A stretch of DNA of 45,768 nt. It comes from Saccharopolyspora galaxeae (GTDB taxonomy: Bacteria > Actinomycetota > Actinomycetes > Mycobacteriales > Pseudonocardiaceae). Below, in pieces: positions 1 to 45,768 of this stretch; the stretch's first letter is position 1, and each line of letters starts with the position of its first letter. Under the pieces are notes generated by a model that searched no databases, was not told the DNA's origin, and saw only the letters and a list, made by a program, of their open reading frames with translations. The stretch is taken from the NCBI RefSeq assembly GCF_016526145.1, contig NZ_JADDUE010000020.1, positions 1 through 45,768 of the forward strand. The letters run 5' to 3'. The position numbers and the translations under genes were made by a program.

Positions 1-479
1 CCCCAGCACCAACCAGGCACCAAAACCCCGGGGAGTCATCTCTTCGTCTTGCTGATGTTTCAAACTCTAGCAGGCCCGAACCCCGCCGTTTTCAGGGGGG
101 TCACCTCACGGTCACCCGCGCTGAACCGGCCCGCGGTCGATCCTGCTTTGAAGTTCTCCACCGCCCGCAGCCTTTCGGCCCCGGACTCCGTCACCGCCCG
201 GTCCGTTTCGTTTCCGGCCCGTTCCGCGCTGACGGAGAGAAACTTACAGGCCCCGGAAAACATCGTTGAAACCGCCCCCCCACCTGATGCTGAAACTGCA
301 GGTCACGTCGGGCGATCACGGCATCACCCGGATGGAGGCTTGCGAATGGCCCGTCGGATGAGCCCGCCGGGGCGCCCCACCTTCGGGTGATCACCGAGCG
401 TTCCGCGATCGATCGCGCCCGCGCGCCGGTAGCGTCGATCGTCGACCAAGAGGGCCGACCGACAGGACGGGGGTAAGCG
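1..479. other. Region without a supported gene
   Basis: No open frame here has a convincing ribosome site or protein-like composition. The frame at 49-390 gives a low-complexity Pro/Arg/Ser-rich product that matches nothing I recognise. A perfect palindrome GGTGATCACC lies at 386-395, and several GATCG repeats occur around 405-445. The segment may be the regulatory region of the small gene that starts at 480. Confidence 0.5.
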
Positions 480-680
480 GTGGACTCGACACCGATCTAC
501 ACGGAGTTGCAGGAACAACTCATCGACCCGGAGGAGAACAACTGGAGTCTGAGCGCTCCCCCCGAGTTCGCCGCGGCGCTGGCCGAGAACGCCGAGCCCG
601 CCGCGACCGAAGCCGAACCGGCGAAGCACCACAACTCCAAAGGCCGCGGCAAGAAGCGCAGGCACCGCGCCGACGACTGA
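480..680 (+). CDS. Small hypothetical protein, 66 aa
   Basis: I do not recognise this product. The GTG start at 480 follows a G-rich stretch (GGGGG, about 6 nt upstream) that could serve as a ribosome site. The first two thirds are acidic and Glu/Ala-rich. The last fifteen residues are strongly basic (Lys/Arg/His-rich, ending RHRADD), so the protein is charge-segregated and probably unstructured. A perfect hairpin terminator lies about 85 nt downstream, which supports a real short transcription unit. It could still be a chance frame in GC-rich DNA. Confidence 0.5.
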   Translation: MDSTPIYTELQEQLIDPEENNWSLSAPPEFAAALAENAEPAATEAEPAKHHNSKGRGKKRRHRADD

Positions 681-765
681 GTCCGCGGCGAGCTCGCACA
701 CGCGCGCCCGCGCGAGAACGGACCGCGCGAACGAGCACGGGCCGGGAACGAACACTGGGAACAAG

Positions 766-803
766 AAGAACCGCATCGCGGAAGACCCACGATGCGGTTC
801 TTT
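766..803. terminator. Perfect 13-bp hairpin terminator
   Basis: The arms AAGAACCGCATCG (766-778) and CGATGCGGTTCTT (790-802) are perfect inverted repeats around an 11-nt loop, and the plus-strand side ends in TTT. It lies between the convergent small gene (ends 680) and the lsr2-like gene (ends 879), so it can serve both. Confidence 0.8.
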
Positions 804-878
804 GCGTCTTGCCGTCGGTTCGGCCTGCGAACCGGTCATGACGCCCGGCCGCTGCGGTACCGGGACCAGGAGCGGAAG

Positions 879-1364
879 TCAGTCCACCGCGGACGAGAAT
901 TGCGGCAACGACACCGCCGGGACCGCCGCGGTCTGCCCGTCGTCCTGCTGATCCTCGTCCCGCTGCCCGCGCTCATCGCGCTGCGGCAGGGAGGCAGCGG
1001 GGGATTCGACGACCTCGGTTTCCGGTTCCTCGGCTCCCGGCTCGGCGTCCTGCTGCTTGCTGAGCCGATCCTTGGTGCGTTGCGCGGCGCCCCGGATCTC
1101 TTCGGTGAGCGCGCGGTTCGCCTGGCGGGCCGCGCGTTCTTCGCGTTCGTGGCGTTTGCTCGGTGCGGCGCGTTCTTGTTCCCGCTCCTTGCCGGGCACC
1201 GTCGCCCGCTCGATGTAGCGAGCCAACAGCGTCCGCAACCGCCGCGCATGTTGCTCGCTCAGGTCGATTTCGTAGGTCACGCCGTCCAGCGCGAAAGTGA
1301 CGGTCTGCTGGGCTGGCGACCCGTCAATGTCGTCGACGAGTTCGACCTGAATCCGCTCGGCCAT
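879..1364 (-). CDS. Lsr2 N-terminal-domain paralogue with atypical C terminus
   Basis: The first ~55 residues (MAERIQVELVDDIDG start, then VTFALDGVTYEIDLSEQ) match the oligomerisation domain of the nucleoid silencer Lsr2. The usual C-terminal minor-groove-binding domain with its RGR-x-P hook is missing. In its place are a Lys/Arg/Glu-rich, probably helical segment (residues ~56-110) and a Glu/Asp/Gln-rich tail, giving 161 aa against ~110-115 for normal Lsr2. The ATG at 1364 has AGG 5 nt upstream; a GTG two codons earlier is the alternative. It is divergent from a canonical Lsr2 gene at 1797. By family logic it could dimerise with Lsr2 and alter silencing; that role is inference. Confidence 0.85.
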   Translation of the reverse strand: MAERIQVELVDDIDGSPAQQTVTFALDGVTYEIDLSEQHARRLRTLLARYIERATVPGKEREQERAAPSKRHEREERAARQANRALTEEIRGAAQRTKDRLSKQQDAEPGAEEPETEVVESPAASLPQRDERGQRDEDQQDDGQTAAVPAVSLPQFSSAVD

Positions 1365-1370
1365 GATCAC

Positions 1371-1796
1371 CTGTCTCGGGAACGTGCCCCGTCTCGATCC
1401 GCGACACCTGCAGGCGAGACACCTGCGACCCTGACCAACGTTGTAGCACGCAGCATCGCTGTTGTCTCGCGGTCAACGATAGAACAGCACCACCGGCGGT
1501 TGAGAACCGCCGTGCGGGGGCACGTGGTCCTCGAGCCGTTCGACTCCCAGGAGCCGACAGCCACCCGGAGGACGGGCCGACGGGCGAACCACCCGAGGCC
1601 ACGGTAGCCGATCGCCGCGAAATCGAGAAAGTAATATGCAGCACAAGCAGCCGAGTAGCGGATCCAGGTAGCGCAGCCGCGCACCCGGGACCGGGGTGGC
1701 ACATTTTCGCAACAATCGTTTATTGTTCCCCCGCTCTTCGTCGTAAGCTCTTGCGCGAAGGCCAGGAAAAACGAACCGGGAATCGAGGGTTTACCA
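1371..1796. promoter_or_regulatory. Divergent intergenic region between two Lsr2-family genes
   Basis: This 426-nt region is less GC-rich than its surroundings. It holds a direct repeat GACACCTGC (1403-1411 and 1418-1426, 15-bp period) close to the minus-strand start. An AT-rich inverted repeat AACAAT-cgttt-ATTGTT (1711-1727) lies about 70 bp before the canonical lsr2 start. Lsr2 prefers AT-rich DNA, so autoregulation at the second site is plausible. No coding sequence is supported here. Confidence 0.5.
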
Positions 1797-2144
1797 GTGG
1801 CGCAGAAGGTCACAGTGCAGCTCGTCGACGACGTCGACGGGTCGGAAGCGGAGTCGACGGTCGAGTTCAGCCTGGACGGCGTCGACTACACCATTGACCT
1901 GTCCGCCGACAACGCCGCCCAACTGCGGGACTCGCTGGCGTCGTACGTCTCCCACGCGCGCCGCACCGGCGGCCGGAAGCGGACGGGCGGCAAGGCGGGC
2001 AAGTCCCCCTCCGCCGCACCCACCGCGGCGGATCGGGAGCGCAACCAGGCCATTCGGGAATGGGCGCGGACGCAGGGGATGCAGGTGTCGGATCGGGGCC
2101 GGATTCCCTCGGAGATCGTGGAAGCCTACGACAAGGCCAAGTGA
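1797..2144 (+). CDS. lsr2: Nucleoid-associated silencer Lsr2
   Basis: A canonical actinobacterial Lsr2 of 115 aa. The N-terminal part (MAQKVTVQLVDDVDGSEA, then VEFSLDGVDYTIDLS) is the oligomerisation domain. A Gly/Arg/Lys-rich linker spans ~60-80. The C-terminal domain contains AIREWARTQGMQVSDRGRIP and ends IVEAYDKAK; its RGR is the AT-hook-like motif that inserts into the minor groove. Lsr2 is a functional analogue of H-NS that silences AT-rich and horizontally acquired genes, including biosynthetic clusters. The GTG start has GAGGG 7 nt upstream. In many actinobacteria lsr2 lies beside lysS; here lysS is 38 kb away. Confidence 0.96.
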   Translation: MAQKVTVQLVDDVDGSEAESTVEFSLDGVDYTIDLSADNAAQLRDSLASYVSHARRTGGRKRTGGKAGKSPSAAPTAADRERNQAIREWARTQGMQVSDRGRIPSEIVEAYDKAK

Positions 2145-2154
2145 GGCACCCGGG

Positions 2155-2218
2155 ATGTTGCGAGGGCCGCGGCGGACCGGAACATTTCGCCGCTAGCCGC
2201 GCGCGAACCTCGCAACAT
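2155..2218. terminator. Long inverted repeat downstream of lsr2
   Basis: The arms ATGTTGCGAGG (2155-2165) and CCTCGCAACAT (2208-2218) are perfect 11-bp inverted repeats separated by 42 nt of GC-rich sequence. Lying 10 nt past the lsr2 stop, they could form a terminator stem or an operator pair. There is no T-run, so the role is uncertain. Confidence 0.5.
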
Positions 2219-2368
2219 TCCGCCCGCTGCCGCGAACTCGCACCCGGGTTCTCGGCGGCCGCCGGGAATGGCCGAAACGAGCGGCTCGGCAGATCTCCCC
2301 GCAACCGGGTCCCGGCCGGGTTGGCCACGTAACATGCCGGGCATCCCGGAAAGGAGAGGCGAGCAGCG

Positions 2369-3475
2369 GTGGACTACGTGGTGACGGCCGAACTGGAACC
2401 GCCGGCGGCGGTCAAGGAACTCGACGCCTTGCAGCAGCAAGGTGTCGTCGCGCTGCTGGATCGCAGACTCGCGCTGGTGGAGGGCGTCACCGGTCCGGAA
2501 GAGACCGACATCGACGTGCTCGACTTCCGGATCTCCACCCAGCCGGACCGGGCGAACGTGGTGCTGGTGCTGGACGCCCCCTCGCTGGCCGCGGCGGAAT
2601 GGGCGGGCGCGACGGTGCTCGACGAGCTGCTCGGCGAGATCGAGCAGCTGTCGTCGTGGACGGTGGCCGACTCGTCGGTGCGCATCACCGAGGACGAGTT
2701 CAACCAGAGCCTCGCAGGGGCCGACGAACTCACCGCGCCGGACAGCGCCTCCAGCGAGCTGCAGGCCGCGGTCGAGGAGGCGCTGGAGTCCTCCTCGGCG
2801 GAACCCGCTTGGGAGACCGAGCGCTGGCGGGACACCTTGCTGGAATGCGCCGGTCGGCTGCGCGCGTTCGGGGCCGAGGCGTTCACCCCGGAAAGCACCG
2901 GCGCTGCGGAAGACGCGGCCGCGGGAAAGGCCGAGCTGGCCGCGGGCGCGCTGATCCACGCGGTCCGAGTGGTCACCGACGAGATCTTCTACGACGAGCT
3001 GTCGCTGGCGATCAACAACGCCACCGTGGACGAAGCCGCCGGCCTGCTGGTGCTCGAAGAACTGCCGCCCTGCTACGACCAGCGTTACGACTCGACCTTC
3101 GCGCGCGCGTTCCTGCTCTCGTCCGCCGCGGTGTCCGAGCGGCTGGCCGCGACCGAATGGGTGCCGCCGCGCTGCGTCGCCGAGGCGCTGGCGCTGCGGC
3201 TGATCGTGCACGAGGCGCAAGTGCTGCTGGAAGCCGCGGAACTGCTGGAGTGGGCCGACAGCGCACCGATCTTCGCGAAGTTCACCGCGGCCGCGTTCAC
3301 CAGCACCGCGCACGAAGAGCTCTACGACGTCGACGTGCAGCTCGACGACAGCGCCGAGGAGACGTTGACCGCGGACGTCGAAGCCGGGCTGCGCGAGCGC
3401 GGCCTGTCGTTCGACAAGTGGTTCAGCCCCGCGGCGGGCACCGGCGCGCTGCACCCCTACTTGCACTTCCTCTGA
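2369..3475 (+). CDS. Conserved hypothetical protein, 368 aa
   Basis: I do not recognise a named family. The GTG start at 2369 follows a good ribosome site (AAGGAGAGG, 9 nt upstream). The product is acidic, soluble-looking and rich in Ala/Leu/Glu, with no signal peptide or membrane span. Residues ~1-110 look like an alpha/beta domain (V-V-T-A-E-L start, FRISTQ, ANVVLVLDAPS). The remainder is largely helical and ends in a Phe/Leu-rich tail. It is monocistronic: an IR-rich gap separates it from lsr2, and a strong bidirectional terminator follows the stop codon immediately. Codon use matches its neighbours. Confidence 0.85.
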   Translation: MDYVVTAELEPPAAVKELDALQQQGVVALLDRRLALVEGVTGPEETDIDVLDFRISTQPDRANVVLVLDAPSLAAAEWAGATVLDELLGEIEQLSSWTVADSSVRITEDEFNQSLAGADELTAPDSASSELQAAVEEALESSSAEPAWETERWRDTLLECAGRLRAFGAEAFTPESTGAAEDAAAGKAELAAGALIHAVRVVTDEIFYDELSLAINNATVDEAAGLLVLEELPPCYDQRYDSTFARAFLLSSAAVSERLAATEWVPPRCVAEALALRLIVHEAQVLLEAAELLEWADSAPIFAKFTAAAFTSTAHEELYDVDVQLDDSAEETLTADVEAGLRERGLSFDKWFSPAAGTGALHPYLHFL

Positions 3476-3477
3476 AA

Positions 3478-3521
3478 CGCGAACCGCCCGCCGGACGCGG
3501 TGTTCCGGCGGGCGGTTCGCG
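3478..3521. terminator. 18-bp perfect bidirectional terminator
   Basis: The arms at 3478-3495 and 3504-3521 (CGCGAACCGCCCGCCGGA and its exact complement) form an 18-bp stem with an 8-nt loop. It sits in the 52-nt gap between the convergent gene ending at 3475 and speE ending at 3528. Confidence 0.85.
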
Positions 3522-3527
3522 GTCGGC

Positions 3528-4400
3528 TCAGCTCTGCTGGCGCACGGCGTGCGGTGGCACGGTGCAACCGATGAGGCTGGCGTCGTCGATGGTCTGCGGC
3601 TGGTACTTGCTGTTCGGCAGCGCGTCCAGCATCACGTTCGTCGGGTCGTCCACCGGATCGGCGCGGCCGAACAGGAACGACCACTCGTGCTCGTCGGAGC
3701 CGAAGTAGGTCACCGTCTCGAACACCGACCGGAACCGGTTGTAGGACCGGATCAGCGTCTCGTTGCGCCAGATCGTGGGGCAGCCCGCCTGGAACGCGAC
3801 GACGCCGCCCGGTGCGAGCACGGTTTGGCAGCGTTGCAGGAATTCCAGGCCGTAGAGCCGGTTGTGCTGCCCGTCGGCGTCCTCGGCCTGCTCGTCCGGC
3901 AGATCCACCACGACGAGATCGTAGCCCTCCGGCGGGGCCTGGTCCAGAAAGCTCCAGCCGTCGGCGTAGTGCAGGGTGATCGGACCTTCGCCGCGTTCGA
4001 GCGCGGGCAGGTCCTGCGCGCGGTAGCCGTAGGGCAGGTGCTCGGCGCAGCGGCGGACGCACTCCTGGTCGATGTCCACGTGGTCGACCCGGGTGGCGCC
4101 CGCGGCGACCGCGAGCTCGCTGACCACGCCTTCGCTGGAACCGATGATCAGCACCTGGTCCAGCTTGCCTGCCAGCAGGAATCCGGGGACCACCATCGCC
4201 TCGTGGTAGACCAGCTGCGAGAACTCGGTGCTCTGCCGGTCGTCGTCGCAGAACAGCGAGGCGCCCTGCCCGGTGCGGCCGATCAGCACGTGCTGGTAGG
4301 CGGTGTCGCCCTCCCACAGCACTTCGTCGACCCGCCAGAGCCTGCGCATGTCGGCACCCAGGGGTTCGCTGACCCAGCGTTGCCCGTCGAGTTCGATCAA
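3528..4400 (-). CDS. speE: Spermidine synthase-family aminopropyltransferase
   Basis: This 290-aa product carries the spermidine/spermine synthase fold. An N-terminal strand region (DEVLWEGDTAYQHVLIGRTG) precedes the Rossmann-like core. The core has a QVLIIGSSEGVVSELA nucleotide-binding motif, an acidic VDHVDID strand end (normally binding decarboxylated SAM) and YDLVVVDLPD holding the catalytic-type aspartate. The usual core motif is G-G-G-D-G; here it is GSSEG, so substrate specificity may differ. The TTG start at 4400 is chosen because GAGGAGG lies 7 nt upstream and the homology begins there. It is the last gene of the decarboxylase-speD-speE set and could transfer aminopropyl to putrescine. 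Confidence 0.88.
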   Translation of the reverse strand: MIELDGQRWVSEPLGADMRRLWRVDEVLWEGDTAYQHVLIGRTGQGASLFCDDDRQSTEFSQLVYHEAMVVPGFLLAGKLDQVLIIGSSEGVVSELAVAAGATRVDHVDIDQECVRRCAEHLPYGYRAQDLPALERGEGPITLHYADGWSFLDQAPPEGYDLVVVDLPDEQAEDADGQHNRLYGLEFLQRCQTVLAPGGVVAFQAGCPTIWRNETLIRSYNRFRSVFETVTYFGSDEHEWSFLFGRADPVDDPTNVMLDALPNSKYQPQTIDDASLIGCTVPPHAVRQQS

Positions 4401-4605
4401 CGGTGCTCCTCCTCGAAGATGTCGCCCGCGTTGGGGGATGTCGCCCGGTGGGGCGGAGAACGCGCCCGGCGGGACGAGTGTGGCAGAGCGCGCCGCGCAG
4501 GTGGGGTGTTCGGCCGCGGCGCGCCAGGATGTCGCGCGCGCCCGGCCCGGACCGCTGCGCGTGCCGGGCGCCGGCGCGCCGCATCGTATGTCCATTGTGG
4601 AGCGT

Positions 4606-4641
4606 TGCTCGCCGGCCCACGCTGCGGCGGGCCGGCGAGCA
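4606..4641 (-). terminator. 13-bp hairpin after speD
   Basis: The arms at 4606-4618 and 4629-4641 (TGCTCGCCGGCCC and its complement) are perfect, with a 10-nt loop. They sit 5 nt past the speD stop on the minus strand. With no T-run, partial termination or mRNA-end protection between speD and speE is as likely as full termination. Confidence 0.6.
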
Positions 4642-4645
4642 CCGG

Positions 4646-5047
4646 TCACGACGCCAGTTCTTCCGGGTAGTCGCGGCCCCGGCGGATCGTGCGGGTGTTC
4701 ACCGACTCCGGCCGCAGCGCCTCGGCGAGCAGTTCCACCGCGCGTTCGGGTTGCGCGGTGTGCCCGCAGGTGAACACGTCGATGAAGATCGAGCCCTCTT
4801 CGGGATAGGTGTGCAGCGAGGCATGGGATTCCGACAGCAATGCCAGCACCGTGACGCCTTGCGGTTCGAACCGTTTGGCGATCACTTCGCACACCGTGGC
4901 CTGCGAGCGGCTCAACGCACTGTGCAGCGTGTCCCTGAGGAACTGCTCGTCGTCGAGTAGCTGCTCGGCCACGCCTTCGAGCTCGGCGAGGACGTGCTGC
5001 CCGGTGAACAGACCGACGGGCTGCAGGGTTCCGGCATCAATCGACAT
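4646..5047 (-). CDS. speD: S-adenosylmethionine decarboxylase proenzyme
   Basis: A 133-aa class 1B (bacterial/archaeal) AdoMetDC. It self-cleaves to an alpha and a beta chain and uses a pyruvoyl group to make decarboxylated SAM, the aminopropyl donor for SpeE. The cleavage motif SESHAS puts the scissile bond between Glu73 and Ser74, with Ser74 becoming the pyruvoyl. His75, the HTYPEEG stretch and Cys94 (IDVFTCG) are in place. The ATG at 5047 has GGGAGGT 6 nt upstream. It lies 84 nt downstream of the decarboxylase gene on the same strand and upstream of speE, completing a putrescine-to-spermidine route. Confidence 0.96.
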   Translation of the reverse strand: MSIDAGTLQPVGLFTGQHVLAELEGVAEQLLDDEQFLRDTLHSALSRSQATVCEVIAKRFEPQGVTVLALLSESHASLHTYPEEGSIFIDVFTCGHTAQPERAVELLAEALRPESVNTRTIRRGRDYPEELAS

Positions 5048-5094
5048 CTATCGACCTCCCAACATTTCACAGATTTCGCCTGGTGAACGTGTTT

Positions 5095-5132
5095 CGGTAG
5101 CTACCGCTGCGGCCGGGCGGGGCCGCAGCGGT
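5095..5132 (-). terminator. Hairpin at the decarboxylase stop codon
   Basis: A 12-bp perfect stem (5103-5114 with 5121-5132, ACCGCTGCGGCC and its complement) overlaps the stop codon of the decarboxylase. It abuts a perfect palindrome CGGTAGCTACCG (5095-5106). Because the two share sequence they can form alternative structures. Position suggests attenuation or transcript processing before speD. Confidence 0.55.
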
Positions 5133-6352
5133 CAGGGTCGCTCGTGCCCGTCGATGCAATAAGTGGGCAGCGGCGGGAAACCGTTGAACCCGACCGAGGC
5201 GTAGCTGGCCGTGTAAGCGCCTGCGCTGAGCAGGTCCACGACATCACCGTCGCGCAGCGTGCGCGGCAGCTCGTAGTCCGCGCGCTGGTACAGCACGTCG
5301 TCGCCGTCGCAGGTCGGTCCGGCCAGCACGACCGGGCCGGCCGGGTCGCCGTCGCGGGCGGTGCGCAGCCGGTAGGTGATGGCTTCGCCCTCGGTCTCGG
5401 CGAGCCCGTTGTAGCGGCCGACGTCCAGGTAGACCCAGCGCCGATCGCTGCCGGTCTCCGCGGCGACCAGCACGACTTCGCTGCGCAGCACGCCGGCGTC
5501 ACCGACCAGGAAGCGGCCGGGTTCGATCAGCAGTTCCGGGCGCTGCGCGCCGAATTCGCGGTCCAGCGCCTGTTCGATGCGCTCGGCGTAGTCGGCCAGC
5601 GGCGGAGCGGATTCGGTGTATTCGGCGGGAAGTCCGCCGCCGAGGTTGACCATCCGCAGCGCGACACCGCGCTGCGCGGCGCCGTCGAAGACTTCGCGGG
5701 CGGCGCGGATGCCGTGCTCCCACGCGGCCGCGTCGTGCTGCTGCGATCCGATGTGGAACGACACCCCGCAGGGGTCGAGGCCGAGTTCGGCGGCGCGGGC
5801 AAGCAGCCGCACCGCGGTTTCCGGCGGGCAACCGAACTTGCGGCCGAACGGGGTGCGAGATCCCTCGTTGTCCACGAACACGCGGCAGAACACCTGCGAG
5901 CCCGGCGCGGCTTCGGCGATCTTGGCGAGGTCGGCGTCGCTGTCGGTGGCGAACAGCCGCACGCCCTGCTCGTAGGCGCGGGCGATGTCGGCCCGCTTCT
6001 TGATGGTGTTGCCGTACGAGATCGATTCCGCGGCGGCGCCGTGCGCCAGGCACAGGTCGATCTCACCGGGGCTGGCCACGTCGAACGAGCTGCCCTGCTC
6101 GACCAGCGAGGAGACGACTTCGGCAGTGGGATTGGCCTTGACCGCGTAGCAGATCCGCGCGTCCGGCAGCGCCTCGCGCAGCTGCGCGTGGCGTTCGCGC
6201 ACGACCGCCAGGTCCAGCACCAGGCACGGGGTCGGGAGTACCGCGCGGTCCAGGTGTCCCCGGATCCGTTCAGCTGAACGTGCCGCGCTTCCGGCGACGG
6301 TCTCGTCGCTCGGGCGGTCCGTCACACCGGTGGTGGCGGACAGGTCGGTCAA
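5132..6352 (-). CDS. Ornithine/lysine decarboxylase, PLP fold type III
   Basis: A 406-aa enzyme of the eukaryotic-like ornithine decarboxylase / alanine-racemase fold. Visible motifs are ICYAVKANP with the PLP lysine at Lys72, GVSFHIGSQ (His200), the glycine-rich NLGGGLP phosphate loop (~237-242), IEPGR (~277-280) and GPTCDGDD with the catalytic Cys348/Asp349. The product is probably putrescine from ornithine (cadaverine from lysine is possible), feeding SpeE with SpeD-made decarboxylated SAM. The start is TTG at 6352 with GGAGG 9 nt upstream. The first ~30 residues are a poorly conserved extension. It heads the polyamine set and lies 166 nt downstream of pucR on the same strand. Confidence 0.92.
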   Translation of the reverse strand: MTDLSATTGVTDRPSDETVAGSAARSAERIRGHLDRAVLPTPCLVLDLAVVRERHAQLREALPDARICYAVKANPTAEVVSSLVEQGSSFDVASPGEIDLCLAHGAAAESISYGNTIKKRADIARAYEQGVRLFATDSDADLAKIAEAAPGSQVFCRVFVDNEGSRTPFGRKFGCPPETAVRLLARAAELGLDPCGVSFHIGSQQHDAAAWEHGIRAAREVFDGAAQRGVALRMVNLGGGLPAEYTESAPPLADYAERIEQALDREFGAQRPELLIEPGRFLVGDAGVLRSEVVLVAAETGSDRRWVYLDVGRYNGLAETEGEAITYRLRTARDGDPAGPVVLAGPTCDGDDVLYQRADYELPRTLRDGDVVDLLSAGAYTASYASVGFNGFPPLPTYCIDGHERP

Positions 6353-6491
6353 TCCCGTTACCTCCGTGTTCCGCGTGGCCTCGCGTGGTTTCCGGGTCCG
6401 GTCGACGCAGCGGGGCGCTGCGTGCCGACCAAGCAGAGTACCGGTCCGAGCTGCGGATTACGAACCGTTCGGGTGACTTCCCCCGGTCGTC

Positions 6492-6512
6492 GGAGTGGAT
6501 TGTGACCACTCC
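6492..6512 (-). terminator. Hairpin after pucR
   Basis: GGAGTGG (6492-6498) pairs with CCACTCC (6506-6512) around a 7-nt loop, 6 nt past the pucR stop. A second 8-bp stem, ACGCAGCG-ggg-CGCTGCGT, lies further on at 6405-6423. Together they probably insulate the decarboxylase gene from pucR transcription. Confidence 0.55.
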
Positions 6513-6518
6513 CACGAC

Positions 6519-8009
6519 TCACCCGCGGCTCGCGGCGGCGTCTTCGGCCGCGAGCCCGAGCGCGAGGTGGAAGTCCACTCGGGTCGAGAAGTTCCCGAGG
6601 TCCCTGCCGGTGATCCGCTCCACCCGCCCGATCCGGTACCGCAGCGTGTTCACGTGGATGTGCAAGCTCCCGGCGCAACGCGACCAGGAGCCGCCGCATT
6701 CCAAGAACATCCGCAGCGTCCGGACGAGATCGGCGGCGTGCGCCGCGTCGTAGGCGAACAGCGGCCCGAGCACCCGCTCCCGGTAGGACGTTCGCAGCTC
6801 GGCGGGCACCGCGGCCAGCAGCGCGCGGTGCGTGGCGAGTTCGTCCGCGGGCACCACCGAGTTGCTCGGGGCGCGTTCGGCGAGCTGCAGCGCGTAGCCG
6901 GCTTCCTCCACTGCGGCGCGGAGGTTGCCCGGGTCGCGGACGTCGCTGATGCCCGCTTGCGCGCGCAGTGCGGGTTCGGCGTGCGCGAGCAGCTCGCGGA
7001 AGCGGTCCGGGAGTTCGGCCAGCCGCCGCTCGTCGGCGGCGAACACCGCGGCGGCGCCGTCGCGCAGCGGGGCGGTGACCGAGGCGAGTCCGGTGGCGGC
7101 GGCGAACTCGCGCAGCACGGCGATCGCGTCGGCCGAGTCCGGCTCGACCACCGGGTCCTGCCCGGTGGACAGCAGCACCACGCGTGCCGGCTCGCCTGCC
7201 GGGAGGCCGACGGTTTCCAGTCGCGCCACGACTTCCGCCGCGCTGGAGGTGCCGTCCAGCAAGCGGCGCAGCGCGGACTCCACCGACTGGCCCGCGATCT
7301 GCCGGGCCTGGTCGACCCGGGTGCGCACCAGCGCCGCGACGGTGGCGAGCTCGGCGGCCGCGGATGCGGCGGAGCGCACCACGACGAACCAGTGCGCGAT
7401 CCGCGGGCCGCTCCCCTCGCCGACCGTGCGCACGGCGAACTGCTGCGTCGTGCGGCCGGTCAGGTAGTCGCGCACCAGCTCGTCCCGCTGCGGCAGCGGG
7501 GCCGAGCCCGCGACGATCCGGCCGGTGGCCGACAGCGCCCAGCAGTCCGCGCCGAGTTCCGCGGCGGCCCGGTCGAAGACCTGCTCGAGGTCGGCTCCGG
7601 CGGCCACGGCCGCGACCCAGTCCCGGCCGGGGGCGCGGTTCGCGGCCATCACCCGCTCGGACAGCGTGCCGAAGCTCAGCGCGAGCGGGACCTCCACCAG
7701 CGGCACGCCGCGCCTGCGGCAAGCCTCGACCAGGTCGGGCGGGGTGCTGCCGAGGCGAGCGGTGCCTGCGGCGAGCGCGGCCACGCCCGCATCGGCGATG
7801 GCGGCGGCGAAGCGCTCGGAGTCGTCCGGGCCGGTGCGCCACATCATGCCGGTGAGCACGAGTTCTCCGCCTGCGAGGTAGCGGCGCGGGTCCAGCAGGT
7901 CGGTGATGTAGACGCCGCGCAGCACCGGGTCGCCGGCCTCCGCGAGCGGGGACAGGCCGAGCTCCGGGTCGGCGAGCAGATCGCTGAGCAGCACCCCGAC
8001 ACTGTGCAC
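6519..8009 (-). CDS. pucR: PucR-family transcriptional regulator
   Basis: The N-terminal PucR domain (VGVLLSDLLADPELGL, then VYITDLLDPRRYLAGGELVLTG) is followed by a GGDEF-like middle region. The C-terminal PucR helix-turn-helix spans roughly residues 427-490 (LHIHVNTLRYRIGRVERITGRDL). The longest frame begins at 8165, but its extra 52 codons lie across a tandem intergenic repeat and encode no conserved sequence. I therefore prefer the GTG at 8009, where homology starts (496 aa); its ribosome site is weak. The gene is divergent from the xanthine dehydrogenase run, which it probably controls. In B. subtilis PucR responds to purine breakdown products such as allantoin. Confidence 0.88.
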   Translation of the reverse strand: MHSVGVLLSDLLADPELGLSPLAEAGDPVLRGVYITDLLDPRRYLAGGELVLTGMMWRTGPDDSERFAAAIADAGVAALAAGTARLGSTPPDLVEACRRRGVPLVEVPLALSFGTLSERVMAANRAPGRDWVAAVAAGADLEQVFDRAAAELGADCWALSATGRIVAGSAPLPQRDELVRDYLTGRTTQQFAVRTVGEGSGPRIAHWFVVVRSAASAAAELATVAALVRTRVDQARQIAGQSVESALRRLLDGTSSAAEVVARLETVGLPAGEPARVVLLSTGQDPVVEPDSADAIAVLREFAAATGLASVTAPLRDGAAAVFAADERRLAELPDRFRELLAHAEPALRAQAGISDVRDPGNLRAAVEEAGYALQLAERAPSNSVVPADELATHRALLAAVPAELRTSYRERVLGPLFAYDAAHAADLVRTLRMFLECGGSWSRCAGSLHIHVNTLRYRIGRVERITGRDLGNFSTRVDFHLALGLAAEDAAASRG

Positions 8010-8420
8010 CCGCGGCTCGCGCCAGGTGAACGGATCGGCCCTGAGCCGCTGAGCGAACCGCTCTCGCGCGGACGCCGACACGCCCGGGCGCCACCCGCTC
8101 GGCGCAAGCGCATCCGGAGTGAACGACCCGTTCGACCAACCTAGTGGGGCGAACGGGACTCTCACTCACTTCCGCAGCCCCAAGGCCGACACGCCCGGGC
8201 GCCACCCGGCCCGCGCAAGCCGTCCGCAGTGAACGACCCGCTCGACCGACCCAGTGGGCCGAACGGGAGCTGCACTCGCTTCCGGGGGCGGGGTGTTCGT
8301 AGGAAGGTACGAAGATCGGCGGGTTCGGGCGTCCCCTTTTCGGAGTTTTCACCGCTGGTCAACGCGTCGGCACCGGTTGTGTACTGGGGCTCGGAGAGAC
8401 GGCCGATGCGGGAGGCGAAC
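8010..8420. promoter_or_regulatory. pucR-xdh divergent control region
   Basis: This 411-nt region separates pucR from the xanthine dehydrogenase genes. Most of it is occupied by two ~100-bp tandem repeat copies (8074-8283). The remaining stretch 8284-8420 is the likely promoter region for the xdh operon, but I cannot assign a -35/-10 pair with confidence. Confidence 0.5.
8074..8283. repeat. Two tandem ~100-bp repeat copies with internal palindrome
   Basis: Copy A (8074-8173) and copy B (8185-8283) repeat with a 111-bp period. Both open with GCCGACACGCCCGGGCGCCA and share GTGAACGACCCG, the GGGCGAACGGGA/GGCCGAACGGGA segment and a CACTC-x-CTTCC end. Inside copy A, CCCGTTCG and CGAACGGG form a perfect 8-bp inverted repeat that extends imperfectly to about 18 nt (GAGTGA near both outer ends). 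This looks like a dispersed intergenic REP-type element inserted or duplicated in the pucR-xdh promoter region. Confidence 0.85.
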
Positions 8421-9287
8421 GTGGAATTCCTCCGTCCCGACTCGTGGCGCGAAGCCCTGCGGCTCAGGGCCGAGCGACCGGCGGCGACCGTGCTGGCGGG
8501 CGGCACGGACGTGATGGTCGAGGTGAACTTCGGGCACCGCTGCCCGGACGCGCTGCTGGACCTGACCGGCATCGGCGAGCTCGCCGACTGGTCGGAGTCG
8601 GCGGGGCGGCTGCGGATCGGCGCGGGCCTGCCCTACACCCGGCTGATCGACGAGCTCGGCGACCGGCTGCCGGGGCTGGCGATGGCCGCCCGCACCGTCG
8701 GTTCGCCGCAGATCCGCAACCGCGGCACGCTCGGCGGCAACCTCGGGTCGGGCTCACCGGCCGGGGACGGCCATCCACCGCTGCTGACCTCGGACGCGCT
8801 GGTCGAGGTGGAGTCGGTGCGCGGCAGTCGCACGATCCCGATCACGGAGTTCTTCACCGGCGTCAAGCGCACCGCGCTGGCCGAGGACGAGCTGATCGCC
8901 GCCGTGCACGTCTCCCCCGCTTCCGGCCCGCAGCAGTTCGCGAAGGTGGGCACCCGCAACGCGATGGTGATCGCGGTGTGCACGTTCGCGGTCTCGCTGC
9001 ACCCAGAGTCGCAGCGGGTGGGCACCGGCGTCGGGTCGGCCGGGCCGACGCCGTTCCGCGCGACCGAGGCCGAGGACTTCCTCGCCGCGGAGCTGGACTG
9101 GGACGCCGGTGAACTCCCCGAGCGGACCGCGCAGCGCTTCGGCGAGCTCGTGTCCGCGGCGACCCGGCCGATCGATGACGTGCGCGGCACCGCCGACTAC
9201 CGCAGGCACGCGGTCGGCGTGCTGGCGCGGCGCACGCTGCGCAGGGTTTGGCAGGACTACCGCACCGGGAGGTCGCAATGCGCCTGA
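8421..9287 (+). CDS. Xanthine dehydrogenase FAD-binding subunit
   Basis: A 288-aa CoxM/XdhB-type FAD subunit. The FAD-binding signature ATVLAGGTDVMVEV is near residue 25, and VGSPQIRNRGTLGGNLGSGSPAGD is the second flavin loop. The C-terminal CO-dehydrogenase flavoprotein domain ends RRTLRRVW. It passes electrons from the molybdenum and iron-sulfur subunits to NAD+ or another acceptor. The GTG at 8421 is preferred because GGGAGG lies 5 nt upstream and family members start with EFLRP; an in-frame ATG at 8406 is the alternative. It overlaps the next gene by 10 nt, showing tight coupling. Confidence 0.92.
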   Translation: MEFLRPDSWREALRLRAERPAATVLAGGTDVMVEVNFGHRCPDALLDLTGIGELADWSESAGRLRIGAGLPYTRLIDELGDRLPGLAMAARTVGSPQIRNRGTLGGNLGSGSPAGDGHPPLLTSDALVEVESVRGSRTIPITEFFTGVKRTALAEDELIAAVHVSPASGPQQFAKVGTRNAMVIAVCTFAVSLHPESQRVGTGVGSAGPTPFRATEAEDFLAAELDWDAGELPERTAQRFGELVSAATRPIDDVRGTADYRRHAVGVLARRTLRRVWQDYRTGRSQCA

Positions 9288-9751
9288 AGCTCACCGTGAA
9301 CGGCCGCCCGCACACGGCCGACGATGTGTGGGAAGGCGAAAGCCTGCTCTACGTGCTGCGCGAACGGCTGGGCCTCGCGGGCTCGAAGAACGCTTGCGAG
9401 CAGGGCGAATGCGGTTCGTGCACGGTGAGCCTGGACGGCGTCACCGCGTGCGCCTGCCTGGTCGCGGCCGGTCAGGCCCACGGCCGCGAGGTCCGCACGG
9501 TGGAAGGGCTCGCCGACGGCGAGCGGCTCGGCGAGGTGCAGCAGGCGTTCCTCGATGCCGGTGCCGTGCAGTGCGGGTTCTGCACGCCGGGGTTGCTGGT
9601 GCAGGCCGATGATCTGCTGTCGCACCGGGCTGCGCCGTCGGATGCGGAGATCCGGGAGGCGCTGGCGGGCAATCTCTGCCGCTGCACCGGCTACGAGAAG
9701 ATCATGGATGCGGTGCGGCTGGCCGCCGAGCGGAAGGCCGCCCATGGCTGA
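9278..9751 (+). CDS. Xanthine dehydrogenase 2Fe-2S subunit
   Basis: A 157-aa small subunit of the CoxS/XdhC type. The N-terminal plant-type ferredoxin cluster has CEQGECGSC plus a downstream cysteine. The C-terminal all-helical [2Fe-2S] domain has QCGFCTPG and NLCRCTGY. It relays electrons between the molybdopterin and FAD subunits. The ATG at 9278 has GGGAGG 5 nt upstream and overlaps the end of the FAD gene; its own end overlaps the next start. Confidence 0.96.
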   Translation: MRLKLTVNGRPHTADDVWEGESLLYVLRERLGLAGSKNACEQGECGSCTVSLDGVTACACLVAAGQAHGREVRTVEGLADGERLGEVQQAFLDAGAVQCGFCTPGLLVQADDLLSHRAAPSDAEIREALAGNLCRCTGYEKIMDAVRLAAERKAAHG

Positions 9752-11111
9752 GCGACCGCAACGACTGGTGCTGCACGGCGCAGCGGTGGCCACTGTGGAC
9801 GGTCCGGAGCACGCGGAAGGGCACGTGGTGCTCGACGGCGACCGGATCGCCGCGGTCGGGCCGGGCGGCCCGGAACCCGGCGGCCGGCGGATGGACGTCA
9901 GCGGTTGCCTGATCACTCCGGGTCTGATCAACACCCACCACCACCTCTACCAGTGGGCGACCCGCGGGTACGCGGCGGATTCCACGCTGTTCGAGTGGCT
10001 GACCCGGCTGTACCCGGTGTGGGCCGGGCTGGACGAGGAGATCGTGCACGCGGCCGCCTCGGCAGGGCTGGCGCAGCTGGCGCTGTCCGGTGCGACAACG
10101 GTCGCCGACCACCACTACGTGTTCCCGGACGACGGCGGCGACGTGTTCGGCGCGGTGGTCTCGGCCGCCCGGCGGATCGGACTGCGGCTGCACGCGGTCC
10201 GCGGCTCGATGGACCGCGGCGAGTCCCACGGCGGCCTGCCGCCGGATTCCCTGGTCGAGGACATCGACAACGCGCTCGCCGGGACGGACGAGGCGATCGC
10301 CCGGTTCCACGATCCGGCTCCGGACGCGCAGATCCGGGTGGCGGCGGGGCCGTGCTCGCCGTTCACGGTGAGCACCGAGCTGATGCGCCGCAGCGCCGAG
10401 CTGGCGCGATCGCGCGGCGTGCGGCTGCACACCCACCTCGCGGAAACCGTCGATGAGCAGCGGCAATGCCTCGCCGAATTCGGCCGCACGCCCGCGGAGC
10501 ACGCCGACGAGCTCGGCTGGATCGGGCCGGACGTGTGGCTCGCGCACACCGTGCACCTCGCCGACGAGGCTGTCGCGCGACTGGCCGAGACACGCACCGG
10601 CTCGGCGCACTGCCCGAGCTCGAACGGCCGCCTCGGCGCCGGTGTCGCACCGTTGCGCGCCATGCTCGACGCCGGGGTCCACGTGGGGCTGGGCGTGGAC
10701 GGTGTCGCCTCCAACGAAGCAGGCGGTCTCGGCGAGGAGATGCGGCAAGCGCTGCTCACCGCCCGCGCGCAGCACGGGCCGCGCGCCCTGTCGGTCCGCG
10801 AGGCGCTGTGGACGGCGACGCTCGGTGGGGCGCATTGCCTTGGCAGGCAACAGGAAATCGGCTCGCTCACGCCGGGCAAGCTCGCCGACGTGGCGGTGTG
10901 GGAACTCGACGACCTGGGACACGCGGGCATCGCCGACCCGGTCGCCGCGCTGGTGCTCGGCCCGCTGCCAAGACTGCGGTTGCTGGTGCGCGGCGGACGG
11001 ATCGTCGTGCGGGACGGACACCTGCTCCCGGTGTCCGAAGTGGACCTGACCCGGGAACTGCGCGGCGCCGCCGACCGGATCCGGGCGAACGCACAGGAGG
11101 TAGCCCGATGA
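9744..11111 (+). CDS. 8-oxoguanine deaminase-like amidohydrolase
   Basis: A 455-aa metal-dependent amidohydrolase. The first metal site is NTHHHLYQW (~residue 72). Further features are GPCSPFTVST, HTHLAE-T with the metal/substrate His (~233), the HTVHL histidine, HCPSSNGRLGAG and the catalytic VDGVASNEAG aspartate region. This motif set and length fit the 8-oxoguanine/guanine/cytosine deaminase branch that makes uric acid from 8-oxoguanine or xanthine from guanine. It is inserted between the 2Fe-2S and molybdenum subunit genes, overlapping both (8 nt and 4 nt), so it is co-translated with the dehydrogenase. Guanine itself is probably handled by the separate deaminase at 13582. Confidence 0.87.
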   Translation: MAERPQRLVLHGAAVATVDGPEHAEGHVVLDGDRIAAVGPGGPEPGGRRMDVSGCLITPGLINTHHHLYQWATRGYAADSTLFEWLTRLYPVWAGLDEEIVHAAASAGLAQLALSGATTVADHHYVFPDDGGDVFGAVVSAARRIGLRLHAVRGSMDRGESHGGLPPDSLVEDIDNALAGTDEAIARFHDPAPDAQIRVAAGPCSPFTVSTELMRRSAELARSRGVRLHTHLAETVDEQRQCLAEFGRTPAEHADELGWIGPDVWLAHTVHLADEAVARLAETRTGSAHCPSSNGRLGAGVAPLRAMLDAGVHVGLGVDGVASNEAGGLGEEMRQALLTARAQHGPRALSVREALWTATLGGAHCLGRQQEIGSLTPGKLADVAVWELDDLGHAGIADPVAALVLGPLPRLRLLVRGGRIVVRDGHLLPVSEVDLTRELRGAADRIRANAQEVAR

Positions 11112-13402
11112 GCGGCCCGACCCGCAGCCCGCAACACCTCGACACCGGGATCACCGGCGGAGTCGGGGAATCGCCGATCCGCCCGGACGGCACGCTGAAG
11201 GTGCGCGGCGAGTACGCCTACTCCTCCGACCTGTGGGCCGAGGACATGCTGTGGGGCGCCACGCTGCGCAGTCCGCACCCGCACGCCCGGATCCGCTCGG
11301 TCCACATCGGACCTGCGTTGCGGGTTCCCGGCGTGCACGCGGTGCTGACCGCCGAAGACGTGCCGGGCCCGAACCGGTACGGGCTGAAGGAGCAGGACCA
11401 GCCGGTGCTGGCCGAGGACGTCGTGCGGTACAAGGGCGAGGCCGTCGCGCTGGTCGCCGCCGACCACCCGGAGACGGCGCGCCGCGCGCTGGAGCGCATC
11501 GAGGTGGACTACGAGGTGCTCGACCCGGTCCTCGACGCCGAGCTGGTCGCGCACGACGACTCGCTGCCGAAGCTGCACGAGCACGGCAACGTGGTGCGCC
11601 ACCAGGTGATCCGCAAGGGCGACCCGGCCGCGACCGCCGAGGTCGTGGTCTCCGGCGTCTACACCGTCGGGATGCAGGACCAGGCGTTCCTCGGTCCGGA
11701 GTCCGGGCTGGCGCTGCCCGCCGAGGACGGCGGGGTGGACCTGTACCTGGCCACGCAGGACCTGCACTCCGACCGCAAGCAGACCGCGGCCGCGCTGGAC
11801 CTGCCGGAGGAGAAGGTGCGCATGACGTTGTCCGGCGTCGGCGGCGCGTTCGGCGGCAGGGAGGACCTGTCGATCCAGGTGCACGTGTGCCTGCTCGCCC
11901 TGCACACCGGGAAACCGGTGAAGATGGTCTACAACCGGGAGGAGTCGTTCCACGGCCACGTGCACCGGCACCCGGCGAAGATGTACTACGAGCACGGCGC
12001 CACCCGGGACGGGACGCTGGTCTACGTCAAGGCCCGGCAGTACTTCGACGGCGGCGCCTACGCGTCGAAAACCCCCGTGGTGGTGGGGAACGCGAGCACG
12101 CTCGGCGTCGGGCCGTATCGAGTGCCCAATGTGGACATCGAGTCCTGGGGCCTCTACACCAACAACCCGCCGTGCGGTGCGATGCGCGGGCTCGGCGCGG
12201 TGCAGCCCACTTTCGCCTACGAGTCCCAAATGGACAGACTGGCCGATGAGCTGGGCGTGGACCCTGCTGATCTGCGCATCCGCAACGCGATCGCGCAGGG
12301 CGACCAGATCCCGACCGGGCAGCGGCTGGACTACCCGGCGCCGGTGGCCGAGCTGCTGCAACGGCTCAAGACGATCCCGCTGCCCGAGCGGCCGCAGCAC
12401 CGCGACATCCGCGACCTGCCGGGCGGGGTGTCCAACACGACGCACGGCGAAGGCGTGGTGCGCGGGATCGGTTACGGCGTCACGATCAAGAACATCTGCT
12501 ACTCCGAAGGCGCCGACGACTACTCCACCGCGCGGGTGCGGCTCGCGGTCGTCGGCGGCGAGCCGCTCGCCGAGGTGCACACCGCGGCCGCCGAGGTCGG
12601 TCAGGGCCTGGTGACGGTGCAGCAGCAGATCGCGCGGACCGAGCTCGGCGTCGAACGGGTCGTGATCCACCCGAACGACACCTCCGTCGGCGCCGCCGGG
12701 TCGAGCTCGGCGTCGCGGCAGACCTACGTCACCGGCGGGGCCGTGCAGACCTCCTGCGCAGCGGTGCGGGGGCTCGTGCTGCAACGGGCGGCCGAACAGC
12801 ACGGTCTCGAACCGGGCTCGCTGTCGCTGGCGGGCGGCAAGGTCGTCTCCGAACGGGCCGGGGTGCTCGCCGACCTCGCCGACGTGCTCGGCGACGAGGT
12901 GATCGAGCTGACCCGCGAATACCACCACCGGCCGACGTTGCCGATGGACGCCGACGGGGTCAGCGAGCTGGTGCAGGTGCAGCACGCCTTCTCGGCGCAC
13001 CGCGCGATCGTCGACGTGGACACCGAACTCGGGCTGGTCAAGGTCGTGCGGCTGGACTGCGTGCAGGACGTCGGCAAGGCGGTGCACCCCGAAGCGATCA
13101 TCGGGCAGGTCCAGGGCGGCTCCGCGCAGGGCCTCGGGCTCGCGGTGATGGAGGAGGTGCAGGTCAGCGGCGGGGAGATGCGCAACGCGTCGTTCACCGA
13201 CTACCTGATCCCGACGATCCTTGACATGCCGCCGATGGAGATCGACATCATCGAGCGCGGCGACCCGCACGCGCCCTACGGCGTGCGCGGCGTGGGCGAG
13301 CCGCCGACGATCTCGACCACGCCGGCCGTGGTCGCCGCGATCCGCGCGGCCACCGGCCATCGGCTCACCCACGTGCCGGTGGCACCGCACCACCTCATCT
13401 GA
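11108..13402 (+). CDS. Xanthine dehydrogenase molybdopterin subunit
   Basis: A 764-aa large subunit of the XDH/CoxL family that hydroxylates hypoxanthine/xanthine to urate. Seen are the N-terminal aldehyde-oxidase hammerhead domain (GEYAYSSDLWAEDMLWG onward), the molybdopterin loops GVGGAFGGRED and CGAMRGLGAVQPTFAYE, EVGQGLVTVQQQIA, GSSSASRQTYVTGGA, and the C-terminal GVRGVGEPP carrying the catalytic glutamate. The ATG at 11108 overlaps the upstream deaminase by 4 nt. It is the last gene of the tightly packed four-gene set. Confidence 0.95.
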   Translation: MSGPTRSPQHLDTGITGGVGESPIRPDGTLKVRGEYAYSSDLWAEDMLWGATLRSPHPHARIRSVHIGPALRVPGVHAVLTAEDVPGPNRYGLKEQDQPVLAEDVVRYKGEAVALVAADHPETARRALERIEVDYEVLDPVLDAELVAHDDSLPKLHEHGNVVRHQVIRKGDPAATAEVVVSGVYTVGMQDQAFLGPESGLALPAEDGGVDLYLATQDLHSDRKQTAAALDLPEEKVRMTLSGVGGAFGGREDLSIQVHVCLLALHTGKPVKMVYNREESFHGHVHRHPAKMYYEHGATRDGTLVYVKARQYFDGGAYASKTPVVVGNASTLGVGPYRVPNVDIESWGLYTNNPPCGAMRGLGAVQPTFAYESQMDRLADELGVDPADLRIRNAIAQGDQIPTGQRLDYPAPVAELLQRLKTIPLPERPQHRDIRDLPGGVSNTTHGEGVVRGIGYGVTIKNICYSEGADDYSTARVRLAVVGGEPLAEVHTAAAEVGQGLVTVQQQIARTELGVERVVIHPNDTSVGAAGSSSASRQTYVTGGAVQTSCAAVRGLVLQRAAEQHGLEPGSLSLAGGKVVSERAGVLADLADVLGDEVIELTREYHHRPTLPMDADGVSELVQVQHAFSAHRAIVDVDTELGLVKVVRLDCVQDVGKAVHPEAIIGQVQGGSAQGLGLAVMEEVQVSGGEMRNASFTDYLIPTILDMPPMEIDIIERGDPHAPYGVRGVGEPPTISTTPAVVAAIRAATGHRLTHVPVAPHHLI

Positions 13403-13471
13403 GCGCGGGTCTTCGAACTTGGTCGCTCGGCGGAACCGCAGGCACCGCCGACCGGCCTGCGCAGGTGACGG

Positions 13472-13489
13472 AAGCGGCTGAGGCCGCTT
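13472..13489 (+). terminator. Hairpin downstream of the xdh operon
   Basis: AAGCGGC (13472-13478) pairs with GCCGCTT (13483-13489) around TGAG, about 70 nt past the molybdenum-subunit stop and 93 nt before the guanine deaminase start. There is no T-run, so it may be a weak terminator. Confidence 0.45.
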
Positions 13490-13581
13490 GAGAAGAGCCA
13501 ACACCAGAACCGGGACCGGCACTGAGCCGCCGACCCACTTCGCGCGCCCGTGCGCGTTTCACGAGAAACCGGGAGAGATCT

Positions 13582-14076
13582 GTGTCCACCGAAACCGATT
13601 CCGCGGCGAGCACCGACACCGGCTGGACGGCCGAAGCCGTGCGGATGGCCACCGGCAGCGTCGACGAAGGCGGCGGCCCGTTCGGCGCGCTGGTGCTGCG
13701 CGGCGGCCGGCGGATCGCGAGCGGCACCAACCTGGTCACCGCCGACCTGGACCCGACCGCGCACGGCGAGGTGACCGCGATCCGCCGCGCCTGCCGCGCG
13801 CTGGGCACCTTCAGCCTCGCCGGGTGCGTGCTGGTCAGCTCGTGCGAACCGTGCCCGATGTGCCTGGCCGCGGCGTTGTGGGCGCGGCTGGACCGGGTGC
13901 TCTACGCCGCCGACCGCGAGGACGCTGCGCACGCCGGGTTCGACGACCGCGCGTTCCACGACCTGTTCCGCGACCCGGGCAAGCCGTGGCCCACCGAGGT
14001 CCGCCAGATCGCCTTGGACGAGCGCAACGCGCCGTTCGACCGGTGGCTGGCCAAGCCCGACCGGGTCGAGTACTGA
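13582..14076 (+). CDS. guaD: Guanine deaminase, CMP/dCMP deaminase fold
   Basis: A 164-aa zinc deaminase. The zinc site is THGE-T style (TAHGEVTAIRRA, ligand His and catalytic Glu near residue 60) and CEPCPMC (~93-99). Length and motifs fit the bacterial GuaD type that converts guanine to xanthine, the substrate of the dehydrogenase upstream. GTG at 13582 with GGGAGAG upstream. The C-terminal part (ERNAPFDRWL) is in the position where GuaD proteins complete the partner active site in a domain-swapped dimer. Confidence 0.87.
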   Translation: MSTETDSAASTDTGWTAEAVRMATGSVDEGGGPFGALVLRGGRRIASGTNLVTADLDPTAHGEVTAIRRACRALGTFSLAGCVLVSSCEPCPMCLAAALWARLDRVLYAADREDAAHAGFDDRAFHDLFRDPGKPWPTEVRQIALDERNAPFDRWLAKPDRVEY

Positions 14077-14264
14077 CGCCTGCCGCGGATCCGCGCAGGC
14101 CGCCGACAGGTTCGACAAGCGGCGATCAGCCGGTGATCGGCGCCGCAGCTGCGCGAACCACCTTCCGCACGCTGCCACCGAGGTAGCAACTCCCGAACCC
14201 GAGCCCGGAACCACCGGGCCGCGCCGTCCTGCGCGAAAAACCCGAAGTCGCGAACGGAGGCTCA

Positions 14265-15695
14265 ATGCTGCGCCAGAAGTCCGCCCCGATCGACCGCTAC
14301 TTCCGCATCACCGAGCGCGGTTCCACCGTCGGCCGCGAGTTCCGCGGGGGCCTGACCACGTTCGTCGCGATGTCCTACATCGTGCTGCTCAACCCGCTGA
14401 TCCTCGGCTCGGCCGCGGACCGCACCGGCGCGACGCTGAACACCACCCAGCTCACCACGGCCACCGCGTTGTGCGCGGGCGTGATGACCGTGCTGATGGG
14501 CGTGGTCGGCAACGCGCCGCTGGCGATGGCCGCCGGGCTCGGCGTCATCCCGGTGGTGGCGTTCACCATCGCGCCCGCGATGACCTGGCCGGAGGCGTTC
14601 GGGCTGGTGGTGCTCGCGGGCGCGGCGATCGTCGTGCTGGCCGTCAGCGGCCTGCGGGAGCGGATCATCCTGGCCATCCCGCCGCCGCTGAAGACCGCGC
14701 TCACCGTCGGCATCGGCCTCTACATCGCGCTGGTCGGACTGGTCAGCGCGGGGATCGTCACCCGCAAACCGGACTCGGCCGGAACCACCGTGCCGGTGCA
14801 GCTCGGCAGCGGCCCGGACGCGCACCTGGTGGGCTGGCCGAGCGCGCTGTTCTGCCTGACGCTGCTGCTGATGATCGTGCTGGTGGCCCGTCGGGTGCCC
14901 GGCGCGATCCTGCTGGCCATCGCAGTCGGCACGGTGGCCTCGATGCTGGTGCAGGCGGTGTTCGAGGTGCCCGCCGAGCAGTGGGGAGTGATCATCCCCG
15001 AGGTTCCCGGCTCGCTGGTGTCCGCGCCCGATCTCGGCACGTTCGGGCGAGTCGACCTGTTCGGCGGTTTCACCTCCGCCGGGGCGGTGGCCGGTGCGGC
15101 GTTCCTGTTCACCCTGGTGCTGTCCGGGTTCTTCGACGCGATGGGCACGATCACCAGCGTGAGCCGGGAAGCGGGACTGACCACCGGCGCCGACGGCTCG
15201 GTTCCCGCGATGGGGCGAATCCTGCTGGTCGACGGGTTCGGCGCGGTGGCGGGCGGAGTCACCGGCAGCGCACCCAACACCGTGTTCCTGGAATCGGCCG
15301 CCGGTGTCGGGGAAGGCGCCCGGACCGGGCTGGCCAGCGTGCTCACCGGACTGCTGTTCGTGGCCACGACCCTGTTCACGCCGCTGGCCGGAGTCGTTCC
15401 CGCGCAGGCGGCGGCTCCGGCGCTGGTGCTGGTCGGCGGCATGATGATGGCGCAGTGCAGGCACATCCCGTGGGACGACGCGAGCTACGTGCTGCCGGTG
15501 TTCCTCACCATCGCGGTCATCCCGTTCACCTACTCGATCACCAACGGCATCGGTGCGGGCCTGATCGCGTTCTGCGCGATCCGCGTGTGCACCGGCAGAG
15601 CCCGGGAACTCGGCGGGCTGCTGATCGGTCTGTCGGCGGTGTTCGCGCTGTACTTCGGGATCGAAGGCGTGGAGGGACTGCTGCGGCTGGGGTGA
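14265..15695 (+). CDS. Purine permease, AzgA/NCS2 family
   Basis: A 476-aa membrane protein with about 12-13 hydrophobic spans. The opening TERGSTVGREFRGGLTTFVAMSYIVLLNP is the AzgA-subfamily signature, as in B. subtilis PbuG/PbuO and E. coli GhxP/AdeP for hypoxanthine, guanine and adenine. Further markers are LAMAAGLGVIPVVAFTI, FFDAMGTITSVSREAGL and GSAPNTVFLESAAGVGEGARTGLASV. The ATG at 14265 has ACGGAGG 5 nt upstream. It supplies purines to the deaminases and dehydrogenase encoded immediately upstream. Confidence 0.94.
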   Translation: MLRQKSAPIDRYFRITERGSTVGREFRGGLTTFVAMSYIVLLNPLILGSAADRTGATLNTTQLTTATALCAGVMTVLMGVVGNAPLAMAAGLGVIPVVAFTIAPAMTWPEAFGLVVLAGAAIVVLAVSGLRERIILAIPPPLKTALTVGIGLYIALVGLVSAGIVTRKPDSAGTTVPVQLGSGPDAHLVGWPSALFCLTLLLMIVLVARRVPGAILLAIAVGTVASMLVQAVFEVPAEQWGVIIPEVPGSLVSAPDLGTFGRVDLFGGFTSAGAVAGAAFLFTLVLSGFFDAMGTITSVSREAGLTTGADGSVPAMGRILLVDGFGAVAGGVTGSAPNTVFLESAAGVGEGARTGLASVLTGLLFVATTLFTPLAGVVPAQAAAPALVLVGGMMMAQCRHIPWDDASYVLPVFLTIAVIPFTYSITNGIGAGLIAFCAIRVCTGRARELGGLLIGLSAVFALYFGIEGVEGLLRLG

Positions 15696-15708
15696 TGAGC
15701 AATGGGGG

Positions 15709-16302
15709 ATGAGTAATCTGCCGCCCATGCGAACAGCAGGTGTCGTGCTGGCAGCAGGCGCGGGCCGCCGGTTCGGCAAGCCGAAGGCGCTCGTCGAATA
15801 CCGCGGCGCCCTGCTCGTCGACCGGGCCGCTCAGGTGCTCGCCGCAGGTGGTTGTGCACCCGTGCTGGTGGTGCTCGGCGCCGCGGCCGACGAAGTGCGA
15901 AGCCGCGCGCAGCTGCGGAACGTCTCGGTGGTCCCCAACCCGGAGTGGCCCAGCGGCATGGGCTCGTCGCTGCGCGCCGCGCTCACCGCGCTCGACGACG
16001 AGCCGGACGACGTCGCGGCCGCGGCGGTGCTGCCCGTGGACATGCCCGGAGTCACCGCCGAAGCCGTCCGCCGGGTCGTCGCGCACACCGCCGAGGACGC
16101 CCTCGCCGCTGCCGCGATCGAGCAACGACGCAGTCACCCGGTGTTACTGGGGCGTGCGCACTGGCGGGCAGCAGCGGAGCGCGCGATCGGCGACGCGGGT
16201 GCGCGCGGTTACCTGCGTGCGCACGACGTCACCCTGGTGAGCTGCGACGGCATCTCGGAAGGTTTCGATATCGACAGTCCCGAAGACCTCGCTGACGGCT
16301 AA
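15709..16302 (+). CDS. Molybdenum cofactor cytidylyltransferase (MocA-like)
   Basis: A 197-aa nucleotidyltransferase. VVLAAGAGRRFGKPKAL is the NTP-binding loop (~residues 11-28). LPVDMPGVTAEAVRRV supplies the metal-binding Asp. RRSHPVLLGR and GFDIDSPEDL complete the MobA/MocA-like fold. MocA makes molybdopterin cytosine dinucleotide for XDH-family enzymes, which explains its place 13 nt after the permease at the end of the purine run. The ATG at 15709 is directly preceded by GGGGG, too close for ideal spacing; ATG at 15727 is the alternative and begins closer to the conserved domain. Confidence 0.88.
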   Translation: MSNLPPMRTAGVVLAAGAGRRFGKPKALVEYRGALLVDRAAQVLAAGGCAPVLVVLGAAADEVRSRAQLRNVSVVPNPEWPSGMGSSLRAALTALDDEPDDVAAAAVLPVDMPGVTAEAVRRVVAHTAEDALAAAAIEQRRSHPVLLGRAHWRAAAERAIGDAGARGYLRAHDVTLVSCDGISEGFDIDSPEDLADG

Positions 16303-16431
16303 CCCGTAGAGTCGGCGGTCACGCTGAGGTGACTCGGCGGCCACGGCCGAGGCCGCGACGCCCGCAAGGCAGGCGCGCCACCCGGCCGATGCGCGGAGTC
16401 ACCGTCCGCAACCGCGCGACGGGGAGGCAAC

Positions 16432-16734
16432 ATGGCAACGGGACACATAACCGCCAACTACGTGCCGGACGGCGACGACTGGTCCGTCACCGTCTCGGCC
16501 GACGGCAACACCCGAACCGCACGCGCACCCGGTCTCATCGCAGCCAGGGACCAGGCCGACCAGATCATCGAGCACCTCGCCCCGAACTCCAGCGGCCGCG
16601 TGGTGATCCACCTGCTCAACGGCGACGGATTCGCGTTCAGCACGGCCTACCTGCAGGCCCGGCACGGCCTCTCGGACGAGGCGACGCGGCAGGCCGCGGC
16701 CGCCGCCGACGCCTCCAGCAACGCGCCGCGGTGA
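16432..16734 (+). CDS. Small conserved hypothetical protein, 100 aa
   Basis: A clear ribosome site (GGGGAGG, 5 nt upstream) precedes the ATG at 16432. The pattern of a short beta meander (ITANYVPDGDDWSVTVSAD) and a helix (GLIAARDQADQIIEHLA) resembles the HicB-type fold. There is no adjacent HicA-like toxin and no DNA-binding tail, so no toxin-antitoxin role is claimed. The C-terminal 20 residues are Ala-rich and probably disordered. It stands alone between mocA and a TetR gene. Confidence 0.72.
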   Translation: MATGHITANYVPDGDDWSVTVSADGNTRTARAPGLIAARDQADQIIEHLAPNSSGRVVIHLLNGDGFAFSTAYLQARHGLSDEATRQAAAAADASSNAPR

Positions 16735-16770
16735 TCCGATGCGCGCACGCAGCCCGTCGCCCTCTCTAGG

Positions 16771-17382
16771 ATGGATGCCGTGAACGCACCGACCAGCAGC
16801 CCGCCCGGGCGCGGGCGCCCCCGGGACGCGACCCGGGACGCAGCCCTGCGCACCGCCGCCATGGAGGTGCTGGCCGAAGTCGGCTACCGCGCGCTGACCA
16901 TGGACGCGGTGGCCGCGCGGGCGCGCGCGGGCAAAGCCACCATCTACCGCCGCTGGGAATCCAAGCTCGACCTGGTCATCGACACCTGCACCGAGCTGGT
17001 GCAGCGCAACATCCCCGAACCGGACACCGGCAGCGTCGCGGGCGACCTCGGCGAATTCCTGCGCGCCTTCGCCACGTTCCTGACCGGCCCGGCGGGCAAG
17101 GCCGCCCAGGCGCTGGTCGGCGAACTGCCGCACGAGAGCGAACTCGCCGCCGCGTTCCGCGAGTCGTTCCTGCTCCCGCAGCGCAACGTGCTGCGGCTGA
17201 TCATGGAACGGGGCACGGAGCGCGGCGAGATCGCCCCGGACGCCCCGGTCGACACGGTCGTCGAACTGGCCGGAGCGGGTCTGTTGCACCGCCTGATGCT
17301 CACCGGCGAACCACTGGACACGCGTTTCGTGGACCGGCTGCTCGGCGAGGCCCTGCTCCCCTTGTTGCGCAAGCAGCGCTGA
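16771..17382 (+). CDS. TetR-family transcriptional regulator
   Basis: A 203-aa one-component regulator. The helix-turn-helix is at roughly residues 25-70 (AAMEVLAEVGYRALTMDAVAARA, then GKATIYRRWESKLDLV). The ligand-binding C-terminal half has the TetR_C-type helices (GEFLRAFATFL, RGEIAPDAPVDTVVELA). An N-terminal GRGRPRD arm probably contacts the minor groove. ATG at 16771; GTG at 16780 is possible. It probably regulates itself or the MOSC gene 50 nt downstream, but no operator is evident. Confidence 0.93.
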   Translation: MDAVNAPTSSPPGRGRPRDATRDAALRTAAMEVLAEVGYRALTMDAVAARARAGKATIYRRWESKLDLVIDTCTELVQRNIPEPDTGSVAGDLGEFLRAFATFLTGPAGKAAQALVGELPHESELAAAFRESFLLPQRNVLRLIMERGTERGEIAPDAPVDTVVELAGAGLLHRLMLTGEPLDTRFVDRLLGEALLPLLRKQR

Positions 17383-17432
17383 ACCGCGCACGGGCGAACC
17401 GCTAACCTCGCGAACGAGCTGAGGAGGTCGGT

Positions 17433-18164
17433 TTGTCGCGAGGGAACGTGGCGCAGCTGCACCGCTGGCCGGTGAAGTCACTGCGCGGAGAAGCCGTCGG
17501 CGCGGCGCGGTTCGCGGACGGCGGGATGGTCGGCGACCGGGCGCACGTGCTGCGCGACGAGCGGGAGAAGCGATCGGGCGCGGTGCTGACCGTGCGGCAG
17601 AACCCCGCGCTGCTGCACTGGAGCAGCGACTACGGCGCGGCCGCCGACCCGGCGCTGCCGCCGACGCTGCACGACGGAGCGGGCACCCACTGGAAGTGGG
17701 ACGACCCCGAACTGCCCGCGGCGCTGACCGAATCCCTCGGCATCCCGCTGAGCCTGCACAGCGCCGCGGGCAACCAGGACCGCGGCCCGACCGTGCTGGT
17801 CACGCTGCAGTCCACGCTGGACGCGCTCACCGCGGAAATGGGCGACGAAGTGGATCTGCTGCGGTTCCGGCCGAACGTGCACCTGGACGCGGACATCGCA
17901 CCGTTCGGCGAACTCGACTGGGAACCCGGCACCACCGTCACCGCGGGCGAAGTGACCTTGGAGATCACCGGGGAACGCGCCGGAGCGTGCGTGCGCTGCG
18001 CAGTGCCCAGCTGGGACGCGCGCGGACGAACGCGCTGGAAAGCGCTGCAAACCCGGCTGATCGACGAACACGACAACAAGTTCGGCACCATCATGCGCGT
18101 GGTGCGCGGCGGAACCGTGCACCGCGGAGCCGAAGTCGCGGTCATGCGCCCGGAGGGCCGGTGA
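17433..18164 (+). CDS. MOSC-domain protein
   Basis: A 243-aa protein with an N-terminal MOSC beta-barrel (VAQLHRWPVKSLRGEAV, then GMVGDRAHVL) and a C-terminal MOSC domain (LLRFRPNVHLD, RAGACVRCAVPSWDARG with the conserved cysteine, GTIMRVVRGGTVHRGAEV). MOSC proteins carry sulfur to molybdenum or act as MoCo-dependent reductases. The nearby XDH and MocA genes make a molybdenum link reasonable, but no substrate can be named. The TTG start at 17433 has GAGGAGG 6 nt upstream. Confidence 0.9.
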   Translation: MSRGNVAQLHRWPVKSLRGEAVGAARFADGGMVGDRAHVLRDEREKRSGAVLTVRQNPALLHWSSDYGAAADPALPPTLHDGAGTHWKWDDPELPAALTESLGIPLSLHSAAGNQDRGPTVLVTLQSTLDALTAEMGDEVDLLRFRPNVHLDADIAPFGELDWEPGTTVTAGEVTLEITGERAGACVRCAVPSWDARGRTRWKALQTRLIDEHDNKFGTIMRVVRGGTVHRGAEVAVMRPEGR

Positions 18165-18188
18165 CCCGCCGGGCGCACCCCGCGGCAA

Positions 18189-18410
18189 TCACCGGAAGAT
18201 CTTGCGCACCACGATGACGGCGACCAACGCACCGACACCGATCGCGACGTACCGCACCCTCGGGTCGTTCAGCCGCTCCTGCACGCCGGCCTTGCCCTGT
18301 TCGACGAACCGCTTCGGATCCGCCTTCGTGCTCAACTCGTCCAGCGTCTCAGCCAGCGCGTCACGAGTCTTCTCGATTTCGCGCTGGATCGCGTCGGGAT
18401 CACGGGCCAC
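18189..18410 (-). CDS. DUF3618 small membrane protein
   Basis: A 73-aa product opening RDPDAIQREIEKTRDALAETLDEL, the DUF3618 signature of actinobacterial membrane proteins. One transmembrane helix near the C terminus (VAIGVGALVAVIVV, ~56-69) is followed by a basic RKIFR tail. The GTG at 18410 is chosen because GGAGGAGG lies 5 nt upstream and homology begins there; longer frames upstream are not conserved. The amphipathic N-terminal helix probably lies in the cytoplasm. Function unknown. Confidence 0.9.
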   Translation of the reverse strand: MARDPDAIQREIEKTRDALAETLDELSTKADPKRFVEQGKAGVQERLNDPRVRYVAIGVGALVAVIVVRKIFR

Positions 18411-18581
18411 GCGGTCCTCCTCCAAGTACACCCTGCTGCGGACACCGTAGATCACACGCCCGCAGCGCACCCAGCGACCGTTCCCAGTGTCCCGACCGCC
18501 TCCCGGCACCGCCGGAGAACAGCCGAACCGCCCGGTCGGGGACACAACGGACATCACCACCCGTTAAGCTGGCACCCCATC

Positions 18582-18655
18582 GGGGCCGTAGCCCAATAGG
18601 CAGAGGCACTAGGTTTAGGTCCTAGGCAGTGTGAGTTCGACTCTCATCGGCCCCA
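18582..18655 (+). tRNA. tRNA-Leu(UAG)-like, short variable loop
   Basis: A cloverleaf folds cleanly. The acceptor GGGGCCG (18582-18588) pairs with CGGCCCC (18648-18654), discriminator A18655. The anticodon stem CTAGG/CCTAG holds the loop TTTAGGT, anticodon UAG (reads CUA, Leu). The T arm is GTGAG-TTCGACT-CTCAT. The D arm is 3 bp (GCC/GGC) with an 11-nt loop, as in Leu tRNAs, but the variable region is only 5 nt (GCAGT), whereas bacterial Leu tRNAs normally have a long one. CCA is not encoded. Confidence 0.9.
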
Positions 18656-18660
18656 CGAGG

Positions 18661-18940
18661 CGGCGGATGCTGCTCACCGCCGCTGCGGATTCGCCGTGGC
18701 CCGTTGTATTAGTTGCGGGGGCCGAGCCCCCGCAGGCCCCACGGTGCGGTGGTTGCGCTGGGTCGGCTCCGCACCGGCTGGTCACGAACCAGCCGATCAA
18801 CGAACCCAAAACCACGACACGCTTTGAGCGCAAAGCGGCGGATGCTGCTCACCGCGTCGGGAGGGTGTTCGCGGTGTGCAGCGGCGGCCACACTCATTTG
18901 CGAACGGCGAAAACGTCCTGGGGCGACGTCGGGTGACAGG
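18661..18940. repeat. Palindrome-rich repeat island downstream of the tRNA
   Basis: A perfect 20-bp direct repeat CGGCGGATGCTGCTCACCGC occurs at 18661-18680 and 18836-18855. Between the copies lie four hairpins: GCGGGGGC-cga-GCCCCCGC (18715-18733), GGTGCGG with CCGCACC (18743-18749 and 18769-18775), GGCTGGT-cacga-ACCAGCC (18776-18794) and GCTTTG-agcg-CAAAGC (about 18820-18835). No credible gene occupies 18656-19081. The first hairpin may terminate tRNA transcription; the rest looks like a mobile or dispersed repeat bounded by the 20-bp copies. Confidence 0.75.
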
Positions 18941-19081
18941 CGGATCGCGCCCGACCTGAAGGAAGTTCGTGGCCGAATCCCGCGCGGCGGGGCGGTGAGC
19001 ACGTCCGGGCAGCGCTTCCCGGGAGCTGATCGTCCTCGCGGCGATCCGAGTGCAGCGCCGGCTCTCGACGCGGGCGGTGGC

Positions 19082-19456
19082 TCAGAAGGGCTGGTGGGCC
19101 AGGGAGCGGGCGTAGTTGACGCGGGCGTTGAAGTCCATGGCGGCCGCTTGGGCGAACACCGGGATCTGCACCGTGTGCAGCAGACCCGGACCTTGCACGG
19201 TCACCTGGACCGAACCATCGGTGCGCTCTTCCTTCGCCAGCAGGAACAGCAGTCCGAGGAAGCAGAACAGGAAGAAGATCACCGCGCACACGATGGCCCA
19301 CGCGGGAATCCCGCTGTTGGTCCGGGACATGTCGGTGAAGGTCCACGTCGTGCCGACGATCGGCGCGCGGCCGGACGGGGTGATCACCTCGTCCTGCGTG
19401 CAAGCGATGTCCCCGATGGTGACCAGGACCGGAGCTGAACTGGCGAACGGATCCAC
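19082..19456 (-). CDS. Hypothetical membrane protein, 124 aa
   Basis: I do not recognise a named family. The N-terminal ~50 residues contain TIGDIACTQDEVITPSGRAPI. A strong membrane segment AWAIVCAVIFFLFCFLGLLFLL follows (~52-73), then a KEER stop-transfer charge cluster and a C-terminal beta-like region (GSVQVTVQGPG, then TVQIPVFAQAAAMDFNARVNYAR). GTG start at 19456. The gene stands alone, transcribed toward the repeat island. Confidence 0.8.
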   Translation of the reverse strand: MDPFASSAPVLVTIGDIACTQDEVITPSGRAPIVGTTWTFTDMSRTNSGIPAWAIVCAVIFFLFCFLGLLFLLAKEERTDGSVQVTVQGPGLLHTVQIPVFAQAAAMDFNARVNYARSLAHQPF

Positions 19457-19701
19457 GGACGCGAGAGTACAAGTCGACGCCGCCCCGCGTGGGCATTTTC
19501 GGATCGAACCGGGGATGTCCCGGCGGAGAAACCCGCACGAAAACGTTGCGGCGGCGCGGAAAACTCAGCAATGGTTGCGAAATCAACCGGACGGAGGCCG
19601 CGCGAAACCCTGTCAGGGATCTCGGACATCGACTAAGATGATCTTGACCCCCGGGAGCTGCGCCCGGACGCAGCCGCACCGTCAGATGGGCCGAGATCAG
19701 C

Positions 19702-20579
19702 ATGGACGACCCCGAGCGCACCCCCGGAAGCGAACCGTCGTCGCTACCGCCCGAGGTGGACACCTCGGTTCCCAGCGTGGCCCGCATCTACGACTACGCG
19801 GTCGGCGGCAAGGACAACTTCCGCGTCGACCGGGACGCCACGTACGCGATGCTGCAAGGCGTTCCGGACATCATCACCACGGCGCGGGACAACCGCGCCT
19901 TCCTCGGCCGCGGCGTGCGATACCTGGCGCGCGAGGCGGGAATCCGGCAGTTCATCGATTTCGGCAGCGGCCTGCCGACCCAGCTCAACGTGCACCAAGT
20001 GGCGCAGCAGGAGAACTCCGGCGGGCACGTCGTTTACGTGGACAACGACCCCGTCGTGCTCGCGCACGGGCGGGCGCTGCTCACCGACGATCAGCGCACG
20101 ACGGTCATCCAGGCCGACATGGCCCGGCCCGCGGCGGTCCTCGAGCACGACGACACCAGGCGGCTCATCGATTTCGCGCACGAGCCGGTGGCGGTGCTGT
20201 ACGTGTCGGTGCTGCACTGCCTGCCCGACGAAGCCGAGCCGCGGCAGGCGGTCGCGACCATGCTCGACGCGGTGCCGTCCGGGAGCTACCTGATGATGTC
20301 TCGCACCTGGTCAGCGACGACGCCGACGCCGCGGAATTCCTCACCCGGTTCATGAACGAGCAGACCACGTGGGGCCGGGTCCGCACCGAAGCCGAAGTCA
20401 CCGCCCTGTTCGACGGGCTCGAGGTGGTTGATCCGGGACTGGTCAACATCACCCGCTGGCGGCCCAGCGAGCAAGAACCGGCCATGCACACCGACGCCCT
20501 GTTCGACTACGAGATCCCCGCCCGCCCCGAGCTGGAGAACAAGATCTGGGAATTCGGCGGCATCGCCCGCAAGCCCTGA
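19702..20579 (+). pseudogene. SAM-dependent methyltransferase (DUF574 type), frameshifted
   Basis: Residues 1-199 from the ATG at 19702 match actinobacterial DUF574/Methyltransf_19 proteins (SVARIYDYAVGGKDNF, then FIDFGSGLPTQLNVHQVA as the SAM motif, VVYVDNDPVVLAHGRALL). At 20299-20302 a doubled TC dinucleotide (TCTC) shifts the frame, and the original frame stops at 20355. The rest of the family sequence (SHLVSDDADAAEFLTRF to the ending IWEFGGIARKP) continues in another frame to 20579. Removing two bases restores one frame. It is either an inactivated gene or a sequencing error. Because the downstream part keeps clean homology, the lesion must be recent if real. Confidence 0.85.
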
Positions 20580-20620
20580 TGCCCCACAAGCCCTGATGCC
20601 CCGCAAGCCCTGATGCGCTG
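20570..20620 (+). repeat. Three tandem 17-bp repeats spanning the stop codon
   Basis: CAAGCCCTGATGCCCCA/G repeats at 20570-20586 and 20587-20603, then CAAGCCCTGATGCGCTG at 20604-20620. Each unit carries a copy of the methyltransferase tail and TGA stop, so the gene's 3' end has been duplicated by slippage. Confidence 0.9.
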
Positions 20621-20651
20621 ACCCACTCGCTGCGGTCATCGCGGATCGGTC

Positions 20652-20682
20652 GTGAACCAGCGGCGCCGACGCGGCTACGTAC
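20652..20682 (+). promoter_or_regulatory. ECF sigma (MibX/PspX-type) promoter before ABC operon
   Basis: GAACC (20654-20658), exactly 15 nt, then GCTAC (20674-20678). The flanks CGTGAACC and GCTACGTACC are identical to the other two copies in the window. Predicted transcript start is about 20685, some 25 nt before the ATG at 20711. Confidence 0.87.
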
Positions 20683-20710
20683 CTTCCGAACGACGAAGGA
20701 AGGACGTCGC

Positions 20711-21469
20711 ATGTCGATCGGCACCGCGCAGCGAACCACGGCTGGTTTCGGCACCGTCGTCGCAACCGAGCTCTACCGCGCGCGCCACGGGCCACTGCTG
20801 TGGCTGATGCTGCTCAGCCCCGTCGCGCTGGCGCTGCCCATGCTGCTCGCGACGGCTCTCGGCGGTGACTGGGAGCAGTGGCAGGGGCTGGCGCTGATGG
20901 GCTGGGGCGGCCTGCTGCCCGCCGTCACCGCGCTGGCCGTCGGGCTCGACGTGCGCCAAGACCGGGACGCGTGGCTTTTCCTGCTCGCCGCGCCGGTTTC
21001 GCGGAACCACCTGGTGCTGGGCAAGGCCGCCGCGCTGGTGGTCGTCACCGCGCTCGGCAGCCTCGTGCTCGGCATCGCGTTGTGCGCCGGTGCGCTGCTC
21101 GCGGGCCTCGCGTTGCCCACCGGGCCGCTCACCGGAGTGCTCGCGATGTGGGTGGCGCTGTTCGGGATCGCGGGCCTGCTGCTGCTGCTGGCGATCAGCT
21201 TCGGTTTCCCGGTCACCGTCGGCGCCGGAGTCGTCGGGGTGTTCGCGGGGCTGCTCACCGCGGACAAGGCGTTCTGGTTCGTCAATCCCTTCGGCTGGCC
21301 GCTGCGCGCCATGCTCCCGTTCGGCAGGCGGCTGGTGGGCGTCGAGATCCCGGACAGCAGCCCGCTGGCCGCCACGGGGCCGGTTCTCACGGCGATGCTG
21401 CTGTCGCTCGCGCTGGCCGCCGCGACCACCGCAGCGGCCTGCGTCGTCCTGCGGCGCAAGGAGATCTGA
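20711..21469 (+). CDS. Lantibiotic-type ABC transporter permease (E1)
   Basis: A 252-aa membrane protein with six hydrophobic spans and the ABC-2/MutE-EpiE style core QDRDAWLFLLAAPVSRNHLVLGK. It is paralogous to the next gene: both contain TELYRAR near the start and AFWF-NPFGWPLRAMLPFG before the last span, and both end VLRRKEI. With the ATPase at 22303 it forms a transporter that probably protects the producer from its own lantibiotic, as LanFEG systems do. The ATG at 20711 has GAAGGAAGG upstream. It is first in an operon driven by a cluster-specific ECF promoter, which ties it to the lantibiotic genes despite lying on the opposite strand. Confidence 0.87.
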   Translation: MSIGTAQRTTAGFGTVVATELYRARHGPLLWLMLLSPVALALPMLLATALGGDWEQWQGLALMGWGGLLPAVTALAVGLDVRQDRDAWLFLLAAPVSRNHLVLGKAAALVVVTALGSLVLGIALCAGALLAGLALPTGPLTGVLAMWVALFGIAGLLLLLAISFGFPVTVGAGVVGVFAGLLTADKAFWFVNPFGWPLRAMLPFGRRLVGVEIPDSSPLAATGPVLTAMLLSLALAAATTAAACVVLRRKEI

Positions 21470-21547
21470 ATGCCGTCGCAGAACCGGCGCGGACGGCCAC
21501 CCGCGCAATCCACCCCTACCGGCCGCAGATCCTCGGGAGGAACCGCC

Positions 21548-22303
21548 ATGTCCATCGCTGCCCGGAACACCGCCGGGCTCGGCACCATCATCGGCACCGA
21601 GCTCTACCGCGCACGCCGGGGCTCCCTGGTGTGGCTGATGTCGCTGACGCCGCTGGTGATCGCGCTGCCCATGGTCGTCTCGACCGCGCTCGGCGCCGAT
21701 TGGCCCGAGTACCGCGGTATGACGCTGACCGGCTGGGGAAGCCTGCTTCCCGCGTTCATCGCCCTGCTCGTCGGGATCGCCGTCACCCAGGACCGGGAGG
21801 CCTGGCTGTTCCTGCTCGCCGCACCGGTAGCGCGCAACGGCCTGGTGCTCGCCAAGATGGCCTCGCTGGCCGTGATCACCGCGGTGCCCAGCCTCATCCT
21901 CGGCCTCGCGTTGTGGATCGGCGGAATCAACAGCGGGGTCCCGGTTCCCGCGGACGCACTGGCGGGCGCCGCCGCGATGTGGGTGGCACTGCTGGGGATC
22001 GCCGGGCTGATGCTGCTGCTGACCCTCGCAGCCGGGATGGCGACCACCATCGCCGTCGGCGTCGTCGGCGCGTTGGCGGGGATGCTGACCGCGGACAAGG
22101 CCTTCTGGTTCCTCAACCCCTTCGGCTGGCCGCTGCGCGCGATGCTCCCGTTCGGCCAAGTGCGGGCGAACGGGGTCGCGCTGCCACCGGGGAGCCCGCT
22201 GGCCGACCTCGGGCCCGCGTTCGCCGCGATGCTGCTGTCGGTCGTGCTCGCCGCCGCTGCCACCGCGCTGTCCTGCATGGTCCTACGACGCAAGGAGATC
22301 TGA
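21548..22303 (+). CDS. Lantibiotic-type ABC transporter permease (E2)
   Basis: A 251-aa six-span permease, clearly a tandem duplicate of the preceding gene (shared QDREAWLFLLAAPVARNGLVL and NPFGWPLRAMLPFG). The ATG at 21548 has GGGAGG upstream; the 78 nt before it carry no separate gene. Its stop overlaps the ATPase start as TGATG, so translation is coupled. Two distinct permeases with one ATPase match the F-E-G arrangement of lantibiotic immunity transporters, where E and G form a heterodimer. Confidence 0.87.
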   Translation: MSIAARNTAGLGTIIGTELYRARRGSLVWLMSLTPLVIALPMVVSTALGADWPEYRGMTLTGWGSLLPAFIALLVGIAVTQDREAWLFLLAAPVARNGLVLAKMASLAVITAVPSLILGLALWIGGINSGVPVPADALAGAAAMWVALLGIAGLMLLLTLAAGMATTIAVGVVGALAGMLTADKAFWFLNPFGWPLRAMLPFGQVRANGVALPPGSPLADLGPAFAAMLLSVVLAAAATALSCMVLRRKEI

Positions 22304-23007
22304 TGAGCACCGCACTCGCCGCCGACGACATCGTGAAGAGCTACCGCAGCACCCCCGTGCTCCGCGGGGTCTCCTTGGACGTCCCCACCGGCTCGGTCAC
22401 CGGCCTGATCGGACCCAACGGTGCCGGGAAGACCACGCTGCTGTCCATCATCGGCGGCCTGCGCCGCCAGGACAGCGGGAACGTGTCCGTCTGGGGCAGG
22501 CCGCGGCAGGCCGAGACCTTGCACGACGTGGGTTTCCTGCTCGACCACCCCGGCCTGTGGCCGTTCCTGACCGGCCGGGGGAACCTGCTGGTGCACGCAC
22601 GGCTGCGCGGCGTCCCGGAGTCCAGAGTGGACACAGTGCTCCGCCAGGTGGACATGGCCGAGCACGCCGACCGCAAGGTCGGCAAGTACTCGCTGGGGAT
22701 GCGCTGGCGGCTGGGAATCGCCATCGCGCTGGTCGGCGATCCGCGCGTGCTGGTGCTGGACGAACCGACGAACGGTCTCGACCCGGTCGGAATCCGGGAC
22801 ATGCGGGCGTTGCTGCGCTCGCTGGCCGACGAAGGGCGAGCCGTGCTGATCTCCAGCCACCAGCTCTACGAAGTGGCGCAGATCTGCGACCGCATCTCGG
22901 TGCTGGTCTCCGGCACCATGCGCTACCAGGGTCCGCTGCACGGCCTGGCCGACGACAACGACCTGGAGGCGGCGTTCTTCCGGCTGATCGACGGCGCCGC
23001 CAAGTAG
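22303..23007 (+). CDS. ABC transporter ATPase, lantibiotic immunity type (F)
   Basis: A 234-aa ATPase. Walker A is GPNGAGKT (residues 37-44), the Q-loop region is VGFLLDHPGLWPFLTGRGNL, Walker B is VLVLDEPTNGLD, and the H-loop is SSHQ. The signature loop is degenerate (KYSLGMRWRLGIA in place of LSGGQ), as often seen in MutF/EpiF-like immunity ATPases. It energises the two permeases upstream and is the last gene of the ECF-controlled operon. Only 40 nt separate its stop from the convergent gene ending at 23048. Confidence 0.92.
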   Translation: MSTALAADDIVKSYRSTPVLRGVSLDVPTGSVTGLIGPNGAGKTTLLSIIGGLRRQDSGNVSVWGRPRQAETLHDVGFLLDHPGLWPFLTGRGNLLVHARLRGVPESRVDTVLRQVDMAEHADRKVGKYSLGMRWRLGIAIALVGDPRVLVLDEPTNGLDPVGIRDMRALLRSLADEGRAVLISSHQLYEVAQICDRISVLVSGTMRYQGPLHGLADDNDLEAAFFRLIDGAAK

Positions 23008-23047
23008 GGCGCCGGGGAAGCCGCCCGCCGGTGCGGGAAGCGGGATC

Positions 23048-23602
23048 TCAGCCGCGGGGGCGCGCACCGCGCGGGCGGAGCGCGCTCCCGGTCGTGCCGG
23101 GCCGCCAAGCCTCCGCCAGGGCCCACACGTGCTGCACCGTCGCCGCCGCCCCATCCGCATCGGTTGCGGCGGGCGGCGGTGCGGTGACCAGCAAGCCGAT
23201 GCCTTGCCGGATCGTTGCGGTCTCGCCCGCCCCGGCCACCAGCGCCGCCCGCAGCAGCACCGCCAGCGAGTGCGAGTCCTGCGCACGGGCCGCGTTCACC
23301 AACCGGGCTTCCAGCGCGAGCACGACCCGTTCCCGCAGCTCGCCGGCGAGTTCGGAGCTCAGCGCGATTCCGGTCACCTGGTCCGCGAAGTACTCGTCAC
23401 CGGTGTGCAGCATCGAGGACCAGTCGAGTTCGACGGCACCGTTCGCCGGGATCGGCAGGACCTGCTCGGGGTCCTGCGGACAACGGCGCAGCGCCACGTC
23501 GGCCAACCGCCTGCCCAGCGCCGGTTCTCGCCCCTCGGCGGAGTGCAGCGACGTGCGCAGCGCGCTCAGCCGATCGAGCAACCGAGCACGGTGATCAGCC
23601 AC
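23048..23602 (-). CDS. Unknown protein at the distal end of the lan operon
   Basis: I do not recognise this 184-aa product. The GTG at 23602 has GGGAGGG upstream and overlaps the preceding gene by 8 nt, so it is the last member of the lanA-B-C-T-U-V transcript. The sequence is helical and soluble, with VLPIPANGAVELDWSSMLHTGDEYFADQV in the middle and ALAVLLRAALVAG-like helices later. There is no signal peptide or metal motif. Its tail is Arg/Gly-rich. By position it belongs to the cluster; whether it acts in biosynthesis or immunity is open. Confidence 0.75.
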   Translation of the reverse strand: MADHRARLLDRLSALRTSLHSAEGREPALGRRLADVALRRCPQDPEQVLPIPANGAVELDWSSMLHTGDEYFADQVTGIALSSELAGELRERVVLALEARLVNAARAQDSHSLAVLLRAALVAGAGETATIRQGIGLLVTAPPPAATDADGAAATVQHVWALAEAWRPGTTGSALRPRGARPRG

Positions 23603-24518
23603 GGGACGCCCTCCCGGAGGCGGCCATGACGGCCACCATGGTGGTGTGGAAGCAGGTGCCGAACAGGTACGCCGCCCGCTTATCACCGTCTACTTTGGAC
23701 AACACAGCGGAGTCGTGCAGCGGGCTCGGCACCGCGCCGTCCGCTCGCTGCGCCGAGGCGATCCGCTGCCACCCGTGCTCGACGAGTCCGCGGCAGTGCA
23801 CGCCGAGGATGTCCGCGCACAGCAGCAGCTCCCCCGCCAGATCCAGGTCGTCGCGCGCCAAGCACGCACCGAGCAGCACCGACACCGTGCGGCCCGCCTT
23901 CTCCCGATCCGCCAGGTCCGATCCGGACACCGGCCGGGAGCCGAAATCGGACAGGTAGAACAGCACGTGAGTCAGCGCGTACACCTCGTCGTCGGCGAAG
24001 GACAACGGCCCTTGCCGGGTGGTGAGCACGCTGTTCCGATGCGACTGATCCGTCCGGTACCCGCTGCGGTCGAAGCCGCCGAGGTCGAGGACGTAGCGCA
24101 GTTCGAGGCGGTTCAGCGCGGGCCGGTCGGCGGCGAACAGCTCACCGGTCCCGGTGTCCAGCACGGCTTGGACCAGCGAACGCGCGCGGGCCGGAGCGCG
24201 TCCTGCATCGGTGAGCAGGGCGACGAGATGCGCGTGGTAGGCGAAGGCCGGTCCGCCCCGGCTCAACTCGTCGTGAAATCCGGTTTCCGCGCAGACGGCC
24301 TCGGCCACCCGGTGCGCGGCCGTGCCGATCCGTTCCGCCCGTTCGGCGTGCGGGCCGCCGCGCAACAGGCGAACCAGGATCAACAGCTCCAGCAGCGGGG
24401 CGGCGCGGAACCTGCGGGGTGGCAGGAATCGTTCCCAGCGCGCGGGCTCGAACCACTCCAGATTGTTCTCCAGCCAGCGCAGCCCGTGCTCGGCCACTCG
24501 CTCCGCGGAGCCGGTCAC
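23595..24518 (-). CDS. Cluster protein of unknown function, LanV position
   Basis: A 307-aa soluble, helix-rich protein with no transmembrane span or known catalytic motif that I can identify. The GTG at 24518 starts 8 nt after the permease stop; longer frames would overlap the permease. The notable stretch is FADDEVYALTHVLFYLSDFG, and the C-terminal part ends YLFGTCFHTTMVAVMAASG. As I recall the mib and psp clusters, mibV/pspV of unknown function follows the T-U transporter; this gene holds the same slot. Homology to those proteins cannot be shown from sequence alone here. Confidence 0.75.
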   Translation of the reverse strand: MTGSAERVAEHGLRWLENNLEWFEPARWERFLPPRRFRAAPLLELLILVRLLRGGPHAERAERIGTAAHRVAEAVCAETGFHDELSRGGPAFAYHAHLVALLTDAGRAPARARSLVQAVLDTGTGELFAADRPALNRLELRYVLDLGGFDRSGYRTDQSHRNSVLTTRQGPLSFADDEVYALTHVLFYLSDFGSRPVSGSDLADREKAGRTVSVLLGACLARDDLDLAGELLLCADILGVHCRGLVEHGWQRIASAQRADGAVPSPLHDSAVLSKVDGDKRAAYLFGTCFHTTMVAVMAASGRASRG

Positions 24519-24525
24519 CGCCCGC

Positions 24526-25350
24526 TCACCTGCCCACGCGCAGCCGGACCGCGACACCGGCCACCGCGCCGAACGCCAGCAGCAGCACCAGGTCGAAAAG
24601 CGGATTCGCCTGCCCACCACCCGGCACCTGCTCGCCGGCGGCGTTGAGCAGCACGTGCCGGACCAGGTCCACCGCGTAGCTCATCGGGTTCACCCCGACG
24701 ACCGCGGTCAGCCAGCTGGGCAGCTGATCCGGCCGGAACACCGCGCCGGACAGGAACAGCATCGGGAACATCAGCAGCGCCACGCTCGATTGCAGCGTCT
24801 GCACCCGGCGGATCGCGGTCGCCAGGAACAACCCGATCGCGGAGAACACCATGCCGGCCACCGTGTAAGCCAGCGTCGCACCGAGGAATCCGCGCAGCGT
24901 CAGCGGAACCGACAACAACGGCGACAGCAGCAGCATGATCGCGCTCTGCACGCACACGATGATCCCCGTCGCGACCATCTTGCCCGCGGGCAGGCACACC
25001 TTCGGGGTCGGTGCGACCTGCATCTCGCGCAGCACCCCGAACTCCCGATCCCACGCGTAGCCGAGTCCCGAGTTGATCGCGACGGTGACGATCTGGATGG
25101 CTATCACCCCGGGGAAGACGTAAGCGCTGAACGGCAATCCCCCGTCCGGAGCGATCATGCTGTTGAAGCCGACGCCGAACACGACCACGACGAAGACCAT
25201 CTGCATCGCCTGCGTCGCCAGCATTCCCGGGTTGCGCAATTGCCGGATCAGATCCCGCTGCGCGATCACACCGATCGACCGGAACGCGCCCACCGCCGCG
25301 CGCTCGCCCAACCCGCTGCTGCCGCTCGGACGCTCAAGCAAGTTCGTCAT
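24526..25350 (-). CDS. ABC-2 permease, lantibiotic exporter (U)
   Basis: A 274-aa ABC-2 permease with six hydrophobic segments. Landmarks are VIAQRDLIRQLRNPGMLATQ (cytoplasmic entry), VFPGVIAIQIVTVAI, GYAWDREFGVLREMQVAPT (coupling helix) and LLMFPMLFLSGAVFRPDQLPSWL. The ATG at 25350 has GGAGG 5 nt upstream and overlaps the ATPase gene by 17 nt; the longer frame to 25566 is not conserved. By operon position it is the T-U exporter partner, probably secreting the modified peptide. Confidence 0.92.
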   Translation of the reverse strand: MTNLLERPSGSSGLGERAAVGAFRSIGVIAQRDLIRQLRNPGMLATQAMQMVFVVVVFGVGFNSMIAPDGGLPFSAYVFPGVIAIQIVTVAINSGLGYAWDREFGVLREMQVAPTPKVCLPAGKMVATGIIVCVQSAIMLLLSPLLSVPLTLRGFLGATLAYTVAGMVFSAIGLFLATAIRRVQTLQSSVALLMFPMLFLSGAVFRPDQLPSWLTAVVGVNPMSYAVDLVRHVLLNAAGEQVPGGGQANPLFDLVLLLAFGAVAGVAVRLRVGR

Positions 25351-26332
25351 CGCCACCTCCCGGGCCTGCACCGCCGCTGCGGGTGGCGGACAGGTAGACG
25401 TCGTCCATCGTCGGGTGCACGGCGCGCACTTCCACGACGCCGGTTCCAGCGCACCCGACGATCTCGGCGATCGATTTCTCGGGTTCCGCGCAATCGACCC
25501 GGAGAGCACCGGAATCCGGCGAGACCCGCCAGCCCGCGGCCACCAGGTTCGCGCTAGCCACCGCATCGTCCTGGGTGCGCAGCAAAACGCTCGACCTGGC
25601 CAGACCGAGCTTGAGCTGATCGGCGGAACCCCGGCGGACGAGCCGCCCGTCGCTGATGATGACGATCTCGTCGGCGACTTCGGCCTCGTCCATGTAATGC
25701 GTGGAGAACAGGATGCTCACGCCCAGTTCGTCGCGCATCCGCCGCAGGTCGTCCCACACCTTCGCGCGCGCCTCCGGGTCCAGGCCGTTGGTCGGCTCGT
25801 CCAGCACCAGCAATCCCGGCCCGTGCAGCAACGACCGCGCGACCTCCACGCGACGCGCCAACCCCCCGGAGAGGTTCCGGACGGCGTCCGAACGCCGATC
25901 GGCGAGCCCGAACCTGTCCAGCACCGCATCGATCCGTTGCCGGGACTCCTTGCTCCGCATCCCGAACAGCCGGGCGTGGAACCAGAGGTTGCGGTACACC
26001 GACAGGTCCTTGTCCAGCGTGCGCTCCTGGAAGACCAGCCCGAGCTGGGCGCGGGCGGCGACGGCGTCGTGCCGGATGTCCCGTCCGAAGATCCGGATCG
26101 TCCCCGACTCGCAAGGCACCGCCGTGCTGACGGCTCCCAGCACGCTGGACTTGCCTGCCCCGTTGGGGCCCAGCAGCGCGGTGACCTGCCCGGCCGGGGA
26201 CGAGTAGCTGAACTCGTCCACCGCGAGCACCGACGGGTAGCGCACCACCAGCCGGTCGATTTCCAGCGCGGCCACCGGGCCGGCGTCCGCACCGGTCCGG
26301 TCCATCACCGCAGTCCGAGGCACCACTGCCAT
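25334..26332 (-). CDS. ABC transporter ATPase, lantibiotic exporter (T)
   Basis: A 332-aa DrrA-like ATPase with Walker A GPNGAGKS (55-62), Q-loop VFQERTLDKDLSVYRNL, signature LSGGLARRVEVA, Walker B LLVLDEPTNGLD, the switch histidine in FSTHYMDEAE, and a C-terminal extension of ~80 residues typical of drug-exporter ATPases. The frame opens at 26332, 28 nt inside lanC. An ATG at 26305 that overlaps the lanC stop as TGATG (giving 323 aa) is an equally plausible, translationally coupled start. Confidence 0.9.
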   Translation of the reverse strand: MAVVPRTAVMDRTGADAGPVAALEIDRLVVRYPSVLAVDEFSYSSPAGQVTALLGPNGAGKSSVLGAVSTAVPCESGTIRIFGRDIRHDAVAARAQLGLVFQERTLDKDLSVYRNLWFHARLFGMRSKESRQRIDAVLDRFGLADRRSDAVRNLSGGLARRVEVARSLLHGPGLLVLDEPTNGLDPEARAKVWDDLRRMRDELGVSILFSTHYMDEAEVADEIVIISDGRLVRRGSADQLKLGLARSSVLLRTQDDAVASANLVAAGWRVSPDSGALRVDCAEPEKSIAEIVGCAGTGVVEVRAVHPTMDDVYLSATRSGGAGPGGGDDELA

Positions 26333-27708
26333 ACCGGTGCACCCCCTTCGTCGTCGTCCGGATGCGCTGCGGCGTGCAGCGCGGCGGCCACACCGGCGGC
26401 CCCTTCGAGCAATCCGGCCACGTCCACGGCCTTGTGCGTGCGTCCGTCGCTGCGTTGCCCGCCCGGGTAGCGCATCAGGTGCGGGAAGTGGAATTCCGCC
26501 CGATCATCGCCCAGTTCCAGCACCGAGCGCACCAACCGGGCCGTACCGGCGAGCAGCTCGGCGGAACCGGTATCCACCCCGACGCGGGTGCAGATCGCCA
26601 ACAGGCCCGCGTATCCGTGGCAGATCGTCGGGCCGTCGACGGCCCACTCCGCCTCGTCCCGCCGCAGTGCCGCCTGCAACGCGGAGACCGCTTCGGCCGT
26701 CCACTCGGGCCGGTCCAGCGCGGTACCGGCCGCGTGCAACCCGATCGCGACGCCCGGTGCCCCGTAGCACCAGGCGGTGCGGGTGATCGGGCGGGTCAGC
26801 TCGCTCGGGCCCGCGATCTGCTGGGCCAGTCCGATCCGGCACGGCCAGTACGGACCTGCGTCATCGGTCAGCTTCCAGTGCAGCAGCCATTCGACCGTGC
26901 GGGTGATCGCAGCGCGGTGCCCCGGCACCTCGTAGCCGTACGACGCCGCCCGGGACAGCACCGCGAGCGGGCCGGGCGCACCGTGCGCCAGCCCGAGGTT
27001 GAAGTCGCCCTCGGGGTAGTCGGCACGATCGCGGTCGGTCGGTTGCGCCTCCGGCGGCACCCACCACCCCGGTACCTCGTGTCCCCGGACATGGATCGGT
27101 TCGGTGCAGCGGACCAGGTGCCGCAGCCCGGCATCGAGGGCTTCGCGCACCCGCGAACCGGACTCGGCCGGATCGCGCGCGGATTCCAGCAACACCCGAA
27201 CCGAACCGGAAACCCCGTTGATCAGGTCGTACCCGGACCAATCCACCCCGGCGCCCTGCTGGGCCCGCAGGTGATCGACCTGCGCGAGCACCAGCTCGGC
27301 CAACCGGCCGGCCAGTTTCGCCCGCATCCGGGCGTAATGACCGCTGCCCGCCGCCGCGGCCTGCGCGGCCGCCAGCAACGCCGCCGGGCCGGCGAACAGC
27401 CCGCGGTGCGGCGTGCTCGGCAACGCCTCCGCCGCACGGGACAGGTGCTCGTGCGCGGTCGCGCGCCACCGGGTGTCCCGCCGTGCCAGTTCGCCGTAGA
27501 ACGCGGCCACTCCCGGCCAGCCGTTGGACAACGTGACCGGCGCCCACATCACGTTCCCGTAGATCGGATCCCGGTTGTCGTCGCGGCCGGCGACCGCCGC
27601 TACCCGGTCCGGATCGGCGAGCTTGTCCGCGACCACCGCCACGGCCTCGTCCACCCGGTCCCGGTCCGCCGCCGCGATCGGTGCGGCCGACTCCGTCCGG
27701 ACGTTCAT
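26305..27708 (-). CDS. lanC: Lantibiotic cyclase LanC
   Basis: A 467-aa LanC-like zinc cyclase that adds cysteine thiols to dehydro residues to form (methyl)lanthionine rings. Zinc ligands are Cys314 (AWCYGAPGV), Cys363 and His364 (TICHGYAGL). The active-site histidine is His242 in GLAHGAPG. The alpha/alpha toroid repeats (GLFAGPAALLAAA, NGVSGSVRVLLES) are recognisable. ATG at 27708 overlaps the lanB stop as ATGA. No Cys/His ligand is missing, so it should be active. Confidence 0.96.
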   Translation of the reverse strand: MNVRTESAAPIAAADRDRVDEAVAVVADKLADPDRVAAVAGRDDNRDPIYGNVMWAPVTLSNGWPGVAAFYGELARRDTRWRATAHEHLSRAAEALPSTPHRGLFAGPAALLAAAQAAAAGSGHYARMRAKLAGRLAELVLAQVDHLRAQQGAGVDWSGYDLINGVSGSVRVLLESARDPAESGSRVREALDAGLRHLVRCTEPIHVRGHEVPGWWVPPEAQPTDRDRADYPEGDFNLGLAHGAPGPLAVLSRAASYGYEVPGHRAAITRTVEWLLHWKLTDDAGPYWPCRIGLAQQIAGPSELTRPITRTAWCYGAPGVAIGLHAAGTALDRPEWTAEAVSALQAALRRDEAEWAVDGPTICHGYAGLLAICTRVGVDTGSAELLAGTARLVRSVLELGDDRAEFHFPHLMRYPGGQRSDGRTHKAVDVAGLLEGAAGVAAALHAAAHPDDDEGGAPVWQWCLGLR

Positions 27709-30700
27709 CCGGTGAACCTCCTTCGGTTCGCGTTGTCCTGCACCGCTCCTCTGGCCAGCGCGATCACCTCTCGTTCGCGCGCGCTGTCACCGCCGAACAA
27801 GCGGTTGCAGTGCATGTGCAGGAGGCTGCCGAGGAAACGTCCTTCCCCGATCCGGCAGTCGCCGTCGACCCGCTGCCGGTCCATTTCCGCGCGCACCGAT
27901 GTGACCAGCTCGTCGCGCCCTCGCAGGTGGCCGAGCACTTTGGCGCCGAACACCGCTGCCGCCAGCCCGGTGCTACCGCCTGCCGGATCGACCAGGCCCG
28001 CCCAGTACGCGGGTGAGCGGCGATACCGCTTCGGCAGGTCGCGGCGGGTCCCGGTGCGACCGAGCCAGAACTCCGCCGCACCGGCGCCCGGATCGGTCCC
28101 GGGCGGGCCGAACGCCTCGGCCAGTGCGGCGACCGAGATCGCGGCGAGGGTGTCCAGGTCGTAGGGGCATTCCGGATCCGCCGCCAGGCTCAGCAGTTCG
28201 ATCGCGGCCGCGCTGTCGGCCTGGAAGAGCCGCTCGACGGCGGGCGCCAACCGGATCCCGCCGTAGCGCTCGTGCTCCGGGTCGTACTGGTCGATCCGGT
28301 GCGTGCGCAGCAGGCCCTCCTGCTGCCAGTCCAGCAACGTGCGACCGAGCTCGGGTACGACATCGGACCACAACCGGTGCGGTTCACCGTGCAACCGCAG
28401 CCGCAGGTGGTGCCCGTCCGGATCGGTGTAGCGCAGGAAGAACCACCGGTCCGCGCCGAGTTCGCGGGCCGTGTCGACGAGCGCGCCGAACCGGTTGCGC
28501 AGCAGGTCGTCCTGTCCCCGCGCGGTGCCGTATAGCTTCAGGTAGAGCCATTCGCCGCCCGGACCGTGCGCGCGCTCGCGCGGCTCCCGGTAGGCGGGAG
28601 TGGCCGCGCGGCGGGGCTCCGGGTCGCGTCGCCGCAGCGGCACCACCACTTCGCCGACGTGCCCGGCGAGTTCGCCGTGCAGCCAGCCCTCGTGCTCACC
28701 GGCCACCTCGTGCACGACCAGGTCCGGGTCCTTGCGCACCTCTTCCAGGAGCAGCTCGACGTGCCACGGGTCGTCCAGGTCCAAGCCCAGGCGTTGGTCG
28801 TTGCTCACGATCAGCACGTGGCGCGGCACGTCGTAGCGCGCGCGCCACCGCGCCACCGCCTCCGCGGGGTCGCGCCCGGCAGCCGCTTCGCGCACGTCGT
28901 CGAGCCGCCACACAGCGGGGGCCAGCACGAATCGGCCGAAGCGGATCCGCGGCACGAACGGTGAATCGGCCAACCGGCCCCACTTCCACGGTTCCCACAA
29001 CCGCTGGCCTTCCAGGCCGATCTCCCACAGCAGCCGGGCGGCGTTCGGAGCCTGCGCCGGGGCGCTGACCATGTTCGCCAGCACCGGGGTCAGCTCCCGT
29101 CCGGTCGGCAGGTGCACCGCGCACAGCCGTTCCAGCGTCGCGCCGACACCGATGTCGCCGAGCCGGATCTCCGCGGCACTCGGCGAGTCGAACACGCCGA
29201 CGCCGATCCGGTGCCCGGTGTCGGGCGCGGTGTGCGCCAAGTTCGCCGCTTTCCCGGAACGGGGCAGGAAAGCCAGGTCCGCGCGCAGCGCTCCGGCCAC
29301 GTGCGTCGGCAACGCCGAGGACTCCTCGTGCAACCGCCGCTCGTGGTCCGCGTCGAGGGCACCGGCGAAGCGCATGAAGGTCGAGCCCGCGTGGTGCGAG
29401 CCGGGGCTCGGCGACAGCGACACCAGGAATTCGCCGTCCAGCAACCGCTCCGCGGAAGGGGCCGCGACCTGCACGGTCACCTCGCACGAATTCGGAACCT
29501 GCGCGGGCTCGGCCGCACCCCGGCACAGCGCGCGCATGGTCGAGGCGTCCACGACCACCTCGCGGTCGCCGCTGCGCAGCGCGTCCGCGAGCAGGCGGTG
29601 CAGGAGGCGGTCCCGGTCCCGGTCGGGTTCGGCCTCGGTCCGCGCATCCGGGACATCGCTGTTCGGCCAGGAATAGCCGGCGGGGGGCCCGAGGCCGACG
29701 TTGCCGTCCAGCAGGTCCAGCAGCGGAACCAGCCGATCCGTGCCGTAGCGCTCCAAGAACTGCGCGTGGTAGTCGCGCAACGCGTGCAAACCGATCTTCG
29801 GGGTGGAGGTCCGCCACATCAGCTCGGCGGCACCGGCCACCTCCGCGGCGACCGCTGCGGGCAGGGCGGTGCTCCCGGCGAGCCGGGCGTCCACGTGCAG
29901 CGGCGTGGGGTGCTGGTGGATGCGCTGCGCATCGGCGACGGTGTCCGCGAGCGCGGCCGCCCCGGACCCGGCCGGGATGCGGTCGTAGGCGGCGATGCGA
30001 TCGGCGAGTTCGCGCAGTTCCAGGTGTCGCTGCGCCACCGGAGCGGCGTTCGCGGCGTCCAGCACTTCGCAGAGCCGGGTCAGCGGGTCCGAACCGTCCA
30101 ACGCCGGGCGCAGCTCGGTCAGCAGCACTTCCTCCGCGATCAGCGAACTCAGCAGCCCGCGCACGCGCTCGCGGGCACGCTCGCCGAACTCCGCCACCAG
30201 CCGTTCGGTCAGCTGCCCGAGCCGAACGGGCTCGGCCCCGAGCTCCAACGCACGGCGCACCGGTGCGCTGTACCGCACCGACACCCGGGCACGGCTGTTA
30301 CGCCCGGGAACCGCCCCGAAGGTCGATGCGCAGTCCAGCACCACCCGATCGCCGCGCACCACGAGCGCCGGATGCGCGTGCACGCGCAGCGCGGGCATCT
30401 CGACGGCACGGGTCTCCAGCTCCTGCACGACCCCGAGCAACCACTGCATGTCGACCTGAGTGCGGGTGCGCTGGCTGCCGCGCGCCGGTGTCCGGGGCAA
30501 CCGCCCGGCATCGACGTCCGCCTCGAAATCACCGCAAGCCACGCCCGCGAACAAGCCGAACGGCGTCGGCCGGGTGCGCATCCGCAGGTCGTAGCGCAGC
30601 ACCGCGAACGCGGCCCGCCGCAGCTGAGCCGGTTTGACCGCACCGCCGTCGCCCGCGGCCACTCGAAGCAGCAGTCCGCGCAGGCTGGGACTGGCCAGCG

Positions 30701-30893
30701 CCAGCGCTTCCATCAGGTGCTCGTCCTCGACCGCTCGCCGCAGCAGCCGCGAACACGCGGCCTGGGCACCGGCGTCGGTTTCCGCACCGGTCAGCTGCGG
30801 CCGGGTGGCACCGAGCGGGGCGCGGAGCAGGTAGAAATCCCAAGCGGCGAACAGGTCTTCCCGAAGCGGCTGGGCGTGCGCTGGATCGTCCAT
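27705..30893 (-). CDS. lanB: Lantibiotic dehydratase LanB, full length
   Basis: A 1062-aa class I dehydratase. It uses glutamyl-tRNA(Glu) to glutamylate Ser/Thr of the precursor and then eliminates glutamate to give Dha/Dhb. The N-terminal glutamylation domain carries MRTRPTPFGLFAGV (~105-118), the usual LanB landmark. The C-terminal elimination domain (SpaB_C type, ~785-1055) opens WLYLKLYGTARGQDDLL and contains WFFLRYTDPDGHHLRLRLHG. Both domains are fused as in normal LanB, unlike split LanB pairs. ATG at 30893 with GAGGAG 7 nt upstream. It is 67 nt downstream of lanA, with a hairpin between them. Confidence 0.96.
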   Translation of the reverse strand: MDDPAHAQPLREDLFAAWDFYLLRAPLGATRPQLTGAETDAGAQAACSRLLRRAVEDEHLMEALALASPSLRGLLLRVAAGDGGAVKPAQLRRAAFAVLRYDLRMRTRPTPFGLFAGVACGDFEADVDAGRLPRTPARGSQRTRTQVDMQWLLGVVQELETRAVEMPALRVHAHPALVVRGDRVVLDCASTFGAVPGRNSRARVSVRYSAPVRRALELGAEPVRLGQLTERLVAEFGERARERVRGLLSSLIAEEVLLTELRPALDGSDPLTRLCEVLDAANAAPVAQRHLELRELADRIAAYDRIPAGSGAAALADTVADAQRIHQHPTPLHVDARLAGSTALPAAVAAEVAGAAELMWRTSTPKIGLHALRDYHAQFLERYGTDRLVPLLDLLDGNVGLGPPAGYSWPNSDVPDARTEAEPDRDRDRLLHRLLADALRSGDREVVVDASTMRALCRGAAEPAQVPNSCEVTVQVAAPSAERLLDGEFLVSLSPSPGSHHAGSTFMRFAGALDADHERRLHEESSALPTHVAGALRADLAFLPRSGKAANLAHTAPDTGHRIGVGVFDSPSAAEIRLGDIGVGATLERLCAVHLPTGRELTPVLANMVSAPAQAPNAARLLWEIGLEGQRLWEPWKWGRLADSPFVPRIRFGRFVLAPAVWRLDDVREAAAGRDPAEAVARWRARYDVPRHVLIVSNDQRLGLDLDDPWHVELLLEEVRKDPDLVVHEVAGEHEGWLHGELAGHVGEVVVPLRRRDPEPRRAATPAYREPRERAHGPGGEWLYLKLYGTARGQDDLLRNRFGALVDTARELGADRWFFLRYTDPDGHHLRLRLHGEPHRLWSDVVPELGRTLLDWQQEGLLRTHRIDQYDPEHERYGGIRLAPAVERLFQADSAAAIELLSLAADPECPYDLDTLAAISVAALAEAFGPPGTDPGAGAAEFWLGRTGTRRDLPKRYRRSPAYWAGLVDPAGGSTGLAAAVFGAKVLGHLRGRDELVTSVRAEMDRQRVDGDCRIGEGRFLGSLLHMHCNRLFGGDSAREREVIALARGAVQDNANRRRFTG

Positions 30894-30920
30894 CCCGGAC
30901 TCCTCGACTCGCGGGCGGAA

Positions 30921-30951
30921 CCGCCGGGGCGGGCGGAACTCGCCCCGGCGG
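30921..30951 (-). terminator. Attenuator hairpin between lanA and lanB
   Basis: CCGCCGGGGCG (30921-30931) and CGCCCCGGCGG (30941-30951) form a perfect 11-bp stem with a 9-nt loop, beginning 10 nt past the lanA stop. Such read-through terminators after precursor genes keep the peptide mRNA in excess over the enzyme mRNAs. Confidence 0.75.
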
Positions 30952-30960
30952 CATCCGGAA

Positions 30961-31134
30961 TCAGCAGCAGTGGCTGCAGTTCGAGCCGCCGCCCTCGCTG
31001 GTGCACCCGGGGGTGCAGTACGAAACGCTGGTGACGGCGGGGTTGGCCATGGTGGCCTCGAAGCCGACCTCCAGGTCGAGGTCGAACAGGTCGACCTCGG
31101 CCTCGGCGACGGCCTGGTCCGTAGCAGCGGACAT
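30961..31134 (-). CDS. lanA: Planosporicin/NAI-107-like lantibiotic precursor LanA
   Basis: A 57-aa precursor. The leader (1-33) has the class I FDLD box (Phe17-Asp20, within DLFDLDLEVG) and ends NPA, where cleavage is expected (MibA also ends in PA). The 24-residue core (34-57) starts VTSVSYCTPGC and ends GGGSNCSHCC. From memory it equals planosporicin except Val for Ile at core position 1 and Tyr for Trp at 6; it also shares the Cys pattern 7, 11, 20, 23, 24 with NAI-107. Expected rings are 3-7, 8-11, 13-20, 18-23 and 21-24, with Dhb2 and Dha5. No LanD gene is nearby, so a C-terminal carboxylate is expected rather than AviCys. ATG at 31134 with GGAGGT 6 nt upstream. Confidence 0.95.
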   Translation of the reverse strand: MSAATDQAVAEAEVDLFDLDLEVGFEATMANPAVTSVSYCTPGCTSEGGGSNCSHCC

Positions 31135-31157
31135 GGTTACCTCCGTGATGGATCGGT

Positions 31158-31303
31158 GGTGCCCGGCGGGCACCTTGATCGGATTCGGCTGCACTCCCGG
31201 CCGGTGCCGGCCCCAGACCCGGTTGCGTGCAGCCCGTTCAGATCAGCAACCGGATCTCGCCGCGGCAACCGATCCGGGCCGGAATGGCAGAACTGGCAGT
31301 GCC
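31158..31303 (-). promoter_or_regulatory. lanA upstream control region
   Basis: Going upstream from lanA: a 7-bp hairpin GGTGCCC-ggc-GGGCACC (31158-31174) in the predicted leader RNA; three copies of the heptamer GCAACCG (inverted at 31220-31226, direct at 31246-31252 and 31265-31271, the direct pair 19 bp apart); and a double repeat reading on the minus strand CTGCCA-gtt-CTGCCA (31299-31285). The last motif recurs before the methyltransferase gene at 36723-36738. No GAACC-N15-GCTAC motif is present for lanA, consistent with activation by the LuxR-type regulator. Confidence 0.6.
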
Positions 31304-31362
31304 CGTGGCGGATCTGCGGCCGCCGTCCGCCGCCCGGAAGTTCGAAAACGGTGGATGTCGCC

Positions 31363-31394
31363 GTGAACCTTCGCGAATGCCGGTGCTACGTACC
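31363..31394 (+). promoter_or_regulatory. ECF sigma promoter before the sigma gene
   Basis: GAACC (31365-31369), 15 nt, GCTAC (31385-31389), with the extended flanks CGTGAACC and GCTACGTACCTTC. It matches the MibX/PspX promoter consensus exactly and implies that the sigma factor amplifies its own expression. Predicted transcript start about 31396. Confidence 0.9.
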
Positions 31395-31431
31395 TTCACT
31401 GAGGGATTCTGGTCGCTCGAGACCGGAGGCG

Positions 31432-32025
31432 ATGGGAAACAAGGTGACTGAGGCAGGCACGCACTCGGCCGGGCTGCTGGCGCGCGTCGCCGAAGGCGAC
31501 GAGGAGGCGCTGGGCCTGCTCTACCGCGAGCACGCGGGTTCCATGCTGCGCTTGATCGGGCGGCTGACCACGAACCGGGCCGAAGCCGAGGAGATCTTGC
31601 AAGAAGCCTGGCTGGCGGTATGGCAGTCCGCGGCAGCCTTCCGGGGTGACAGCGCGCCCCGCGCCTGGCTGCTCGGCGTGGCCCGCAGGCAAGCGCACAA
31701 CCGGCTGCGCCGCGCCGCGCTGAGCACGGCGGAGCTGGACGCGGCGGCTCAGGTGCCGCAGGCAGGCCCGGACGTGGAGGACCGGGTGCTCGCGGGCATG
31801 GAGTTCGAGCAGGTGCTCGCGCGGGTGCGGGACCTGCCCCGGCATCTGCGGGAGGTGCTGGACCTGGTGCTCGTGGAGCAGCTGTCCTACCGCGAGATCG
31901 CCGGAGTGCTCGACGTGCCGGTAGGCACCGTGAAAAGCCGGATGTCCCACATAAAACGGGAACTGGCGCAGGGCACGCACTGGGAGTCCAGCCATCGGCC
32001 ACCGCAGGAAGGGAGCAGGCGATGA
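31432..32025 (+). CDS. ECF sigma factor, MibX/PspX type
   Basis: A 197-aa extracytoplasmic-function sigma factor. Region 2 has EALGLLYREHAGSMLRLIGRL and AEEILQEAWLAVWQ (-10 recognition); region 4 has LPRHLREVLDLVLVEQLSYREIAGVLDVPVGTVKSRM (-35 helix-turn-helix). A strong GGAGG lies unusually close (2 nt) to the ATG at 31432; GTG at 31444 is the alternative. The downstream gene, overlapping as ATGA, is its anti-sigma factor. In planosporicin and NAI-107 producers the equivalent sigma is released when the lantibiotic or a precursor disturbs the membrane anti-sigma factor, giving feed-forward control. Confidence 0.95.
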   Translation: MGNKVTEAGTHSAGLLARVAEGDEEALGLLYREHAGSMLRLIGRLTTNRAEAEEILQEAWLAVWQSAAAFRGDSAPRAWLLGVARRQAHNRLRRAALSTAELDAAAQVPQAGPDVEDRVLAGMEFEQVLARVRDLPRHLREVLDLVLVEQLSYREIAGVLDVPVGTVKSRMSHIKRELAQGTHWESSHRPPQEGSRR

Positions 32026-32960
32026 GTCACCTGGACGCCGACGAAGTCCTCGAGGCGGCTCGGCAGCAGGCCGCGGGCGGCCGGGTGCGCTCCGCGGACC
32101 ACCTCCGCGAATGCGCGCGGTGCGCGGACGGCGTCGCTGCCATGGCGCGGTTGACCGCCGCGGGCGAAGTGCTGGCCGCGGAGGAGGATCGCGAGCTGGC
32201 GGTGCCCTCGTTCGAGCACGTGCGGGCCGCGTTGCCGGGGAACCAGGCCCGCACCGGCCCGCAGCGCGAACCGGCGCCGCGGGGCGCGCCCGAGCGGCGG
32301 GGGAAGCAGCTCCTGCGGTTGACGGCCGCGTTGGTATGGGCGCAGCTGGCGCTGCTGCCCCGCCTGCTGCTGCCCGCCAGCGCGTTCGCTTTCGCCGCTG
32401 CGGTCGTGCTCGCCACGGCGCTGCCGGAAAGCTCGGCCGGGCTCCGGGAACACGCCTTCGGCGCGGCCGTGGTGCTGATCGTGCTGGCCGGGGCGCTGAC
32501 CACGTATTCGGGTGGGCGCGATCCGCGCACCGAGCTGCAATTCAGCCTGCCCATCGCACCCCCGACGGTGTTCGTCTGCCGGGTGGTGGGCGTGCTGGGT
32601 CTCGACGTGCTGCTCGCGGTGCTCGGTTCGGTCGCGGTGCACGTGTTCGGCGGGTCGCCGAGCCTGGCCGGTGTCCTGGCGAGCTGGTTCGGGCAGGCGT
32701 TGCTGACCGTGGGGGTCGCCCTCGTGTTCGCGGTCGCGCACGCGCCGGCGACCGGCACGTTGGCGGGCGTGCTGGTGTGGCTGCTCGGTTCGTCCAGCGG
32801 TCTGCCGGAAGCCGGTGGGCTGGGCGGAATCCTGCGCCCGGCGGTTTCGACGCTGTGGACCAGTTCGCCCGCGGTGGTCGCGCTGGCGCTGGCCCTGCTG
32901 GCGATCGCGGTGCTGGGGATGCGGTTCCCCCGGTTCGGGCCGCGCCGGGAGGGGAGCTGA
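32022..32960 (+). CDS. Membrane anti-sigma factor, MibW/PspW type
   Basis: A 312-aa protein. The N-terminal zinc-binding anti-sigma motif H-x3-C-x2-C is present as HLRECARC (His27, Cys31, Cys34). After a linker there are six hydrophobic segments between ~residue 90 and 305, matching the six-span architecture I recall for MibW. The cytoplasmic N terminus should hold the ECF sigma at the membrane. ATG at 32022 with GGAAGGGAG upstream, overlapping the sigma stop. Confidence 0.92.
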   Translation: MSHLDADEVLEAARQQAAGGRVRSADHLRECARCADGVAAMARLTAAGEVLAAEEDRELAVPSFEHVRAALPGNQARTGPQREPAPRGAPERRGKQLLRLTAALVWAQLALLPRLLLPASAFAFAAAVVLATALPESSAGLREHAFGAAVVLIVLAGALTTYSGGRDPRTELQFSLPIAPPTVFVCRVVGVLGLDVLLAVLGSVAVHVFGGSPSLAGVLASWFGQALLTVGVALVFAVAHAPATGTLAGVLVWLLGSSSGLPEAGGLGGILRPAVSTLWTSSPAVVALALALLAIAVLGMRFPRFGPRREGS

Positions 32961-32969
32961 ACCATGGCC

Positions 32970-33001
32970 GTGAACCGCATCGAGCGGCGGCGCTACGTAC
33001 C
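32970..33001 (+). promoter_or_regulatory. ECF sigma promoter before the J-like gene
   Basis: GAACC (32972-32976), 15 nt, GCTAC (32992-32996), again within CGTGAACC and GCTACGTACC. It begins 12 nt past the anti-sigma stop and lies inside the first codons of the longest downstream frame. The predicted transcript start falls at about 33003-33006, on or beside the ATG at 33006. Confidence 0.88.
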
Positions 33002-33005
33002 GGGT

Positions 33006-33605
33006 ATGCGTTCGTTGTCGCGGTACGAAATGCGCCGCTGCGGTCCTGCGGTGCTCGCGGTGCCGCCGCTGGCGGGCATCACGGTGGGCATCGCGTCCTC
33101 GCTGGCCGGATGGCAGTCGTTGCTGCTCGGCGAGGTCCTGCCGGTTCTCGTCGCGCTTCCCGCCGCGGCGGTCGCGGATGGCGATCCGCTGCGCGAGCTG
33201 CACGAGACGCTGCCTCGTCGCTACGTGCGCACGGCTGCTTGCCGGCTGGGGATCGCGGCGGGTGCGGTGCTGACCGGTGTCGTGGCCGCTGCGGTGCTCT
33301 GCGCCGCGTTCGGCGGAGGCGCAAGCGTGCTCGGGCACGCGGCCGCCGCGTTGTGCTCCGCCGTGCTGCTCGTCGGCATCGGCGCGCTGGTGGGCGCAGC
33401 GTCCTCGTCCGCGGCGGCCGCATCGACCGCGATGATCGCGGTATGGCTCGGGCAGCTGCTGCTCGGTGACCGCATCCTCGGCGACGGCGCCGCGCGACTG
33501 CTGGTACCGGCCTGCGTCGGTTGCGCCGCGCTCGCGCTGGCGCTGCGCCGGTTCGACTCCGGCGCCGACGTGCTCGGCGCTGCCCGCAGCGGGGCCGGGT
33601 CATGA
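33006..33605 (+). CDS. Membrane protein, MibJ/PspJ position
   Basis: A 199-aa hydrophobic protein with about five to six spans (AVPPLAGITVGIASSLA, LPVLVALPAAAVAD, GAVLTGVVAAAVLCAAFGG, LCSAVLLVGIGALVGAA, TAMIAVWLGQLLLG, CVGCAALALAL). The frame is open from 32964, but the ECF promoter occupies its first 14 codons. The ATG at 33006 is therefore the likely true start of a leaderless or nearly leaderless mRNA. The cytoplasmic SLSRYEMRRCGPA start suits an ABC-2-like subunit. By order (J-Y-Z-Q) it matches the pspJ slot; the exact role is unknown. Confidence 0.85.
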   Translation: MRSLSRYEMRRCGPAVLAVPPLAGITVGIASSLAGWQSLLLGEVLPVLVALPAAAVADGDPLRELHETLPRRYVRTAACRLGIAAGAVLTGVVAAAVLCAAFGGGASVLGHAAAALCSAVLLVGIGALVGAASSSAAAASTAMIAVWLGQLLLGDRILGDGAARLLVPACVGCAALALALRRFDSGADVLGAARSGAGS

Positions 33606-34441
33606 CCGCGCCCGGAGTCCGGACGGTGCTCGCCACCGCGCGCTACGAGGCGCTGATCGCGCTGCGCACCAAGGCGCTGTGGTGGTCGCTGCTGCCCCTG
33701 ACCGCACTGGCGCTGCTGCTCGCCGCCACGTCCGGTCGGGTGGTCGGCGCCAGCGACCCGGTTCGCCGGGTGGCCGAGACTTCGCTGGTGTTCAGCCTGC
33801 TGTGCACGCTGGGCATCGCGGTCGGCCTCGCCGGACGACTGGCCGGGCACCGCCGCAGCGGGCTGACCGATCTGCTCGACGCCACCGCCGCGGGCATCCC
33901 GGCGCGCGTGGCGGGCTCGCTGCTCGGTTCACTGCTGGTGGCACTGGTGCCACCGGTCTGCGGTTTCCTGCTGCTGGTCGTGGTGACCTCGATCAGCACG
34001 GGCGCCCCGGCGGCGGTCGGCGCCGGGCTGCTGGCGATCGTGGTGGTGCTGCTGCCGGCGAGCCTGATGCTGAGCAGCTTCGCCGCGATGCTGGGCGTGC
34101 TGCTGCCGGTTGCGGCCGCCCGCGTGCTCACGGCGGTGTTCTGGCTGTGGGCGACGGTGCTCAACCCGATGCTGCTGCCGGTACCGACCGCGACCGGCAC
34201 GGTGCTTTCCCCGCTGGCGCGGTACCCCGCCGCAGCATGGCTGCACGCGTCACCCGCGTCCGCGACCTACGGCCTCAGCGGCGCGCTGCGCCCAGAAGTG
34301 CACAGCGCCACAGCCACGGCGCAAGTGCTGTGCACGCTCGCCGCGAGCGCGGTTTTCCTCGCGGTCGCGGCGATCCGGCTGAACGCACGTACCCGAGTTC
34401 CGAACCGGAGGGCACGATGGATGTCTCGCTCAGCGCAGTGA
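33602..34441 (+). CDS. ABC transporter permease, MibY/PspY-like
   Basis: A 279-aa membrane protein with six spans starting TVLATARYEALIALRTKALWWSLLPLTALALLLA. ATG at 33602 overlaps the previous stop as ATGA. The 3' end overlaps the ATPase gene by 25 nt, so the last eight or so residues may be dispensable. It is the membrane half of the second cluster transporter. Confidence 0.87.
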   Translation: MTAPGVRTVLATARYEALIALRTKALWWSLLPLTALALLLAATSGRVVGASDPVRRVAETSLVFSLLCTLGIAVGLAGRLAGHRRSGLTDLLDATAAGIPARVAGSLLGSLLVALVPPVCGFLLLVVVTSISTGAPAAVGAGLLAIVVVLLPASLMLSSFAAMLGVLLPVAAARVLTAVFWLWATVLNPMLLPVPTATGTVLSPLARYPAAAWLHASPASATYGLSGALRPEVHSATATAQVLCTLAASAVFLAVAAIRLNARTRVPNRRARWMSRSAQ

Positions 34442-35298
34442 CCAAGGTCTACCGGGGTGGCGCTCGCGTGCTCGACGGGCTCGACCTCGAGATCGGCGAA
34501 GGAATGCTCGGCCTGCTCGGCGCGAACGGGGCGGGCAAGACCACGTTGATGCGGTTGCTGACCACGGTGCTCAAACCGACCAGCGGCCGCATCGCGGTCG
34601 GCGGCCACGATCTGTCCACCCGTTCCGGGGTGCACGCGGTCAAGCGCATGTTGGGCTACCTGCCGCAGGAACTTTCGCTGTACCCGGAGCTGACCGGTGC
34701 CGAGTTCCTGGACTACGTCGCGCTGCTCAAGGGCATCGGCGACCGGGCCGAACGCCGGCGCCAGACCGACGACCTGCTCGAGCAGGTGGGAATGCGGCAG
34801 CACGCGAAGCAGCGCATCGGCGACTACTCCGGCGGGATGAAGCGCCGGATCGGCATCGCGCAGGCACTGCTGGGCGATCCCGAGCTGCTCGTCGTCGACG
34901 AGCCGACCGCCGGACTCGATCCGCAGGAACGGATGCGCTTCCGCGCGCTGCTGGCGGGGCTGTCCGGCGTCCGCATCGTGATCCTGTCCACGCACATCCT
35001 CGACGACGTGGCGCAGAGCTGCCCGAACGTCGCGGTGCTCGGCGACGGCAAGGTCGCCTACCACGGCAGCACGGCCGGGCTGACCTCCGCGGCGTCCGGC
35101 CGCACCTACCTGGTGCCACCGGGACGGCCGGTTCCACCGGATTCGACGGTCGTCAACGCCGTCGCCGGCCCCGAAGGCACCGAATACCGCGTGATCAGCG
35201 AGAACCCCGTTCCGGGGGCGCGGCAGGTGGAACCGTCGCTCGAGGACGGCTACGCGGCATTGGTGCGCAACAGTTCCGACAAGATGGCGGTGAATTGA
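34417..35298 (+). CDS. ABC transporter ATPase, MibZ/PspZ-like
   Basis: A 293-aa ATPase with Walker A GANGAGKT (35-42), Q-loop LGYLPQELSLYPELTGAEFLDYVALLKG, signature YSGGMKRRIGIAQ, Walker B LLVVDEPTAGLD and H-loop LSTHILDD. About 70 C-terminal residues form an extra domain (TYLVPPGRPVPPDSTVV, then EYRVISENPVPGARQVEPSLEDGY) common in bacitracin/lantibiotic-type ATPases. ATG at 34417 with GGAGGG 5 nt upstream. Its stop overlaps the lipoprotein start as TGATG. Confidence 0.93.
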   Translation: MDVSLSAVTKVYRGGARVLDGLDLEIGEGMLGLLGANGAGKTTLMRLLTTVLKPTSGRIAVGGHDLSTRSGVHAVKRMLGYLPQELSLYPELTGAEFLDYVALLKGIGDRAERRRQTDDLLEQVGMRQHAKQRIGDYSGGMKRRIGIAQALLGDPELLVVDEPTAGLDPQERMRFRALLAGLSGVRIVILSTHILDDVAQSCPNVAVLGDGKVAYHGSTAGLTSAASGRTYLVPPGRPVPPDSTVVNAVAGPEGTEYRVISENPVPGARQVEPSLEDGYAALVRNSSDKMAVN

Positions 35299-35675
35299 TG
35301 AGGACGTTGACGAAGCTGGTCCTGCTGGGATCCGCGGCGCTGGCCCTGACCGGGTGCGGTGGCGGTGGCCAGGGCACCGCGGAGGCGGGTGCACCGGTGC
35401 CGATGCCGCCCGCCCGCAACGGCGAGCAGCCGATCAGCGCGGCGAACATGGGGCACTTGTGGCCGCTGACCGTGCCCGGCGGTGTGCTCACCTGCGTCGG
35501 CGACAACGAGGCCGTGTTCACCGATCCCGGTGGCCGCTCCTACGCGCTCAACGAGCGCGCCGAGCGGCACCACCCCAGCATCGAGCCGCTGCGCGCCCAG
35601 GGCGAGGGCAGCGAGAAGATCAGCCTCGGCGCGTTGCGCAGCAAGACCCTGAAACTTTGTCCCGAGCAGCGGTGA
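35298..35675 (+). CDS. Lipoprotein, MibQ/PspQ position, DUF2511-like
   Basis: A 125-aa lipoprotein. The n-region MRTLTK, h-region LVLLGSAALA and lipobox LTGC (Cys19) are clear. The mature part (WPLTVPGGVLTCVGDNEAVFTDPGGRSYALNERA, then a second Cys near the end, KLCPEQR) resembles the DUF2511 fold with a probable disulfide. ATG at 35298 is coupled to the ATPase stop. In lantibiotic clusters such surface lipoproteins often bind the peptide for immunity; here that is inference from position. Confidence 0.88.
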   Translation: MRTLTKLVLLGSAALALTGCGGGGQGTAEAGAPVPMPPARNGEQPISAANMGHLWPLTVPGGVLTCVGDNEAVFTDPGGRSYALNERAERHHPSIEPLRAQGEGSEKISLGALRSKTLKLCPEQR

Positions 35676-35703
35676 GGCGGCCGGTTCCGCGCTGCGCCGC
35701 TCG

Positions 35704-36489
35704 TCAGCCCGCACGCCGGCTGGTGGCCAGCAACGAGCGGAGTTCGGCGCGGCTGGAAACTTGCAGTTTGTCGTAGAGCATCCGGATCCGCCGGTACAGC
35801 GTCCGCTCGGAGCAGAAGAACCGCCGGGCTATCGCGGAAACGGTCTCCTCGCTGCAGAGCATGTTCTTGAGCCGGTCCAGCTCTTCGTCGTCCATCGTGG
35901 GCTCGCCCGCGAATCCGGCCGCGCGCTCGTACGGCGCCATCAGCGCGTTGCTCACCCGGGTGTCCGCATCGGCACGCGAATTCCCCGCGTTGATGGCGGT
36001 GGCGCGCACGGCCTCGAGCTGGGCACCGACCGGGATCGCGAGGTTCAACACCGAGGATGCCCCGTGTTTGATGGCGGAGTACGTCTGGTGCCCGTTGTAG
36101 TCGTGCACCACCGCGACCACGGGTGAAAGCCAATGCCCGCAGTCCCGCAGATTCGAAATGCAGGCGGCCTGGTCTTCGCTGGTGGCGGGCAGAAACACCG
36201 GATTCCCGTTGTCCGCCAGCGCCTCCACTCCGGACGCCTCGAAGAACTCCACGGCGAAGCCGAACTCGGGCAACGGCAAGGTGCCCACCATCCCGGATAC
36301 CAGCGCCTTCAGGTGCGCGTGCACCCGAGCGGTAAGACATCCGGGAAGGTGCTGCGCACAGGCCTGCGGCCGGCGCTTGGCCGGTCCGTCGGCGGGCAAG
36401 TGCGTGATCGCGCGCGCGTCGAATCCGTTCGCCGGGCGCGGACAATCGAGCTCATTCGTTCTCCCCACAGCGACACCCCAGTCGAGCAC
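35704..36489 (-). CDS. LuxR-type regulator, MibR/PspR-like
   Basis: A 261-aa regulator with a C-terminal LuxR-type helix-turn-helix (DEELDRLKNMLCSEETVSAIARRFFCSERTLYRRIRMLYDKLQVSSRAELRSLL, ~195-255). The preceding region (SPVVAVVHDYNGHQTYSAIKHGASSVLNLAIP) is receiver-like but lacks an obvious phosphorylatable Asp pocket. The GTG at 36489 has no ribosome site, and a much better one (GGGGAGA at about 36463) serves an ATG in another frame, so the true start may lie downstream, for example GTG 36324. MibR/PspR homologues activate the lanA operon. It is convergent with the lipoprotein gene and divergent from the methyltransferase gene. Confidence 0.85.
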   Translation of the reverse strand: MLDWGVAVGRTNELDCPRPANGFDARAITHLPADGPAKRRPQACAQHLPGCLTARVHAHLKALVSGMVGTLPLPEFGFAVEFFEASGVEALADNGNPVFLPATSEDQAACISNLRDCGHWLSPVVAVVHDYNGHQTYSAIKHGASSVLNLAIPVGAQLEAVRATAINAGNSRADADTRVSNALMAPYERAAGFAGEPTMDDEELDRLKNMLCSEETVSAIARRFFCSERTLYRRIRMLYDKLQVSSRAELRSLLATSRRAG

Positions 36490-36826
36490 AAGAAATCATG
36501 GCCAGGCGCAGCCGCGGCAAGGTCCCCAGTATGCCGAAGCGCGCCTTCCGAATAACCCCAGGTGGTACTGAACGCCGTCACCTTAGCACAGCAAGATCCA
36601 TCACGGCTCGCTGATCGGACGGCCGTTTTCGGCGCATGCGCTCGAACCCTCGGTTGCGAAACCGTGCACCCGATCCTTCGGATCTGCACCTCCGGCTGCA
36701 CCGCGCCGCAATGCGCGCGGAACTGCCAAGAACTGCCATCCGGGTGTCGACCGGCTTTCCCGCAGCCGGTCCGATGCGAGTCTGGCCACCGGTTTGTCCA
36801 CAGCGGTGCAAGGAGAGGAAGCGACG
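36490..36826. promoter_or_regulatory. Divergent regulator / methyltransferase control region
   Basis: This 337-nt region carries no gene. It holds GGTTgcgaAACC (36652-36663) with the heptamer CGGTTGC also seen upstream of lanA, GATCC-ttc-GGATC (36671-36683), and the double repeat CTGCCA-agaa-CTGCCA (36723-36738) that mirrors the lanA upstream motif. I find no GAACC-N15-GCTAC motif on either strand here. Confidence 0.55.
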
Positions 36827-37978
36827 ATGGACTTCGCCACCGCCCGGACGCTGGTGCGCGCCGCGACGCTGGGAATCGACGACCTGGAGCGGGCGATCGC
36901 AGCAGCGGGTGCCTGCCCGGCCGTCGACTTCCTGCTCGACGAAATCCGCCCGCGGCTGCGGCTGTCCGAGCTTTCCGAGTTCGACCAGGACACGATCGTG
37001 CGGCTGTGCCTGCAAGCGGGCGCGGAGACGGTGCACCGGGACTTGGTCGTGCGGCGGAACGGATCCGGCTGGGCGTTCGGTCCGTCCGGCGAACATCCGG
37101 TTGCGGCGGCCGCGGTCATCACCCAGGACCTCGCCGAAGCGCTCCGCGGAACCGTCTCGCCCTCCGGTGCGAGCGCGGCGACCCGTTCCGTGCAATGGCG
37201 GGACGCGGACGACTTCACCGCGTTCCACTCCCCACCGGCCGCGTTCCGCGTGGTGCAGCGCTTGCTCGCGGCAATGGAGCGTCGCGACGACCGGGACCTG
37301 AGCGCGCTGGCCGCGCACCACGGCTCGGACAAGTGGGGGCTGCACAACTACACCCCGCACTACCAGCGGCACTTCGAGCCGTTGCGGGACGAGCCGATCG
37401 TCTTGCTGGAGATCGGGGTGGGCGGCTACCAGGACCCGACCGGCGGGGGCGCATCACTGCGCATGTGGCGGGATTTCTTCCCGCGGGCGCTGGTGTACGG
37501 ATTGGACGTCGTCGACAAGAGCGCACACGACGAGGGACGCATCCGGACGCTGCTGGCGGATCAGGCGGATCCCGGGTCGCTGAGCCGCGCGGTGGAGCCG
37601 ATCGGCCGCCCGGACATCATCATCGACGACGGCAGCCACATCAACAAGCACGTGCTCAGCACGTTCCGCGCGCTGTTCCCGCTGCTGCGGCCGGGCGGCA
37701 AGTACGTGATCGAGGACCTGCAGACGGCGTACTGGCCGAGCTTCGGCGGTAGCGAGCAGTCCACCTGCGATCCGCACACCACCATCGGGCTGCTGAAGGA
37801 CCTGGTGGACGGTCTCAACCACCAGGAGCTGACCGAGCGCAATCCCCGCAGCAGCAGCACGACCGACACCCAGATCGCCGGGGTGCACTTCCACCACAAC
37901 CTGGCGGTGCTGGACAAAGGGCTCAACCTGGAGCCGGGCGCGCCGTCCTGGCTGGCCCGGACCCAGCCGGAGTCCTGA
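36827..37978 (+). CDS. MycE-like sugar O-methyltransferase
   Basis: A 383-aa two-domain protein closely resembling mycinamicin VI 2''-O-methyltransferase MycE (about 399 aa). The N-terminal domain (1-145) includes FDQDTIVRLCLQAGAETVHRDLVV. The linker HHGSDKWGLHNYTPHYQRHF (165-183) and the class I SAM motif LEIGVGG (194-200) follow. SLRMWRDFFPRALVYGLDVVDK carries the acidic SAM residue. The metal/catalytic site is IIIDDGSHIN (Asp267, Asp268, His271) plus VIEDL (Glu296, Asp297). Family members methylate hydroxyls of sugars on natural products. ATG at 36827 with AAGGAGAGG 8 nt upstream; it overlaps the glycosyltransferase start as TGATG, so the two work together. Confidence 0.92.
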   Translation: MDFATARTLVRAATLGIDDLERAIAAAGACPAVDFLLDEIRPRLRLSELSEFDQDTIVRLCLQAGAETVHRDLVVRRNGSGWAFGPSGEHPVAAAAVITQDLAEALRGTVSPSGASAATRSVQWRDADDFTAFHSPPAAFRVVQRLLAAMERRDDRDLSALAAHHGSDKWGLHNYTPHYQRHFEPLRDEPIVLLEIGVGGYQDPTGGGASLRMWRDFFPRALVYGLDVVDKSAHDEGRIRTLLADQADPGSLSRAVEPIGRPDIIIDDGSHINKHVLSTFRALFPLLRPGGKYVIEDLQTAYWPSFGGSEQSTCDPHTTIGLLKDLVDGLNHQELTERNPRSSSTTDTQIAGVHFHHNLAVLDKGLNLEPGAPSWLARTQPES

Positions 37979-39024
37979 TGGCCGCGCGCATCGCCGTCAT
38001 CTGCCCGGCGTTCAACCGCTCCGCGGCCATCCTGCCGACGGTGGAAAGCGTGCTGGCGCAGACGGTGCAGGACTGGGAACTGCTCGTCGTCTCGGACGGC
38101 AGCACCGACGACACCGACGAGGTCGTCCGGGCGGTGCGCGATCCGCGGGTGCGACTGCTCCGGGTGGCGAACCACGGCTGCCCGGGCGGGCCGCGCAACG
38201 CGGGTCTCGCGGCCACGTCGGCTCCGTACGTGGCTTATCTTGACCACGACGACGTGTGGCTCCCGAACCACCTCGAAGTCCTGCTCGGAATGCTCCAAGC
38301 CGGTGCGCCGCTGGCCGGGACCGGATGTGTGCGGGTGGGTCCGTCCGGACGGGTGCGGCACCGCTCCGGAGTGCTGGATTCCGTCTGGCACCCGGAACTG
38401 CAGGTTCTCAACGCGATGTACGAACCGTCCCGCGTGGGCCACGTGCGCCCACTGGTCGCCGAGGCGGGCGGCTGGAGCACGGCCGCGGCCGGGTTCGAGG
38501 ACTGGGACTTGTGGACGCGGCTCGCCGAGCGGGGCGTGGACTTCGCGGTAGCAGCGGACCGGACTTCGGTGCTGACGCTGGAGGACGGCAGCAGGCGGCA
38601 CCTGTTCAGCCCCCGGCACAGCATCGGGCTGGCCAAGACCGGCGCGGAACGGGACGCGGACCGGGTGCGCGACCTGCTCGCCGGTGAGCACGGCCGCGCC
38701 CGGGCCGAAGCGGCGTACCTCGCCGACACGGAAGCTTGGTACGTCGACCTCTGGGATTCGGCGCGCTGCGTCCGGCCGCCCGAAGTGCGGCGGGTCGACG
38801 TGCTCGAAGCGGTGCGCGCGAAGCTCGCTTCCGGCGAGGCCGGTTCGTTCCTGCACGGCTTGGTCACCGTCCCGCACGCGGGCGGGTTCGTGCTCGCACT
38901 GCCCACGGCGGTGCTGAATCCGCAGCACCGCGGCCGGATCCGGGAGCTGCTGGCCCGCCGCTGCCCCGCGCAGCTGCGGTTGCTGCGCGAACTGCGCGCC
39001 CAGGCATCGACCGGTGCGCTCTGA
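37978..39024 (+). CDS. Glycosyltransferase family 2
   Basis: A 348-aa GT-A fold enzyme. IAVICPAFNRSAAILPTVESVL is the GT2 opening, LVVSDGSTDDT the nucleotide-sugar site (Asp40, Asp44/45), and AYLDHDDVW the DxD metal site (Asp89, Asp91). GFEDWDLWTRLAERG (~residue 165) is the acceptor-side ED motif. About 140 C-terminal residues form an extra helical domain. There is no membrane helix, so it acts in the cytoplasm on a soluble acceptor. The acceptor is unknown; GT2 enzymes such as SunS glycosylate RiPP peptides. It is co-translated with the MycE-like methyltransferase, implying that the transferred sugar is then O-methylated. Confidence 0.93.
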   Translation: MAARIAVICPAFNRSAAILPTVESVLAQTVQDWELLVVSDGSTDDTDEVVRAVRDPRVRLLRVANHGCPGGPRNAGLAATSAPYVAYLDHDDVWLPNHLEVLLGMLQAGAPLAGTGCVRVGPSGRVRHRSGVLDSVWHPELQVLNAMYEPSRVGHVRPLVAEAGGWSTAAAGFEDWDLWTRLAERGVDFAVAADRTSVLTLEDGSRRHLFSPRHSIGLAKTGAERDADRVRDLLAGEHGRARAEAAYLADTEAWYVDLWDSARCVRPPEVRRVDVLEAVRAKLASGEAGSFLHGLVTVPHAGGFVLALPTAVLNPQHRGRIRELLARRCPAQLRLLRELRAQASTGAL

Positions 39025-39210
39025 ACGACGTTCCGCCCGGCCGAGCGCACACCTGCGGAGCACGCCGAAGCGGGCTCCGCGGCAGTCCTGCCAACAGCCT
39101 GCCAACGGCCGCGCGAACCGGTGTGCCGGGTGATCCGCGGTGCCAGGCTCGGATCGCGATCGGGTCGACCGCCCGACGTTCCCGCAACGATTCCCGAGGA
39201 GGGGATTTCC

Positions 39211-39522
39211 GTGACGGCTCTTCGCCGCATGTTCATCGCCGGCGTCACCGCTTGCGCGCTCGGCGGCCTGGTCGTGCCGACCGCCGTTGCCGCGACCGGC
39301 ACCGCGCAACCGGCGCCGGCCACCGAGATCGGGGTCCGCAAGACCTGGCACGCGACCGTGCAGTGCCACATCGTGCGCATCAGCGACAACCACGTCATCG
39401 GTTACGACCGAGCCGACGGCGTGGGCAACACCAAGGACAAAGCCATCACCGACGCTGAGCGCAACGTCCCGGTGCCGCAGGGACACTACAAGCGCCACTG
39501 CGATCCCAAGCGGATCTGGTAA
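39211..39522 (+). CDS. Small secreted protein, 103 aa
   Basis: The GTG at 39211 has GAGGAGGGG 6 nt upstream. A signal peptide is clear: MTALRRMFIAG, then a hydrophobic stretch to PTAVAA, with cleavage expected after AVA (about residue 27). The mature ~75 residues contain two cysteines (TVQCHIV and KRHCDP), likely one disulfide, and many basic residues. I recognise no family. It could be a small extracellular effector or inhibitor; nothing ties it firmly to the lantibiotic cluster. Confidence 0.82.
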   Translation: MTALRRMFIAGVTACALGGLVVPTAVAATGTAQPAPATEIGVRKTWHATVQCHIVRISDNHVIGYDRADGVGNTKDKAITDAERNVPVPQGHYKRHCDPKRIW

Positions 39523-39569
39523 CTTCCAGCAGCTTCGTTCCGCTCCTCCGCTGATCAGGTTGGTGTGCG

Positions 39570-39791
39570 ATGTCCGAGGAAAGTGGAATCTGGGAAATCC
39601 GGCTCGGCATTTACGCCACCGAGCAGCAGGCCGAAGAAGTCAAGGAGCGCATCACCAGGCTGTTGTGCCCGGATCCCGACCACGCTCCGCCGTGCCCGAT
39701 CCCGTGGTCGGTACGGCTGATGCCGGAGGATGCGGACAGCTACCCGGCGCTCGCCGAGCAAGCTCGCATCGAAGGCCACGACCAGGGGTGA
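39570..39791 (+). CDS. Small conserved actinobacterial protein, 73 aa
   Basis: The product reads SGIWEIRLGIYATEQQAEEVKERITRLLCPDPDHAPPCPIPWSVRL; the strand-helix-strand pattern is ferredoxin-like, and two cysteines flank a His/Pro loop. Similar short proteins are commonly found just upstream of lysS in actinobacteria, in line with its place 108 nt before lysS. Function unknown. The ATG at 39570 has no strong ribosome site. Confidence 0.78.
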   Translation: MSEESGIWEIRLGIYATEQQAEEVKERITRLLCPDPDHAPPCPIPWSVRLMPEDADSYPALAEQARIEGHDQG

Positions 39792-39883
39792 GCGGCCCGG
39801 TGGACCGCAGCGACGGCCGCGGATGCGGGCCGCATCGGGGTTCGCACCCCGGTGCGCCCGCCCGCCGGGCCTGGTGAGCTGGG

Positions 39884-39900
39884 CCGATACCATGGTTTCG
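39884..39900 (+). promoter_or_regulatory. Probable leaderless lysS promoter
   Basis: CGATACCAT (39885-39893) resembles an actinobacterial -10 element (TA-x3-T within it), and the GTG start of lysS follows 6 nt later at 39900. There is no Shine-Dalgarno sequence before the start, so transcription and translation may begin together. Confidence 0.5.
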
Positions 39901-41399
39901 TGAGTACAGCGGTGGACGAGAATCACGAGGACCTGCCGGAGCAGATGCGCATCCGGCGGGAGAAGCTGGAACGCCTGCGGGACAACGGCGTCGACCCCTA
40001 CCCGGTCGGTTACCCGCGCAGCACCTCGATCGGTCCGATCCGCGAGAAACACGACGGTCTCGAAGCCGACCAGGGCACCGGTGAAGTCGTCTCGGTGACC
40101 GGCCGGGTCATGCTCTACCGCACCGGCGGCAAGCTGTGCTTCGCCACGATCCGCGACGACACCGGTTCGATCCAGATCATGCTGGCGCTGGACAAGGTCG
40201 GCGCGGACGAGTTGGAAGCCTGGAAGGCCGACATCGACCTCGGCGACCACGTCGGCATCACCGGCGAAGTGATCACTTCCAAGCGCGGCGAGCTCTCGAT
40301 CATGGCGGAGAGCTGGACGCTGACCTCGAAGTGCCTGCGCCCGCTGCCGGAGAAGCACAAGGGCTTGACGGATCCCGAGGCGCGGGTGCGGCAGCGCTAC
40401 GTCGACCTGCTGGTCAACCCGGAAGCGCGGCAGCTGGCCCAGCAGCGTTCGCGCGCCGTGCAGGCGTTGCGCTCGGTGCTGCTGGAGCGCGACTTCCTCG
40501 AAGTCGAGACGCCGATGTTGCAGCAGGTGCACGGCGGCGCCACGGCGGAGCCGTTCACCACCCACATCAACGCATACGACCTCGACCTGTACCTGCGGAT
40601 CGCGCCGGAGCTGTTCCTCAAGCGGCTGGTGGTCGGCGGGATCGAGAAGGTCTTCGAGATCAACCGCAACTTCCGCAACGAAGGCGCGGACTCCACGCAC
40701 AACCCCGAGTTCACGATGCTGGAGTTCTACGAGTCCTACGGCGACTACGACACCGTCGCCGAACTGACCACCCAGCTCTACCGGCACGCCGCGAAGGCCG
40801 TGTTCGGCGACCACGTGGTGCGCCACCCCGAGCACGGGGACGTCGACCTCGGCGGCGAATGGCCGTCGATCACGCTGTTCGGCTCGGTCTCCGAGGCCCT
40901 CGGCGCGGAGATCACCCCGCGCACCCCGGTGGAGCAGCTGCGCAAGCACGCCGACGAGCGCGGGATCGGCTGGGACCCGTCGTGGGGGCCGGGCAAGCTC
41001 GTGGAGGCGCTGTTCGAGGATCTGGTGGAGCACACCCTGATCCAGCCGACCTTCGTGCGCGACTTCCCGCTGGAGACGAGCCCGTTGACCCGGCAGCACC
41101 GGGACGACCCGCTGCTGACCGAGAAGTGGGACCTGATCGGGTTCGGCATGGAGCTCGGCACCGGCTACTCCGAGCTGGTCGACCCGGTCGAGCAGCGCAA
41201 CCGGCTCACCGAGCAGTCGCTGCTGGCCGCGGGCGGTGACCCGGAGGCGATGCAGCTCGACGAGGACTTCCTGCGCGCCCTCGAGTACGGGATGCCGCCC
41301 ACCGGCGGAGTCGGCATCGGCGTCGACCGGATGCTGATGGCGTTCACCGGCAGGGGAATCCGGGACACGATCCTGTTCCCGATGGTCAAACCGGTCTGA
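39900..41399 (+). CDS. lysS: Lysyl-tRNA synthetase, class II
   Basis: A 499-aa class II LysRS. The N-terminal OB fold ([27 protein letters not shown], ~60-90) binds the anticodon. The catalytic core has motif 1 ([15 protein letters not shown]), motif 2 ([23 protein letters not shown]) and motif 3 ([15 protein letters not shown]), with the LysRS-type [15 protein letters not shown]. It charges tRNA-Lys with lysine using ATP. GTG at 39900 gives the conserved start [22 protein letters not shown]; the longer frame from 39852 is not conserved. Unlike many relatives, no lsr2 gene follows. Confidence 0.97.
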
Positions 41400-41414
41400 C
41401 CCGCGCGAAGCGAC

Positions 41415-41443
41415 CAGCCCCGGCGCGCACGGCGCCGGGGCTG
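41415..41443. terminator. 12-bp hairpin terminator after lysS
   Basis: CAGCCCCGGCGC (41415-41426) and GCGCCGGGGCTG (41432-41443) form a perfect stem with a 5-nt loop followed by TT on the plus strand. It lies between the convergent lysS and VanZ/RDD genes and can serve both. Confidence 0.85.
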
Positions 41444-41451
41444 TTGCGCGC

Positions 41452-42606
41452 TCAGCGCTGTTCGGATGCCGCCGGTGCGGCCGCCTCCGGCTGCTGCTCC
41501 CGAGCGTCCACCAGGCTCAGCCCGGTGATCTTGTACGACAGGCCGCGCTGCCCGGCGGTGCTGAACAGGCAGATCAACGACACCAGCCCGAACAGCTGGC
41601 CGAGGAAGCCGAACGGGGACTCCCCGCCCATGCCGATCAGCAGCAGGTAGCCGCCGACACCGGCGAGGCTGCGCACCAGGCTCACCGACGGCCGAGGCTT
41701 GGCACCGTCCGCGGTGACCGCCCGCAGCTGCACGATGCGCTGGCCGACGCTGCTCGCGCCGCCCGCCAGCGGCAGCACGATCACCAGCAGCAGCCACGGC
41801 AGCCAGCTCCCGAGCACCTCGACGAGGCCGGCGCCCGGGATCTCCCTGGTGGGCGGCATGTTCCCGCCGAACAGCTGGCCGTTGACGGCCATCAGCACGA
41901 CGATCCCGGCCGTGGCGCACAGCGTGCTGCTCAGCTTGATGATCGCCAGATCGCACACCGATGCCAGCAGCCGCCGGGACCAGGTGATCGGCCGCGGCTG
42001 TCCCGGCGGGGTGGTGAGCCGCTGCCCCGGCACCGCGCGCAGCGCAGGGGCCGCCCACGCACCTGCCAGCGCCCCGGCCGTGTTCATGATCAGGTCGTCC
42101 ACGTCGAACAGCCGGTAGGCGCAGGGGTACAGGAACCAGATCCCGGTTCCCTGCGTCGCCTCGATGAGCAACGAGACGCCGAACCCGACCGCGGTGGTGA
42201 TCAGCACCGACCGCCCGAACAGGTAGCGGACGAACATGCCCAACGGCACGAACAGGCCCACGTTCAGCGCGATCTGCGTCAGCGCCGGATTGCTCAGCAC
42301 CGAGAGCACACCGCTGCCGGTGGCTTCCTTGCGCATGTCGTTGAGGAAGTTGAACGGGATCCACTGCGGACCGCCCGCCCCCTCGGTGGCGCAGAAGTCC
42401 GGCGTCAACTGCGGAAACGGCAGCAGCACGTAAGCCACCAGGGAAACGCCGTAGACCACCGCGGCCAGCGCCAGCGCCAAGTGGCCAGCGCCGAGCTGGC
42501 CGCGCCTGCGATATTGCCGAGCCACGTACGGCACGAACAGCACCACGGCCAGCGCGATGCCTGTCACGATCCCGATCAAAGCGGGCAGCAGCCGCTCGCT
42601 CACCAT
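41452..42606 (-). CDS. VanZ-like / RDD domain membrane protein
   Basis: A 384-aa integral membrane protein. The N-terminal half is VanZ-like (VVYGVSLVAYVLLPFP, then WIPFNFLND, NVGLFVPLGMFVRYLF, LLIEATQ, FDVDDLIMNTAGALAG), a family linked to teicoplanin resistance and phage-shock membranes. The C-terminal half is an RDD domain (RRLLASVCDLAIIKL, SSVGQRIVQLRAV with its conserved Arg/Asp positions). Together about nine spans. The last 15 residues are Ala/Glu-rich and disordered. Start at 42606. The substrate is unknown; proximity to a lantibiotic cluster might suggest envelope resistance, but it lies beyond lysS. Confidence 0.9.
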   Translation of the reverse strand: MVSERLLPALIGIVTGIALAVVLFVPYVARQYRRRGQLGAGHLALALAAVVYGVSLVAYVLLPFPQLTPDFCATEGAGGPQWIPFNFLNDMRKEATGSGVLSVLSNPALTQIALNVGLFVPLGMFVRYLFGRSVLITTAVGFGVSLLIEATQGTGIWFLYPCAYRLFDVDDLIMNTAGALAGAWAAPALRAVPGQRLTTPPGQPRPITWSRRLLASVCDLAIIKLSSTLCATAGIVVLMAVNGQLFGGNMPPTREIPGAGLVEVLGSWLPWLLLVIVLPLAGGASSVGQRIVQLRAVTADGAKPRPSVSLVRSLAGVGGYLLLIGMGGESPFGFLGQLFGLVSLICLFSTAGQRGLSYKITGLSLVDAREQQPEAAAPAASEQR

Positions 42607-42636
42607 CGTCCTTCCGGTAGGTGCAGGAGGTTTTCG

Positions 42637-43653
42637 TCAGCCCAAGTTGCCTATCAGGGCACCGAGGACCAGCAGGCCGCAGATGATGGCGTTCGCCACC
42701 CGGTGATCGAGGAAGATCGCCACGAACTCCCGGATCGTGGCGCTCGGCCAGAAGTAGCGGGCTGTCGGCGAGCCCACCACGTCCCCGTTCACCGACTCCT
42801 TGCGGGCGATCCGCGCGGCGCGCATCACGTGGTAGTTGTTCGTCACCACCAGGCAGCGGTGCTCCGGCACGCGCTGCTGCATGAGCGCCTTGCTGAACCG
42901 GAGGTTCTGCTCGGTGCTGCGCGAAGCGTCCTCGACCAGCAGCCGGTCGGCGGGAGCTCCGCGCTCGAGCAGGTAGTCCGCCATCGCGCGGCCTTCCGCG
43001 ATCTCCTCGCCCGGCCCCTGACCACCGGAAGTGATCAGCACCGGGTCGTAGCCCTTCGCGCGCTGCTGGTGGAACACCCCCAGGCCCTTGTCCAGCCGGG
43101 AACCCAGCAGCGGCGGCACCCGCCGCCCGCCGATCAGGCCGGAACCCAGCACCACGATGAAGTCGGCCTGCTTGCGCGGCGGGAACAGCCCGTAGAAGAA
43201 CGAGTACAGCAGGAAGCACACGAACTGCAGCGACACGAAGCCGAGCACGGATGCGACGGCGCTCATCACGGCCACCAGCGGAGGCCACTCGGTCAGGTTG
43301 GCGAGGCTGCGCAGCACCAGGTAGCCGAGGATCCCGATCCCGGCGAACAACGAAAGCAGGTTGCCCAAGCTGCGGCCTTCGCGGCGCAGCATCGTCACCC
43401 CGTTGAAGATCAGGAACACCGCCAGCACCAGCGGCATCGCCACGAACGCGAGCGCGAACCCCACCGCGAACAGGACCGCGGCCTGCGGCGAGAGCATCGC
43501 CAGCAGCGCCCCCGCGCCGACGATCGTCGCCAGGATCGCGAAGAACAACCAGAGTCCGTTGCGCACGCGGCGCCGATCGCGCAGAACGCTCAGTCCGAAC
43601 AGCAGGTACAGGACTGCGGCGGGAGCTAGGACGAGGGGCGACAAAGCAGTCAC
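42637..43653 (-). CDS. YdcF-family (DUF218) membrane protein
   Basis: A 338-aa protein with five or six N-terminal membrane spans and a DUF218/YdcF domain (FIVVLGSGLIGGRRVPPLLGSRLDKGL, then LITSGGQGPGEEIAEGRAMADYLLERG, LVEDASRSTEQNLRFSKAL, VVTNNYHVMRAARIARK). A further hydrophobic segment lies at the C terminus. YdcF/SanA-type proteins are implicated in envelope integrity. The GTG at 43653 is chosen because TAAGAT (43667-43662), a good -10 box, lies 8 nt upstream, implying a leaderless message; GTG at 43677 would overlap that box. Confidence 0.88.
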   Translation of the reverse strand: MTALSPLVLAPAAVLYLLFGLSVLRDRRRVRNGLWLFFAILATIVGAGALLAMLSPQAAVLFAVGFALAFVAMPLVLAVFLIFNGVTMLRREGRSLGNLLSLFAGIGILGYLVLRSLANLTEWPPLVAVMSAVASVLGFVSLQFVCFLLYSFFYGLFPPRKQADFIVVLGSGLIGGRRVPPLLGSRLDKGLGVFHQQRAKGYDPVLITSGGQGPGEEIAEGRAMADYLLERGAPADRLLVEDASRSTEQNLRFSKALMQQRVPEHRCLVVTNNYHVMRAARIARKESVNGDVVGSPTARYFWPSATIREFVAIFLDHRVANAIICGLLVLGALIGNLG

Positions 43654-43739
43654 GGCTGGAGATCTTAGCCGTGGCACCTCACCCGGCGGTGCCAGGCAGG
43701 GAAATCCCCCACTCGCGGGCCGTACTAAGTGGACGGTCG

Positions 43740-45413
43740 TCAGCCGGGCGCGGGCGGCTGCGGGATTTCGCGGCCGCAGTCCGCTCCGACGCAGCCCTGC
43801 GTCCGGTCGAGCTGCCGGTCCAGGAATTCGCGCACCTGCGCGTAGCGCGCATCGTTGTGCCGCGAATTCAGCTCGTACGGGTCGATGGCCAGGTCGTAGA
43901 GCTCGTGCGCACCGCTGACGTAGCGGATGTAGAGGTAGCGGTCGGTGCGGATTCCCTCGTACGCGGCGGACAGCACTTGCCCGTGCTCGTCGCGGGGCTT
44001 GGCCGGTCGTGGTGCGGTCGCGGCGTCCTGGTCGAGATCGCCCGCGCCCGCGGCGCGCCCGGCCTGCACGTCGTCGGCGGGTGCGTGTTGCCGCACGCCT
44101 GGACGAACGGGTTCCGGCAGGGCGCCTGCCGCGGCCTCGTGCAGGATGGGCCGGCCGGTTTGCCTGCGCGGGTCCTGCGCGAACGGCAGCAGCGAACGCC
44201 CGTCCAGCGCCAGGCCTGGACTGGTGCCGCCGAGGTCGGCGATCGTCGCGGTCAGGTCCGGATTGCTGGTCAGCTCGGCGGAATGCGCGCCACGCGCGAG
44301 GCCCGGACCGCTGATCATCATGGGCACGTGCGCGGAAGCCTCGTGCGGCAGGAACTTCCCGGTCGGGATCTGGTGCTGGCCGAAGAAGAACCCGTTGTCC
44401 GAGGCGAAGATCAGGTAGGTGTTCTCGAGCACGCCCTGCTCGCGCAGCGTGTCGATGAGCTTGCGCACCGCCTCGTCGACGGCCAGCAGGGATTCCAGCC
44501 GGTTGCGGTAGCTGTCGGTGATCCCGGTGGTCTCGTGCGCCGCGATCTGCGGATAGTCCTTGATGAACTTCGGCTTGTCGCTCATGTCGGTCTCGTTGAA
44601 CGACGGGTCCGCGGGCAGCGGCACGTCCGCGAAAGCCCCGGCGTGGCGCTGCGCGGGACGGGGGCCGGGCGCGATCCGGAACAGGTCACCGTTGTCCGGT
44701 GCACCCGGCGTGATCTCGCCGTGCGGTGCCAGGAAAGCCATGCTGAGGAAGAACGGGCTGCCCGCCTGCGACTGCCTGCGGATGAAGTCGGCGCCTTTGT
44801 CCCGGTACACGTCGGTTTGGTAGTGCTGCGGATCTTCGTGCCAGTAGTCGCCGTAGGTGCGCAGCGCGCCGTTCTCGTTCAACCGGTACCCGTACATCTT
44901 GTAGGTGCTAGGGTCGACCGAACCGCGCCATTCGTCCCAGCCGGGCGGCACGTGCGTCGGGTCGTCCTCGCCGTAGCCGTTGGGGTACTTCCCGATGTGC
45001 GAAGTGGTGTAGCCGGCGCGTTGCAGCCACACCGGCAGCGTCTCGGCCTCGTTGAGCTTGTCGTAGCCGCCGAGCGGGTCGGCGTTGTGCCGCACGCCGT
45101 TGTTGTGCGCGAACTGTCCACTGAGGAACGTCGAGCGGGAGGGGCAGCACAGCGGGTACGAGGCGTAGTAGCGGTCGAACGTCACGCCCTGGGTGTCGAA
45201 GTACCGCTGGGTCTGCGGCATGAACCGCATGCTCTCCAGCCACTGGTCGTCGGTCATCACCATGACCACGTTCGGTTTCCGCGGCACCGGGCTCGCCTGC
45301 GGGGGGACCGACTGCGGCTGGCCCGTGCACGCCGCCGCCACGAACGCCAGGACCAGCAGCAACACCGGCCGTCTCCGTCGCGGGGCGCGGCGAGCGGCAG
45401 CCATCGGGACCAT
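43740..45413 (-). CDS. Lipoprotein sulfatase
   Basis: A 557-aa type I sulfatase. The signal sequence (VLLLVLAFVAAAC) ends in a lipobox with Cys29, so it is anchored outside the membrane. NVVMVMTDDQW supplies the calcium ligands (Asp55, Asp56). CCPSR (Cys89-Arg93) is the formylglycine site, C-x-P-S-R; Cys89 would be converted by a formylglycine-generating enzyme. TTSHIGKYPNGYG and SDNGFFFGQHQIPTGKFLPHE are further active-site motifs. The stretch between HEAAAGALPEP and EGIRTDRYLYIRY carries a long Ala/Asp/Arg-rich insert. The natural sulfate ester is unknown. It is monocistronic. Confidence 0.95.
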   Translation of the reverse strand: MVPMAAARRAPRRRRPVLLLVLAFVAAACTGQPQSVPPQASPVPRKPNVVMVMTDDQWLESMRFMPQTQRYFDTQGVTFDRYYASYPLCCPSRSTFLSGQFAHNNGVRHNADPLGGYDKLNEAETLPVWLQRAGYTTSHIGKYPNGYGEDDPTHVPPGWDEWRGSVDPSTYKMYGYRLNENGALRTYGDYWHEDPQHYQTDVYRDKGADFIRRQSQAGSPFFLSMAFLAPHGEITPGAPDNGDLFRIAPGPRPAQRHAGAFADVPLPADPSFNETDMSDKPKFIKDYPQIAAHETTGITDSYRNRLESLLAVDEAVRKLIDTLREQGVLENTYLIFASDNGFFFGQHQIPTGKFLPHEASAHVPMMISGPGLARGAHSAELTSNPDLTATIADLGGTSPGLALDGRSLLPFAQDPRRQTGRPILHEAAAGALPEPVRPGVRQHAPADDVQAGRAAGAGDLDQDAATAPRPAKPRDEHGQVLSAAYEGIRTDRYLYIRYVSGAHELYDLAIDPYELNSRHNDARYAQVREFLDRQLDRTQGCVGADCGREIPQPPAPG

Positions 45414-45514
45414 GACTCAGTTTGGTCCCCGGCACGCACAAAGTGTCAAGATCCGCCCCTCGCACGGAGGAACGGTTGCAGTGGCATTTCGCGAGCTCTT
45501 TTGATCTTTATCTT

Positions 45515-45656
45515 CTCAGCGGCGAAGCCGCTGACCGGCGACCACGCACGCAACCGGACCACCGGCGGGTTCTCAGCGGCTTCCTCGCGAGGACAGCGAT
45601 TTCGCCGCGTATGGGCATACGTCAGAAATCGATCCCGCAGCGAGGAAGCCGCTGAG
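45515..45656. repeat. Nested-palindrome repeat element
   Basis: The outer stem CTCAGCGGCTTCCTCGC (45572-45588) pairs perfectly with 45640-45656. Inside it CGATTTC (45597-45603) pairs with GAAATCG (45625-45631), and innermost CGTATG-gg-CATACG (45608-45621). A separate hairpin TCAGCGGC-gaa-GCCGCTGA (45516-45534) shares its TCAGCGGC stem. No gene lies in 45414-45662. This resembles a dispersed, Saccharopolyspora-style repeat rather than a terminator, though it could stop transcription from either side. Confidence 0.85.
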
Positions 45657-45662
45657 GTTCCG

Positions 45663-45767
45663 CTACCTGTATTGCCCTGTGAGGTTGTGAATGCGTTGGG
45701 CTGGTGTGTGGCCGTTGAGGGAGGTGTGGGCGCGGTGGTGGTTGTAGGTGTGTAGCCAGGGGTCGAA
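45663..45767 (-). mobile_element. IS481-type transposase, C-terminal fragment (runs off window)
   Basis: Reading the minus strand from the window edge gives 34 codons to a TAG at 45665-45663. The product contains HTYNHHRAHTSLNGHTP followed by AQRIHNLTGQYR, the typical end of an IS481/integrase-core (rve) transposase. The N-terminal part, including most of the DDE triad, is outside the window, so intactness cannot be judged. Its 3' end abuts the nested-palindrome repeat. Confidence 0.85.
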
Positions 45768-45768
45768 G

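Follow-up and report, generated by a model that had tools for sequence, protein, structure and literature searches.

Organization of the locus

The window, by which we mean the whole 45,768-nucleotide stretch of Saccharopolyspora galaxeae DNA that was analysed, carries a lantibiotic gene cluster made up of A-B-C-T-U-V, X-W-J-permease-ATPase-Q, R and the immunity operon E-G-F, together with genes for a methyltransferase, a glycosyltransferase and a small secreted protein that lie past R (Table 1). A sequence-only reading had described a planosporicin/NAI-107-type cluster at 20640-36490, an identification borne out by the precursor profiles, by LanB and LanC, and by synteny with four other clusters. 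The interval held for the core cluster but was one gene too short, and the genes that belong together reach past 36490, to about 39522.

Table 1. Genes and sequence elements of the cluster
Feature	Position	Strand	Basis or remark
ECF promoter element GAACC-N15-GCTAC, upstream of E	20654..20678	+	exact-site scan
E, immunity permease, MutE/EpiE type	20711..21469	+	model match below cut-off
G, second immunity permease	21548..22303	+	62% identical to E
F, immunity ATPase, TIGR03740 type	22303..23007	+	model match below cut-off
orfV2 (name given here), extra gene after V	23048..23599	-	no Pfam match
lanV, DUF6895	23595..24620	-	domain match, synteny
lanU, ABC-2 permease	24526..25350	-	domain match, synteny
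lanT, ABC ATPase	25334..26332	-	domain match, synteny
lanC, cyclase	26305..27708	-	WCYG and CHG motifs kept
lanB, dehydratase	27705..30893	-	Pfam Lant_dehydr_N/C; 5ehk, E 3.8e-285
GC-rich hairpin, lanA-lanB gap, putative attenuator	30894..30965	-	folding, z -2.85
lanA, precursor	30961..31134	-	57 aa, core VTSVSYCTPGCTSEGGGSNCSHCC; profile and sequence matches
CTGCCA-N3-CTGCCA, upstream of lanA, putative R operator	31285..31299	-	exact site
ECF promoter element, upstream of X	31365..31389	+	exact-site scan
X, ECF sigma factor	31432..32025	+	domain match
W, putative membrane anti-sigma factor	32022..32960	+	position and synteny only
ECF promoter element, upstream of J	32972..32996	+	exact-site scan
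J, membrane protein	33006..33605	+	position and synteny; start set 3' of ECF site
ABC permease	33602..34441	+	weak match, E 0.18; synteny
ABC ATPase	34417..35298	+	domain match, synteny
Q, putative lipoprotein	35295..35675	+	signal and lipobox by eye; synteny
R, LuxR-type regulator	35704..36489	-	weak HTH; synteny; true start uncertain
CTGCCA-N4-CTGCCA, upstream of methyltransferase	36723..36738	+	exact site
MycE/TylE-type sugar O-methyltransferase	36827..37978	+	3ssm, E 3.6e-73; 8ia9, E 8.8e-71
Family-2 glycosyltransferase, DHDD motif	37978..39024	+	domain match; full-length relatives only beside Tyr6 clusters
CTGCCA-N5-CTGCCA, upstream of secreted-protein gene	39088..39104	+	exact site
Small predicted-secreted protein, no known family	39211..39522	+	65% in Prauserella halophila

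The two modification enzymes, which the same reading had credited with their catalytic residues, look intact: LanB matches a lantibiotic dehydratase structure (5ehk, which we take to be MibB) and LanC keeps its motifs. As for the accessory genes that had been named, T, U, V, the sigma factor and the ABC genes were recognized by domain, W and J found no family match in the profile scans and owe their names to position and synteny, and the LuxR-type HTH of R is weak (E 3e-4, below the Pfam cut-off). The immunity ABC operon is likewise present, with two permeases and one ATPase. The reported lack of LanD, halogenase and P450 was upheld, since lanC and lanT overlap and leave no LanD between them, and neither of the other two enzymes occurs among the window genes scanned end to end with Pfam. 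Among the other-species clusters examined, orfV2 has a homologue in P. halophila only (35.5% over 152 aa), and the lanA-lanB hairpin recurs at the equivalent place in all three other clusters that were folded (z -1.94 to -3.61).

The precursor and its core

The position of the precursor and the assignment of residues 34-57 to a 24-aa core were confirmed; the leader carries VDLFDLDL and ends in ANPA. The precursor scores above the NCBIfam cut-offs for gallidermin/nisin (TIGR03731, E 5.6e-9) and for FDLD class I lanthipeptides (NF038155, E 3.7e-6), and a sequence search with it retrieves the NAI-107 structure 2mh5 ('Lantibiotic 107891', E 7e-5). Given a separate LanB and LanC and this FDLD-type leader, the cluster is, by sequence, one of class I. 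The cysteines at positions 7, 11, 20, 23 and 24 and the matching Ser/Thr residues form the planosporicin/NAI-107 pattern. Val4, Glu14 and His22 are presumably common to the window core and planosporicin, from which Val1, Tyr6 and probably Asn19 set it apart.

A match to planosporicin at 22 of 24 positions had been counted, which holds only if planosporicin has Asn19. With the planosporicin core presumed for this comparison, the computed average mass is 2193.4 for a Gly19 form with seven dehydrations, and 2250.5 (seven) or 2232.5 (all eight) for an Asn19 form. The published masses, 2194 Da in an excerpt of PMC10676316 and 2196 in Table 3 of PMC4539421, are near the Gly19 value and far from those of Asn19, so that 21/24 is probably the correct figure. 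For the window core without sugar, 2211.8 Da (seven dehydrations) and 2193.8 Da (eight) were computed. The planosporicin core and Gly19 strings do not occur in the open-licence papers searched, nor does the Tyr6 core string, which does not imply that the latter is unpublished elsewhere.

Tyr6 had been taken for a form without known counterpart. The core of P. halophila also has it, so Tyr6 is a clade trait and not a singleton; genome G381 encodes a precursor identical to that of the window.

Related clusters and their distribution

Similar clusters were found in P. halophila and in three further family members (G334, G235 and G420), and the genes of the core cluster recur in all four. The window cluster can be assigned firmly, on its gene and promoter sequences, to the planosporicin/NAI-107 group: the gene set A-B-C-(D)-T-U-V, X-W, J-ABC pair-Q, R and EF is present (the psp and mib records themselves lying outside the comparison), and the ECF promoter of the group, GAACC-N15-GCTAC at X-controlled operons, stands before E, X and J. 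The traits of NAI-107 proper are absent, there being no LanD (AviCys), Val4 instead of Trp4 (chlorination) and Glu14 instead of Pro14 (hydroxylation).

P. halophila likewise has no LanD; in G334 the protein was recognized as a Flavoprotein (PF02441), and in G235 and G420 it was identified by eye. A homologue of the methyltransferase (64% identity) adjoins the P. halophila cluster, whereas none was found in the three genomes with Leu6 clusters. Two clades thus emerge, one with Tyr6, the methyltransferase/glycosyltransferase pair and no LanD, the other with Leu6, LanD and no pair; a correlation resting on two clades could reflect shared ancestry. Seven of the 32 flanking ORFs listed for the Leu6 clusters were scanned, and no halogenase or P450 was found among them.

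Among 394 genomes sampled across the class, where the planosporicin and NAI-107 producers were not encountered, four gave a match: the genome of the window and three others with weak matches. Two of the weak matches were inspected, and neither is an NAI-107-type precursor. The terms 'planosporicin-like', 'NAI-107-like' and similar ones have no occurrence in the open-licence papers searched.

The methyltransferase and glycosyltransferase genes

The methyltransferase has a MycE_N domain and the motifs DDGSH and IED, which we take to be the conserved catalytic motifs of MycE/TylE methyltransferases; its structural matches 3ssm and 8ia9 are MycE and TylE. These enzymes methylate macrolide sugars, and their relatives modify sugars on small products. 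Among solved structures, the glycosyltransferase has its best relatives in polysaccharide and lipid-linked-glycan enzymes, chondroitin synthase and a beta-1,3-glucosyltransferase among them; its predicted structure (pLDDT 50.2, pTM 0.40, from a two-sequence alignment) was too poor for a fold search. The scan of the window genes turned up no NDP-sugar genes.

It is rather improbable that the product is a plain planosporicin-like lantibiotic and the pair a bystander that adjoins the cluster in both species by chance. MycE-type genes do occur in 10 of 60 genomes, one of them that of the window and the others at 32–51% identity, and the pair lies beyond R with a promoter of its own. A search of 397 genomes of the order, however, found full-length relatives of the glycosyltransferase in just three, the same three as among 190 family genomes, and all three (two of them one species) have the gene beside a Tyr6 cluster. 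A conserved chromosomal neighbourhood was considered as an explanation and rejected, as the 22 flank genes of the window have no match in the 17.5 kb beyond the P. halophila pair; in the 12 kb at the other end of that cluster the secreted-protein gene is the sole flank match. The pair has therefore moved, or been kept, with the cluster. A further point against coincidence is the promoter repeat that the pair has in common with lanA.

Promoter elements and the CTGCCA repeat

Exact GAACC-N15-GCTAC sites number three in the window (mean 0.03 in shuffles). They stand at the same three genes in P. halophila and G334, while in G235 they are exact at X and J and have a spacing of 16 at E. No such element was found at R in the window cluster.

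The CTGCCA repeat was first noticed by eye in these same promoters. Exact CTGCCA-N3-5-CTGCCA occurs six times in the 6.4 Mb genome, three of them before lanA, the pair and the secreted-protein gene. The genome-wide count is no higher than that of the reversed control (6 against 6; in P. halophila, 9 against 10), so the support for the repeat comes from placement only. In P. halophila an exact repeat precedes the methyltransferase gene, sites with one mismatch precede the secreted-protein gene, and the second of the two exact in-cluster repeats falls within T in antisense orientation. At the lanA promoter, P. halophila and G420 show no more than a two-mismatch repeat, which 6.6% of random 300-base stretches also match, and G334 shows no repeat at all. 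Binding of the repeat by R is guesswork. If R does bind it, the repeat would be a simple tool for drawing cluster boundaries in the planosporicin/NAI-107 family, and could draw in tailoring genes beyond the usual set.

These elements bear on the possibility, which we judge unlikely, that the pair belongs to the cluster of a plain planosporicin-like lantibiotic and acts on the envelope of the producer, in self-protection or signalling. Such a role would suit the glycan-enzyme relatives of the glycosyltransferase and the adjoining secreted-protein gene with the same repeat. Yet the immunity operons carry ECF sites in all four clusters scanned, the one with spacing 16 included, whereas the pair has no X-type site and has the lanA-type repeat instead; that MycE/TylE relatives modify sugars on small products also argues against an envelope target.

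Proposed product and its control

By analogy with the family, LanB would dehydrate about seven of the eight Ser/Thr residues, LanC would close five thioether rings and T/U would carry the peptide out, with immunity presumably provided by E-G-F, J, the second ABC pair and Q. X/W and R would govern the cluster, X acting at the GAACC-N15-GCTAC promoters of the E, X and J operons and R at the CTGCCA repeats of the peptide operon; the pair (36827-39024) would be part of the R-controlled biosynthetic set. The expectation of a simply planosporicin-like product is not supported, given that the pair co-occurs with Tyr6 in two genera and has its repeat in common with lanA. Co-occurrence and shared promoter repeats tip the balance, by a little, towards a class I lantibiotic with an O-methylated sugar attached to its peptide, perhaps on Tyr6.

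A narrower version is offered tentatively, at somewhat under even chances: the family-2 glycosyltransferase would sugar Tyr6, in the N-terminal half, the MycE-type enzyme would O-methylate that sugar, pair and precursor would answer to one regulator, and Tyr6, the pair and LanD loss would mark a sub-lineage of the NAI-107 group in two genera. Tyr6 would be the most plausible site for the sugar, and only residues 6, 14 and 22 follow the pair among the six distinct cores compared. The pair might instead modify another residue, such as Thr12, Tyr6 being an unrelated change, but this we hold to be very doubtful. In its favour, Thr12, which stays undehydrated in NAI-107, is present in all six cores (the planosporicin core included); against it, Thr12 is there also where the pair is absent.

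The predicted product, a class I lantibiotic that carries a sugar but lacks AviCys, chlorination and proline hydroxylation, would by inference from its family be antibacterial. NAI-107, an antibiotic at the preclinical stage, acts potently on Gram-positive bacteria, and the group binds lipid II. Glycosylation, if real, could alter solubility or spectrum.

Comparison with known systems

The psp cluster of planosporicin (Planomonospora alba), also class I and under sigma/anti-sigma and R control, presumably lacks LanD, halogenase and P450 as the window cluster does. It comprises 15 genes (PMC10676316, excerpt). The window cluster has in addition a second immunity permease, orfV2, and the methyltransferase, glycosyltransferase and secreted-protein genes with their common repeat. 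NAI-107/microbisporicin (Microbispora) has the same ring-forming residues, and its mib cluster the same set of B, C, T, U, V, X, W, J, ABC pair, Q, R and EF. The mib ECF consensus is GAACC-N15-GCTAC and a hairpin follows lanA (PMC4973701, excerpt); mibR has an ECF site, unlike R here.

Cacaoidin (class V, Streptomyces cacaoi) offers a precedent, being a Tyr O-glycosylated lanthipeptide whose cluster holds family-2 glycosyltransferases, the proposed rhamnosyl transferases (PMC8068269, excerpt). It differs from the window in class and in having rhamnose genes, and the excerpt names no MycE-type sugar methyltransferase. NAI-112, also actinobacterial, has a glycosylated aromatic residue, Trp (PMC10373908, excerpt), and differs in being class III, with labionin rings and the glycosyltransferase AplG. 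A glycosylated class I lantibiotic would thus be a new chemical type beside these previously met cases, as far as the excerpts go; the term 'glycosylated class I lanthipeptide' is absent from a small sample of open-licence literature. The window methyltransferase is of the family of MycE and TylE, which we take to be the mycinamicin and tylosin enzymes, and has the same conserved motifs; theirs are macrolide clusters, whereas it adjoins a lantibiotic cluster.

The planosporicin-type cluster

The biosynthetic cluster of Saccharopolyspora galaxeae is ordinary as a member of the planosporicin group. Its precursor lies at the position, on the strand and with the length that the sequence-only reading had given (see table), and it scores above the cut-offs of two models (the gallidermin/nisin family and the FDLD class I lanthipeptides), while a PDB sequence search with it retrieves NAI-107 (2mh5) as well as a further precursor of the gallidermin/nisin family (9g05). 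No second match of this kind exists in the genome, and an identical precursor is present in G381, another genome that carries this species label. The best match of LanB is 5ehk (E 3.8e-285), which we take to be MibB of NAI-107, and the alignment of LanC contains the WCYG and CHG motifs here and in all four other clusters described below. The lanA-lanB gap forms a strong hairpin, which resembles the attenuator mentioned after mibA, with hairpins at the same place in Prauserella halophila, G235 and G334 (the last only a little stronger than shuffles, z -1.94).

Features of the window and related precursor cores
Feature	Location	Strand	Description
PF04672 gene	19702-20579		S-adenosyl methyltransferase, split over two frames
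E-G-F	20711-23007		immunity operon
orfV2	23048-23599		183 codons, after V
lanA-lanB gap	30894-30965		hairpin
lanA	31134-30961	minus	57 residues: leader 33 with FDLDL motif, core 24, VTSVSYCTPGCTSEGGGSNCSHCC
R	35704-36489 (upstream region to 36790)		regulator
Methyltransferase	36827-37978	+	MycE/TylE type; 3ssm (presumably MycE) E 3.6e-73, 8ia9 (presumably TylE) E 8.8e-71
Glycosyltransferase	37978-39024	+	family 2; next gene after methyltransferase
Small protein gene	39211-39522		predicted secreted; after glycosyltransferase; two cysteines in mature part
P. halophila core			VTSVSYCTPGCTSEGGGSGCSHCC
G235 core			VTSVSLCTPGCTSPGGGSNCSFCC
G334 and G420 core			both alike, ITSISLCTPGCTSAGGGSNCSFCC
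G408 remote core (L088)	G408:C1:3234406-3234564		ITSVVVCTPGCGPSVGTFCTACCC

Downstream of lanA follow B, C, T, U, V and the further gene orfV2, for which the one homologue seen among the clusters of other species is that of P. halophila (35.5%); divergent from lanA are sigma gene X, W (putative anti-sigma), J, the ABC permease and ATPase genes, and Q; R opposes the X-Q set in direction, and E-G-F lies beyond V. W and J (no family match) and the permease beside J (a weak match only, E 0.18) are named by position and synteny. The statement of the sequence-only reading that halogenase, P450 and LanD are missing was borne out by Pfam scans along the window, which revealed no NDP-sugar genes either. 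E-G-F contains a tandem permease duplication (20711-22303; 62% identical), giving two permeases as opposed to one each in P. halophila, G235, G334 and G420. Judging from the family, the peptide would undergo seven dehydrations, carry five rings and bind lipid II, T/U would export it, and E-G-F and the J operon would provide immunity. The PF04672 gene has two more bases than in G381, which reflects either variation between strains or a faulty assembly.

The reported match to planosporicin at 22 of 24 positions requires Asn19 in the latter; with Gly19 it becomes 21/24. For planosporicin, PMC10676316 prints a mass of 2194 Da, and a table in PMC4539421 gives 2196. Seven dehydrations of the Gly19 core yield a computed average mass of 2193.4, near these values, and those of the Asn19 core one of 2250.5, or 2232.5 with all eight, far from them. 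The core nearest to planosporicin among those found is that of P. halophila (23/24, taking Gly19 for planosporicin), and neither core string occurs in the papers searched.

Related clusters

Searches for precursors of this type turned them up in 5 of 397 order genomes and in 7 of 390 family genomes (the window's own counted both times). The carriers are the two genomes of the window species, P. halophila, three other genomes of the family (G235, G334 and G420) and the remote G408, whose core has a cysteine layout unlike that of the NAI-107 group. The order A-V, X-Q, R and EF is common to P. halophila, G235, G334 and G420 (the direction of EF varies); the window species departs from it in carrying EGF at the opposite end, beyond V, and in having R inverted relative to Q. 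LanD lies between C and T in the three clusters with Leu6 (G235, G334, G420) and is absent from those with Tyr6 (window species and P. halophila). LanB and LanC of the window are 65% identical to those of P. halophila and 49-55% to the Leu6 group, values that agree with two sub-lineages.

Control elements

The window holds three exact copies of the ECF consensus that is reported for NAI-107 (PMC4973701), one each 5' of E, X and J (mean of shuffles 0.03); allowing one mismatch there are seven (versus 1.8). The same sites are found in P. halophila and G334, and in G235 at X and J, plus E with spacing 16. No such site precedes R or the methyltransferase in the window, nor lies directly 5' of R in P. 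halophila, G235 or G334. Given that mibR, unlike R, has an ECF site, the wiring of the feed-forward loop may differ from that in mib; transcription from the J operon could still reach R in P. halophila, G235 and G334.

A second element, CTGCCA-N3-5-CTGCCA, was spotted by eye in the promoters of lanA and the methyltransferase. Exact copies number three in the window (shuffles mean 0.02), 5' of lanA, the methyltransferase and the secreted-protein gene, and six in the entire 6.4 Mb genome; nine exist in P. halophila, among them one 5' of its methyltransferase gene and one antisense within T. A reversed control pattern is similarly common (6 and 10, respectively), so the number of repeats is not above chance, but their placement is. 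Allowing at most two mismatches in all, the repeat is present in 8 of 13 upstream regions examined: those of lanA in four of five clusters (two of these only at two mismatches; not in G334), and both each of the methyltransferase and the secreted-protein gene, but not those of E, X or R in the window or of R in P. halophila. In 2000 shuffled stretches of 300 bases, the share reaching two mismatches is 6.6% and that reaching one is 0.35%, with an exact copy in none. MibR drives the mibA operon (PMC4973701), which makes R the natural candidate for binding the repeat.

A proposed tailoring pair beside the cluster

The methyltransferase and glycosyltransferase lie beyond the interval first delimited (20640-36490). 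Both, like the secreted protein, have counterparts beside the P. halophila cluster (methyltransferase 64%, glycosyltransferase 57%, secreted protein 65% identity), where the secreted-protein gene is at the opposite end, its position relative to the cluster differing between species; no others matched when 22 window flank genes were compared with 17.5 kb and 12 kb beside that cluster. Glycosyltransferase matches at E 1e-20 or better occur in 21 of 397 order genomes and 10 of a 190-genome family sample (the samples overlap, and scoring was limited to a few top candidates from each genome), with the same three full-length in both, namely the window genome, G381 and P. halophila; the others span at most 190 of 348 residues. 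G235 and G334 have partial matches only, G420 being covered over 19 kb around its cluster. Methyltransferase homologues occur in 10 of 60 genomes including the window's own (the others with 32-51% identity over the aligned part), and in none of G235, G334 and G420. The secreted protein, which has no Pfam match, is found in 5 of 150 family genomes including the window's own, two distant only.

The pair might serve in self-protection or modify the peptide. Because its element is common to lanA and not to the immunity operons, tailoring of the peptide is the better reading. The glycosyltransferase would then put a sugar on the peptide during or after ring formation, and the MycE-type enzyme would O-methylate that sugar. 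If the pair acts as this suggests, the cluster is more than an ordinary one. In the parts consulted of the literature on glycosylated lanthipeptides, classes III and V were met and none of class I. The likeliest acceptor of the sugar is Tyr6, since residue 6 splits the clusters with the pair from those without it, an argument that is not unique because residues 14 and 22 and LanD separate them likewise. For cacaoidin, GT-2 enzymes have been proposed to place rhamnose on tyrosine (PMC8068269, in part).
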